DNA of 64,000 nt from Fomes fomentarius. Lineage: Eukaryota; Basidiomycota; Agaricomycetes; Polyporales; Polyporaceae. The notes beneath the pieces are model-generated. The model searched no databases and had not been told where the DNA came from. It saw only the letters and a program-made list of their open reading frames with translations. The DNA lies in the NCBI GenBank assembly GCA_022606135.1, contig JABYQN010000005.1, positions 1,054,001 through 1,118,000 of the forward strand, read 5' to 3'. Below are positions 1 through 64,000 of this stretch, piece by piece. A program made the translations under genes and the position numbers. The first letter of the stretch is position 1. Each line of letters opens with the position of its first letter.

Positions 1-3000
1 GCACGCCCGCCATGCAGAGTTAGTTGGACAGGCCCGTACACGTACTGCGGCCACCAGCAGCGGCCGCTCCCAGCTGGAGTCGGGATGGCGGCGCGAGGGC
101 GGAGGGACTGTTCGCAATAAGGCAAGAGCTGTCCAGGACAAGGACAGAGAGCGTCACGCGTTGTCGCGTCCAATGGCCGCATCACTTGCCCAATATTCGC
201 CTGCCCGCCCCAGCAAGCCCAGACCAGCCGTCCGTTGTCCATCCGAATCGAGTTCACGGCTCACGACCTCCGCTTCCTTCCATGCGTAGACTTGGCCCGC
301 ACGCTAACTGCATTCATGATATTTGATTCTCGACCTCGGTTCAAGGTGATGCCTTTTCGTCCGATTTAAGGCACCAGACTGAGACCGACCACACCCACAA
401 CGCCCGTATGGATGTGCGGTTGGCTGCCGCCTGCGCACTTGCTTCATCTATCACTGTCATGCATGGTTCGCCGTTCGGATCCCAGAGGGAGGTAACTCCA
501 GCTTCTCAAACGTGCGTACGCACCAAGGTGGCCACGACACTCGTCCCAGTGTTGCGCCATGTCCAAGTGGCAAGACTCGGAGAAAGAACGTTGGTTTGGG
601 CCGACAGCTGACGACACCATCAGGGCCTCGGATACACCGAGACGTGTCTCCATTCCGTCATGGACACCCGCTCAGGCAAGTTGCATGCTGACTAGGTTTC
701 GAAAGATTACGAACAGGGCGTCAGCCTATGGAGGACTGCGCAGCATATCGCGCCAACCGACCGCAGTCACTACGAATCCGATGGACAACGTCAAGACTGT
801 ATCGTTGCTCCAGCGCTGCCGCAACTACAGTCGCAAGCACATGAGGGTTCCCGCCGCGGCAAACTCTAATCGTCTGTGGTGTATAAGACACGTATCGTGT
901 TCTCGGCGCTGAATGTTCACACTGTAGACACAGATTGGCAGCTTTGCCTTGAGGCGTCCATCCTTCTAGACCCGAACGCCCGCGTACTTGGTTTTTGCTG
1001 CTCCCGCAAATTACACGACACACATACACGTTGTCATCGATGGACGTGCAGCCACTATCTGCACGCCGACATCGGAACTCTGGTTATGGATCACATAGGT
1101 TGGTCCACGTTCCTGTTCGGTGTTTGTTTCGCTGGTGCCGCTGACCACCATGCGTCCCGCAGTTACCCTCCACCCGTGATGGTGCGGTTAGATCGAACTC
1201 TGAATAGACCTATAATGCTTGACATGGGCTCGAGTTTCATTCTGTTTGATTGCCTCCGTCCGACATCGGGGGATTGACATTACTGACTCTTGAAGCTTGA
1301 GGCCTGAGGTTTGACCCGGTCATCGTACGTCACTGCCAATCAAGCTCAAGTTTTCTCCGATGATGTCAGCAATGACCTTGAATCGGAGCGACTCCGTACA
1401 AAGGTTTGTAACAGTATGGCGCGTCATGGAGGCGCGGGTCGATTGCGCTCGCTCGTGTACGTGTGTACGCGTGACCCTTGACGCTAGGCGTTCCGTATCA
1501 CGTAGACGAGTTCCCGTATGAGGTTGGGTTAGATCGCCAAATGGCGTATGTGTGTGCATGCTGATGAGAATGGCGCGCTGATGACAGATGCGGATGTTTG
1601 TATGTTCACCGAGACTGGCGAGCAGAGGAACTCACCAACTACGTGATCCTGGCAACGCATAGTATTCCGTTTGCCATGGTAAAAGTCGCTGGGCTGCTTT
1701 CTCTTCAATGTCAAGTTGGAGACAAGTTGCTCCTGTCTCCAAGTCGAAGTCGTATGCGGCTTCTGCCAGCTGTCAAGTATGTGATATCAGTTTGTGCAAT
1801 CTGCTGAGTTCACATTCTTGGATTGCGACTGTCATTTTGGAAGGTACTTACGAAGTGCACTTTATTTAATTCATGCTATACCTCAGAAACACTGGCAATC
1901 AATTGGCTCTCGGAAGCTGACCTGGCACCCTTGATGTTTGTGAAGCACATTCGTGAAGTCAAGACTTGGCCAGCTGCAGTTCGGATTTTCATGGCCCAAT
2001 ACTAGGTACGCCAACCTTGACGGAATTCTGTCAATAACTCTCATGGAACAACGTCATGGGCTCATGTCCATGGACCCTTGCAGGATGCTCCTTCCCATCC
2101 TGAAGTTGCTCTTGCGTTCTTCGGGGTCAAGCCCCTTCGCTAGCTCGGCGTACCCTACTACAGTGTGCGAGCAGGACCCCAACTACAACGAGCACTGCTT
2201 CCGGGAAGAATCTCGTTCACAATATGATTTTGGGCGGCCGTCGGACGTCTTCCTATCATTACATTGTAAGGCTTCCCGGACGGCGCGAAATTTTGCAAGG
2301 TTGACGGGCGCGAACCACAATCGTGCCTCACGTCTTATGCTCGTGTTCTCATACGTACGTGCTTCGTTTGTTCGACTCTGCGCGCGAGTTCTCACGATAC
2401 GAGTTAGTGTCCGTGTGTACGAGAGCGTGAATGGGTACGAGCTTCGGTTCCGCGAGATATGCCGGTTGGCCGAGTTCTATGTGGGACCTCGATAGCTTAT
2501 GGTGGCAGAGTTATGTTTGGGGGGAAGACAGGACGCTGTAATGCTGATGGCGTGGGGTACAGAAGGCCGGGAATCTTGAGAGCAGGGATCCAGTCAAGGT
2601 GCTTAGCGCCAGGGACAGGTTCCCATGATGGATGGGTGGTCGAGGGTACCCGACGGTGCCTAACAGTGATCAGTCAGCCTTGAGTTCTTGCTTACACTTA
2701 CAGTGCACAGACGGTGGGGTTTGATCAGGGTTTGATTGACGATAGGCAACGTCACGTACGTTTGTGGCTAGATTTTTGGTTACTGTTGGTGGTCGTGATA
2801 ACAGCTTTGAACTGAGGTACAATTGTGTGATCCTGCTCCAGCGTGCTATGTACCTGTCGGTGTGCATTGGGTACGGCGTCAAGCGGGCCGAGTGGTGAGC
2901 ACCTTGTAGCCATCTTCTCGGGACATATGCGTGAAAGACGCATATGAATGACATCGGACATAGCACGTCAGCTAAAAGGGTCCGCGATAGGTCGGGGATA

Positions 3001-3232
3001 GAACGAAAAGGATGAGATGTCGATGGAAACTTGAAAGCGCGTGGGTCCGGCTGTCAGGAGGGAAGTCGTGTCCAGTCTGCTGGCATTGAATGTTTGACAA
3101 GACAGTAGACCAGTATGGACCAAACAGCATGCAACGGGCGACCACATATAACATAAATCGTGTCGGTCAATTGCAGAATACAGATACTTGCTACAGGATG
3201 ACCAATATCCCAGACGCCTGGATAGATCCTGC
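1..3232. other. Non-coding stretch at left edge
   Basis: I see no supportable gene here. Open frames are short and overlap on both strands; the longest (about 180 codons, + strand, 1953-2495) has no recognisable domain and no convincing splice context. CpG is at ordinary frequency, so this is not a methylation-decayed repeat like the one at 31-34 kb. The right end holds the 3' flank of the minus-strand Dap1-like gene. Confidence 0.5.
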
Positions 3233-4102
3233 TTAAAGAGCAGAAGGTGCAGGTTCCGCGGGAGCTGATGATTGTGGAGGGGGGAGGTCAATAACCTTGC
3301 CAACGACGTTGTACCGTTTCCTGTTAATAGATGCGTGGCAGTATGGAGCAGAGTGAGCTCTGCGAAGGAAGTACACATGCGAGATGCGGAGGATGGATAC
3401 GTACGAGAAAAAGTCGAACCAATCATTCAGGGTCTTGAGGTCGCCTGGGGAGAGGGTGCTGTAGTCCGAGACAGCATCCTCGGGTTTGAGGCTGGACATG
3501 CCAAGGGCGCGCGAGGCGTCCTTGCCGGCGAAGAGATTGTAGGACTTGCCCTTGCCATACGTGTCCACTTTGCGGGTCACGTCAAAGATAGTTCCTGGAG
3601 AGAACGATGATATTCAGGTTTGGACACGTACAAGCAATGAGGGAGAGCGCCGATATTGGTGATGGACGAGCACATGGAAGCTGGAAGGTTTCAGGCTTGG
3701 TTACGCACCTTTGATCGCGACGTATATAGGCCTGGATGGATCGGAGCCATCGAATTGCTTGAGCTGCTCGAGGGTGAAGGGGTCATCCCTGGGCGGGGCG
3801 AGGTCTGTGTTTGGGGGCTGCATGACGGATTTCTCCTCTGACTTCTTCTCAGACTCCGCGGAAGACTTGTTGTTATTGCGTTTGCGGAGAAGCTGTTCCT
3901 GGTATTGGCGCTGCTCGTCGAGAGACAAGCCCGAGCTGGAGCCGTACGCGGTGGATTCAGACGAATAGGATGTACTGCGAGCGAGGACGGACTTTGCGAA
4001 GTAGGCGAGTGCAGCAGCGACGGAGAGAGCGACAAGAAGGGCAGCGAGCATGGCTGAGTGAACCCAATCGAGGAATCGGATATGTCCTGGATATGTCTCC
4101 AC
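3233..4102 (-). CDS. dap1: Dap1/MAPR-type cytochrome b5 haem-binding membrane protein
   Basis: Three exons on the minus strand: 4102-3709, 3594-3405, 3320-3233 (introns 114 and 84 bp, GT...AG), giving 223 residues with a closed frame. The N-terminus has one membrane segment at about residues 17-35 (LAALLVALSVAAALAYFA), then a polar Ser/Glu/Lys-rich linker, then a cytochrome-b5-like fold. The second exon carries IFDVT and the block YNLFAGKDASRAL, the hallmark of membrane-associated progesterone receptor (MAPR) proteins, where a tyrosine binds haem. The third exon supplies the closing KRYNVVGKV strand and a Pro/Ala tail. Known family role: Dap1/PGRMC proteins sit in the ER membrane, bind haem and support cytochrome P450 enzymes such as sterol 14-demethylase. 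Divergent from the unknown gene starting at 4671. Confidence 0.9.
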
Positions 4103-4670
4103 AATTCATGACCAAGCGGCGAGCGCCCGTGGACATAGGCGTCTCTGAATCCAGACAACTTGAACTTCGTGGCGAAAATATATCGATGGCTTTGAGTCTG
4201 TGAATATATACATGCCGGTGCCCTCGCATACTCACGCAGGAGAGAAAAGGTATGTATCTGATACCCACAGCTCAGATGGCCCACGCCATACCCATCTACT
4301 CTCCGATATCTCTCACATCGGTGAGAACTCATCCTCCTCGCGCGGTGCTCTTCCTGGAATTCACATTGGTGGCGTGTCCTGGGGGTCAGAATTCGCAGTT
4401 ATCCTTGTTCTCCTCATATCATCTTGATCCTCGTGTCGCCGCCCATCGCCGCCCACAGAAGCCTCGGTGCAAGAAGAACAAGAGCCTAAGAAAGTGCGGC
4501 GTATAATGCATCGCCTCCAACCCAACTTCTTAACTTGCCTCAAGGCGTATTGCTTCTGATACTAGCGTTACTTGCTTGCTTGCATGTAGGTCGGACGGAG
4601 CGTGCGATGCATATAAGTCTTGTGCTAGTCGATTGTCGATTGCTCTGCGAGACATCGGCCTCCACTGCCC
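4103..4670. promoter_or_regulatory. Divergent intergenic region between dap1 and the 4671 ORF
   Basis: About 570 bp separates the two divergent start codons, so it probably holds both promoters. I see no clear TATA box or operator. Overlapping open frames here are short and unconvincing. Confidence 0.4.
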
Positions 4671-5573
4671 ATGTATGCACAGCGACACCCACGCACATCA
4701 GGCTTACCCATTAACATGAAGACGACCTCACCGACCCTAATCGAGTACGCCGACCTGGACGATACACAGTACACGTACTGCTACTCCACCTTCCATACGC
4801 TTCATCCAGAGGCTACAGCCTATCTCGAGGCTGTGGACCTTGCTCCCGACTTCTCCCATCGGCATCCCATGTACAGGATCATGGGACACTTCAGACAGCT
4901 CGCTGAAGAACTTTTCCATGCGCTCGTAGAGACCGAGTACACCCTCGTACAGAGAAGTGCATGCACACACCGGTCATCAGTGACAAATCCTCTTCTTGGG
5001 CTCTCGTTTGAGCCGGTCGCCTCACCAAAGCGCGACTGCATACTATCTCCGGAACAGCTGGAGATCGTAGACCGGTGGCGATTCAAATTCGACGCGCTGA
5101 TATGGGTAGAGAACGTCGCGACCGGGAGGCACGCGGTCGCGTTCACGCAGCACCAGCAGCAACAACGAAATTTACAGCTCTCGAGGGTGCTGCATGATGT
5201 CAATCGGTGGTTGGTCGAGTGGGATAATCAGGGCAGGGGGTGTGGGAGGAGGCCGGTGACTGCGAAGGTATCCAGGCCGTTAGCCTCCGAGGCGGTGGAC
5301 GAGTACATGTCGGTACGCGGGCTGGGTGGGGAGGAGAGGGAGAGATGTCGCACGACTGTCCCATCGGCGGTGTGGCATCGGAGACGAGTAGGCCAGCGAT
5401 TGCTTCATGTTAATAAACACTTTGAATGCATCCTCAGAAAGCAAAGTACTAACTGCGATACCATCGAGCAACTTGAATGGAGCTGGCGCACCGGCAGACA
5501 TAGGATCTTGAGATGGGAACCCGCGCGCTGGGACAAGCAGCGTACACGCAGGGTATATCGTCCATACATGTGA
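4671..5573 (+). CDS. Unknown intronless protein (300 aa)
   Basis: A continuous 300-codon frame without introns. A second methionine at codon 16 (MKTTSPTL) may be the true start. The first 190 residues look protein-like: a mix of hydrophobic and acidic stretches, helical segments around residues 68-95 (QLAEELFHALVETEYTLV) and 125-145 (QLEIVDRWRFKFDALIWV), and a Gln run near 160. The C-terminal third is Arg-rich and of low quality. No signal peptide, membrane segment or catalytic motif is visible. I do not recognise a family. It lies between dap1 (divergent) and the API5-like gene (same strand). It could be a lineage-specific gene or a chance ORF; length and composition favour a gene only modestly. 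Confidence 0.4.
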   Translation: MYAQRHPRTSGLPINMKTTSPTLIEYADLDDTQYTYCYSTFHTLHPEATAYLEAVDLAPDFSHRHPMYRIMGHFRQLAEELFHALVETEYTLVQRSACTHRSSVTNPLLGLSFEPVASPKRDCILSPEQLEIVDRWRFKFDALIWVENVATGRHAVAFTQHQQQQRNLQLSRVLHDVNRWLVEWDNQGRGCGRRPVTAKVSRPLASEAVDEYMSVRGLGGEERERCRTTVPSAVWHRRRVGQRLLHVNKHFECILRKQSTNCDTIEQLEWSWRTGRHRILRWEPARWDKQRTRRVYRPYM

Positions 5574-5771
5574 AGTTGTGCTGTTCGACTTTCGACGTTC
5601 AGCTTGTCTAGCACTGGAATAAAAGTAACTGTCAGCCAGTCCGGACGGTGAGCGCTAGTGGGTGGCTCGTGCGAGCGCTTGACAGTGCGACTCTTTGGGA
5701 GCGCTCACAGGCTTGTTCTGCTTCCAACCTCCACTCCAACTCTTCCTTCCTCACTCACACTGCCGTCCGTC

Positions 5772-8700
5772 ATGGACGCCAAAAGCCTCTCGGAGCGGGA
5801 AAAGGATATCAGAGACCTACTGCGTCGTGCTGAACGTACTCCAGTCAAGACTTCCGCCTTGGTCAGTATCCGTCCCTCCTCCAGCTCTTACATCTCGCCC
5901 TTGGCCACTAACCATGCTTGTTCCCATCTCCACAGAGGCGAGATACCTTGAAACGCCTCATAGATCTTGCGCACTCGCCCCATCCCTCCCTCAAGATTAT
6001 CGCCGCCACGAACCTCAAGTTATTTATCAAAGACTTTCCGGAGTTGGAAGACGATGCAATCAACGCTGTGTACGATTTGTGTGAAGACACTGTCTCGAGT
6101 GTACGTCCTTTCTCCTTGCACCACTGCTCGAACTGAACTTTGCCTTCAGGTTCGTATAAAAGGATACGCTGCTATCGTCGATGTCTCCAGAGAGCAGAAC
6201 AAATGGGTCAAGCGGAATGCCGACGTGCTGGTGCAATTACTACAAAGCGGTGAGTCTCCTTGAACATTCTCATCTCCGTCTTCCCGCCTGGTTCCCCAAG
6301 GGCTCCAAGAGTACTCATCCTTACTGTCATTCTCCAGACGAGCCAGAAGAAGTGACTGTTGTCAAACGTGCTCTGACTCAACATCTCGACATGGATCCGG
6401 TGGTCACTCTTGGCGTCCTTTGTGACCAGATTGTGCCTTCTGACGAACCCTTGGACGACGAAGAACAAAGCATCCGCGATCGCCTTCGTTCTCTGGTTCT
6501 TGCCTTTCTAGCTGGAGAAGCCAAGCGTCCGTTGGTCGAACGTCATGCAAACACCGTCGAAAGCCCGGCAGAACAAATCCTCGTCTCGGGTCTTTTCAAG
6601 GTGCGTTGAGTCCAGCTTGATGGAAGGCGCGGAGATGAACACTTCTTGATTGCGTTGATAGGCTGTTACGAAACTCGTGCCCGCAGACGTCGATATTATC
6701 GTCAAGGACATCCTCGTGGCTCTCCCGACGTTCAAGTCATCGGCACCCCGAGGCAAGGAACTATTCAACATCATTCTCGGGCAGGTTCATGTTGCTCTCA
6801 AAATTGACCTGCATCCTGGCCTGGAGAATGCCTCTTTGAGTACTTCCCGGTACTACTTGGATCTTGCGTTCTTCGTCGCGGTTGAGAAGCGCCTTGCGCA
6901 CCCCTCTGATCTGTTGCGGTTCTTTTATGCGTCTCTGACACCGAAATTGGTCCTGGTCCGTCTATGCGAGGAATATCAGGCATACGTGATCAGTAGCGTA
7001 GCGCGGACAATTGCTGCCTCTGAGGAATTGGGGACGCGAGCTCCACCTACAGCACCCGCTGCAGACCTCGGAAAGACACCGGGGAATGCCTCCGCAGCTG
7101 GCGAGGATGCGGTACTTCGGAGACAGTTCCCTGACATATGCGCCGTCCTCCTGCAGGTGAGTTCGGTTCTGCGTTGGGTAGTGTCTTCGAGGGTGTTGAG
7201 GTTCCGTAGGTCTTCTCCGACATGAAGTCGGATGATCAAAGACCATGGGCGGCATGCCAGACGTTAGTTGAAGGAATCGTTCGCGTAAGTTCCGCACGTG
7301 CGTTGCTTCTAAATGCACTTCTCACCTCGATTGCTCGCTAGCGGAAACGGGACAACCGCTGGCAGATTCCTCTCCACCTCATCTCCACCCTCCGTCGTCT
7401 GGAATTGCTCATCGCACCGCAAGAGGCATCCGCCGAGACAAAAGCTGCGCAGGAGCAAGTGCACAGCCTGATCAGGGTTCGCAATGGGCAACTTCTCGTT
7501 CTCGCCGCATGTGTCCGACGATCTCCTCTTTTTTGTTTTCCTTTGTTTGATTTGTGCAGTCACTCCTCGAGCCGGTCAAGCCTCCGGCCGCGTCCAACGC
7601 CGCCACGCAGGCGCAGGTGCAGGCGTCCTCCCCAAGCAAAGACGCCAGCGCTGGAGGTCGCCAACAACAACAGAAAGGTAACGTGAAGGCTACGAACGGT
7701 GCTGCTACGATTGGCGATGCCCACGCTGTGAATGGATCGAAAGCAGGCGCAAACGCGAATGCAAAAGGGGACCAGCGTAGGATCATGAACGTCAACAAGC
7801 GCAAGCACGACGCTGCCAACAGCCCCGAAGCAGCCGCTACGTCTTCCGGTCCTAGCGGCTCGAGGGCTTCAGCTTCCCCCATCAGCTCGGGCTCAAGAAA
7901 CGCTGTCACCAGTCTGCCAGCATCTCTACCTCCTCGACCGTCAGCGGCCACAGTAGCGTCTGCTGGCATCGGCGGTGCGCCGAGTGCACCGCGAGCTGAA
8001 CGCCAACGAGATCGACAGTTTCCGCCTCACCTCAAGGGCAAGGCTCCGCGTTCATCACCCTCAAACTCCGGGGCCCTTCCCACAGAAGGACCGTCGGCAG
8101 ACGGGACATCTGTGCCTGGGCAGGCGGAACCGGAGTCTCCACGATCGGCGAAGAGGTCAAGAATAGACGGTGGTCGCGGGCAAACTAGTAGCGGGGATGG
8201 CGCGAGTGGTGCATCCATGTCGAGGACCGCGTCGCAGCGAGGAGGGAAGGCTGGCGAGCCACCAGCCGTCGCAAAGGTGCAGGGTGCAAAGCCTGTGCCC
8301 TCGCTCCTCAGCCGGCTTGCAGGTGAGCTGACGAGCGGCCAGGCGACAGCAGCGGTCGCTGCGACACCCGAGCGCGAGCGCGATGGCCAAGGGCAGGGCC
8401 AGGGACGTAGGAACAAGCGCGAACGCGATTCGGATCGCGAGAGCGACTTCTCTGTGTCGACGACACTACCTACCATCTCTGCCAAACGGCGCGCCGATCC
8501 CACAATCGCCGCGTCCCGGTCTGCGCCTTCTAGCAAAGTACAGTCCGTATCTGGTCCCCCGAAGTCGGATGGTAGTACGCGTCAACCACGGTGGACAGAT
8601 CCGGACAAGGACCCGGTCGTTGGGTTCAGCATCCGGGGAGCGGCGAAGGCTGCCAATCGGAGCACAGGTGGAGAAGGATCGGGTGGCAAGGGGCCAGGTT

Positions 8701-8789
8701 CTCTGTTAGAAAGGATGCAGGCCCAGGGCGATGGGAACGGGCCTGGAGCAGACGGGCCAGGGAGACGGAGGAAGAGGACTAAGCATTAG
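5772..8789 (+). CDS. API5/AAC-11 family HEAT-repeat protein
   Basis: Eight exons: 5772-5861, 5936-6100, 6150-6249, 6338-6600, 6662-7156, 7210-7284, 7342-7476, 7560-8789; the lengths sum to 851 codons with stop. Residues 30-95 contain FPELEDDAINAVYDLCED, the signature of apoptosis inhibitor 5, where FPEL, AINA and DLCED are conserved. A long all-helical HEAT/ARM-like region follows to about residue 440 (QDQRPW...LHLISTLRRLELL region). The last 400 residues, all from exon 8, are low-complexity Ser/Ala/Gly/Pro/Lys with basic clusters (KRKHD, RRRKRTKH at the C-terminus), likely disordered and nuclear-targeting. Known for the family: nuclear proteins linked to FGF2 binding, Acinus and mRNA-related complexes; function in fungi is poorly defined. 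Symplekin/Pta1 was considered but the AINA/DLCED motif favours API5. Converges on the next gene with 294 bp between stop codons. Confidence 0.8.
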
Positions 8790-9083
8790 CCAGCCGCTTT
8801 GTATGCAGAGGGGCGTTGTTGTGCAGAGTAGCTCAGGAATACTTGCTGATTCGTTGGGGGGTTGAGAGAGATACCCCATGACAACAGCGCTTCCATGACT
8901 TGATGATGTATCTCTGTGGGGTCAAAGGAACGTACTAGAATAACGATCATCCCATCGACAATATCCTGACGAGTATCCATGAGGAAAGGGCAGTCTGAGA
9001 TATATTGCGAGAACATCCGAGGTGCACAAGAGCAACCACGATCAATAATGACAGCAGGGAGATATGTCCATGTATATGCAACT

Positions 9084-12000
9084 CTATACTGTGTTCACAG
9101 GACTCGAAGGAGCTTCAAAGAGATTCTCAAAATCCTCGCGTGATTGCCCAATCACGCCAAATGCGTCCTGCAGTGTATGCCCAAGGTGATCGAGCTCTTG
9201 TATGACCGCCTTCATCGTCACGGCGTATGCGAAGAACAGCAGGTGGCGGGAGCCTTTGACGTCGCGATTCCGGACGACGTCGAGCTTCCTGATTGCGTCG
9301 ACCTGCAGTTCGGGAAGTACGAGTCCGTCAGAGAGTGAGTGTTAGCAAGATATGAATGTGACGGGGGGTTTGTCTTACGAGGCGCAATCGGGCATCTTCT
9401 GCTGGTGGGAGGTAGGGCGGGAGCGGTGATTTGAGGCGGAACGCGGAGGCGAGCACAGAGAAATAGAGGATGACGCTCCCAACCATCTCTCGCCGCTCCT
9501 TGTTTACGGGAATGATGAAATCGCGCCTCACCGTCTGCCAAGAGATGTTAGTAAAGTCGAACACTGCGAACCAGAGCTAGGCGACGAAGCATACCGTATG
9601 CCTACAGTCCTGTGTCAGCAGGTCAAGGAGTTGCGTTCAGAGAACAGACGCACCATTCTTCCCTGGACGTCACACAACGCATACTGTGCAGCTTGTCTAA
9701 TATTGATTGCAAGCTCGTCAGGATCGACCGGTACAGCGCAACTGGGAATGGTCCCTTCAGACGAGGCTCATGCTGAGTCTGGGAGAGCAAGCCCTGGAGC
9801 TCAATCAACTTGATCTGCAGGTGCAGCTCCATGGCCATGAAATGCTGGATTGACTGCGACATTGCCGGATTGATCTGCAGAAGGTGCGTCTCTTCTGTTG
9901 GGGAGTCGTCCTCGTGGATTGCGTGCAGGTGGAACTCCTCGTCGGAGAAGGAGTTGAAGGCCACGAGGCGGGTGTAGAGCCAACCCATGTTCAGACTGAA
10001 CCTATATAGGAATTCATTGAAGAGTGAGGTTGGATTTCCGTGACGGTGAAAAGGAGGACGTACTCTCCGAGCGCCCTGCTCAGCTCCCGCCGAGCCTCTG
10101 CTGGCCACCAGTACCGCGAAACGATCGCAGCCCACACAACGCCGATGGTGACTGAGAGTGCACGTTGGTATGCAATGTCGAATATCGCGACGTCGGCCTG
10201 TCGGAGGTTGTAGCTATGGTAAAACGAGATGAGCGAACACGAGGGCGAAGAATAATAGACAACAGTGAAAGCGCGCACCAGTACAGACATGTCAGATTGT
10301 ACGTGAGCAGGACGAACCGCGCGGAGGTCGCGTATTGCGGCTTGGCGATGATGTAGTAGAAGCAAGGTAGAGAGTAGAAGTAGCCAAAGATGGACAGCAC
10401 CCAAGGGTTTCCTGGAAATGCCGACCATACTAGGAAGGCGGTTAAGGCACCTAGTCTGCGGTACGTATGGTGAGCAAGAAGTGCATATCCTGCAATGCTG
10501 ACACGTACAGTGTTCCTAGGACACGAAGTACACCCAAGTAGTTTGTCTAGAGAGATGCCGTGAGCATGTGCGGGACACAATTGATATGGATATCCTTACA
10601 GCGCCGATGGTCGGTGAAATCACAACAAAGAACTGCACTCCCGGTTCAGCATTCACTACTTCCCGCGCTACAGCAAATTCCGGGTTGGCAACGCACCGAG
10701 ATCAAAGCCCATTCTCCTCTGTACTCCACGAATACGGGGCGCGTGCTGTCAAAGAAGGCGGGGGCTGCGAGGATGGCGGTCGCCATTCCCGCCTTAAACG
10801 CGTACTTCGTGTCCTGCTGCTTCATGCGTGTCGCGAATGCCCACAGCGACTGCTTCACGCGTCCGATGAACGTCAGCTTCTCGCGAGCGGGCGTCTGGAT
10901 CGTGTTCGGCGCGTGCGGGGTGACTTTGGGAAAAGAGACCGCTTTGTGCGGCTTATCTGGCGTGAAGTAGGCCGCTGTGGGCAGTAGACAATCAATCACA
11001 AAGCCCGAGACAATGAAGTTTACTGAAGAGGATGAACGAAGGAGATCGCAGATACGTACAGAAACGCTTGCGGATACTCGTCGATCGTCCACGCGTAGGT
11101 CGTCCGCGCGTAGACCGTTCGCGGGGGTTGCGTCCCGATTTCCAGTGGAGGCCCAGGCCGAGGAGCCGCTTGAGATGCCCTGAAAGCCCATTGCGTGCCG
11201 CGTTCGCGCGTTCGATACTGCAGATGCGGCCCATAGCGTCGACAAGGGAGATCAGCTCCCGGGCGTACTCCTGCATCGTGAAGATGAAGCTACAGTACCG
11301 ATGCGGTTAGAAAATGTGACAGAGAGATGGGGATAACACTGACAAGTAGACGAGGAAGACGTTCTCGCTCTCGTCGCCGAGAAGAACCTGGTTCTCTGAG
11401 CCCAGAGAGCCAATGGACGCGCGAGAGTTACTGATCGAGACGTTGCCGTTCCGGTACATACGCAAGAGCGCATGGTTCGACGTGCTCTCGAAGGTGAATA
11501 GCGCGCGTTCAATGCTCTGCGCAAGCTCGATGAAGTCGGTCGGATTCAGGGACGCACGGTCGTCTTTGACGCGTGGCTGCACGAACGCCTCGCGAAGGTG
11601 TTTGAGCGTGGAGACACAGGTAATCTATGTGTGCATGGTTCGAGCGGCATGAGCGAGGGTACGACACCGATTGTGATTGCGTGCATAAGGCCACCTATCG
11701 ACTCACCGAGAGTGCCTTCAGCGGCGGGGCAAGGTCGTCCATGAGGTCACCAAACACGGTAGCTGCGGCTTGCAGCATCGCGGTGTCTTCGTCGAAGTCG
11801 GATGGCTGGGAGTTGTGCTCTGGAATCTTGCCCTTCCCATTACCGTTTTCGTTTTCGTTGCCGTTTCCGTTCGCTCTGTTCTTCGCCAGCGCGTTCTTCA
11901 GTATGACTTTGCCTTCCCGGTGGCCCCTGATGAGCTCGTGTTGCAAGCTGATGCCACTGCGGAGACCGTTGGTGTGCTGGCCTAGCCGGTTGAGACTGTC

Positions 12001-13318
12001 GATCGCATCCTCGTACGCCTGGCCCGAACTGCCTCGCGCTTGTGCTCCTTCGCCGGGTTTGCCAGGCCCGCCAAACAGGCGCTCGGATTGGGCTTCGAGG
12101 AGACTCTTCTTGAGAGATGTGAACGAGGCCTGGTGGTTCGCGACTGCACGCTGGAGACGGTCCGAGCTGAATCCGTGCGGCTCTTCGAGGAGGAAGGTCT
12201 GGGTGAGCATCCCGAGTAGCGTCGAGAAGGAATCAAGCGTCTGGGTCATGTTATTCTGCAGGTTCTTGGTCGCGCGTTGCGGCCAGAGCGAAAGACAGAT
12301 GACGTTGGAAACGAGTGCGCCGACGATAATGATGAAGGCGACTTGCATAAGGGTCTGAACGCCGCCTTCTCTCACAATCCTGGAAAATGCAAGGTAAGGT
12401 GAATGTCATGTTCTGGCAGTGCGTACGGAAGGACGTGCCAAAGTTACTTACACAACAAAGAGAATGATTGCCGTCATGCTGCACGCTATTCATCAGTGAG
12501 CAGGATTGACAGTGATAGTGTGGCGTAGGTGATCATACCCGTGTTGAACGTAGGTTTCGCCATCCAGACCTTCATCCATGCTACGAAGGACATGCCGAGG
12601 CCAATCATAACGAGGACGAGGATATCGGCGAGCCATTCCCAGCCTGGCTGGAGCTCAAAGAACCAGTAGACGGACATGCTGGTGAGTGAAAGAAAGGTAG
12701 CGAAGAGAAGACCCATCATGCAGAAGATGTCGGCTTCGACCATGCCACCCAAAGTCTTCGCAGGATTGAAATATACTGCGCTGAAAGACACAATGAGAGT
12801 CTGGACGAGTACGAGGAAGAGAGTATTTACACGGTAGCGACAGTATGACCGGCAGGCGAGGGAGTACGGTCGCCGGGATCATCACCAGTGACGTCAGCGA
12901 TGAAACCGGAGAGATGGGGAGAGAATGTGAACATGGAGCCGATTAAATAGGCGATAGAGCATTTAAGGATATTGCGCTGTACTGGGGTCAAGGTTGGGAA
13001 GGTTGGGAGGGAATACCACTTGGGAAGGGTTTCGGGCCTGGGGCTCTCGGTTGGGGAGATGGGCGGGTGTGAGTGACTGCCATGGAGATCTGTTGTGCCA
13101 GAAGGGTAGTCGGCATGAGAGGAGAGGACTGTTGGAGAGTGTGGATGAGATTGAGAGTGTTGTGTGTCGAAAGGATGATGTAGGCCATGGGCGGAGGGAG
13201 TATTATCGAAGTAGGAAGATCGAGGACGTTCTTGTGTTGGGGGCGGAGAGGTATAGCTGGATGGGGACTGAGGATGGAGGGAAGAGCGAGAGGAGGGACG
13301 AATAGAGTCATCTGCCAT
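9084..13318 (-). CDS. BRE4-like ArAE_2/DUF2421 family integral membrane protein
   Basis: Fifteen exons from ATG at 13318 to TAG at 9084, 1117 residues: 13318-12831, 12780-12539, 12485-12452, 12379-11707, 11624-11344, 11289-11060, 10974-10697, 10632-10600, 10546-10509, 10455-10279, 10213-10064, 10001-9654, 9601-9595, 9534-9379, 9302-9084. All phases agree. The N-terminal 160 residues are Ser/Pro/His-rich and probably disordered. A first membrane block follows (LIGSMFTFSPHLSGFI, ILVLVMIGLGMSFVAW, VAFIIIVGALVSNVICL), then a long cytosolic loop with a Gly/Asn/Glu run, and a second FUSC-like membrane block (FFVVISPTIGA, LTAFLVW, IGVVWAAIVSRYWWP). The C-terminal domain has VRRDFIIPVNKERREMVG and LPPYLPPAEDARLRL, typical of this family. 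Relatives include yeast Bre4 (brefeldin A sensitivity) and the aromatic acid exporter superfamily; substrate unknown. Exon 13 is only 7 nt. Confidence 0.88.
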
Positions 13319-14282
13319 AAGCTGACCGAATACGGACCATTCACGTTGTTGAGAGGGATCATTGCGGCGGATGAGAGCAGATGCAAGCTCTTGGACGCGG
13401 TTTACGGGATCCTGTCTACGGTTGAATGTAGTGGCGAGGGAGAGGCTGCGACGGAAAGAAGGACGGGAGGGGGAGAGTGAAAGGCAGATGTATGGGAGGG
13501 GAGGGAGTCTGGGGAGCCGACGAGATGGGATAGAGAGTGATGAAGGTAGGAGGGACGGTCGGAAGAGGGAATTGGAATAGGATCAGCAGGCTGTCGTTCT
13601 GGAGAAGAATGAGACATGGTATCGGACGGGGGACGATAGAGGGAGATGAGCGATTGGATACTTTGGTAGCTCATGAGTGGTCGCTCGGGTGAGACGAGGA
13701 AGAGAGAGACTAACCTGGAGAGAGGCTGGAGATGGGAGATTATATGAGTGAAGAGAAGGTTGTACGGCAGCCGGGTGGTGTGTGCACCGCGGGGTGTTCT
13801 ACTGCCTGGTCAGAGCTAGTCGAAGGCCGACCACTTTCAAGTGGGATCTAGGAGGGAGAGGATGAGGTGGGAGCGGATAGTGGGAGAGTTGGGAGAAGAT
13901 TGAAGAGAAAGAGTCGAAAGTTGGTAGAACGCACTGGGAGACGCGCTTGCTTCGCGTCATGGCACGTGCTCCATGAGTGCGCGGTCAGGCCGACGTCGCC
14001 GAGTACTACCCCATGGTGTTCACTGTCAGTGTCACTAGTACTCACAACTCGTCGCCTTGCTCTTCAACACTTACTTTCAATCGATGGTCGAGTGCAGTGC
14101 AGGCTGTGAAATGAAAGCAAAGCACGCCGGGTGGCTGCCGCGCGCGGGCTTCGTGATCGAAGTGTTTGTTCATCTCTGCCATCCCGTTCGAGTATATATA
14201 ACTCTGCTGCACGCCCCTCTCTCGTCCAGGGCTCAATCCCTGCCCCCAACACGCCTCCTGACGACTCCCTGAGTTCTCAGCC
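13319..14282. promoter_or_regulatory. Divergent upstream region of BRE4-like gene and chitinase
   Basis: About 960 bp between two divergent start codons. The half next to the BRE4-like gene is G/A-rich on the + strand (pyrimidine-rich on its own sense strand), common for basidiomycete promoters and leaders. A TATA-like TATATAA lies at about 14193-14202, some 85 bp before the chitinase ATG, followed by a C/T-rich leader; this is a plausible core promoter for the chitinase. A Pro/Ser-rich minus-strand frame at 13402-13674 cannot be spliced in frame to the BRE4-like ATG. Confidence 0.45.
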
Positions 14283-15816
14283 ATGCTCGCCTTCCTCTCC
14301 TTCGCCCTCTTCGCCCTCCCGCTCTCTACCATAGCCAATTCACATTCCTTCACAAGACGCTGCTCTGCCAAGCCCCGTGGCCCCGCCTCGACTAGTACTA
14401 ACACTACCAATTCCTCTCTTGTCTCAGCTGCATGGTACGCCGGTTGGCACTCGGACGACTTCCCTCTCGACGGCCTCAGCTGGAACAAGTACACCCATCT
14501 CACATACTCCTTCGCGTCCGTATATCCTTTCATCCTCTCCTACTCTTTTCCATCAACTCATCCCTATCGCTCAGCGTAACCACTCCCGATGTCAACACCC
14601 TCTCTCTCCAGGGCTCAAACCCTGATCTACTTCCTACCTTCGTTGACACCGCTCACAAGAATGTACGTTTCGTTTCCTCTTCACCCACTGCCCTATCCCC
14701 ATCTCATCCTCTCAACAGGGCGTCAAAGCACTCGTCTCCGTTGGCGGTTGGACCGGCTCCCTCTACTACTCAACTGCCGTCGCAACTCCCCAGAACCGCA
14801 CTGCCTTCGTCAAGACCATCACTGACTTTGCCACAAAGTACAAGTTGGACGGTATAGACTTCGAGTGCGTATCATGAACCATCCGATCCCTCCCTCCCCA
14901 TCTAATCATCACCTACTTACAGCTGGGAATACCCTGGCTCTCAGGGAATTGGTTGCAACGCCATCAACCCAGACGATATCACAAACTTCCTCTCCTTCTT
15001 GAATGAGCTTCGCGCCGACCCCATCGGCAAGGACCTCACCTTGACCGCCGCCACCTCCGTCTTCCCTTGGCTTGGCCCTGACGGTGAACGTCTTTCAGAT
15101 CTGTCCGGGTTCGCCAAAAACCTCGACTGGATCGCCATCATGAACTACGACATCTGGGGCTCCTGGAGCGAGTCCGTCGGTCCCAACGCTCCTCTTAACG
15201 ACACCTGTGCCTCTGTGACCAACCAGCAAGGCAGTGCCGTCAGCGCCGTGGCACAGTGGTCTGCTGCCGGCTTCCCCGTCAACCAGATCATCCTTGGTGT
15301 TGCGTCCTACGGTCACTCATTCCACGTCGCGAAGACGGACGCGGTCTCCAACGACGGCCAGATCAAGCCTTACCCTGCCTTCGATGCCGACCAGCAGCCA
15401 TCTGGTGACAAGTGGGACGACGCCGCCGGCATTGACGAGTGCGGCAACACCACCGGTCCAGGCGGTAACTTTGACTTCTGGGGTCTCATCGAGAACGGCT
15501 TCCTCATCGCGAACGGTACCGCTGCCCCCGGGATCGACTACCGTTTCGATACCTGCAGCCAGACGGTAAGTCGTTATTCGCCTCAATCCGTGAATTGAGT
15601 TGGAACAAAGTACTTATGCTTCATCGATGGCTGCAGGCATACGTTTATAACGAGAATACGAACGTCATGGTCTCGTTTGACGACGCGCGCTCGTTTGCCG
15701 CAAAGGGTGCCTTCATCAAGAATGAGAAACTGCGCGGCTTCGCCATGTGGGAGGCCGGCGGCGATTCTAAAGACATCCTCCTCGACTCGATCCGTTCTGC
15801 GGCTGGCGTTGCCTAA
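14283..15816 (+). CDS. Secreted GH18 chitinase
   Basis: Five exons: 14283-14515, 14575-14662, 14719-14864, 14923-15565, 15637-15816; 429 residues, in frame. The start gives a hydrophobic signal peptide (MLAFLSFALFALPLSTIA). The GH18 barrel follows: SVGGWTG at about 114-120, and the catalytic motif DGIDFDWEYP with its middle Asp codon split by intron 3; the proton-donor Glu is about residue 158. MNYDIWG and the late FAMWEAGGDS are the usual substrate-lining strands. N-glycosylation sequons occur near the N-terminus (NTT, NSS). No chitin-binding module, Ser/Thr stalk or GPI signal is visible, so this is a single-domain secreted enzyme. Family role: retaining hydrolysis of beta-1,4-GlcNAc bonds in chitin for wall remodelling, autolysis or attack on other fungi and insects. 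It stands alone, with a gene-poor region downstream. Confidence 0.93.
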
Positions 15817-18800
15817 GGTATCCCATCAAATCCATTATGTCGGTCTACGTCTTGTCTCTTTTCCATGGGGCTCGACTCCCTGGCGATTGGACGTCGAGCT
15901 TGCGTTGATCCGCGCTTTCTAATCCCTGGTCGACTGTCCACTGGCTGTTCGGTCGCTCTATCGTTGCATATGTGTGGACATTGTCTCCTCCATGATCGTA
16001 TTCTCGTTTGCTATCGCTGTTGCTGTGGGCACCCAATCAATGTTGGGTGCTACTTATCTTTATAATGCACGCTATTCCAACCTACAACCCAATTGTTGAA
16101 GGGCCAGAAAGAGCGATGAGAAGAAACGCACATAGCCGGGCGCACTAGAGAGTGATAGTGGCGGGATCTGAGATTTGTCGCAGTCGGTGTTGTCTCAGTG
16201 TGCATCATGAATAAACATCTTTTCCGGTAGGTTCATGTCAGAAGGAACTTGTACAGGCGTCGGTGTGGGTAACTAGTGCTCAGTCGAAAGGGCCTTTATT
16301 ACTCCTGGTGCATCAATGGCCATACAACCTCGCCCCAGCTTCTCGGAGACAATTATGAAGCCGTCTCCCGACCTGCCTCACGTAAGTACAGCCGTCAGCA
16401 GAAATTCCCGTCGTTCTGACCAGTGACCCTGATCAGAGGCCTAGGGTTTCACTTGTCTCGCCTCAATTTCCAACACAGGACTGATCTACCCCTCTATAGC
16501 TGGCTACATTACTTATTAGCCGGCTGTGCGGTCGTTACCGAATCCTACAACATTCGGCTGCGCTACGTGCGACCGGGGATGGAGAACTTACGTATCAGAG
16601 AGATCCGTCTATGGACCTCGATCTGCATCTGCTGCGTCGTTGCAAGACACTGAAACTGGAAGAAGACCTAAAGCTGCGCTGGTCACCGACCACAGACTCG
16701 GTACCACCTGTTACCACGCGCATATGGTGTGCACGTGTGTGCGAGCAGGTGGGTGCAGTCAGATGCAGTCTGGGTGCCTTCAGGAACAACCTAGTATGCA
16801 CAGACAACAGCCGGCTGCCGGACGTGTTGTCTATCTAGATAACTGAATGACCGGTCTGTTGTTTGACAGTGCATGCTGTCAAGGTACCTATGTATCCTGT
16901 ACATGATTCCTGCGCTTACTACTCTAACTGAGGGGATGTCACAGAGTCACGATAACCACAAGGCTTCCCGTCGGCGCACACCAGTCGCGGTGGAATCTCT
17001 GTTGGCAACGACAATGACCAATCGGTTGGGGATGGGGAAGCATGAACCTCGACGATAGTGCAACTGCCACATTATCTGAGGAGGAGAGATCATGCACCAT
17101 CTTGACCATCTCCGTTGATCAGACAAGGCATCCGCCGGTCGGGCAAATTTCGCCGCCCTCTCGCCCGCCGCTGACGTCAAGCATAGGGCGTACTTATCCT
17201 GCCCGCATACTCGTGACCGCGTGGGGATGCATCCGGGCCAATCGAGATGGCGTTACCACCAGGTACGTGTGTTCTTTTGTAGATCGAGGATCACACATTA
17301 ATCATATGGGCGCTGGGGCTAGAAGGAGCTTTTAGACAGGGACATACTTCGCACCAGAAGTACACATGGATGTAGCTTCCCCGTAGGACCGCACAAAAAT
17401 GACGCTGTGACGGTATACTAAGCCGGCGGTACTACTACTTACATATCCAGCGCGGCGCGTGGCAGGCGGGACCTGTCCAGATGTGAGCACGTAAGTACCT
17501 TGACAACGGCAGGACGATCGTCAATTAGTATTCCACCACTTTTGGTGATCGCCGACGGATGTGGCTGGCGATGTATTCCAGGAACCGGGGAAGCGGCATA
17601 TGAACGGAGTGGATCAACACTACACCGGGTCGTGTACGCAAAGTCTCAGAGTCTTGAACTCCGGCGAGGTCCATGTGCTGTACATATGTATCTTCGCATT
17701 ACCTCAATGCATTGAGACCATCTTGGACATACTTAATCAGCATTGGTAATCGCACTAGTAGGGTGATACAGTGGTTCATCGCTTGCCTGCGATACTGTCA
17801 TCTCACCATCTCGACCTCATCCGACTCATTTTGATCTTTTCGGAGTGTGATAGTCATTTGTGCGTTGAATTATGGGTGGGCGTAGGGGCCAATTCGAAGA
17901 AATACTCGAGATATAATAGAGGTCAGTGATCTGACAGACGTTTGCTGACTGCGACCCTGCTCAGCTACTGGCACCACTCATATGTGCTCATTTATGGGTC
18001 ATGGTGCAGACTGGTGCGAGGGTGAAGTTTGGATCATTCCCCGGTCGGAAGATGTGTATGCGTGTCCATCGGCCATTTCAACGTGGCACCGGCGGCTAAG
18101 GTCCGGTCCCATAGAACTAGTAGTAGTAGTTGCAGCCGGAAGGGTTGGTCTCTGGTAATTTCATGTATGTCAGCCACTTTGACTAGGAGGGCTCACAAGC
18201 TCCTCTTTAGTATATACTTTACGGAGTCAGATTAGCGTATGTGTTGGCCCTGTAGGCAATGGACGAGCGGGGTCGAAATCTGAAAATTTTGGGGAACTTC
18301 ACACCTATCGGTCTCACGTGTGGCCTTCCAGGAGCAGAGACTCCACTCGGATTCCGTTGGCGTTGTCTGCATGGATCCGTGGCGGCGTTGGGAAGCATTA
18401 CTGTCGCTCCTATGGCACTTGCGTAAGGGATGAGGCAGGTTAGCGATCGGCAACTTGAAGTATCGACTCGTCACTGCCTAGTACTAGTAGCTGGGCCGCG
18501 TTCACAAGGAACCAAAACCAAGTCAGCTCCCAGAGATGATTGTTCCAAAAGCGTACAAATCACCTTTCCTATTCCTACATACAATTGATAGCATTGGCGG
18601 TCAGGGTCGACTGCACACCAGACGTGACTACTAGAAGAGTGGGCGTCGAATGCGAGACAGCATTACCTAGATTAATAAATCTAAATCTGTGAGTCCGTTT
18701 CAATTGTGACTTGGGGCCGGAACTCGGAGGTCACGAACCTGATACACCCGAGGTCGCTGCTTGCACACGGAGCCCGTCCCCGACGGCGGCGTCTGTTGCA

Positions 18801-21800
18801 ATGTACTAAGTAGTGATATCTGGGACAACTGGGACAACAGCGGACGGTGACCAAATATGGTCTGCAGGATACAGTTTGAGACTCAACACAAGGTGTAACA
18901 CGTCTCACGCCATGTTGTGGACTCAGGCTGACTTGCCCTGCCGCTGTGTTGAGTCTCGACGACTGTCTAGGTTTCATCGAGATTGGCACCGGCCAAGGAC
19001 ATGTATTACTACGATGGAGAATGCAGTGTCATAGCGTCGACATCGCGTGCTCCGTGGACGGAGGGAGTCGGGTCCGTTCCCGCAATCATCTACTCCAACG
19101 TCTTGGCGAGTTCAGTCGGGCGCACGGTTACTTACTAAGTTACTTGAGCACAAAGGCGAGGTTTGTCAGCAGAGCGATATAGTTGCACCGCTCGAGTACG
19201 ATCATTTGCAATGTTATCGTCCCACCCACAATTTGGACCCAAAACATTACGGTCAGTAATGATAGAGAAGAACACGAATGTACGAGCTAGTCAGTTGGCC
19301 CAGATGACAGGGTCTCGAGCAAATGAGAAGGTCAGCGGCGTTGTGCTGCAATACAAGATAATGTCCTGTGTGAGAGTAAGGGGATCCGGAGGCGTGCGAG
19401 ACATGAGCGCGTACCGTCGAATACGCCCAAGGACGCGCTATATCTCCTTTCGATTGAATCATATTGTGACAGCCTCCAGGATTGCTACACGAACCGCACG
19501 AATAAAGATCATGATATGGAATGACACGATGCGCACCTACTTGTACTGCAGACCAGGCTTGTAGCGTCGCACCACCGCAACCATGGAGTCATACAGTGGC
19601 TATCTGTCCAATTGAAGGCATACGCTGCAGCACTTAATCTCCACGTCCGGACTTTTCTCATGATGGTAGAACCGGGATGTGAGCCATCTTTGCTCCGAAT
19701 GTGAACTTACGAGAGCGGCTCCCGGGCCGCGGCATTCGGGTATTGAGTCAACGTTGACAGGGATTCCGGAGGCTGTAGTCCGCGATTTGGCTGTCTTCGA
19801 GAATTGTGGCAGAGTGACCGGTTTGAAGACGTGACGCGCACAGCCCAACGCAGCTTGCATTGTTTCTGTGGCGCTCCGTCATCGGCAGTCGGCGTCAGAC
19901 GTGCTCGACCGCGTGGTCAAGCCTCCGCGCCGAACATTGTGCCATAAGGCTGCGTGGTTAGCTGGGAGTATCGTCAGGGCAAGCAGCGCGGTAAGGAATC
20001 AAAGTGATGAAGGGAACGACGACCGCTGAAGCACCCGCGCCGGTCTCACGCAGTCTATCAGAAATCAATACGTACTTACTGTTGGTCGGGCGGAGGCGCG
20101 CAGTGGGCGCGTACGCACAGCGTTTGGCGGCGGTGCGGCGGGGATGTCCAGCTGGGAGTCTCAGCAGGGAGATCGGCGTCTGGAATCAGTCTACTACTAA
20201 TTGACGCGGGGCCGCCGGCTCGGCAGCGCTGACCACCTGGGGCAGTACTGCATATTATTGCGGTTGAAAGTATTCACTGTATCAGAACAATATCGTTTAG
20301 AGAGTGTGATCAGGATCGGCGAAGAAAAACCAGTCACATGCGAATAGACATACTTGCATCTCAGCGTTTGCGACGCTAACTCCGGACTGGCTCACAGCGG
20401 AGACTGGCGTCCGATGCATCACGCAAGGGCAGAGTCCATGTGTTGTGATGTACTGCAAGGATACGTGTCGGGGATAGAATGGTGTTTGCGACTGACTGAC
20501 ACGATTGTCGGTGAGAGCCCGAGGGTCGTGCACTGCAGTGCACTGGCTGAAAGGCCCGCTAAACCCGCGTCAACGGGGGCATCCGCCAGAGCATACGGGG
20601 CTAACATTGTCGAACACTGCAAGGGTACGGAGCGTCGAGTCGAGTCGTTGCGGAGGCTGTGGACGTGATGAATTTCGCAAGCTGCTACCTCGCCAAGCCT
20701 GAGCCTCATATCCGAGGCACCGGCGTTTGCGCTCCATCGCTACAAACGGAGTCAGATCGAGATCGGGAACACGGGAGTTGCCCGAATCCCTGCCAAATCC
20801 GGTCACTACCTCATACTCCAACTATCAACTGTGTACGTCCACTCGCACTCACCCCGATACTGGTCCGCGTGCGGGGCCGCATGTGTACACGATTTTCTTC
20901 AATATACACACCGAACTGACTCCAAGGTGTAAGTCCAATTCACAGAGCGAGTCCGAATCTGTTCTATCCTATCACCACCGTTGCACAGTGCCACTCGCAG
21001 TCATATTCGCCGGTCATCGTAACATCATTCCTTGGGCAAGTATCCTATCCTGAGTATGATAATATGTATGTTACGCGTAAAGGACGTTCATCTTTCCGGC
21101 AGTCGTTAACAGTGGTGGCTCGATTGATCGGACACTACGTGGAATTCGTGTGACGGGTGTCGACCGCCGCGTTCGTCCACGGTTCGCCGTCCGGCCGTAC
21201 GTGGGCAGCGGTGCCGCTGCGAAGAGCTCATGATGTTTTTCTCTTTATTTACACCTTGCCACCACATCCGCTGCATGCCTGTGAGGCTCCCTGATGCCTC
21301 CATCGTCTTCTAACCGCACCCTCCGGAGCATGCTTGCACCGTAGCCTAGAAGATGATACCTCCAAGCTTCTTTCGCCCGCTATCAGGCTTCGTGGGCTAC
21401 CCAGCCGCTGGCTGGTGCCGTACGACCCAACCTCAATGAACGCTCTTTCCTCGACCCCCTTCAAAGCGTCTGACACGCCGGGAGCCATCATCTTGCACCG
21501 GTCATGTTGAAGTTACCGCAGCTGCTTGCGGGGACCCCACAGTTGTTGCGAGGGGATGTTACCCACGCGCTGGTATGTCGTATCATCTGCGCTGAAGTCT
21601 GTATGCATCCCGTCTCTCCGCCAATCGTGGAGTTACTTGTGTCGCGCCTCCGAGTCCTCCATAGTATTCTCGAACCATCTCACGCGCCGCTCGTGGACAC
21701 CCTATGGCATTCCTAGCGTCTCGAACCACTGCCGAGGCATCTTTGAAGCATGGGTCGAGGGTCAGATGGGCCGAGGGTCAGGGTGAGGATGCAACGTTTA

Positions 21801-23760
21801 CGGCGGACCAACCCCATTTACATAGCCGTCCCTGCCATGTTGTTCGGTTGATGGCTGCGGGTGCTTATTGTGAGTGGTTCGTAATATATATCCTCCACTC
21901 CACGTTCCCAACCTTCCGCGCCTAGATGTGTTTGTGAAAGGATTCTAACAAGCGGCGCCCTCAACCGACCACAATATGTACGATTCTTCGTCAAATGACC
22001 TGAACAGTCGCCTCTTCCTTCCCTTGTGTCCTCCCACTTTGCACCGCTGTCGATGGGTACGAGGCTCTCTCCCGATGTTTGGTTCGGCAACCTGTTCCGA
22101 ACCTTGAAGCTCAGACGCAAGACCGAACACGTTCAAACCGTCAACCAACCGAATGTGTTGACTCCTCGTGAGTTTCGCGCTTGTCCGGAGCTTCTTCCGG
22201 CTCGATTCCTATCTCCCACCCATTCATCGTGTTTGCCCCGTTTTGCACCACCATTGTCGGAATGAGCCTCCCGGAAGCGTGTCTCAAATACAATGCTACC
22301 CTCTGGTTCGGCGAGTCGCAGTTACAGGAACGACACAGGTTTAAATCAAGCGAAATTGTCATATTCAGGATCAATCGAGCCGTGCGATGCGGGGGACGAA
22401 GACAGATGTGTATCAGCATTCACCTGCGTACGCGGATAAATGGTTCAAGGCGTACTACTAACTCCTGCTCAATGCGGAGTCAGGACGGGTGGCACGGTCG
22501 CGCGTGAGGAACACCATTGATTGTGCGGCTCTGAGGATCGCCTTCGAGATCACGTATGTTCCTCAGGCTGCGCTGCTGCAGGGCTGTGACAGTGTGCCGG
22601 GAATGCAAGATCTATGCGAGGAGAGTGATAGGAGTTGTGAGTGGGTTAGAGTGGATTTGGTGCTGCACTGGACGTGATATGGATTACCCGAATGCACCGC
22701 ACCCTACGTCGATCAGTAAATAGCGGGACGTTTGCGTACGACAGGGCCACATGATGCTGCCAAAATAGAAGGGACAAAGGGATAACCCGACCTTTGTGGA
22801 GTTATTGATCGAAAGCTCGTTTGAGCTGTAATGTGTAGACATCGTATACTAGTACTGACTTGAGTGCGATTCGCGAGGAAGATTCATGCGACCTGATTCT
22901 ACGATCGCATGTGTTGAATGTCATACAAGTATTGTACGTCGTCACATAAACGCTCTCCTGAACATGTCAGGAAGAAAGTCATAGGGGTCTGTAAAACATG
23001 TGGTAGAGGCTTGGCATGCAGCGGTGCTGATTTTACCTAGTTTTAGCTCTTGCCTGTTTTTGGGAGTGCGACATTCTGCACAGTTCCGCACGTGGCAGGT
23101 TTGTTCGCAGTCATGGTTGTCAGATGGTGGGCGCGCCGATAGAGATGCGTGGAAATCGCGGTGCAGGCCCATGATGATAGAACACATCCACATAACGGCC
23201 GCACACTGTTCCATACTTCAAGTGCGCAAGCGTGAGGGAAAGAGGAGGAGTAGAGTTGGGAGGATTTGATGAGTGTTTCAGACCGATGTGGCAGTCCGTT
23301 TGGACCACATGTGAGAGGTCTATAGAGGCTTACAGGACGACTGGGCCGTTGTGCGCGGTGATCGAGGGCAGGGAATGGAGAGGTAAATAGGCGGAGATAC
23401 GACGTATCGGGGTGGGAGTCTTTGTCAAACAGACCGGCAAAGTGTGAAGCAAAGAGAAGATTGAGATTGATGGAACAAGGACGTAGGTTGTTACATAGCG
23501 TCCGGAAAGATTGTGTAGCCGGAGAAGCAGATTGGCGAATCGGCTGGGGTGGCAGTGTGTGGTGAGGATTGGGAGGGCGGATATTAGGTGGTGGGCGATG
23601 AGCGAGAGTTTGATGGTAGAGATGACTGGGAGAGTCAATAGAGAGCGGTGACGGCATTGGGCGGGACAGTAGGAGGTGCGTCTGGGCGGAGAGGATAAAT
23701 AATAAGAGTGGACTAGGATTGAGCGTGAGAGAGAGAAGATGGGAGAGGAATTATGAATCT
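15817..23760. other. Gene-poor 7.9 kb region
   Basis: I find no supportable coding region, RNA gene or full transposon on either strand. All open frames are short, mutually overlapping and have no recognisable motif. CpG dinucleotides occur at ordinary frequency, unlike the decayed repeats at 31-34 kb. Short palindromic ACTAGT/CTAGTA words recur (for example near 17755, 18116, 18482, 22848). For a genome whose neighbouring intergenic gaps are 0.2-1.3 kb this is unusually long; it may hold unrecognised fast-evolving genes, long non-coding RNA or very old repeats. Confidence 0.45.
16029..16050. other. Perfect 8-bp hairpin downstream of chitinase
   Basis: GCACCCAA and TTGGGTGC flank a 6-nt loop, 213 bp after the chitinase stop. 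It could fold in the 3' UTR or be a chance palindrome. No function can be assigned. Confidence 0.35.
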
Positions 23761-24501
23761 AGAGCGATAGGCTTAGTCACTGTGCCGATAGCATCGCGGA
23801 AAAGGATGGTGGTTTAGAAGTCGAGCTCTCGGCAGATCGCGCCGCGCTGAGAGTGGGCAAGGGAGATTGAGTTCGTACAGTCGATCTGGGGACGGGAGGC
23901 GGGATGTGCGTTTGGGGGGGCGAGGGCGGGGACGGTTCGAGGGGGGGAGTGGGTGGGTGCGTTGGGAGGTGAGGAGGGCGGGGACTCGGAAGGGGGCCTG
24001 GACGGGGCGGGGGAGGGCGGGAGGAGGATTGGGAGAGGGGGGAACGGGGATGATTGGCCTGTGTGGGATCGGATTGTCGGGTCGTGGCCTGTGATGGTGA
24101 TGATTGTTTGGGAGGAGGAGGAGGAGACGCGGCAGTTTTGTGTTAGACGCGATGGCCACGTTCCGCGACATCCGAGAGCGCGGGGGAGTGAGTGAATGAG
24201 GAGAGGCGAGAGCACAACAAGCCTCCGCAATCATACTTAATCCCAATGGCCGCCTTCCGCTAGCGACTCGTCTGCCGTTCCTTTCTCCCCTTTTCCGCCC
24301 GAGCCCTGTCCTCTTCTCCCTTTCCCTTTCCCCTTCCCCTTCGACTGCCTGGGAGGGCCCGCGCTCCGCTTGCGTCCACCGCCCCGACCCCGCGCCCGCC
24401 CCAGCCACCCTTGCTTTTCCCTTCCCTTCCCCTCTTCTCTCCCCTCCGCTCCCCGCGCGCATCTTCCCCTTCACATTTCTATTTTACTGACTATTTTTAT
24501 A
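23761..24501 (+). promoter_or_regulatory. Pyrimidine-rich promoter/leader of the Zn2Cys6 gene
   Basis: From about 24250 to 24500 the + strand is strongly C/T-rich (runs of CCCTTTCC and CCCCTTCC), ending 20 bp before the ATG at 24502. Such CT blocks are common at basidiomycete transcription starts. Further left (23880-24130) the + strand is G-rich. The 234-codon minus-strand frame covering this segment is Pro/Arg/Ser low complexity and is better read as a shadow of the composition bias. Confidence 0.45.
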
Positions 24502-26822
24502 ATGTCCGAGGAGCGCAAACCCTCTTCTTCTACCGGCCCGGCTCCCCTTCAGCGAGGTACGCGTTCTCCAACCTCTTCTCCGCATTCGCTCATCCCCCTC
24601 CGCCACCCCCAGGAAAGGCTTGTCTGCGATGTCGCAAGCGTAAAATGGTGAGCTCCTCTTCCTTACCCGCCCACCCATCTCATCTCATCCCCAACCTCCC
24701 CCTCTCCCCCTCCCCCTCGCAGCGCTGTGACGGAGCGAGGCCCGCTTGCGCACAGTGCGTCCGCGCCAAGAAGGGTGACGCATGCGAGTACGATGACGGA
24801 AAAGGCAAGACAAGAACGCAGCTCATGAGAGAGCACATCGCCCGTCTCGAGATGCGTGTCAAGGAGCTCGAGAACCCTGAGCAGTCCGCACCGTCCATGA
24901 CGCTCTTCGACCCCCACGCTATCTCGCCCTACTACTCCGAGTCCTCTTCTTCATCCTCCTACGACTCTCCAGGAAAGCTAAGCTACTCCGCCTCCGCCTC
25001 CCCAACCCCTTTCCCGCTCTCAGAGCAGGAACACAGACGGAGTACCATCCTTAGCCCATTGTCGTTAGAGGCACCAGAGGTCGACCCCAGCGCATGGGAC
25101 CAACTCAACTTCTCGGTCAGTGTCTCTTCCGTCCAGCCCCCCGCCCCGCTCTGTTCACATCATCCTCCCCCCAGGACTTGGCGTCCGTCTCGGTGGTCAA
25201 TTCATTCAGCGGCATGGAGGCCCCTCCTCTCGATCACATTCTGTTAGTCTTCCTCTCGTCTTCCGCCCCTCCGATCGCTCACTGATCTCATCCGTACCCT
25301 GCTATCAGCCTCGAGATCTTCATCCCCCATCGCCACCAATGTGGTCTTGATATCCACGTTGGTCGTCTCCGGGACTCCCTCGCCCTCCCTGCTTCCGAGC
25401 AACGCCATCCTGTACTCATGAACGCCATCTTCCTTTGGGCATGTTACATCTCTCGACCCGGCTCCCTCAGCCAATACGAGCAACTCTATCTCTCTCGTAC
25501 CACCGCCGCCCTCGCTGATGCCCTCCAATACACGTCCAAGGCCCTTGACATTGTCCAAGCCTGCTGTTTGCTTTCTATCTATTACATTTCCAACGGCAGG
25601 CTGCTTGAGGGCAGTTACTACTCGGCTGTCGCCTCTACACTCGCCATCCAGTGCCGCCTCCATCAGATAGGCTCACCAGATTCCTCCATGGGTCTTGACA
25701 GCTGGGACGCGTCCTTTGGCTTGCCGCCTCCCAAGGACAATATCGAGCGTGGCGAGCGGATATCGACCTTCTGGCAGGTGTACAATCTTGATCGGTGCTG
25801 GTCTGTCGTCCTACGTAGGCCCGCGACAATACCCGATAGCGACCACCCTTGGGCTTCGATCACTACGCCATGGCCGCAGCGTAGTGAGGATTACGAGAAT
25901 GTAAGTCCCGGTGCTGGACGTGTATCGTGGGAGGTTGAACTGACGTTGTATTTCTTTCCACTCTCTTTAGGGAGACCTCGAGATAAGCGGGGGATCACCA
26001 ACCATCCGCGCATTCTTCGTACAGCAAGCACAATCGAACTCGCTTAGCGGGTTCTCGACTGCTGCGTTGCGAGTGAAGGCGTCGGCACTATTTGAGGGTG
26101 CGAACAGGCTTTCATCGAGCTGGAGTCCCCGTAAGTCATGCCTTTGCGAATAGCGCACCACCAGCTGATTGTCTCACCGCTCCCATCGCTAGGATCCCTT
26201 GCATCGGGTGCATTCTCCGATAACTTCAGCGCGTTTGAGCACAGCATCATACGTTTCACTACGACACTCCTCCCCCTCCACCAAGTGGGAGGTGCGATCC
26301 CTGACGACAAGTACGCCTTAATAGTGATACACAGCCTCGCCCACGCATCCATGATTCGTCTGCACGCGCCGTTCATGCGCGATGACGGCGTCTCTCTTGA
26401 GAAGTGCCTTCGTTCCGCGCGATCTTTGATACATGTCACCAAGCTCATCACGGACTCTGACTTTGAGTTCCTCGATCCTGTCATTGGCGTAAGTCCTTGT
26501 CTTGATTCACTGTGTCACAGTGGGACGAGTGCTCATCGGTGCCTGAATTTTCTGCAGTCATGCTGGGCTAGTGCAGCAAAGGTTCTCGAGAGCGAACTCA
26601 CTCGGCTCCAGTCGTCGTGGCCCGATCCTTTGAACACCATGGAGGTTCGCGGCGACCTTGAGTCGCTCCTGTACGTGATGACAAAGCTGGGTGCGAGGTT
26701 CCCTCTTGTAGGTTCGTGACACCGCTCATTCCGTCCCCTCCATTCGATCCTCATCCACTGATGGCTATCGCTAAATAGCGTATCACTCAGCAAAAGTCCA
26801 GAGCTGTTTGGATGGCGAATAG
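24502..26822 (+). CDS. Zn2Cys6 fungal transcription factor
   Basis: Nine exons: 24502-24556, 24613-24647, 24723-25115, 25175-25242, 25309-25900, 25971-26130, 26193-26488, 26558-26711, 26779-26822; 598 residues in frame. The zinc cluster is assembled across exons 2 and 3: CLRCRKRKM then RCDGARPACAQC, spacing C-X2-C-X6-C-X6-C-X2-C-X8-C, at about residues 22-50. A basic/coiled segment follows (REHIARLEMRVKELEN), a common dimerisation element, then a Ser-rich linker. Residues 200-420 match the fungal-specific middle homology domain, with SIYYISNGRLLEGSYYS and FWQVYNLDRCW typical of that fold. Family role: nuclear DNA-binding regulators of metabolism or development, often as dimers at CGG half-sites. 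Target genes cannot be told from the sequence. The last intron and a 14-codon terminal exon are my choice; reading through gives a stop two codons later. Confidence 0.88.
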
Positions 26823-28141
26823 AGGCGCGCACCCCTAACATGGCTCTCTACGACTTTAACCACGCCAGAAATCGGGGGCGCTGATTGACCCGCGGGTCTT
26901 TTGGTAGCGCCTACCTTTCCAGGACGTAGTCATGCAATCACGTTCGTCTACGAACTGTCACGCTCATTATCTCTTCTTCCCTTCCCACTTCAAGCTTGTT
27001 TCACCGGCGCTGCATGGCCGCCAGCTCCCGCGTTTCGAGAGCCTTTACACTTTCGATTCGCGTTTACGCATCATCACTTCGGACTATCTCATTGGGCCCA
27101 CGACGGACTTGATTATCTTTTGTTGTTGGGCTTCGCCCCCTGATCACGGACACTAACTCTTCCTGACATTGAAACGAACGGCATGGACACTAACATATGT
27201 ATCTACTTACGGTAACTTTCGGACTATCTCGGACAACTTGCATCACTGTACTCTTAGACAATCGTACATCGCAGCTTTCTTCGTTACTTCGCGGACGATT
27301 CGGACTATTGCACAATTCGTATAACACTGTACACTCCATTGCTTATTTTACTGTAGTGTGCTTCGCATGCGTACCATGTACGCCTACCGCTAGTCGTTTC
27401 CTCCTCTACTTACGCCACTCGACGCGAGATCATATCGCTACTGTAGTAGCATCGTCGTTCTTTGTTTCGTCTTGACGACTCGGACATTCATTCGTTTGAC
27501 ACTCGATATTCATTCACGTCCACGTACCCCTGCTCTGGCCAGATGTTTTTTACCTGCCGGACATTGACTTTGATTACAAAGGGACTTCGCAGGTAGTCGA
27601 ATTACAAAACCGCGTACATTTTTGTAGAGGTTGGGCATACCCGGACTTTCCAGTGCTTCTACGTACCACGGACAAAAGGTCTTTACGGTAGTTACCCAGA
27701 TCATAACATCCCCTCGCTCCTCGACAACTCTTTGGCGCACAAGGTAGCACGCTGGGCAATTGCCCATCCAGCCCTTACGGTGTGCTAATTAGATTTAGGC
27801 TGGGGACAGCTACGGAAGGATCATCAGACTTCTTGATCAAGCGCGCCTTAGAGGGCTGTGTGCGGACTTGAACCTTCGACCGCCCAGGGCCGTACCAAGC
27901 AGACGAAAGTAGACTCGGGCCAACAAGGGTGTGTTGTGGCTCGGCGGCAGTAAACCACAGACCGCAGTACCTGATCTGCCTCTGAGGTAAGAGGATGTGA
28001 GTCGTGTGAAAGAGAAGTGACGGATGAGATAAGCACCATACCTGAGCTCACATCGCGTCCGCACTTCTCCGACTTCGGGGATCGCTGGACGTCACACTTC
28101 GTGGGAGAGACAGTCATATGCGGCCCGCGTTGGGACGGTCG
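26823..28141. other. Intergenic region with repeated CGGAC motifs
   Basis: 1.3 kb between the convergent stops of the Zn2Cys6 gene and the OB-fold-like gene. From about 27070 to 27680 the word CGGAC followed by A or T recurs every 20-80 bp. No gene or RNA gene could be supported; see the rejected tRNA-like B-box at 27864. Confidence 0.4.
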
Positions 28142-29264
28142 TCAGGTCAGGCCAGCCATGTTCTCGAACCAATCGACAACCGAGGCCACCTTGCGCACGA
28201 CCGCGTCGCTCAGTCCAATACGAAGGTCTGGTCGTAACCGAACGTCATCGGATACCGACGGGAGCGCACGATAGCAAACTTTGAGTCGAGTGTTCAATTG
28301 AGGCGATGCAGAGCAGCTGATGGGCACGGCGCCCGTACTCATACTCAGTGCAGGTTCCCATGTTACGAGTACGTCTATAGATGCAGCAAATGAGCACTTC
28401 ATTTATCCGCAGCAAATGAACGAAGGAACAGGCCACGTACTCTCCAGAAGAACAATGTCGCCCTTTTTCGTCGACTGCGTAGCGGTAGTTGGGTTCAGTC
28501 CGACCCAATCTTCGGCGACTTGGCGCCAGGCACTGAGCTTGCAGATACCACCTGACTCGTCCCCAAGAATCATCTTGACCAGGGTGAGTTCCTTTCCGGC
28601 CTCCGGACCCTTTTTAACGCGTATGGTATCGGGCCCCTCTATTTCAAGGACTGCCACGAGAAGGTTCACTTTGCGAGAAGCCCTCGGTGCCTGTCGAGCT
28701 CGTGCCTCTTGAGCCTGTGCATGTAAGACCGCAAGGGGCGTGAGAGAATGTAGACTGAAGTGAAATGTTGGGAAGTGGGCGATGGAGGACGCGCCGGAAG
28801 CGTCGAAGGAGGCCGTCTCTTGTGTCTCCTGAGTCATGTATTGGGACCGAAAGCGCGAGATGCTCGTGGAAGGGGGGAGGAAAGTGATATCAGCTAGGGA
28901 GCGTCCCATGTTTTCTTCTGCATCTTGAGTTGTAGCAGGCCAGGTGATGACCGTTGTTTGATCTTCAGCAGGATGTGAGTGCTCAATCTCCCCAGATGTG
29001 CGACTAGAACTCACCCGGTCGCGTGTCATCGCCTTCATGGATTTCCGTGAACTGAGGAACTTCGTGCTCTTCAATGCAGTCGTTGAAGATCACATTCTTA
29101 TATATCATCGAGATACGTCGACCGGCAGCAGCTAGTGTGGAAGGAGGCAGGGCGGGGGCGTTTGGGGCTGCTGACTTCAGTGTCCCCCATTGGTAACGTT
29201 CATATAGAGAGCTTGATAGGTTCCTTGCAGAAGGAACGCCGGTGAATACGAGATAGCGAGGCAT
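28142..29264 (-). CDS. OB-fold-like protein of unknown function
   Basis: Three exons on the minus strand: 29264-29015, 28917-28441, 28374-28142; 319 residues, frame closed. The middle contains KVNLLVAVLEIEGPDTIRV followed by a strand-turn-strand run with SGGICKLSAWR and KGDIVLLENV; this alternation of beta-strands with a 'W' before a 'GD(I/V)V' turn resembles the OB fold of single-stranded nucleic-acid-binding proteins. The flanks are polar and probably disordered. No catalytic motif, signal peptide or membrane span. I do not recognise the family with certainty; a role in DNA or RNA binding is inference. It is divergently arranged with eL14, 201 bp between start codons, so the two likely share promoter sequence. 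Confidence 0.6.
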
Positions 29265-29465
29265 TCCACGGCTGTCCCAACTTGTTGACGTTGGAACGTT
29301 GTAACTCGGTAATGATTCGTAACACTAAGGATCTACATAATAGTGGCCTACTAGCAGTCGCCGGTTGACAGACGCCCATCTCACGTAAGCAGATCTTTCA
29401 TCCTCGCTGAGCTGTCCTCGCCACCACCGCCAACGACTCCTCAAGCCTGCCTCAAGCCCAACATC

Positions 29466-30191
29466 ATGACGGTAAGTCTTTTCATGATGCCAGACCGCTA
29501 TGAGAGGCTGCTGGGATGCATGTGACGAGTCTGGAACGTATTGGAACGGGAGAAGGAGGTGGATGGCATGGCTCTGGTTCGGATGAGGACTAGTTTGCAT
29601 CCGTCTATGGTGGGAGGATTGGTCGGAATGTGAGTACTCATACATTCTTCACAGGCACAACCTTCCAACTTCAAGCGGTTTGTCGAGGTCGGCCGTGGTA
29701 GGTTCTCAAGTCCTGTCGTCGTGTACGTCCCTGTGTTAACCGCTCTCCGACTTCGTGAACACGGCAGTCGTCCTCCTCAAGTCTGGTCCTCAAGAAGGAC
29801 AGATTGCAGTGGTCGTAGAAATTATTGACCACAACCGAGTATGTTTGTCATACTGTAAGAGCAAATTGCTTGCTGACGCTGCACAATTCTACAGGCTATC
29901 ATCGATGGCCCCACCACTGGTGTTCCCCGCCAAGCCTTCCCCTACCGTCACCTCAGCCTCACTCCCTTCGTCCTGTCATCCCTTCCCCGTGGTGCCGGCA
30001 CCGGAGTCATCCGCAAGCATCTGGAGAAGGACGGTACGGTGGAGAAGTGGCAGAAGTCGTCGTGGGCACAAAAACGGGAGGCTATCGCGAAGCGGAGGTC
30101 GCTCAACGACTTCGAGCGCTTCGCCGTCCTGCTCGCAAAGAAGGCGCGGAGAGATCAGGTCCGCAAGACCCTCGCCAAGGCATCTGCATGA
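29466..30191 (+). CDS. rpl14: 60S ribosomal protein eL14
   Basis: Four exons: 29466-29471 (ATG ACG only), 29655-29697, 29768-29838, 29895-30191; 138 residues, in frame. FKRFVEVGRVVLLKSGP opens the KOW/SH3-like barrel, then VVEIIDHNR and the C-terminal basic helix region LNDFERFAVLLAKKARR. Both length and sequence fit fungal eL14, a structural protein of the large ribosomal subunit. The start exon of just two codons followed by a 183 bp intron is typical of ribosomal protein genes in basidiomycetes. Shares an upstream region with the minus-strand OB-fold-like gene. Confidence 0.95.
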
Positions 30192-30870
30192 GTCTGGTCT
30201 TGTCATGCTGCTAAAACTATACACCGGAATATGCGCGTCTTTGTACCACCGGTAGGCTGTGACCGGCCTGGGGTGGCGGCGAGACGAGAAAGTCGACGTA
30301 AGTGACCTGTTCGTGTCAGTCACTCTGGCGGTTGCTGATGACATCCTGAAGTGGTCGTATATGTGTCGTTTGATCTCATGTACATGTCCTGTCTCATATC
30401 ATGGATTTCGCATTGTTCTCGAAACCCCCCCGAGTACAGCAAGGTCCGATGAACCCGCTCGGTGCATCTCGCGTAACAGTCACGTCCCCATGGCACGTTC
30501 AAAAGGGCGATCAAGTAGATCCTGCGTCCTCCTTGGCCCGGTCTCTGTGTATGCCTTTCGTCCATCCTCGCTTCAATGCCACGCACGCAACTGGTCAGTG
30601 TCATTGAGGGCGTCGCTTTCAGGAAGGATGACGGAGAGATGCACGACGGCCAAGAGAAGAAGGGAGATGTGAGCGATTGCGTTGGAGACCAGTTCCGCTC
30701 TTCCTTCGTCCTCACATACTGTGTGAATTGAACGCTGTCCTGTTCTATTGCGTGTGCGACCTGGGCAGAGATGAGCCGTGAATATTCTGCCTACACTCAA
30801 GTCGTCCTGCGCAAGCTCCCCCAGGGCCTTACGCTATGCGTTTCCCGATCTTGTATACCTCCAGATTCGC
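30192..30870. other. Downstream flank of eL14, no gene seen
   Basis: Short overlapping open frames only. CpG content is normal. It ends where the first arm of the large inverted repeat begins (about 30871). Confidence 0.4.
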
Positions 30871-31019
30871 GGCGCGGACCCTGTAACCAGCCGTCCTAGT
30901 GTCCTCGCTCCATATATCAAGGAGCGATATTTTATTCTATATCGAGTATGTTCTAATCAGATTATATCATATGTTGTGCACGGAGAGTTTCTTAGTCGAG
31001 CAGCAAATGGTGGAGGAGG
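30871..31019 (+). repeat. Inverted-repeat arm L1 (CpG-retaining)
   Basis: About 150 bp that matches the reverse complement of about 33345-33500 closely. Differences are mainly CG in this arm versus TG or CA in the other (GCTCC/ACTCC, GGAGCGA/CAAGTGA, ATCGAG/ATTGAG, GCACGG/GCATGG). The TIR element at 31020 starts directly after it, and the rest of the repeat resumes at 31990. Confidence 0.7.
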
Positions 31020-31989
31020 CAGCGCCATGGATGATTAGTGGATTTCACTGGTAGTGGGTGTCAATGGAATTCAGAGGTGAGTTAACTAAATTTCACAAAT
31101 TTGGCACCCAGTGGAATTCATGTGGCATGTGGTGGGGAAATGACTACTGCAGCATCTGGCATCATGTGCCTGGACATGCCCATATATAGAGACAATATGG
31201 GGCAGTATGATTCCAAAGGTGCCCAAGGGGTGATGGGACATTTGAGTGAAATTGCAACTGCAGACTATATAGGGGCACAAATAGTATCAATTTGCAACAA
31301 CTACTGAGTACATGTGTGACAACTACAACTATAAATTCTCTTTCTAGTGTAGCAGTGAGCAATGAATGAATGTATTGGGGTCAGCTCCCTAGATGCCAAC
31401 ACCACAAACACCACCCCCAATGCTGAGGGCACTTGCAATTCCCTGATTATAGTGCACTTTGCTTGTTCTGTTACATCTAGCCCACCAACCTTTGAGGTTA
31501 GGAGAACAATGATAGACTAAACTTGACCTGGCCAATGAAGGCATGGTTGGTGTATCACAGTGGGGGCTGGATGGGTGGTGTATGAGCATGGATTGAGCTG
31601 CATGAATTGAAGTACATGGATATAGGTAGCCAGGCAGGCAGTCCAGAGGGCTGATGGTGGTGATGCTGTTGGAAGTGGACTTAGGAGTGATGTGATGGTT
31701 GAAGTTGAAAAGTGAAAATTTGATAAGTGTTAGACACCTGATATTGGCTCAGTCACAGCACACACCAAAGCTCTTGTATGCCATCCAGAGTGCAGACCAG
31801 AGGATATCACCTGATGTCAACTCATCCACTAAGCAATCCAGTGGAAGAACCTTAGGCCAACATATGGATCCCACTGGGGTGCCAAATTTATGGAAATAGA
31901 TGCTATGCTCTGTGGCATCCATAGGTTGTGCCTAAGGATGTGATAATTCCCTTGGTCCCTGTGAATCCTACTGATCATCTATGGTGCTG
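31020..31989. mobile_element. TIR DNA transposon remnant (non-autonomous, about 970 bp)
   Basis: The left end reads CAGCGCCATGGATGATTAG and the reverse complement of the right end reads CAGCACCATAGATGATCAG. The match continues to about 32 bp, with most differences being transitions. It sits between the two halves of a repeat that is uninterrupted in the inverted copy (33165-33500), which marks it as an insertion. The junction is not clean: four bases present at the unoccupied site are missing, and I cannot confirm a target duplication. No transposase is visible; CpG is nearly absent inside. CAG...CTG termini are compatible with hAT-like elements, but that is inference. Confidence 0.6.
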
Positions 31990-32170
31990 TGTAGGATGGC
32001 TGGCCTATCAGGTTGTCTCACAACATTCATCTGAGAATTATCAAACAACTCAGCAAACATAGTACACCTTAGATGCCCAAGTATTTCTGCACTCACTTGT
32101 CTGTGATTGATGACCTATGGGAAATGGCTGTTCAGGCTTTGCAATGTGTTGTATGTGCAGGCAGGAGTGT
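31990..32170 (+). repeat. Inverted-repeat arm L2
   Basis: Continues arm L1 after the TIR element. It matches the reverse complement of about 33165-33340, including GGCCTATCAGGTTGTCT and CTGTTCAGGCTTTGCAATG. CpG-free. L1+L2 together correspond to the single uninterrupted arm R. Confidence 0.7.
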
Positions 32171-32232
32171 GTGAACCACCACAAGGGGTACTACTGGAAA
32201 TCTGTGACTTCTATCACTCAGCCATTGGTTGA

Positions 32233-32636
32233 TGTGAGACTTATAGATTGTCACAGATGCAGTACCAGCGCCTCTTTTTCATCACTCCATCACCATTTTG
32301 TCACACCTTGTCACCCTTTGTTACCCCAGTCACTCTGGTAGCTACCCACTCCCCCTTTTATTCTTACCCTTTTCTCAGTTTTGATCCTCCCCTTCAGTTT
32401 CCTGCACGACTCATTTTCGTTCATTCTGACTCCCACACCCTTATGACTCCCCATGACTCACTTCCCATCACTGTTTGGCATTATTTGACCCCCAGTAGTA
32501 TATAAGACCAATTAGCACCCTCCCTAGTCCCCATCTCAACCTCTTGGTTACTGGGACTAGGTGAGTAGGAACCCCCACCTGTATGTGTATTCTCCATACT
32601 AATAGATATCTTGGTCACTGGGACTAGTCTGTCACA
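32233..32636 (+). repeat. Possible solo LTR with TATA box
   Basis: About 404 bp with TGTGA at the left and TCACA at the right, a TATATAAG box at about 32498 and a C/T-rich upstream half, the layout of an LTR. No target duplication could be confirmed and no second copy lies in the window. Confidence 0.3.
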
Positions 32637-33164
32637 TTGTGCATGAAGGCTAGTTGTCGACGATCTGGTGCCTTTGAGCTGATTGTCGCTTTGTCCTTGT
32701 CAAATTCGTCCCTCTCTCTCTCTCTTTCCCTCTATCATCTCTGCTCTGCCTTTCGGCTCCTTGCCACCTTGCCCTATTGATCGCTGCTGATCAGCATCTA
32801 GTGGCTCCATGTCAAGTTGCCATGACATAGATGAATCATATGTGGTAGTATGATGCCTGTAGGCAGGTTTTGAGTTTTTACATTCTGTTATATTCTGCTA
32901 TTGCTAGATACTATGGGTATGACTGTATTTGTCTACAGAACCCAGTGACATGTGGGTGCTCTCAGCTGATATTTGTGATGATGGTAGCCCATCTGAATGC
33001 GGTGAAATATGCTGAGGCAAGATTGAGACAGATTAGTACTTCAACATGGCATACCTAGTCCACAGCACACTTACTGCACTGCAACACCCATAACATGAGG
33101 ATGTCTGTTGCCTGTGGGGCGCTAGAAATGCAAAAACATCTAGTCTACATCTGGTTTGTGCACT
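32637..33164. other. Spacer inside the inverted repeat
   Basis: A CT microsatellite at about 32712-32730, then CpG-poor sequence with stop-rich frames. Nothing recognisable. Confidence 0.35.
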
Positions 33165-33500
33165 TTTAGGCCTGCCTGCACAAGACACATTGCAAAGCCT
33201 GAACAGGCATTTCCTGTGGGTCATAATCACAGCTAAGCAAGTGCAGAAATCCTTGGGCATCTGAGGTGTATCATATCTGCTTAGTTGTTCAATAGTTCTT
33301 GGATTAACGTCAGACAACCTGATAGGCCAGTCATCCTACAGTGTCCTCCTCCACCATTTGCTGCTTGATCAAAAAACTCTCCATGCACAACATATTATAT
33401 AATCTGATTGAAACATACTCAATATAGAATAAAATATCACTTGTTGATATATGGAGTGAGGACACTGGGATGGCTAGTTATAGGAGCCTGGGTGTGGACA
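33165..33500 (-). repeat. Inverted-repeat arm R (CpG-depleted, uninterrupted)
   Basis: Reverse-complement partner of L1+L2. It reads straight through the point where the TIR element is inserted in the left copy and so gives the empty-site structure. CpG sites of L1 appear here as TG or CA. Confidence 0.7.
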
Positions 33501-34275
33501 CTTCTGGTAGACAGTTGGCTGTACTTGTCATTGCCACAGTCAGTTTGGGGGACATACCACTAACAGTAGCATCTCCAAACACAAACTTCATAGTGCCCAA
33601 CCTTGGGGAAGGTGGTGACTCTGTGCCAGCTGCAACATAAGACAACATTGCACTGCATCATGATGCACGTTGCTCAAGCATAGATTGAGATATGCTCTGC
33701 ACATCCACATATGCATGAATCAATGTCACTCCATTGGTACACTTACATAAAATCACTTTCAGGATTCCTCAGGACTGTGTTGGCCATCAGGTGAAGATGG
33801 AGATAACAGCTCTAGCATACATAACACCATATGTTGTTGCTGACTTGGTGCAGAATCAGCAAACCCTTTCATTCTTTAATGGCACTCAAAGCACTAAAAA
33901 GTTGCTTAGACATTTTTAGATTTTCTTAGAACCTTTAAATGCCACTTAAGAACTTTAAGAAGTTTTAGAGGTTGGTGTTTGTTACACCTTCAAAGTTTTG
34001 ACCATGTCCTTCCTCAGCTGTTGACACTTACTGTGCACCAGACTGAGTTCACGTTCCTTACAGACTGCTGCCTTAAAACTTCAACAACTGCTTCATTCAC
34101 TAACTCATTACGGTGTGCGAGAAGTCTGAGGATTGTTTTCATGTTTCAAGACCTTGCTTCCTACACCAACTGTGGGAACATTCTCACACTGCCACATAGG
34201 AACCTAAAGTCCTCTTGACAGATGCCTGTGCCACTCTGGTCATGGAAGGTCCCACTTTGGTTCCAGGTTTGTGGA
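33501..34275 (+). other. CpG-depleted sequence; end may be a gene relic
   Basis: Stop-rich, nearly CpG-free. The last 75 bp can be read in frame across the copia insertion into the relic at 40123 (left half ending SRFV, right half starting EHFLETVNG), suggesting the composite insertion 34276-40122 lies within this relic. The rest is unassigned. Confidence 0.35.
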
Positions 34276-34678
34276 TGTTGACTGCAGTGTGCCTCAGAGC
34301 AATCACAATGGCCTATGTCGAGCTCTGTGAAGTCTGAGAGACACCAGAGCTCAACACAGCGACTGTCTACGGCGCAGGAGCGCGTGGGAAACAACTGTAC
34401 AGTACTTCCAAACATGGGAATCAACAAAACATACAAAAGCGCTCAAAGAAAAATTCATGGAGGGCGCAGGAGTCAATGGACGGGCTAGCGCTCTTAACCG
34501 AGGCGCGGGGCGCCCGTTGCCACCCTGTGTGAGTATTTGCACAGCCACAGGTCGGATAGGGAAGGAGGGAAAAATCGGTGAAGATAATGGTGCAGTGAAG
34601 GAATTAGGGAATGTGTGGAAGGCTGAATGAAAACAAACCATGGACTTGGCTAGGGCACAAGACCCATGAGGTCCAACA
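34276..34678 (-). repeat. Copia LTR, inverted, short variant
   Basis: Reverse-orientation copy of the LTR found at 34812, running from TGTTGACTGC to GGTCCAACA. It is 403 bp because it has only one of the two GACTTCACAGAGCTCGACAT units that other LTRs here carry. It abuts a 133-bp fragment of the pol 3' end, giving a head-to-head LTR pair. Confidence 0.9.
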
Positions 34679-34811
34679 AGGGCGGATTGAGATTGAGCAC
34701 CTGCGCACTTCAGACATGCCGGCGGACATCCTCACCAAGTCGCTGCCTAAGCCCAAGGTGCTGGAGATGGTGAGGATGCTTGGGCTGGGGACTTGACTGG
34801 TCAGGGGGGAG
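34679..34811 (+). pseudogene. Truncated copia pol 3' end plus polypurine tract
   Basis: Encodes the last residues of copia RNase H (IEIEHLRTSDMPADILTK) and includes the AGGGGGGAG polypurine tract before the next LTR. It is all that remains of a second element's interior; its 5' neighbour is the inverted LTR. Confidence 0.85.
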
Positions 34812-35265
34812 TGTTGGACCTCATGGGTCTTGTGCCCTAGCCAAGTCCATGGTTTGTTTTCATTCAGCCTTCCACACATTCCCTAATTCCTTCACTGCAC
34901 CATTATCTTCACCGATTTTTCCCTCCTTCCCTATCCGACCTGTGGCTGTGCAAATACTCACACAGGGTGGCAACGGGCGCCCCGCGCCTCGGTTAAGAGC
35001 GCTAGCCCGTCCATTGACTCCTGCGCCCTCCATGAATTTTTCTTTGAGCGCTTCTGTATGTTTTGTTGATTCCCATGTTTGGAAGTACTGTATAGTTGTT
35101 TCCTACGCGCTCCTGCCCCGTAGACAATCGCTGTGTCGAGCTCTGGTGTCTCTCAGACTTCACAGAGCTCGACATAGGTGGGTAGTATTATTTCTACAAT
35201 ATATTAGACTTCACAGAGCTCGACATAGGCCATTGTGATTGCTCTGAGGCACACTGCAGTCAACA
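34812..35265 (+). repeat. 5' LTR of copia copy A
   Basis: 454 bp, TGTTGG...CAACA. Contains a 51-bp direct duplication of GACTTCACAGAGCTCGACAT with a TTTCTACAATATATTA spacer. Identical in its diagnostic variants to the LTR at 51853, not to the 3' LTR. It also serves as 3' LTR to the truncated fragment 34679-34811. Confidence 0.95.
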
Positions 35266-35279
35266 GGTTATGAGCCCTG
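35266..35279 (+). other. Primer-binding site matching the initiator-tRNA anticodon arm
   Basis: GGTTATGAGCCCTG lies immediately after the LTR. Its complement, CAGGGCTCATAACC, equals the anticodon stem-loop of eukaryotic initiator tRNA-Met (as I recall the yeast sequence), rather than the tRNA 3' end. Internal 'half-tRNA' priming of this kind is known for Ty5 and Drosophila copia. Confidence 0.75.
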
Positions 35280-35488
35280 TGCTCTGACTGCCTCCAGACA
35301 TCCATCTCCGCCAGTCCATTGCTCTCAAGACCTCATCCTGGTCCCCAGTCTTCCCTGCTTGCTCTGCTTGACTTGCTTTCATCTCTCTGGGTGCTCCCCC
35401 ATCAATTCCATCGCTCCTCGTGGGTTTCTCACCCAATCCCTTCGCAATTTTGCCCACTCGTCGCACGCCGCGCACTTCCCCTATCACC

Positions 35489-36690
35489 ATGGCTCCATCC
35501 ACGCCCTTCTTCCCAAAGCTCAACAATCGCAACTACCAGCAATGGCGACTCGACATGGAGGCAAGGCTGCGCACTCTTGGTGCTCTTTGCATTGTCGAGG
35601 GCACTGAGACCAGGCCCGTCTTCACGCAGCCATGGGACTCAGGTGAGCACCGTGAAATTCGCGATTTCGACAACAAGGTGGACATGGCAGCTGGGGAGTT
35701 ATGGGGTTGTGTGGAGAGGGAGCAGCACACGCATCTGGAGTCCATTCGCAGCGATCCCAGTGCAATGTGGACGAAGTTGGAGGCCATACACATGCAGAAA
35801 CGTCCCGGTATGCGTTTTAACACCTATAATGCGCTGCTCAGCCTCCAAAAGGCCGAAGACGAGTCCCTATCCACTCTCTCCACCCGTGCTTTGCAGCTCA
35901 AGTCCGAGATGCGTGCCCTGCGTCCTGCGGGCTTCGATCTCGACCAGCTAGACGACGAGCTTGTCCTCATGATGCTCATCGGTGCACTGCCAGCTGAGTT
36001 CAACTCGCTGCACCAGATGCTGCTCCTCGACGACTCCTTGACCTTGGAGAAGCTGCAGGACGCGTTCATTGCGCTCGAGAACCAGCCTGGGGTGTCCTCG
36101 TCGACGCCTGCGCTCTCCCATGCTGCGTCCACCCTTGTCTGCGCGTTCTGTGGTCGCACCGGCCACTCCGAGGACCAGTGCTTCTCCAAGCGCGATGCGA
36201 GCACTCAGGCCAAGGAGAAAGCGGCTCAGCGATCGCAGTTCCGCTCCCAGAAGCCCAAGCGCAAGGAGAACGCTGCTGAGGCGTCCAAGGACACGCAGGA
36301 CACTCCCCCGGAGTCCGCTGGGTCAGCTGCTGTGAGTGCTGGTTGCGCTTCTGCCCTTCTCTCTGTCTCCGACCGCTCTGCTTGGCTCGCTACTCCGGCT
36401 GCGACTAACTGGAACACCGACACAGGTGCTTCTGCACACATGACCCCTCACCATCACTGGTTCCGCTCCTACTCGCCGCATGTCATCCCCATCCGCCTCG
36501 CCAACTCGCACATTGTCTACTCGGCCGGGCTAGGGTCTGTGGTGTTCCCACCGGCGGAGAGGGACGGAGTTGTACCACCTGCTGTTGTACTACACGATGT
36601 CTTGCATGTTCCTGCGCTCGCCAGCAATCTACTGTCCGTTTTCCATCTCACGCGCGAGAAGGGCTATGTTGTCGAGATCCAGCGTTCAAG
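35489..36690 (+). pseudogene. Copia gag-protease, truncated by deletion
   Basis: ATG at 35489 lies in CACCATGG context; the frame is open further upstream. The first 230 residues are a copia-type capsid domain (YQQWRLDMEARL near the start). A zinc knuckle C-X2-C-X4-H-X4-C (CAFCGRTGHSEDQC) lies near residue 225 and the aspartic protease site DTGAS near residue 310. The frame is native until VVEIQ at about 36680; then the sequence jumps into the integrase core in another frame. Beyond that point the open frame to 37681 is meaningless. Normally one polyprotein is made and cleaved by the protease. Confidence 0.9.
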
Positions 36691-39654
36691 GTGTTCAAAG
36701 CATATGCTGAGAACTGCCTCGGCCTGCGAATCAAGGCCACGCGCGACGACAAGGGCGGCGAGTACATTGGCCAGGAGTACGCCGACTTCTGCGCTGAGCA
36801 CGGCATCCATCGCCAGCACACAGAGCCAGACGAGCCGCACCAGAACGGTGTTGCGGAGCGAGCAAATCGCACCATTGCTGAGGGCGCAACCGCTCTCCTC
36901 TCTCAGGCCAAGCTGCCTCCGTCGTTCTGGGGTCACGCCGTCTCCACCTTTGTCCACACTCGCAACCGCATGCCTACCTCTGTGCTGGGCGGCGGCATCC
37001 CTTACACTGCCTGGAAACGCGACGGACGCAAACCAGATGTGTCCTACTTCCGCGTTTTCGGCTGCCTGGCTTATGTGCTTGTGCGCAAGAAGGACCGCAA
37101 AGCGCTGCAGCCTCACACGCGCAAATGCATCTTTGTTGGCTATCCTGAGGGCACCAAAGCCTGGCGGTTCTGGGATCCAGCTGCGAAGAAGTTCCTCATC
37201 TCCTCGCATGCTGTGTTCGACGAGCGCTGCTTCCCTGGTAACTCGCCCTCTATCAATGTCTTTGGGCTGCCTCTGGACGAAGTGGACATTCCCAGCGACG
37301 GAGAGCATGCGGATGATGCGCCCGACGACACTGAGGATGTGCCAGAGCTGCACGATCAGGGGGGAGACGATCCAGATGATCCTGCACCTCCTGCACCTCC
37401 TGCACCACAAAACACTCCGCCCGCACCTCCTGCACTGCAAAATGCTCCGCCTGCACCTCCAGAGCCACGCGCACCATCCCCAGATGCACCACCATGCAGT
37501 CCGAGTCCTCCAGCACCTCCTGCACCTCCTGCGCTGCGCGCCGCACCTCCACCTCGCCCAGCATCTCGCTCGGGCGTGCTGTCTGCCCACCATGAAGCGG
37601 ACGGTCATGGCGGGTTCAGGCCATATCCTGCGCTCGCACGCAAGCTCCCAGCGCGCTCTACTCGCTACACAGGCTCACTGAACAACCAGCAGCTCGAGCG
37701 AGAGAACCGTGTTCCGCAGCGCCTCCGCATCCACACTCCGTCACCTGCTCCCACTCCAGAGCCATCTGAGCGCGACGACACTCCACAGTGCAACTCGCCT
37801 TCACCAGACCCACTCATTGACGCACCAGTCGACCCAATCCCAGTCCAATTCCGCGCATACCGCTCTCCTTCGCCTCCGCCGTCTCCAACATCCTCGGACA
37901 ATGAGCTTGACCTCCTCGGACACAATCACGAGGACGGACTGGAGTGCACTGTTGAAGCGATGCTTGCGGGCATTGAGCATGTCTACACCGGTGAGCGCGA
38001 CGACTTCCTGTCGTACGACGATGCACTGGAGGTCGCATTCGAGTCTGTGGTCGAGCATGCGTTCAAGGCAGCACAGGAGCAGCACGGTGAGCCGCGCTCT
38101 ATCTCTGATGCAATGAGGCTTCCGCCGGACGAGTGCGACAAGTGGCTCAAGGCCGCACAGGACGAGATCCAGTCCCTTGTCGGGAACGGCACCTTTGAGC
38201 TTGTGCAGCTTCTGCCCGGTCGCAAAGCTATTGGCTCGCACTGGGTGTTCCGCGTCAAGCGCAATGCGGACGGCTCCATTGAGCGGTACAAGGGCCATCT
38301 TGTCGCAAAGGGCTTCTCCCAGCGCCCTGGCTTCGACTACAACGAGACCTTTGCGCCCACACCCAAGTGGGCCTCCATCTGTGCTATCCTCGCTCTTGCT
38401 GCACTCGAAGACCTCGAACTCGAGTCTGTGGACATATCCTCCGCCTATCTCAACGGCGAGCTCAAGGAGGAGGTCTACATGCAGCAGCCCGAGGGCTTTG
38501 AGGAGAAGACTCCGCAGTGGGTGTGGCGCCTCCGCAAGGCTCTCTATGGTCTCAAGCAGGCTGGCCGCTGCTGGCACGAGAAGCTGCACGAGGTCCTGCT
38601 CAAGCTCGGATTTTCGCGCCTGGTCTGCGAGCACAGTGTCTGGGTCTATCTGCACGACGGAGTGCGTCTTATCATCCCTGTCTTTGTCGACGACATCACC
38701 ATTGCTGGCAAGTCCAAAGCGGCCATCCAGCGCGTCAAGGATGACCTCTGCGCACACTTCAAATTGCGAGACCTCGGTCCTACATCCTGGCTCCTGGGTG
38801 TCAAGATTGAGTGCAACCGCTCGACGCGTTCCCTGTCCATTTCACAGCGCCAGTATGCCCTCGACATCCTCGACCGCTATGGCTTTTCAGACTGTGACCC
38901 GGTGGGCACTCCCATGGACCCAGGCCTCCGTCTCAGTGCGGAGATGGCTCCCTCGTCGCCAGCTAATGCGCGCAACATGCAGGACATCCCCTACAACCAG
39001 GCTGTTGGCTCTCTTTTCTATCTTGCTGTGGCGACGCGCCCAGACATCTCTCGCACTGTGGGCAACCTTGTGCGTTTCTCCCAGAATCCTGGGATGATGC
39101 ACTGGAAGGCGGTCAAGCATCTCTTCCGCTACATCAAGGGCACTCTTGACTACAAGCTCACCTACTCCCCTTCGCCCGACGCTGAGCTCTTCACCTCCTT
39201 TACCGATGCGGACCATGCTGGCTGTCCAGACACTGGCCGCTCCACCTCTGGCTATGTGATCAAGATGGGTACTGGAGCGATCTCCTGGTCGAGTCGTCTG
39301 CAGACAATTGTTGCGCTGTCCACCACGGAGGCGGAATTTGTTGCAGCAGTCTCCGCCGGCCAGGAGATGCTTTGGCTTCGCAACCTGCTCACGGAGTTTG
39401 GCTTTGATGTCTCCTCCGCATCCAGGCTCCGCATCGACAACCTCTCCGCCCTCTCTGTTGCGAAAAATCCTGAGCACCATGGGTGCATGAAGCACCTTGA
39501 TCTGCGCTTCTACTGGCTGCGGGACGAAGTAGCCAAAGGGCGGATTGAGATTGAGCACCTCCGCACTTCAGACATGCCGGCGGACATCCTCACCAAGTCG
39601 CTGCCCAAGCCCAAGGTGCTGGAGATGGTGAAGATGCTTGGGCTGGGGACTTGA
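36682..39654 (+). pseudogene. Copia pol remnant: integrase C-half, RT, RNase H
   Basis: A 987-codon open frame without its own start. It opens in the integrase core at RDDKGGEYIG (second catalytic Asp) and HQNGVAERANRTI (catalytic Glu); the first Asp and the zinc-binding N-domain are missing. A Pro/Ala-rich linker of tandem APPAPP units follows (37378-37560). RT has VDISSAYLNGEL near residue 580 and VFVDDITIAG near 663 (the YVDD-type site). RNase H shows [16 protein letters not shown] near 838 and LSTTEAEF near 878, ending MLGLGT. RT and RNase H look intact, so the element might still be mobilised in trans by complete relatives. Confidence 0.93.
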
Positions 39655-39660
39655 CTGGTC

Positions 39661-39669
39661 AGGGGGGAG
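39661..39669 (+). other. Polypurine tract of copia copy A
   Basis: AGGGGGGAG directly before the 3' LTR, the expected plus-strand primer. Confidence 0.85.
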
Positions 39670-40122
39670 TGTTGGACCTCATGGGTCTTGTGCCCTAGCC
39701 AAGTCCATGGTTTGTTTTCATTCAGCCTTCCACACATTCCCTAATTCCTTCACTGCACCATTATCTTCGCCGATTTTCCCTCCTTCCCTATTCGACCTGT
39801 GGCTGTGCAAATATTCACACAGGGTGGCAACGGGCGCCCCGCGCCTCGGTTAAGAGCGCTAGCCCGTCCATTGACTCCTGCGCCCTCCATGAATTTTTCT
39901 TTGAGCGCTTTTGTATGTTTTGTTGATTCCCATGTTTGGAAGTACTGTACAGTTGTTTCCCACGCGCTCCTGCGCCGTAGACAGTCGCTGTGTCGAGCTC
40001 TGGTGTCTCTCAGACTTCACAGAGCTCGACATAGGTGGGTAGTATTATTTCTACAATATATTAGACTTCACAGAGCTCGACATAGGCCATTGTGATTGCT
40101 CTGAGGCACACTGCAGTCAACA
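39670..40122 (+). repeat. 3' LTR of copia copy A
   Basis: 453 bp, same ends as the 5' LTR, separated by several substitutions and small length changes. Confidence 0.95.
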
Positions 40123-40995
40123 GCACTTTCTTGAGACTGTGAATGGCAGGGAATACCATGAACCTGCCATCCCGGGATGATTCCTGACTAGAGACTGGGT
40201 GGGGGAGCTTCTGGACATGCACATAGCCCAATTCAAGAAACATTCAATGCCAACAAACAGAAAGAAGGAGAAGAAGGACCAAGCCAGGGTCCTCAGGACT
40301 AGATGTGCTACATGTCAACAGATGGTACACAGACTATCTTGCCTCTTGATACATTTGCTGACTGTCATTCAATGCAGACGTTGAAGGTATGCAAGAAGGT
40401 GTTGGAGGACCATGGACTGGAGCATCATCTTATGCTGCTGGACAAGTTGGAACCATGTCACATGAGTGGTGACAAGCCCAAAGTTGACAGCACTGAAGAC
40501 AGCATGGTCACTTATCCATGAGTCTACATCATCCTCAAGCTCGCCTGGCAGAGCAGGGAGTTCATTGCTTTCCTTTGGCTCCTTGATGCTTGGCATGTTG
40601 CAGATCATATCCAAGCTGTTGGTGATGGTCTTTGTGGTGGAAACACACCACAGAAGAGGATTCCCAGTGATGAGCCAAAGCACATAAAAGGTGCAGCTCT
40701 GAAGGGTCTGTGGCAAAACTGCTACGACCCTGAATGGTTAGTCTCACTAAAGCCATGCATGCAGGAGAGCCTAGAAATCATCCCAAAGGACTATCCATTC
40801 TGGAACATCCTGGGGTGGGACAAGGTAGCACCTATGACGGGTGCAGAGACTGCAGAGATAGGCAAGGAAACACCAAACACCAGCAAGGAGACACCAAGGA
40901 TGGATGAGGAGACACTGACAGACGTGAAAGGCAAGGGTAAGGCAAGGGAGCTCATGGAGTCTGCATCCACTTCCTTGGTTGCTGATGTTGTGTGA
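40123..40995 (+). pseudogene. CpG-depleted relic of the gene at 44766-48214
   Basis: Stop-riddled, but translated pieces align with the C-terminal half of the minus-strand gene: FLETVNGREY versus FLNAVAGGEY, HHLMLLDKLEPCHMS versus RHVILLNRLKPVHVS, and KGLWQNCYDPEWL versus KGLWRNCYNEDWL. The intron between the RRRAATRQQT-like exon and the next is kept at the same place (GTACAC...TGCAG), so the relic arose by DNA duplication, not retroposition. It runs on the opposite strand. Almost every CpG is gone. The copia composite 34276-40122 appears to be inserted in it. Confidence 0.75.
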
Positions 40996-42184
40996 ATGGG
41001 TTGGTGGAAGATGTATGTCTATGGACAGATGTTGTCTGCATGCTGCTCAATGGATGCTTCTTGATCAAGAGCACAGGCTTCTGACACTAAGGTGAGCATT
41101 CTCCACAAAGTTTCTCTGGAAGTTGTTTGAGAAGTCTGGCAAAGGGTGAGTTATGCCAAACCAGTGTCTTTGGATTAGCTCACCCTTTGAGCTAGCTCTG
41201 CTGCAGACTGTCAGCTCACAACTGGCAGCCAGCAGGTGCAACAAGCTCTGAAGGGTAAGGGCAAAGAGCTCAGTACCCAACACAAGCTCCAAGGGCAAGT
41301 TAAGGTGAACTGTGGCATGTTCATATTAGCTTGCTTTTTTAGCTCCACTGTGGACCATGACCTCAGAGACAGTGGTTGGCAGTGGGCACAACATGAGGCC
41401 AACATTGTGATGAGCTAATAGCATAAGCTGTGCAAAGCTCTGTTTGACCTCCTTTTTGGGATCAGTTGTGGACTGTGGAGCTCAATTGTTTGAGTGGCAC
41501 TGACTGTTATGCAGATGGGAGAGGGAGCTAATGAGAGTTGGTCAGTAGTATGAGAGTGTGAGCTCACATTGTCATCTGGAAGATGAGTGGTGGCATAGCT
41601 TGAGGACACAGTATGTGTTCATACTGATGCACCATTTGTGCATGACAAGAGCTGCAATGTTGCACTCTAGAACCCACTTGGAGTCTGTCTGAGCTCATAT
41701 GGTGCACATGATGGGGTATGACAGTGCTATTGGAGAGCTCATATTTAGCCCCAAGTGTGCTCAGCCCAAGCTCTCTCCCTGCCTTATATCACGACCTATC
41801 TAACAACTGACCATATTGAGAAGTAGGTTATGGTTGTGATATGTAATATTATTATTTGCATTACCTGGATAGGAGATATCACATAGGCAAACATCTGATA
41901 TGTTGAATAGGTTGTCATACATGATATTTTCCTATGCATTACCCAATATAGGAGATATCACATACATGGCTGAAGGAATTCTACATCTGAGAAGGATCTG
42001 AAGGCCAAGCATTGGTCAGGTGCCCAATAAGACCCTAATCAATAATTTCTGGGTACCTAACTGTACAATAATAACTCCTAACCTCCACCACATGCACAAG
42101 TCTGGTATTGGGAGGACATTGGGTTGGGTGCTCACTATGATTAAATAAGCCCACCTAAAGTACCATGGAAATGTAAAAGTGCAC
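40996..42184. other. CpG-depleted non-coding repeat sequence
   Basis: Stop-rich in all frames and rich in GAGCTCA/AGCTC words. At about 41820-41960 a 55-60 bp segment ending GGAGATATCACATA occurs twice as a diverged direct repeat. No gene seen. Confidence 0.45.
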
Positions 42185-42686
42185 TGCTGTTATGCTCTTG
42201 CATGACTTAAATGTTCTGCTTTAGTTTGTAAACCTAATTCCTTATGACCTTGCTAGTCCAGTCTTCCTTATTCAAAGAAGACCTTGAAGTTTGTCTGAGT
42301 GATAACTTGCTAGAGTATAGCGTGTGTTATTCACAAAGAGACTAAAGCTTGAAGAGTTGCTCTGAAACATTCTCCCTTATATACATGTAGAGAAACTGTG
42401 GAACATTGATAGTAGACTGTGTATTAGTAAGACCATACTGATGCACAGTTAGTCTGACTAAATGTGCAGCCTGGATGACTGACTGCACAGTTAGGTGAAC
42501 TAAGCAAATGAATGTGCACAGTCTGGCTGACTCAGTCCATAGTTCTGGCTGACTACAACTGAACAAATGAATCCTTGTAGAACTAGACTCTTGCTCTGAG
42601 ATGTGTAAAAGTACAAAGGGAATATACTGCAATCTTAATCGTACAGTTTGATATCAGCCTTGCATACTTATTGAGTCATAACATCA
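42185..42686 (-). repeat. LTR of a second, older retroelement family
   Basis: Read on the minus strand: a purine tract AAAGGGGGAGC, then TGATGTTATG..., a TGTATATAAGGGAG TATA box in the middle, ending CATAACAGCA, which is nearly the inverse of the start. That is the layout of a 3' LTR with its polypurine tract. About 500 bp; no partner LTR is visible within the window other than its duplicate at 59189. Confidence 0.5.
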
Positions 42687-43120
42687 GCTCCCCCTTTCTG
42701 CAGGGACATCCTTGACCCTACGACTTATGCTTCAAGACAAGTCTGACATCAACGAAAGTGTCTCTGGAGTCAATGCCATGCAAGCCTCTGCAATCTGTTC
42801 CTCTGTTGTAACCCAGTCCCCCCATCCTGCCCAAAACTATTCCTCCTCTTCTGATACTCCAATTTCCCTCCAGTAAGGCATCATCATAGTGATGGGGATA
42901 AGGAGATTCTGACAAAGAATGAGGGGGTTTGTCTGCCTGGTCAGCATGTCGTCCATGATGAGTGTGGCCTGTCACACATACAACTGTGGTGCATCTGGCC
43001 ATGCTGCACTGTATTGTAGCTCCATATCCTCTGACCTGAGGAGAAAACCATGGTCAGGAACAAAGACAACCTCATTGTCCCAGGTGACAATAAGGAACCA
43101 TGTATCCCCTATTCCACGCA

Positions 43121-44053
43121 TCATCCGGCATCACCACCATCATCTGGTGCAGTGGTTGTAGATGGTGGTGGTGAAGGTGGTGGCAAGGGGTCTCCTGCCA
43201 TAGCAACAGCCATGGTCTGTTCGTCACTCTCTCCAACCAACAGTAGATCGAGCTGCTCCAAAGGGGGTAGAGAGGTTGTAGATGCAGACGGAGTGGTTCC
43301 TGGTGTGTTTGCTTCGTCATTGGCATAGTTCATAGAAAGGCTCCACAGATCCCACAAGACTGGAGACCAGGATGGTTGCTCAGGAGACTTCCATTGGTGG
43401 TCATGGAATCGTTTGGGGAAGTTGAGAACCCACCCATGGTTTTCGGTGACATGCTAATTTTGAAGTGGCATGAGGTCTGCGAGGGCTCAGGCCACCACTG
43501 GTGTTGAAAGGGTCCCGACGACCTGTTCAGCCACCTGAATAGTTGCCTGATAAGCCTTGTTGAGGGCCTGCATTGCTGCCGCCTTCTTCTTCCTGGAGGC
43601 TGCTAGATTGGGGATGTACCTTTTGAAGACCCTGTAAGAGGGTGCCGCATGAGCAAGAGCTCAATAGGCTCCAGTGGAAGCAGCAGCATGAGGAATATGA
43701 TGGAGGAGCACCTCAACATGTCCCACAAGTTCCTTGTGGAGGAGAACCCATCCAACATGGTCAGACAGGCTCCCATCAGGGTCGGTAGAAATGGTGTGGC
43801 GTGGGAGATGGGAATAATGGACAGGGCAACACTCCAAAATGAAACGAGGGGGTTTAGGAATGTTGGGAATGTTGGAGTAATTGCAATGAGAGTGAGTACA
43901 GGTTTGGAATGAAGGCATAGTTGAGAAAAACACGACGTGCAACGCCACTCCCCGCAGCTCCGACGTGCCATGTTGGGCAGTCTCCGCCCTCCCCAACGTG
44001 CTATGCTGGTCACTCTGTGGATTGCCAAAGAGCACACTGGGCTCCGCTGTCAC
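43121..44053 (-). pseudogene. Decayed ORF of unknown family
   Basis: One minus-strand frame spans about 310 codons with three in-frame stops. Two are TGA at positions where CGA would be expected after CpG deamination, the third TAG. Between the stops the sequence is protein-like (VFKRYIPNLAASRKKKAAAM, NHGWVLNFPKRFHDHQWKSP, LWDLWSLSMNYANDEANTP) and ends in a Pro/Ser-rich tail. I do not recognise the family. It may be the interior of the element whose LTR lies at 42185, or an unrelated gene relic. Confidence 0.45.
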
Positions 44054-44515
44054 TCCTCAATGCTCCCCACCGCTCCGACACACCAACTTGGGTGCTCTCT
44101 GCCCTCTCCGCCGGTTGCTCTGTGGATTGCCAATGAGCACCCACCTTCGCTCTTTGACACTCTCTGCCGTCTCATTCGGACTTCCCTGCCCTATCCGCGG
44201 CTACTGAGCAACCTGCTCCTTCCGATATGCCAGATGTGCCCACAGTTGGCACTCACCGCCTCTCCGCTGTCCTCTTTGACCCTCCGACGTGCCATGTTGG
44301 GCACTCCCTGCCCTCCCCCCCCTCCCCAACGTGCTATGCCGGTCGCTCCGCGGACGTCAAAGGGCTCCGGTGTAGCTCTTCGACACTCTCTGCCGCTCCG
44401 ACGTGCCATGTCGGGCACTCCCCGCCCTCCCCAATGTGCTATGCCGGTCGCTCTGTGAATCATAAAAGAGCATATCGGGCTTCGCCGTCGCTCTTTGAGG
44501 AGGGTGACGAAGACC
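43950..44515 (+). repeat. Degenerate minisatellite, about 110-120 bp unit
   Basis: Four or five imperfect units sharing CTCCGACGTGCCATG, GGGCACTCC, CCCCAACGTGCTATG and GGTCGCTCTGTG. The repeats create the apparently long + strand open frames here, which are not genes. Copy B at about 60952-61516 differs by one C in a C-run. Confidence 0.7.
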
Positions 44516-44765
44516 TCATACCCTCATCAATGTACATAAGAGCTCTTCGCCGCTCCCCATCTCTCGCTGCTGGAGCCTGTTAAAGTACTTAGTACTTCAC
44601 GTCGCTCCCGCATGCTCCGGTGCTATATGTTCTCAAGACAATGTTGATCCACTGAAGCACGATATGTACAATTCCTCTTACAGGCCTTGGATATGTACCT
44701 ACATCCTGCATTGCAATATATGGGTCAGTCTTACATATGTGCTATCACCAAGATCAAGCTGCCTC

Positions 44766-47700
44766 CTAGCGACGAGGCCGAGATGTAGTCGGCTGCTGGG
44801 GATGATGTGGAGATGATGTGGGCAGCGGCAGGAAAGGACGAGGATCCAAGCTGAACTCATAGTTGTCATCTATGATCTCCAGACCGTTGTATTCATGTAG
44901 TGGCAGGCCTCTGAGCCAGTCTTCATTGTAGCAGTTCCGCCAGAGACCCTTTGGTGCCTTCGAGTTCATGGTGGTTGGCACCCTGAGCTCAATCCGCTGA
45001 TGAGGTGCATTTCCTCCCGTGTCATCCTTCGCCCGCTTCGCAATCTGTATCTTGTCAATTCCCCTCATGAAGGTCTTGTACCCCCGACTCTGCCACAACG
45101 CTTCTTTGATGTGGTACGTGCGACATTCCACACCAACACTTGGCACTGCTGGCTTGTCTGGGCTGACATGAACAGGCTTCAGCCTGTTCAATAATATCAC
45201 ATGGCGTTGGAGGCCGAAGGCAGGGTCTGGACATGATTTCACGGCGTCCCTCCAATGTCTGCTTCAAATCAGATTCATTGAAAGATGACTGTGGGTCGGC
45301 GACACTCACCGTCTGCTGCCGCGTAGCCGCCCTCCTCCGCAACAACTCTTTCATCCACTTGTCCTTGTTGTCGGGCGTTGCCTTCTTCATGAGCTTACTG
45401 AATTTCACTTTCAAATAATCCACGTGTGCTGACACCGCGCTAGCCACAAACATCCGCTTGAGGTACCGAGTAGGAATGGGTGTAGTGGAGTATTCACCAC
45501 CAGCCACTGCATTCAGGAAATCGGTGATGAAGAAGTCCGCAGCTTCTTGATTCAGTCTGAACGTCTTCCAGCCCCGACTGAGGTCGATCTTGAACTCGGC
45601 GCAACTCGTAATGACCGGCCCCCGCGCATCAGAGTACTGCTTGGCTTCATCTTCTGTCAGTGCTGGGACTGGTACAGGTAGGTCCTTCATGGTGTGTATG
45701 TGGAGGAATTCATGGTCAAAATGCTTTCGAACACATGCCTATAGGAGATAAGGTGAGGGGTCTATGCTCATACATGAAACGACGTACAGCAAGTCGGGTA
45801 AGATGATTCTCCTCTTCCTGGTTGACCGCCGATTGAACTGGAATGGCCGTTGTGCGAGTTGCATTTCGCTCAGGCGGTGCAGTAGCTTCCTGTCCCTCCA
45901 TCTCATCATCTGAAGATATCGCAGCCAACTGGTCTGAGAAGTCTTCACCGTTTGCTTTGGCGATCCTAGCAGCTACTGAACGCACTCGAGGCTTGCAGCG
46001 CTGTGGAATAGTGTGCCAGCCGGGAGCCCAAGACGTCATGACTGACTCTATCTTGACGTTCAGAGTCTCGATTGTGTCCCTAGATGGATGCATCAGAATA
46101 CTGCGTAGTAACTCGCATTATTCATTGCTATGTGCTCACTCAATGTCATCGAACCTCTTGTCAACGCTTTCCTTCACTGATTGGACAGCGTTGAGAACTC
46201 TGACGTTGCTTGGGGTGTTATCTGAGTATGGCTGCGTCGGTGCCGCTTGAGCCCTGCAGTAGGACTGCATCAAATAGTGAGCACCGTTGCACTACCGCAT
46301 TACACTATTGCACTCACACTCTGTGAATGTGACTCCTCATCGGTTTCAAAGCAATACTGAGTGAAAACTGGGGCTTGTTGCTTCCCCTTGTCGGCTGCTG
46401 GTATACGACCACTGCCCGGGTCGTCCTAGTGCAGTATGCATCAACATCAGCATATAGAAAGCTATAAACCTCATACTGAGTCGGAGGCATCTTCTATTGT
46501 CATCCGGAATCAAGCCTTGGGACGAGTAGTGGACGCAGCGCTAGTATGCCCGTCCGGGACATCTGTATTTGTGGAGCCTATGTTCTTCTTGCGCGATGTG
46601 TCCGTGTTGCACACCAACTGGCTAGGTGGTGGGGCAGATCCGATGGTAAAGATAGGCTAGAACAGATAGTGTTAGCGGGAAAACGAGAGACGAGCGGCAA
46701 GTAGTTACAAATTCTTCGAGATCAACATCCATGATGTTTTGAGCTGCAAGGAAGGCAGCCAAAATGGCCTTGCGATCGGACACGGGAAGAGCCTGGAAGA
46801 TCTGTTTGCTCTCATCGTGTGGCTGTTCAAGACATCAGACTAGTTTGAGTAGGTGCAACGTCCGAGCACTCACCAGATTGTCCCCGATGGCCGTGAGGGG
46901 TGGTACGAATCCACTTGCCAGAAGCGATTCAACAGTGGAGCCTTCAGGGATGTGGTGTTTGTCTTCTCCTTGACCCACAGGAGTTGGTGCTGGGTGAAGC
47001 GGTGGTTCTGTGGCTGTACGGCCACTCGCGGTCGGAGTTGCCGCTGAGGGGGAGCTTTACGCTGTGATTTTGGTTTCGTCGTAGGGTTCCCAGGTGACTC
47101 AGCCACGAACATGAAGGATAGTTGCGAAGTAAGAGGTGCCGTATGAGATGGAGGCACTTGGGATGGAGGCGCCTGACTGGATGACTGTGAAGGAGGTACT
47201 GCGTGAGCTGGAGCAGGCCGCGGTACGTGACTCTGAGGAGAGGTGGTATTCTGAGGACTAACACCATCATGAGGCCCCAAGTGTGGATGCTGAGCTGCAA
47301 AAGTGTGGTGATACAAGGGTGCAGAGGGATGTTGCAGCGGCAGCGGAGGTTGTCGATATGCATGGCTCTGTTGACTGCAGTGTGCCTCAGAGCAATCACA
47401 ATGGCCTATGTCAAGCTCTGTGAAGTCTTATATATTGCAGAAATAATACTACCCACCTATGTCGAGCTCTGTGAAGTCTGAGAGACACCAGAGCTCAACA
47501 CAGCGACTGTCTACGGGGCAGGAGCGTGTGGGAAACAACTGTACAGTACTACCAAACATGGGAATCAACAAAACATACAAAAGCGCTCAAAGAAAAATTC
47601 ATGGAGGGCGCAGGAGTCAATGGACGGGCTAGCGCTCTTAACCGAGGCGCGGGGCGCCCGTTGCCACCCTGTGTGAATATTTGCACAGCCACAGGTCAAA

Positions 47701-48214
47701 TAGGGAAGGAGGGAAAAATCGGCGAAGATAATGGTGCAGTGAAGGAATTAGGGAATGTGTGGAAGGCTGAATGAAAACAAACCATGGACTTGGCTAGGGC
47801 ACAAGACCCATGAGGTCCAACAGGCTCATACCGTGTTGCATGTACGGCAGCTGGATGGTGTTTGAGTATTCAGGAGTATATGCGCCAGAAGTGGGGTGGG
47901 GTTGATTCGGATAGTAGTTTGTCGTATGAATGAGAGAAGGTTGATTGTCAGGGACAGAATACATGTGCGGCGTAGGGTGAACAGCAGGCTCGCCGCTCCG
48001 CATGGAAGGGCCAGGAACGGGAAAGTATCCAGTGCCTTGAGCTGGATATGGGTGGTGATGGGAATGCGCATAACTGTACGAGTTGGACATATACTGTTGC
48101 TCATCTGTTGTGTTTGTCCCCCAGTACGTGCGCCCCTGTCGAATATCGGGTACCTGGTATGATGGCGGCGGGGGGGAATGCATATACAGGATTTATTGGA
48201 GGACGGGGATCCAT
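44766..48214 (-). pseudogene. Multi-exon gene of an Agaricomycete-expanded family, interrupted by a solo LTR
   Basis: I do not know its function. Coding pieces on the minus strand, in order: MDPRPPINPVYAFPP at 48214; a Tyr/Pro/His-rich segment; the solo LTR at 47822-47369; a Pro/Gln-rich continuation; SLLASGFVPPLTAIGDNL joined to PHDESKQIFQALPVSDRK (46840s); FTQYCFETDEESHSQS; VRVLNAVQSVKESVDKRF; the 46096-45784 exon; then LAACVRKHFDHEFLHIHT into 45732-45316 (FFITDFLNAVAGGEYST, KWMKELLRRRAATRQQ); and KGLWRNCYNEDWLRGL near the stop at 44766. The C-terminal layout (basic RRR segment, then 'CY..WL..L') matches a repetitive family I associate with mushroom genomes. Defects: solo LTR in the 5' coding part, one extra G in the run at 45248-45250, and a G7 run at 48170-48176 that breaks the N-terminal frame. 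Confidence 0.6.
47369..47822 (-). repeat. Solo copia LTR with GGCTC target duplication
   Basis: 454-bp LTR in reverse orientation, bordered by GGCTC at 47364-47368 and 47823-47827. This confirms the LTR termini and a 5-bp target duplication for the family. It splits a coding exon of the minus-strand gene 44766-48214; the exon is open on both sides in the same frame once LTR and one GGCTC are ignored. A solo LTR arises when the two LTRs of an insertion recombine. Confidence 0.95.
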
Positions 48215-48255
48215 AATGAACGAGGCGATATGTGAGCTGTACAATCCATAGTCTG

Positions 48256-48868
48256 TCAGACATGCGAGGAGCGATAGTGGGTGGCCCAACCACCACCTAC
48301 CTGTTGTTTGGGAGCACAGACCAGCATGCAAGATGCCAAGATATGAACTGTTAGATAGGCTTGGTAGTCAGCAGCACGTAAAGGGATGTTGCGGAGAGAG
48401 AGGGCACTCACATTGAATGGGGGTGGATGAGTGTGGATGAGACGCCATGGGAGCTTGAAATATGCGGTGGTTGTGAACAAAAGCTTTGTCAGGAGCAACA
48501 CTCGCCAACCTTTTGCCACTGCAGACATCTTGAGCTCATAGTAGGCATCTCTTTAACGAAAAGTATGCCTTTCTTTTGTCATATAGGGAGTATAGCAGAG
48601 GTAAACATATTGGCTAGCATAAACTTGGGCTGATACAACTGGAAGTCTGAGAGAGGAGGGACAGAGGAAGGTTAGTATAGAGTAGAAGAAGGGAGTACTG
48701 GTAAAGTACAGATACATAGGGAAGAAATGGGCGCATACGAGAAACGAGCAGAACAAGCGTGGAATATGCAATGGGAAGGGGGAGGAGTTATGTACATACA
48801 TCATCTCCCAGGAATGCGCATCGTTCCACGCCAGTCCAAAGAGCAGCTTGCCACCAAAGAGGATTCAT
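48256..48868 (-). CDS. Small putative membrane protein (fragmented model)
   Basis: First exon 48868-48800 starts MNPLWWQAALWTGVER and ends in a good GTATGT donor. A short exon from 48638 (LYQPKFMLANMFTSAIL) and a longer one from about 48518 (AKGWRVLLLTKLLFTTTAYF...) follow; two hydrophobic stretches suggest membrane spans, and the end reads VHILASCMLVCAPKQQ. I could not splice the second and third exons in frame, so a frame break or an unusual intron is present. I do not recognise a function. Lies 240 bp downstream of the SUN-domain gene on the same strand and just upstream of the gene ending at 44766. Confidence 0.4.
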
Positions 48869-49107
48869 GATGTGTCTCAAACGCTGGGAGGGACAACATG
48901 GGGGGTGAAGCGACAGCCTCGCTCCTCCTCGGATCTGACAGCTATCCTCACGAATGCCTTTGATCTTCCTCCCCCACGAAGGTATCCTTGCCGAGAACCT
49001 GGAGAGCAATCGGAAGCGCAACATATAAGCATCTTTGAAAGAGCCCGACGAGCAACATGTGGCTAAGCATCCACGAATGGGTAATGTTTCGTGTCTCCGA
49101 CGAACTC

Positions 49108-50267
49108 TCAGTTGTCCTCGTTCTTGCCATGGATATGGACACGGTAGATGCAAGTGTTTTTGGCACCCCAGTTGTCAAGAATCTCGAAAACGAAGACCCC
49201 GTGAGTGAGCTGGAGGTTGTGAACATGACCATCAAATGCGAAGGTTTGACTGTGCCGGGGCACGTGGATGTTGTATTCGATCTTGGTAAGGAGGATGAAT
49301 TTTCTGCCTTGCATCAGAGGAGCATTGTGAGACAAGATATCAGGGTGCTCAGTTAGATATTGCATGTAACGCTCCTCATTTTGTGGACCATCAATTGCAG
49401 CCCATACTCTGATCAAGCAAGGGGCTTGACCGATCTCCTCTTCAATGTCATAGGCAAGGTGTGCGGGAAGATGGTCGATTGTGAAATGGGTAGGGAATAT
49501 GACTGCGGGAACCACGATCCAACCTGTCTGTTCTTCCCTGGCATATGCCAGCACCGGCCACCATGCATGTTGTCTCTAAGAAGGAGGTCGGCAAGATGTG
49601 TTGTCTTTGCATTCTTAATGGGAGGAGCGGCGGCTGGGGTTGTAAGTCCAGGTGCAATGCTTGCGCCGTCAAGACGGAGTGCATGGTCACCACGGCCAAC
49701 CTGCGCAAGTAGGGCATTACTGACGGCTGTATCGATGGCATCCATAAGATGCTGCGGTATTCCGGTGGAAGGTGGAGTGGCACTGAACGGATGGAAGCGT
49801 AGCAATGTGTCACCACAAAGATAGAGACTCATGGCAGAGATGTTTGGGAAGGTGAGCATGCATAGCAGGACAATAATTCCAACCACAGCACGCCACTTGC
49901 AGGTGCGACGAGCTGGCTCTGCCATTGCACTCGCAGAAGATGTGTTGTTGGTCAGCTGGGAAGCAGGTCGCTTTGAAGGGGTTCTATTGCCGTTGGAGAA
50001 GCGAACCTGAGGACCGGCTGGAGCGTACATGTACGAATCGTCAGTGAGGCTAGCGCTGCTACTAGACAAAGTCCATAACTCACAATCTTTAAGACGCTCT
50101 TCAAATACAAACCAACGACCACTGCATGAATTATCGTTGCAGCCGGGAGACATAGCGGCAGGATGAGCAGAGTGGCACAAGTGGTGGAAAGGTCTGGAGG
50201 GGTAAGTTGCGTCAAACCTCGGGTGAAACGGTAGCGCTGTCCACATGCAGCCTGGCGGAACTAGCAT
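49108..50267 (-). pseudogene. SUN-domain protein with one frame break
   Basis: SUN domains cap inner-nuclear-membrane proteins that bind KASH partners and link nucleus to cytoskeleton. Here an N-terminal polar region is followed by one membrane span (AVVGIIVLLCMLTFPNISA), a short lumenal stem, then the domain: GGRCWHMPG, VVPAVIFPTHFTIDHLP, a long middle loop, and the terminal FVFEILDNWGAKNTCIYRVHIHG, equivalent to the SNWG...TCLYRFRVHG end of animal SUN proteins. The frame changes by one base near 49515-49525, between GRCWHMPGKNRQVG and VVPAVIF, where homologues are continuous. The N-terminus is uncertain: an alternative frame at 50215-50090 carries a second hydrophobic segment (CATLLILPLCLPAATIIHAV) ending in a donor. 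Such SUN-like genes are multicopy in Agaricomycetes; nuclear-envelope function for this one is inference. Confidence 0.75.
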
Positions 50268-50672
50268 GTGACCTTTCGGCGCTGCCTGGTGCGCAAACTT
50301 AGCAGCGCTCAGGCTTCAAAGTCATTTCCTCCTCCTCCTCCTCCTCCTTGTGCGGTTCCCCCGCAACAAATCCAATTGCAGGCTGTGGCGTGCTAAGTAG
50401 GATCTGCATTGCATCCGGTTCAGCATTATTGAAGCTGGTGCTACTACACACTCCAACCTCAGAGCGCGCATATCCTATCCTCGGTATTACTCAGCCAAAC
50501 GTATCAGCTCGTACTGGCTCGCAATGGCCACTATGAACATACAGGATCGGCCGAGACCTGTCACATGAGGGCGACAGGAGAGTACTTTCAGACAATTACA
50601 AGATCCTTCCTCAGGATAAGGCTCATTGAGCGGTGGAACAGTGCAGGTGCGTCTTGCTCGCCCCATACTTCG
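50268..50672. other. Spacer with CTC microsatellite
   Basis: A (CTC)n run at about 50328-50348; otherwise short frames with no recognisable gene. Confidence 0.4.
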
Positions 50673-50818
50673 GTGCACGCTTGGACCTTGGAGCACGCAT
50701 TTGTAGCGTGCTTCTTAGCATGTACTGTGGTGCACGCTTGGACACTTTTTGTGCACTGTTTAGCATGTACTTCAGTGCACGCTTGGACCTTGGAGCATGC
50801 CATTGTGGCGCGCTTGGT
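50673..50818. repeat. Three-unit minisatellite
   Basis: Three 45-57 bp units each opening GTGCACGCTTGGAC and containing TTAGCATGTACT or a variant. It accounts for the Cys/Ala/Val-repetitive minus-strand frame across it. Confidence 0.7.
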
Positions 50819-51141
50819 TTGCAACCCACCCTGTGACAGGTGGAAGAAGCATGTATGTAAGGGTGCAAAATGTACGTCCAACAGGGAAAGGAGGGATGGA
50901 AGAGCGGGTGGTGGCAGATGACTGCAGAGGACGTCTGGCGTGTGCTCGGACTGAAGCTCATGGGTGAGTAGGTCGGAATGGCCGTAGCCGGAGAGGCTCG
51001 GCGACCGTCGTCGTGGACGTGAAGGCCTATCGTGATGATAGGTAGTGGGCACGTGGTGGCACTCAGGTGTGCAAGCCTTGAACACTGGTTCAGCAGGCGG
51101 GAAGTCAATTGTTCATTTGGAGCTAGTAAGTCCACTGACTA

Positions 51142-51852
51142 CTATCCTACAGAGTGTAACATCGTTTTTACAGGAGTATCTAACTTCGTGTGCTCCGTTC
51201 TTGCCGCTGCCAGTTCTTCCTTCAACCAAAGAAGTGTGCACTTGATGCTTGCCAGATGTACCTCCAACGGGACATGCTCCATGCCAACAAGGGCTGGCTC
51301 CCTCATCCTTAGCCGTAGTTCAGACAAGTCCATGTCGATCGCAATGAGCATTTGCATGGTCGCAGCCAGATATGTGGCAGCTAGTGTCCGATAGTGGTCG
51401 ACGTCCTTGACGACAACTGCGCAATATTGAATTCCGCACATCTGGGTGGTGTATGTACCTCCAACCGTGCCCAGATGTTCCATACTAGGCCGTCATGTGC
51501 AACTGCTGTGGCGAAGGACTCTCGCACACACAATTTGTGTATGAAGGAGAGTCTCTCTTCTAATGCGTCGAGGGTGCCAGACGCTCCGGCAATCTTGATT
51601 AGGATGTTGGAGACATACAATGAGAAGCCGATGAGCGTGGTTTGGTAGACCTGAGACACGGCGAGTGAGAGTTCATGTGGGTTTGAAACTGAGACTTGTG
51701 CACGTCCCAATGTCTGGTACACATATGCGTTAAATGTGTTGCTAGCAATGCTTCGTCAATGTGAGTCATTTGATGACGGAAACGCGTACATGCTTGTCAA
51801 TGAATCTGCATATCTTGGTTGATATCTCCTGCAACTTCTGTGACGCCAACCG
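51142..51852 (-). pseudogene. Alpha-helical protein of a mushroom-expanded family, 5' end cut by an LTR
   Basis: Two minus-strand frames form one product: VYQTTLIGFSLYVSNILIKI and SGTLDALEERLSFIHKLCVRES in the first, KDVDHYRTLAATYLAATMQM and VPLEVHLASIKCTLLWLKEE in the second. They meet near 51408-51424 with a one-base frame break. The product would be almost all helix with a basic C-terminus. I recall similar proteins beside SUN-like genes in Agaricomycetes but know no function. The 5' coding part stops at 51852, where the copia LTR of copy B begins, so the first exons are missing from this window. Confidence 0.5.
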
Positions 51853-52306
51853 TGTTGGACCTCATGGGTCTTGTGCCCTAGCCAAGTCCATGGTTTGTTT
51901 TCATTCAGCCTTCCACACATTCCCTAATTCCTTCACTGCACCATTATCTTCACCGATTTTTCCCTCCTTCCCTATCCGACCTGTGGCTGTGCAAATACTC
52001 ACACAGGGTGGCAACGGGCGCCCCGCGCCTCGGTTAAGAGCGCTAGCCCGTCCATTGACTCCTGCGCCCTCCATGAATTTTTCTTTGAGCGCTTCTGTAT
52101 GTTTTGTTGATTCCCATGTTTGGAAGTACTGTATAGTTGTTTCCTACGCGCTCCTGCCCCGTAGACAATCGCTGTGTCGAGCTCTGGTGTCTCTCAGACT
52201 TCACAGAGCTCGACATAGGTGGGTAGTATTATTTCTACAATATATTAGACTTCACAGAGCTCGACATAGGCCATTGTGATTGCTCTGAGGCACACTGCAG
52301 TCAACA
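51853..52306 (+). repeat. 5' LTR of copia copy B
   Basis: 454 bp; shares the variants of the LTR at 34812. It marks the exact start of the second 17-kb unit. Confidence 0.95.
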
Positions 52307-52320
52307 GGTTATGAGCCCTG
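52307..52320 (+). other. Primer-binding site of copy B
   Basis: Same GGTTATGAGCCCTG as in copy A, complementary to the initiator-tRNA anticodon arm. Confidence 0.75.
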
Positions 52321-52529
52321 TGCTCTGACTGCCTCCAGACATCCATCTCCGCCAGTCCATTGCTCTCAAGACCTCATCCTGGTCCCCAGTCTTCCCTGCT
52401 TGCTCTGCTTGACTTGCTTTCATCTCTCTGGGTGCTCCCCCATCAATTCCATCGCTCCTCGTGGGTTTCTCACCCAATCCCTTCGCAATTTTGCCCACTC
52501 GTCGCACGCCGCGCACTTCCCCTATCACC

Positions 52530-53731
52530 ATGGCTCCATCCACGCCCTTCTTCCCAAAGCTCAACAATCGCAACTACCAGCAATGGCGACTCGACATGGA
52601 GGCAAGGCTGCGCACTCTTGGTGCTCTTTGCATTGTCGAGGGCACTGAGACCAGGCCCGTCTTCACGCAGCCATGGGACTCAGGTGAGCACCGTGAAATT
52701 CGCGATTTCGACAACAAGGTGGACATGGCAGCTGGGGAGTTATGGGGTTGTGTGGAGAGGGAGCAGCACACGCATCTGGAGTCCATTCGCAGCGATCCCA
52801 GTGCAATGTGGACGAAGTTGGAGGCCATACACATGCAGAAACGTCCCGGTATGCGTTTTAACACCTATAATGCGCTGCTCAGCCTCCAAAAGGCCGAAGA
52901 CGAGTCCCTATCCACTCTCTCCACCCGTGCTTTGCAGCTCAAGTCCGAGATGCGTGCCCTGCGTCCTGCGGGCTTCGATCTCGACCAGCTAGACGACGAG
53001 CTTGTCCTCATGATGCTCATCGGTGCACTGCCAGCTGAGTTCAACTCGCTGCACCAGATGCTGCTCCTCGACGACTCCTTGACCTTGGAGAAGCTGCAGG
53101 ACGCGTTCATTGCGCTCGAGAACCAGCCTGGGGTGTCCTCGTCGACGCCTGCGCTCTCCCATGCTGCGTCCACCCTTGTCTGCGCGTTCTGTGGTCGCAC
53201 CGGCCACTCCGAGGACCAGTGCTTCTCCAAGCGCGATGCGAGCACTCAGGCCAAGGAGAAAGCGGCTCAGCGATCGCAGTTCCGCTCCCAGAAGCCCAAG
53301 CGCAAGGAGAACGCTGCTGAGGCGTCCAAGGACACGCAGGACACTCCCCCGGAGTCCGCTGGGTCAGCTGCTGTGAGTGCTGGTTGCGCTTCTGCCCTTC
53401 TCTCTGTCTCCGACCGCTCTGCTTGGCTCGCTACTCCGGCTGCGACTAACTGGAACACCGACACAGGTGCTTCTGCACACATGACCCCTCACCATCACTG
53501 GTTCCGCTCCTACTCGCCGCATGTCATCCCCATCCGCCTCGCCAACTCGCACATTGTCTACTCGGCCGGGCTAGGGTCTGTGGTGTTCCCACCGGCGGAG
53601 AGGGACGGAGTTGTACCACCTGCTGTTGTACTACACGATGTCTTGCATGTTCCTGCGCTCGCCAGCAATCTACTGTCCGTTTTCCATCTCACGCGCGAGA
53701 AGGGCTATGTTGTCGAGATCCAGCGTTCAAG
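52530..53731 (+). pseudogene. Copia gag-protease of copy B
   Basis: Matches the copy A gag-protease without visible difference, including the zinc knuckle, DTGAS site and the truncating deletion at about 53721. Confidence 0.9.
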
Positions 53732-56660
53732 GTGTTCAAAGCATATGCTGAGAACTGCCTCGGCCTGCGAATCAAGGCCACGCGCGACGACAAGGGCGGC
53801 GAGTACATTGGCCAGGAGTACGCCGACTTCTGCGCTGAGCACGGCATCCATCGCCAGCACACAGAGCCAGACGAGCCGCACCAGAACGGTGTTGCGGAGC
53901 GAGCAAATCGCACCATTGCTGAGGGCGCAACGCTCTCCTCTCTCAGGCCAAGCTGCCTCCGTCGTTCTGGGGTCACGCCGTCTCCACCTTTGTCCACACT
54001 CGCAACCGCATGCCTACCTCTGCTGGGCGGCGGCATCCCTTACACTGCCTGGAAACGCGACGGACGCAAACCAGATGTGTCCTACTTCCGCGTTTCGGCT
54101 GCCTGGCTTATGTGCTTGTGCGCAAGAAGGACCGCAAAGCGCTGCAGCCTCACACGCGCAAATGCATCTTTGTTGGCTATCCTGAGGGCACCAAAGCCTG
54201 GCGGTTCTGGGATCCAGCTGCGAAGAAGTTCCTCATCTCCTCGCATGCTGTGTTCGACGAGCGCTGCTTCCCTGGTAACTCGCCCTCTATCAATGTCTTT
54301 GGGCTGCCTCTGGACGAAGTGGACATTCCCAGCGACGGAGAGCATGCGGATGATGCGCCCGACGACACTGAGGATGTGCCAGAGCTGCACGATCAGGGGG
54401 GAGACGATCCAGATGATCCTGCACCTCCTGCACCTCCTGCACCACAAAACGCTCGCCCGCACCTCCTGCACTGCAAAATGCTCCGCCTGCACCTCCAGAG
54501 CCACGCGCACCATCCCCAGATGCACCACCAGCAGTCCGAGTCCTCCAGCACCTCCTGCACCTCCTGCGCCGCGCGCGCACCTCCACCTCGCCCAGCATCT
54601 CGCTCGGGCGTGCTGTCGCCCACCATGAAGCGGACGGTCATGGCGGCTTCAGGCCATATCCTGCGCTCGCACGCAAGCTCCCAGCGCGCTCTACTCGCTA
54701 CACAGGCTCACTGAACAACCAGCAGCTCGAGCGAGAGAACCGTGTTCCGCAGCGCCTCCGCATCCACACTCCGTCACCTGCTCCCACTCCAGAGCCATCT
54801 GAGCGCGACGACACTCCACAGTGCAACTCGCCTTCACCAGACCCACTCATTGACGCACCAGTCGACCCAATCCCAGTCCAATTCCGCGCATACCGCTCTC
54901 CTTCGCCTCCGCCGTCTCCAACATCCTCGGACGATGAGCTTGACCTCCTCGGACGCGATCACGAGGACGGACTGGAGTGCACTGTTGAAGCAATGCTTGC
55001 GGGCATTGAGCATGTCTACACTGGTGAGCGCGACGACTTCCTGTCATACGACGATGCACTGGAGGTCGCATTCGAGTCTGTGGTTGAGCATGCGTTCAAG
55101 GCAGCACAGGAGCAGCACGGTGAGCCGCGCTCTATCTCTGATGCAATGAGGCTTCGCCGGACGAGTGCGACAAGTGGCTCAAGGCCGCACAGGACGAGAT
55201 CCAGTCCCTTGTCGAGAACGGCACCTTTGAGCTTGTGCAGCTTCGCCCGGTCGCAAAGCTATTGGCTCGCACTGGGTGTTCCGCGTCAAGCGCAATGCGG
55301 ACGGCTCCATTGAGCGGTACAAGGGCCGTCTTGTCGCAAAGGGCTTCTCCCAGCGCCCTGGCTTCGACTACAACGAGACCTTTGCGCCCACACCCAAGTG
55401 GGCCTCCATCCGTGCTATCCTCGCTCTTGCTGCACTCGAAGACCTCGAACTCGAGTCTGTGGACATATCCTCCGCCTATCTCAACGGCGAGCTCAAGGAG
55501 GAGGTCTACATGCAGCAGCCCGAGGGCTTTGAGGAGAAGACTCCGCAGTGGGTGTGGCGCCTCCGCAAGGCTCTCTATGGCCTCAAGCAGGCTGGCCGCT
55601 GCTGGCACGAGAAGCTGCACGAGGTCCTGCTCAAGCTCGGATTTTCGCGCCTGGTCTGCGAGCACAGTGTCTGGGTCTATCTGCACGACGGAGTGCGTCT
55701 TATCATCCCTGTCTTTGTCGACGACATCACCATTGCTGGCAAGTCCAAAGCGGCCATCCAGCGCGTCAAGGACGACCTCTGCGCACACTTCAAATTGCGA
55801 GACCTCGGTCCTACATCCTGGCTCCTGGGTGTCAAGATTGAGTGCAACCGCTCGACGCGTTCCCTGTCCATTTCACAGCGCCAGTATGCCCTCGACATCC
55901 TCGACCGCTATGGCTTTGCAGACTGTGACCCGGTGGGCACTCCCATGGACCCAGGCCTCCGTCTCAGTGCGGAGATGGCTCCCTCGTCGCCAGCTGATGC
56001 GCGCAACATGCAGGACATCCCCTACAACCAGGCTGTTGGCTCTTTTCTATCTTGCTGTGGCGACGCGCCCAGACATCTCTCGCACTGTGGGCAACCTTGT
56101 GCGTTTCTCCCAGAATCCGGGATGATGCACTGGAAGGCGGTCAAGCATCTCTTCCGCTACATCAAGGGCACTCTTGACTACAAGCTCACCTACTCCCCTT
56201 CGCCCGACGCTGAGCTCTTCACCTCCTTACCGATGCGGACCATGCTGGCTGTCCTGACACTGGCCGCTCCACCTCTGGCTATGTGATCAAGATGGGTACT
56301 GGTGCGATCTCCTGGTCGAGTCGTCTGCAGACAATTGTTGCGCTGTCCACCACGGAGGCGGAATTTTGCAGCAGTCTCCGCCGGCCAGGAGATGCTTTGG
56401 CTTCGCAACCTGCTCACGGAGTTTGGCTTTGATGTCTCCTCCGCATCCAGCTCCGCATGACAACCTCTCGCCCTCTCTGTTGCGAAAAATCCTGAGCACC
56501 ATGGGCATAAAGCACCTTGATCTGCGCTTCTACTGGCTGCGGGACGAAGTAGCAAAGGGCGGATTGAGATTGAGCACCTCCGCACTTCAGACATGCCGGC
56601 GGACATCCTCACCAAGTCGCTGCCCAAGCCCAAGTGCTGGAGATGGTGAAGATGCTTGGG
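53723..56660 (+). pseudogene. Copia pol of copy B, multiply frameshifted
   Basis: Same domains as copy A but broken by single-base deletions: for example GCAACCGCT to GCAACGCT near 53930, CGTTTTCGG to CGTTTCGG near 54093, CTTCCGCC to CTTCGCC near 55150, CTCCTTTACC to CTCCTTACC near 56225, and several between 56360 and 56640. RT core motifs (VDISSAYLNGEL, VFVDDITIAG) survive in an open stretch 55276-56037. Confidence 0.9.
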
Positions 56661-56696
56661 CTGGGACTTGACTGGTCAGGGGGGAGTGTTGGACCT

Positions 56697-57130
56697 CATG
56701 GTCTTGTGCCCTAGCCAAGTCCATGGTTTGTTTTCATTCAGCTTCCACATTCCCTAATTCCTCACTGCACCATTATCTTGCCGATTTTCCCTCCTTCCCT
56801 ATTCGACCTGTGGCTGTGCAAATATTCACACAGGGTGCAACGGCGCCCCGCGCCTCGTTTAAGAGCGCTAGCCCGTCATTGACTCCTGCGCCCTCCATGA
56901 ATTTTTCTTTGAGCGCTTTTGTATGTTTTGTTGATTCCCATGTTTGGAAGTACTGTACAGTTGTTTCCCACGCGCTCCTGCGCCGTAGACAGTCGCTGTG
57001 TCGAGCTCTGGTGTCTCTCAGACTTCACAGAGCTCGACATAGGTGGGTAGTATTATTTCTACAATATATTAGACTTCACAGAGCTCGACATAGGCCATTG
57101 TGATTGCTCTGAGGCACACTGCAGTCAACA
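56697..57130 (+). repeat. 3' LTR of copia copy B
   Basis: 434 bp; about 20 bp shorter than the copy A 3' LTR through scattered one- or two-base deletions. Confidence 0.95.
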
Positions 57131-57990
57131 GCACTTTCTTGAGACTGTGAATGGCAGGGAATACCATGAACTGCCATCCCGGATGATTCCTGACTAGAGA
57201 CTGGTGGGGGAGCTTCTGGACATGCACATAGCCCAATTCAAGAAAACATTCAATGCCAACAAACAGAAAGAAGGAGAAGAAGGACCAAGCCAGGGTCCTC
57301 AGGACTAGATGTGCTACATGTCAACAGATTGTACACAGACTATCTTGCCTCTTGATACATTTGCTGACTGTCATTCAATGCAGACGTTGAAGGTATGCAA
57401 GAAGGTGTTGGAGGACCATGGACTGGAGCATCATCTTATGCTGCTGGACAAGTTGGAACCATGTCACATGAGTGGTGACAAGCCCAAAGTTGACAGCACT
57501 GAAGACAGCATGGTCACTTATCCATGAGTCTACATCATCCTCAAGCTCGCCTGGCAGAGCAGGGAGTTCATTGCTTTCCTTTGGCTCCTTGATGCTTGGC
57601 ATGTTGCAGATCATATCCAAGCTGTTGGTGATGGTCTTTGTGGTGGAAACACACCACAGAAGAGGATTCCCAGTGATGAGCCAAAGCACATAAAAGGTGC
57701 AGCTCTGAAGGGTCTGTGGCAAAACTGCTACGACCCTGAATGGTTAGTCTCACTAAAGCCATGCATGCAGGAGAGCCTAGAATCATCCCAAAGGACTATC
57801 CATTCTGGAACATCCTGGGTGGGACAAGGTAGCACCTATGACGGGTGCAGAGACTGCAGAGATAGGCAAGGAAACACCAAACACCAGCAAGGAGACACCA
57901 AGGATGGATGAGGAGACACTGACAGACGTGAAAGGCAAGGGTAAGGCAAGGGAGCTCATGGAGTCTGCATCCACTTCCTTGGTTGCTGAT
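57131..57990 (+). pseudogene. Copy B of the CpG-depleted gene relic
   Basis: Duplicate of 40123-40995. A few single-base differences up to about 57830, then identical. Confidence 0.75.
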
Positions 57991-59188
57991 GTTGTGTGAA
58001 TGGGTTGGTGGAAGATGTATGTCTATGGACAGATGTTGTCTGCATGCTGCTCAATGGATGCTTCTTGATCAAGAGCACAGGCTTCTGACACTAAGGTGAG
58101 CATTCTCCACAAAGTTTCTCTGGAAGTTGTTTGAGAAGTCTGGCAAAGGGTGAGTTATGCCAAACCAGTGTCTTTGGATTAGCTCACCCTTTGAGCTAGC
58201 TCTGCTGCAGACTGTCAGCTCACAACTGGCAGCCAGCAGGTGCAACAAGCTCTGAAGGGTAAGGGCAAAGAGCTCAGTACCCAACACAAGCTCCAAGGGC
58301 AAGTTAAGGTGAACTGTGGCATGTTCATATTAGCTTGCTTTTTTAGCTCCACTGTGGACCATGACCTCAGAGACAGTGGTTGGCAGTGGGCACAACATGA
58401 GGCCAACATTGTGATGAGCTAATAGCATAAGCTGTGCAAAGCTCTGTTTGACCTCCTTTTTGGGATCAGTTGTGGACTGTGGAGCTCAATTGTTTGAGTG
58501 GCACTGACTGTTATGCAGATGGGAGAGGGAGCTAATGAGAGTTGGTCAGTAGTATGAGAGTGTGAGCTCACATTGTCATCTGGAAGATGAGTGGTGGCAT
58601 AGCTTGAGGACACAGTATGTGTTCATACTGATGCACCATTTGTGCATGACAAGAGCTGCAATGTTGCACTCTAGAACCCACTTGGAGTCTGTCTGAGCTC
58701 ATATGGTGCACATGATGGGGTATGACAGTGCTATTGGAGAGCTCATATTTAGCCCCAAGTGTGCTCAGCCCAAGCTCTCTCCCTGCCTTATATCACGACC
58801 TATCTAACAACTGACCATATTGAGAAGTAGGTTATGGTTGTGATATGTAATATTATTATTTGCATTACCTGGATAGGAGATATCACATAGGCAAACATCT
58901 GATATGTTGAATAGGTTGTCATACATGATATTTTCCTATGCATTACCCAATATAGGAGATATCACATACATGGCTGAAGGAATTCTACATCTGAGAAGGA
59001 TCTGAAGGCCAAGCATTGGTCAGGTGCCCAATAAGACCCTAATCAATAATTTCTGGGTACCTAACTGTACAATAATAACTCCTAACCTCCACCACATGCA
59101 CAAGTCTGGTATTGGGAGGACATTGGGTTGGGTGCTCACTATGATTAAATAAGCCCACCTAAAGTACCATGGAAATGTAAAAGTGCAC

Positions 59189-59690
59189 TGCTGTTATGCT
59201 CTTGCATGACTTAAATGTTCTGCTTTAGTTTGTAAACCTAATTCCTTATGACCTTGCTAGTCCAGTCTTCCTTATTCAAAGAAGACCTTGAAGTTTGTCT
59301 GAGTGATAACTTGCTAGAGTATAGCGTGTGTTATTCACAAAGAGACTAAAGCTTGAAGAGTTGCTCTGAAACATTCTCCCTTATATACATGTAGAGAAAC
59401 TGTGGAACATTGATAGTAGACTGTGTATTAGTAAGACCATACTGATGCACAGTTAGTCTGACTAAATGTGCAGCCTGGATGACTGACTGCACAGTTAGGT
59501 GAACTAAGCAAATGAATGTGCACAGTCTGGCTGACTCAGTCCATAGTTCTGGCTGACTACAACTGAACAAATGAATCCTTGTAGAACTAGACTCTTGCTC
59601 TGAGATGTGTAAAAGTACAAAGGGAATATACTGCAATCTTAATCGTACAGTTTGATATCAGCCTTGCATACTTATTGAGTCATAACATCA
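59189..59690 (-). repeat. Copy B of the second-family LTR
   Basis: Duplicate of 42185-42686, with no difference noticed. Confidence 0.5.
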
Positions 59691-60122
59691 GCTCCCCCTT
59701 TCTGCAGGGACATCCTTGACCCTACGACTTATGCTTCAAGACAAGTCTGACATCAACGAAAGTGTCTCTGGAGTCAATGCCATGCAAGCCTCTGCAATCT
59801 GTTCCTCTGTTGTAACCCAGTCCCCCATCCTGCCCAAAACTATTCCTCCTCTTCTGATACTCCAATTTCCCTCCAGTAAGGCATCATCATAGTGATGGGG
59901 ATAAGGAGATTCTGACAAAGAATGAGGGGGTTTGTCTGCCTGGTCAGCATGTCGTCCATGATGAGTGTGGCCTGTCACACATACAACTGTGGTGCATCTG
60001 GCCATGCTGCACTGTATTGTAGCTCCATATCCTCTGACCTGAGGAGAAAACCATGGTCAGGAACAAAGACAACCTCATTGTCCCAGGTGACAATAAGGAA
60101 CCATGTATCCCTATTCCACGCA

Positions 60123-61055
60123 TCATCCGGCATCACCACCATCATCTGGTGCAGTGGTTGTAGATGGTGGTGGTGAAGGTGGTGGCAAGGGGTCTCCTGC
60201 CATAGCAACAGCCATGGTCTGTTCGTCACTCTCTCCAACCAACAGTAGATCGAGCTGCTCCAAAGGGGGTAGAGAGGTTGTAGATGCAGACGGAGTGGTT
60301 CCTGGTGTGTTTGCTTCGTCATTGGCATAGTTCATAGAAAGGCTCCACAGATCCCACAAGACTGGAGACCAGGATGGTTGCTCAGGAGACTTCCATTGGT
60401 GGTCATGGAATCGTTTGGGGAAGTTGAGAACCCACCCATGGTTTTCGGTGACATGCTAATTTTGAAGTGGCATGAGGTCTGCGAGGGCTCAGGCCACCAC
60501 TGGTGTTGAAAGGGTCCCGACGACCTGTTCAGCCACCTGAATAGTTGCCTGATAAGCCTTGTTGAGGGCCTGCATTGCTGCCGCCTTCTTCTTCCTGGAG
60601 GCTGCTAGATTGGGGATGTACCTTTTGAAGACCCTGTAAGAGGGTGCCGCATGAGCAAGAGCTCAATAGGCTCCAGTGGAAGCAGCAGCATGAGGAATAT
60701 GATGGAGGAGCACCTCAACATGTCCCACAAGTTCCTTGTGGAGGAGAACCCATCCAACATGGTCAGACAGGCTCCCATCAGGGTCGGTAGAAATGGTGTG
60801 GCGTGGGAGATGGGAATAATGGACAGGGCAACACTCCAAAATGAAACGAGGGGGTTTAGGAATGTTGGGAATGTTGGAGTAATTGCAATGAGAGTGAGTA
60901 CAGGTTTGGAATGAAGGCATAGTTGAGAAAAACACGACGTGCAACGCCACTCCCCGCAGCTCCGACGTGCCATGTTGGGCAGTCTCCGCCCTCCCCAACG
61001 TGCTATGCTGGTCACTCTGTGGATTGCCAAAGAGCACACTGGGCTCCGCTGTCAC
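60123..61055 (-). pseudogene. Copy B of the decayed unknown ORF
   Basis: Duplicate of 43121-44053 with the same in-frame stops. Confidence 0.45.
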
Positions 61056-61516
61056 TCCTCAATGCTCCCCACCGCTCCGACACACCAACTTGGGTGCTCT
61101 CTGCCCTCTCCGCCGGTTGCTCTGTGGATTGCCAATGAGCACCCACCTTCGCTCTTTGACACTCTCTGCCGTCTCATTCGGACTTCCCTGCCCTATCCGC
61201 GGCTACTGAGCAACCTGCTCCTTCCGATATGCCAGATGTGCCCACAGTTGGCACTCACCGCCTCTCCGCTGTCCTCTTTGACCCTCCGACGTGCCATGTT
61301 GGGCACTCCCTGCCCTCCCCCCCTCCCCAACGTGCTATGCCGGTCGCTCCGCGGACGTCAAAGGGCTCCGGTGTAGCTCTTCGACACTCTCTGCCGCTCC
61401 GACGTGCCATGTCGGGCACTCCCCGCCCTCCCCAATGTGCTATGCCGGTCGCTCTGTGAATCATAAAAGAGCATATCGGGCTTCGCCGTCGCTCTTTGAG
61501 GAGGGTGACGAAGACC
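60952..61516 (+). repeat. Copy B of the 110-120 bp minisatellite
   Basis: Duplicate of 43950-44515; the long C-run near 61310-61323 is one base shorter. Confidence 0.7.
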
Positions 61517-61766
61517 TCATACCCTCATCAATGTACATAAGAGCTCTTCGCCGCTCCCCATCTCTCGCTGCTGGAGCCTGTTAAAGTACTTAGTACTTCA
61601 CGTCGCTCCCGCATGCTCCGGTGCTATATGTTCTCAAGACAATGTTGATCCACTGAAGCACGATATGTACAATTCCTCTTACAGGCCTTGGATATGTACC
61701 TACATCCTGCATTGCAATATATGGGTCAGTCTTACATATGTGCTATCACCAAGATCAAGCTGCCTC

Positions 61767-64000
61767 CTAGCGACGAGGCCGAGATGTAGTCGGCTGCTGG
61801 GGATGATGTGGAGATGATGTGGGCAGCGGCAGGAAAGGACGAGGATCCAAGCTGAACTCATAGTTGTCATCTATGATCTCCAGACCGTTGTATTCATGTA
61901 GTGGCAGGCCTCTGAGCCAGTCTTCATTGTAGCAGTTCCGCCAGAGACCCTTTGGTGCCTTCGAGTTCATGGTGGTTGGCACCCTGAGCTCAATCCGCTG
62001 ATGAGGTGCATTTCCTCCCGTGTCATCCTTCGCCCGCTTCGCAATCTGTATCTTGTCAATTCCCCTCATGAAGGTCTTGTACCCCCGACTCTGCCACAAC
62101 GCTTCTTTGATGTGGTACGTGCGACATTCCACACCAACACTTGGCACTGCTGGCTTGTCTGGGCTGACATGAACAGGCTTCAGCCTGTTCAATAATATCA
62201 CATGGCGTTGGAGGCCGAAGGCAGGGTCTGGACATGATTTCACGGCGTCCCTCCAATGTCTGCTTCAAATCAGATTCATTGAAAGATGACTGTGGGTCGG
62301 CGACACTCACCGTCTGCTGCCGCGTAGCCGCCCTCCTCCGCAACAACTCTTTCATCCACTTGTCCTTGTTGTCGGGCGTTGCCTTCTTCATGAGCTTACT
62401 GAATTTCACTTTCAAATAATCCACGTGTGCTGACACCGCGCTAGCCACAAACATCCGCTTGAGGTACCGAGTAGGAATGGGTGTAGTGGAGTATTCACCA
62501 CCAGCCACTGCATTCAGGAAATCGGTGATGAAGAAGTCCGCAGCTTCTTGATTCAGTCTGAACGTCTTCCAGCCCCGACTGAGGTCGATCTTGAACTCGG
62601 CGCAACTCGTAATGACCGGCCCCCGCGCATCAGAGTACTGCTTGGCTTCATCTTCTGTCAGTGCTGGGACTGGTACAGGTAGGTCCTTCATGGTGTGTAT
62701 GTGGAGGAATTCATGGTCAAAATGCTTTCGAACACATGCCTATAGGAGATAAGGTGAGGGGTCTATGCTCATACATGAAACGACGTACAGCAAGTCGGGT
62801 AAGATGATTCTCCTCTTCCTGGTTGACCGCCGATTGAACTGGAATGGCCGTTGTGCGAGTTGCATTTCGCTCAGGCGGTGCAGTAGCTTCCTGTCCCTCC
62901 ATCTCATCATCTGAAGATATCGCAGCCAACTGGTCTGAGAAGTCTTCACCGTTTGCTTTGGCGATCCTAGCAGCTACTGAACGCACTCGAGGCTTGCAGC
63001 GCTGTGGAATAGTGTGCCAGCCGGGAGCCCAAGACGTCATGACTGACTCTATCTTGACGTTCAGAGTCTCGATTGTGTCCCTAGATGGATGCATCAGAAT
63101 ACTGCGTAGTAACTCGCATTATTCATTGCTATGTGCTCACTCAATGTCATCGAACCTCTTGTCAACGCTTTCCTTCACTGATTGGACAGCGTTGAGAACT
63201 CTGACGTTGCTTGGGGTGTTATCTGAGTATGGCTGCGTCGGTGCCGCTTGAGCCCTGCAGTAGGACTGCATCAAATAGTGAGCACCGTTGCACTACCGCA
63301 TTACACTATTGCACTCACACTCTGTGAATGTGACTCCTCATCGGTTTCAAAGCAATACTGAGTGAAAACTGGGGCTTGTTGCTTCCCCTTGTCGGCTGCT
63401 GGTATACGACCACTGCCCGGGTCGTCCTAGTGCAGTATGCATCAACATCAGCATATAGAAAGCTATAAACCTCATACTGAGTCGGAGGCATCTTCTATTG
63501 TCATCCGGAATCAAGCCTTGGGACGAGTAGTGGACGCAGCGCTAGTATGCCCGTCCGGGACATCTGTATTTGTGGAGCCTATGTTCTTCTTGCGCGATGT
63601 GTCCGTGTTGCACACCAACTGGCTAGGTGGTGGGGCAGATCCGATGGTAAAGATAGGCTAGAACAGATAGTGTTAGCGGGAAAACGAGAGACGAGCGGCA
63701 AGTAGTTACAAATTCTTCGAGATCAACATCCATGATGTTTTGAGCTGCAAGGAAGGCAGCCAAAATGGCCTTGCGATCGGACACGGGAAGAGCCTGGAAG
63801 ATCTGTTTGCTCTCATCGTGTGGCTGTTCAAGACATCAGACTAGTTTGAGTAGGTGCAACGTCCGAGCACTCACCAGATTGTCCCCGATGGCCGTGAGGG
63901 GTGGTACGAATCCACTTGCCAGAAGCGATTCAACAGTGGAGCCTTCAGGGATGTGGTGTTTGTCTTCTCCTTGACCCACAGGAGTTGGTGCTGGGTGAAG
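61767..64000 (-). pseudogene. Copy B of the multi-exon family gene (runs off the window)
   Basis: Duplicate of the 3' part of the gene at 44766-48214, with the same extra-G frame break. The 5' part, where copy A carries the solo LTR, lies beyond the window end, so whether this copy is also interrupted cannot be seen. Confidence 0.6.

Follow-up and report, generated by a model that had tools for sequence, protein, structure and literature searches.

Results

The window, the whole stretch of 64,000 bp analysed here (C5:1054001-1118000 of a 24-contig, 40.9-Mb assembly), carries in its right half a head-to-tail array whose unit consists of a defective copia element, E, and an 11.7-kb flank, U. 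Unit 1 (34812-51852, plus strand; 17,041 bp in the self-alignment) comprises the element E1 and U. By alignment, unit 2 fills the window in the same orientation from 51853 to 64000 and continues to 68854 in the host contig, and a third unit, located beyond the window at 68855-76137, breaks off inside U. Unit lengths of 17,041, 17,002 and 7,283 bp amount to 2.43 copies. The initial annotation had described a repeat that starts at 34812 and again, in the same orientation, at 51853, and BLASTN of the window against itself bore this out: the direct repeat 34811-46999 / 51852-64000 spans 12,190 columns at 99.475% identity, with 22 mismatches and 37 gap openings. Since base 34811/51852 is a G in both copies, the homology starts at the first base of the LTR (TGTTGG) within 1 bp, as had also been claimed. 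In the host assembly the repeat runs past the window end, with 34811-59098 aligning to 51852-76137 and 34811-42094 to 68854-76137. Both internal joints, at 51853 and 68855, read from the U end AACCG straight into the LTR start TGTTGG. The forecast that unit 2 would end near 68.9 kb with AACCG and then an LTR was therefore exact (AACCG at 68850-68854, LTR from 68855). Directly after all three elements, E1, E2 and E3, stands GCACT, and the companion forecast of AACCG plus the missing 5′ part of a gene past the next element failed: E3 leads into GCACT and again 2 kb of U.

E1 occupies 34812-40122 on the plus strand, with LTRs at 34812-35265 and 39670-40122 that differ by 8 substitutions; the copy situated at the internal joint, E2, aligns at 51853-57130 (plus strand). 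The LTR ends are TGTTG...CAACA, and these TG...CA termini, together with a 5-bp target duplication in the family, are those of copia elements. The segment 36409-39651 of E1 encodes rve, SH3_retrovirus and RVT_2 in this order, with the integrase ahead of RVT_2 as in copia-type pol; RVT_2 scores 220 bits, and rve stays below its cut-off (17 vs 32.6 bits). E1 lacks about 470 bp of pol at 36682: at internal position 1416, each of the 20 other copies that extend across the site has 390-473 extra bases, and E1, E2 and E3 have none. This common private deletion rules out three independent insertions and indicates that E1, E2 and E3 are one element that was copied. The 5′ LTRs are identical over 454 bp among the three elements (E1 vs E3, 0/454), whereas the two LTRs of E1 are 8 substitutions apart; the copying thus postdates the insertion. 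The flanks of E do not match each other (AACCG on the left, GCACT on the right), as recombinant element ends would give, while a solo LTR located within U is flanked by a clean target duplication.

This solo LTR (47369-47822, minus strand) has a perfect 5-bp duplication, GGCTC, on both sides, and a junction at this inverted LTR was ruled out on these grounds. Flank U itself covers the 11,730 bp between the element boundaries (40123-51852, plus strand), starting with GCACT and ending with AACCG. Searched as two halves, U gave no further complete copy in the assembly beyond those of the array. The initial annotation placed a gene immediately left of 51853 and had it cut at 51852. The open reading frame there, 51384-51755 on the minus strand, had no Pfam match and no relative at E<=0.001, which leaves a gene cut at this point unsupported. 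The nearest recognisable gene left of 51853 is a SUN-domain gene (PF07738, Sad1/UNC-like; 49111-49925, minus strand). It appears as two overlapping frames, is also contained in unit 2, and has relatives of 86% and 59% identity over about half of the query; the gene is probably disrupted. Within U, 42173-43928 is a dispersed repeat; its 17 relatives, about 1.8 kb long and 70-74% identical, lie on other contigs and at further places on C5. An Rfam search of the window gave 0 matches. For an exon of a transcription factor in the window, the best hit with an organism name comes from Trametes sanguinea, which makes a relationship to polypores likely.

The outer edges of the array differ from its internal joints. 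On the left, an inverted copia LTR that is about 50 bp short (34276-34678, minus strand, from the alignment) abuts with its outer terminus copia internal sequence at 34679. The following 133 bp (34679-34811, plus strand) are a copia 3′ internal end that matches 39537-39669 with 3 substitutions. Where copia pol had been reported, left of 34812, the copia sequence amounts to only these 133 bp of 3′ internal end, preceded by the inverted LTR. At the right edge, U of the third copy stops at 76137 (corresponding to 42094 in unit 1), and the sequence goes on in the middle of another LTR, near position 204 of that LTR; 2 bp (TG) at this joint are common to both sides. U therefore has two continuations after position 42094 in the assembly. 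An LTR-LTR duplication predicts the order last unit, LTR and original far flank, but what follows the truncated flank, U′, is an LTR fragment. A later deletion would explain the absent far flank. Further right of the array (positions 6470-8378 of the fetched stretch) lie long open reading frames, which we take to resemble a fungal DNA transposase.

Differences between the copies are concentrated in a single stretch. Outside 36890-40812 in unit 1 coordinates, the 13,118 bp compared between units 1 and 2 contain not a single substitution and only four indels, all in C runs; the two complete flanks, U1 and U2, show 0 substitutions over 11,040 bp. The corresponding 3.9 kb of unit 2 (53930-57816, plus strand), in contrast, has 24 substitutions and 39 one-base gap positions relative to unit 1, and 38 of the 39 are bases absent from unit 2. 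This concentration rules out a natural divergence of 0.5% between the units. E1 with U, compared with E3 with U′, shows no gap over 7,283 bp and only 9 substitutions, all within 37535-38052 (plus strand, from the alignment), a possible conversion tract or polishing effect. The E1 alleles in this tract are partly common to other copia copies.

For comparison we used 12 copia copies fetched from those in 67 match rows; gap counts are based on 11 of these, with C1_1157p left out as identical to C1_1151m. In the internal region, E2 has gaps at 7 of the 27 sites at which the E3 allele is absent from the 11 other copies, vs 17 of 2,953 other sites (Fisher p = 6.8e-10). At 15 ungapped sites E2 is unlike E1 and E3, which agree; the E2 allele is seen in other copies at 14 of them, and at 9 of those 14 the E1/E3 allele is private. 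Where E3 carries a minority allele (72 sites), E2 has the same allele at 48, the majority allele at 15 and a gap at 9. Natural mutation has no preference for gaps at private sites; a mixed consensus would explain the pattern: from the letters of the copies, the odd stretch of E2 reads as an unpolished consensus in which reads from E are mixed with reads from other copies. Plain low coverage would explain part of the stretch, as 17 of the 24 gaps in the E2 internal region lie at ordinary sites. Gaps in the 3′ LTR of E2 and in the left part of U show no apparent preference for private sites and look like plain error. A raw or mixed consensus of the kind expected from a supposed extra copy is thus present in 53930-57816; such a consensus need not stem from an artefact.

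Copies of the copia family fall into 14 clusters, which lie on 11 of the 24 contigs (a 56-bp match on C10 was left out). C1, C7 and C10 have two clusters each, and the remaining 13 contigs, which include C8 and C9, have none listed. Six inverted pairs within clusters (C1:1151-1161; C3:1257-1278 and 1291-1300; C6:482-497; C7:1852-1868; C11:83-94 kb) differ at only 0-6 sites, five of them over 2,955-2,987 bp and one over 1,125 bp, whereas identity between clusters is 91.9-96.4% (162 comparisons). The exception is a same-cluster pair on C1, at 3925 kb and 3909 kb, with only 96.6%. In the pairs on C7, C11 and C3 (1257/1278 kb), the short stretches analysed beyond the internal region likewise occur as inverted copies. 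Inspection by eye of the pairs on C1, C3 and C6 revealed no clean target duplications around them. At four clusters (window 34678/34679, C1:1156677, C3 at about 1296301 and C19 at about 14001), internal sequence of a copy in the opposite orientation directly adjoins the outer terminus of an inverted LTR, a structure expected when an element integrates into itself or into another one.

Discussion

Ectopic recombination between LTRs is a known route to tandem segmental duplication. The array resembles the product of such an event in its joints at LTR starts, its direct orientation and its near-identical units, but differs from it in the copia fragment and inverted LTR at the left edge and in the 2-bp joint inside U at the right edge. 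LTR-LTR recombination, one of the origins offered by the initial annotation, is thus consistent with all internal joints, while the far flank is missing and the left edge is unlike a plain flank. The alternative offered there, an assembly artefact, gains from the raw-looking consensus at 53930-57816, which favours an extra assembler pass for the middle unit; its two-haplotype version is less likely.

Based on these comparisons, we lean, with some reserve, towards a young LTR-LTR duplication of E and U that was followed by a terminal deletion, with a middle unit that may be an extra pass of the assembler. The starting locus would have carried the defective E upstream of the 11.7-kb U and a same-family LTR at the far end of U, flanked by AACCG. 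Recombination of this far LTR with the 5′ LTR of E on a misaligned partner would then have generated the tandem E-U. The last copy would later have been cut by a deletion reaching from inside U into another LTR, of which the 2-bp joint is what is seen today. The minimum that the assembly needs is E-U-E-U′ (1.43 copies), and the complete middle unit, E2 with U2, could represent one more round of the assembler over the direct repeat E+U′ of 7.3 kb. We regard the second E+U′ as likely to be genuine, since its 2-bp joint would not easily be invented by an overlap-based assembler. The middle unit contributes nothing new beyond the poor stretch and may therefore be an extra pass. Molecules that reach from the right part of U through E and over 2 kb into the left part of U would fit E2 alone and would have corrected its consensus, and the unpolished state of E2 suggests that such reads are few. 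Adjacent, nearly identical copies and a poor consensus at one of the joints would also fit a false duplication of the kind known from long-read assemblies (e.g. PMC8081667).

It is also possible, though we consider it doubtful, that the array is real as assembled, with 2.43 copies or more; the units would have recombined again to yield the third copy, and only the consensus of E2 would be poor. Tandem units with long identity expand readily, the joint of U-AACCG with the LTR is present twice in the assembly, and E2 both has the private pol deletion and keeps the E3 allele at two thirds of the minority sites. E2 could then be genuine but older, or have undergone conversion by other elements, and with reads shorter than about 9 kb a real middle copy would look the same as an artefact. 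Yet U1 and U2 are indistinguishable but for C-run indels, and the only stretch that could prove a separate copy is of uncorrected, mixed consensus quality. Quite improbable, in our opinion, is the absence of any tandem duplication, with two versions of the locus, from the nuclei of a dikaryon or from two loci, joined inside E2. The 0 substitutions between U1 and U2 would be unexpected for two fungal haplotypes, which usually differ, and a 5-kb control (18000-23000) occurs once in the assembly, so that the assembly is not generally duplicated as far as this one control can tell. These observations have to be set against the position of the poor stretch at the joint, the two continuations of U, as two alleles would give, and the clustered substitutions between E1 and E3. 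A young duplication with a possible extra pass over its middle unit is thus the account that we prefer.

GlCEN427, a copia LTR about 427 bp long, is reported only from predicted centromeres of Ganoderma leucocontextum (PMC10817607). By its description, GlCEN427 is similar to the family found here: both are copia families of a polypore-like fungus, whose LTRs measure a few hundred bp, occur singly or in pairs and gather at few places per chromosome. Our family differs in the length of its LTR (about 454 vs about 427 bp); moreover, 11 of 24 contigs carry copies, and three of these 11 have two clusters each. By this analogy, the 14 copia clusters may be centromeres. It is rather unlikely, but conceivable, that the region is a centromere, that centromeres here are built of copia pairs which stay near-identical within a chromosome but differ by 4-8% between chromosomes, and that the array is an expansion by LTR recombination caught in the assembly. 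The pairs behind this reading are the six inverted ones elsewhere and one direct pair at this locus. The rearrangement itself is of an ordinary kind and lies in a possible centromere.

Overall, our comparison of the copies reveals that one private deletion and a few private alleles can tell a true tandem duplication from an assembly pass. Until the reads have been checked, the copy number given for this locus in the present assembly should be treated with distrust. Should both the array and the inverted pairs prove real, they would provide a testable case of local copia homogenisation in candidate fungal centromeres.
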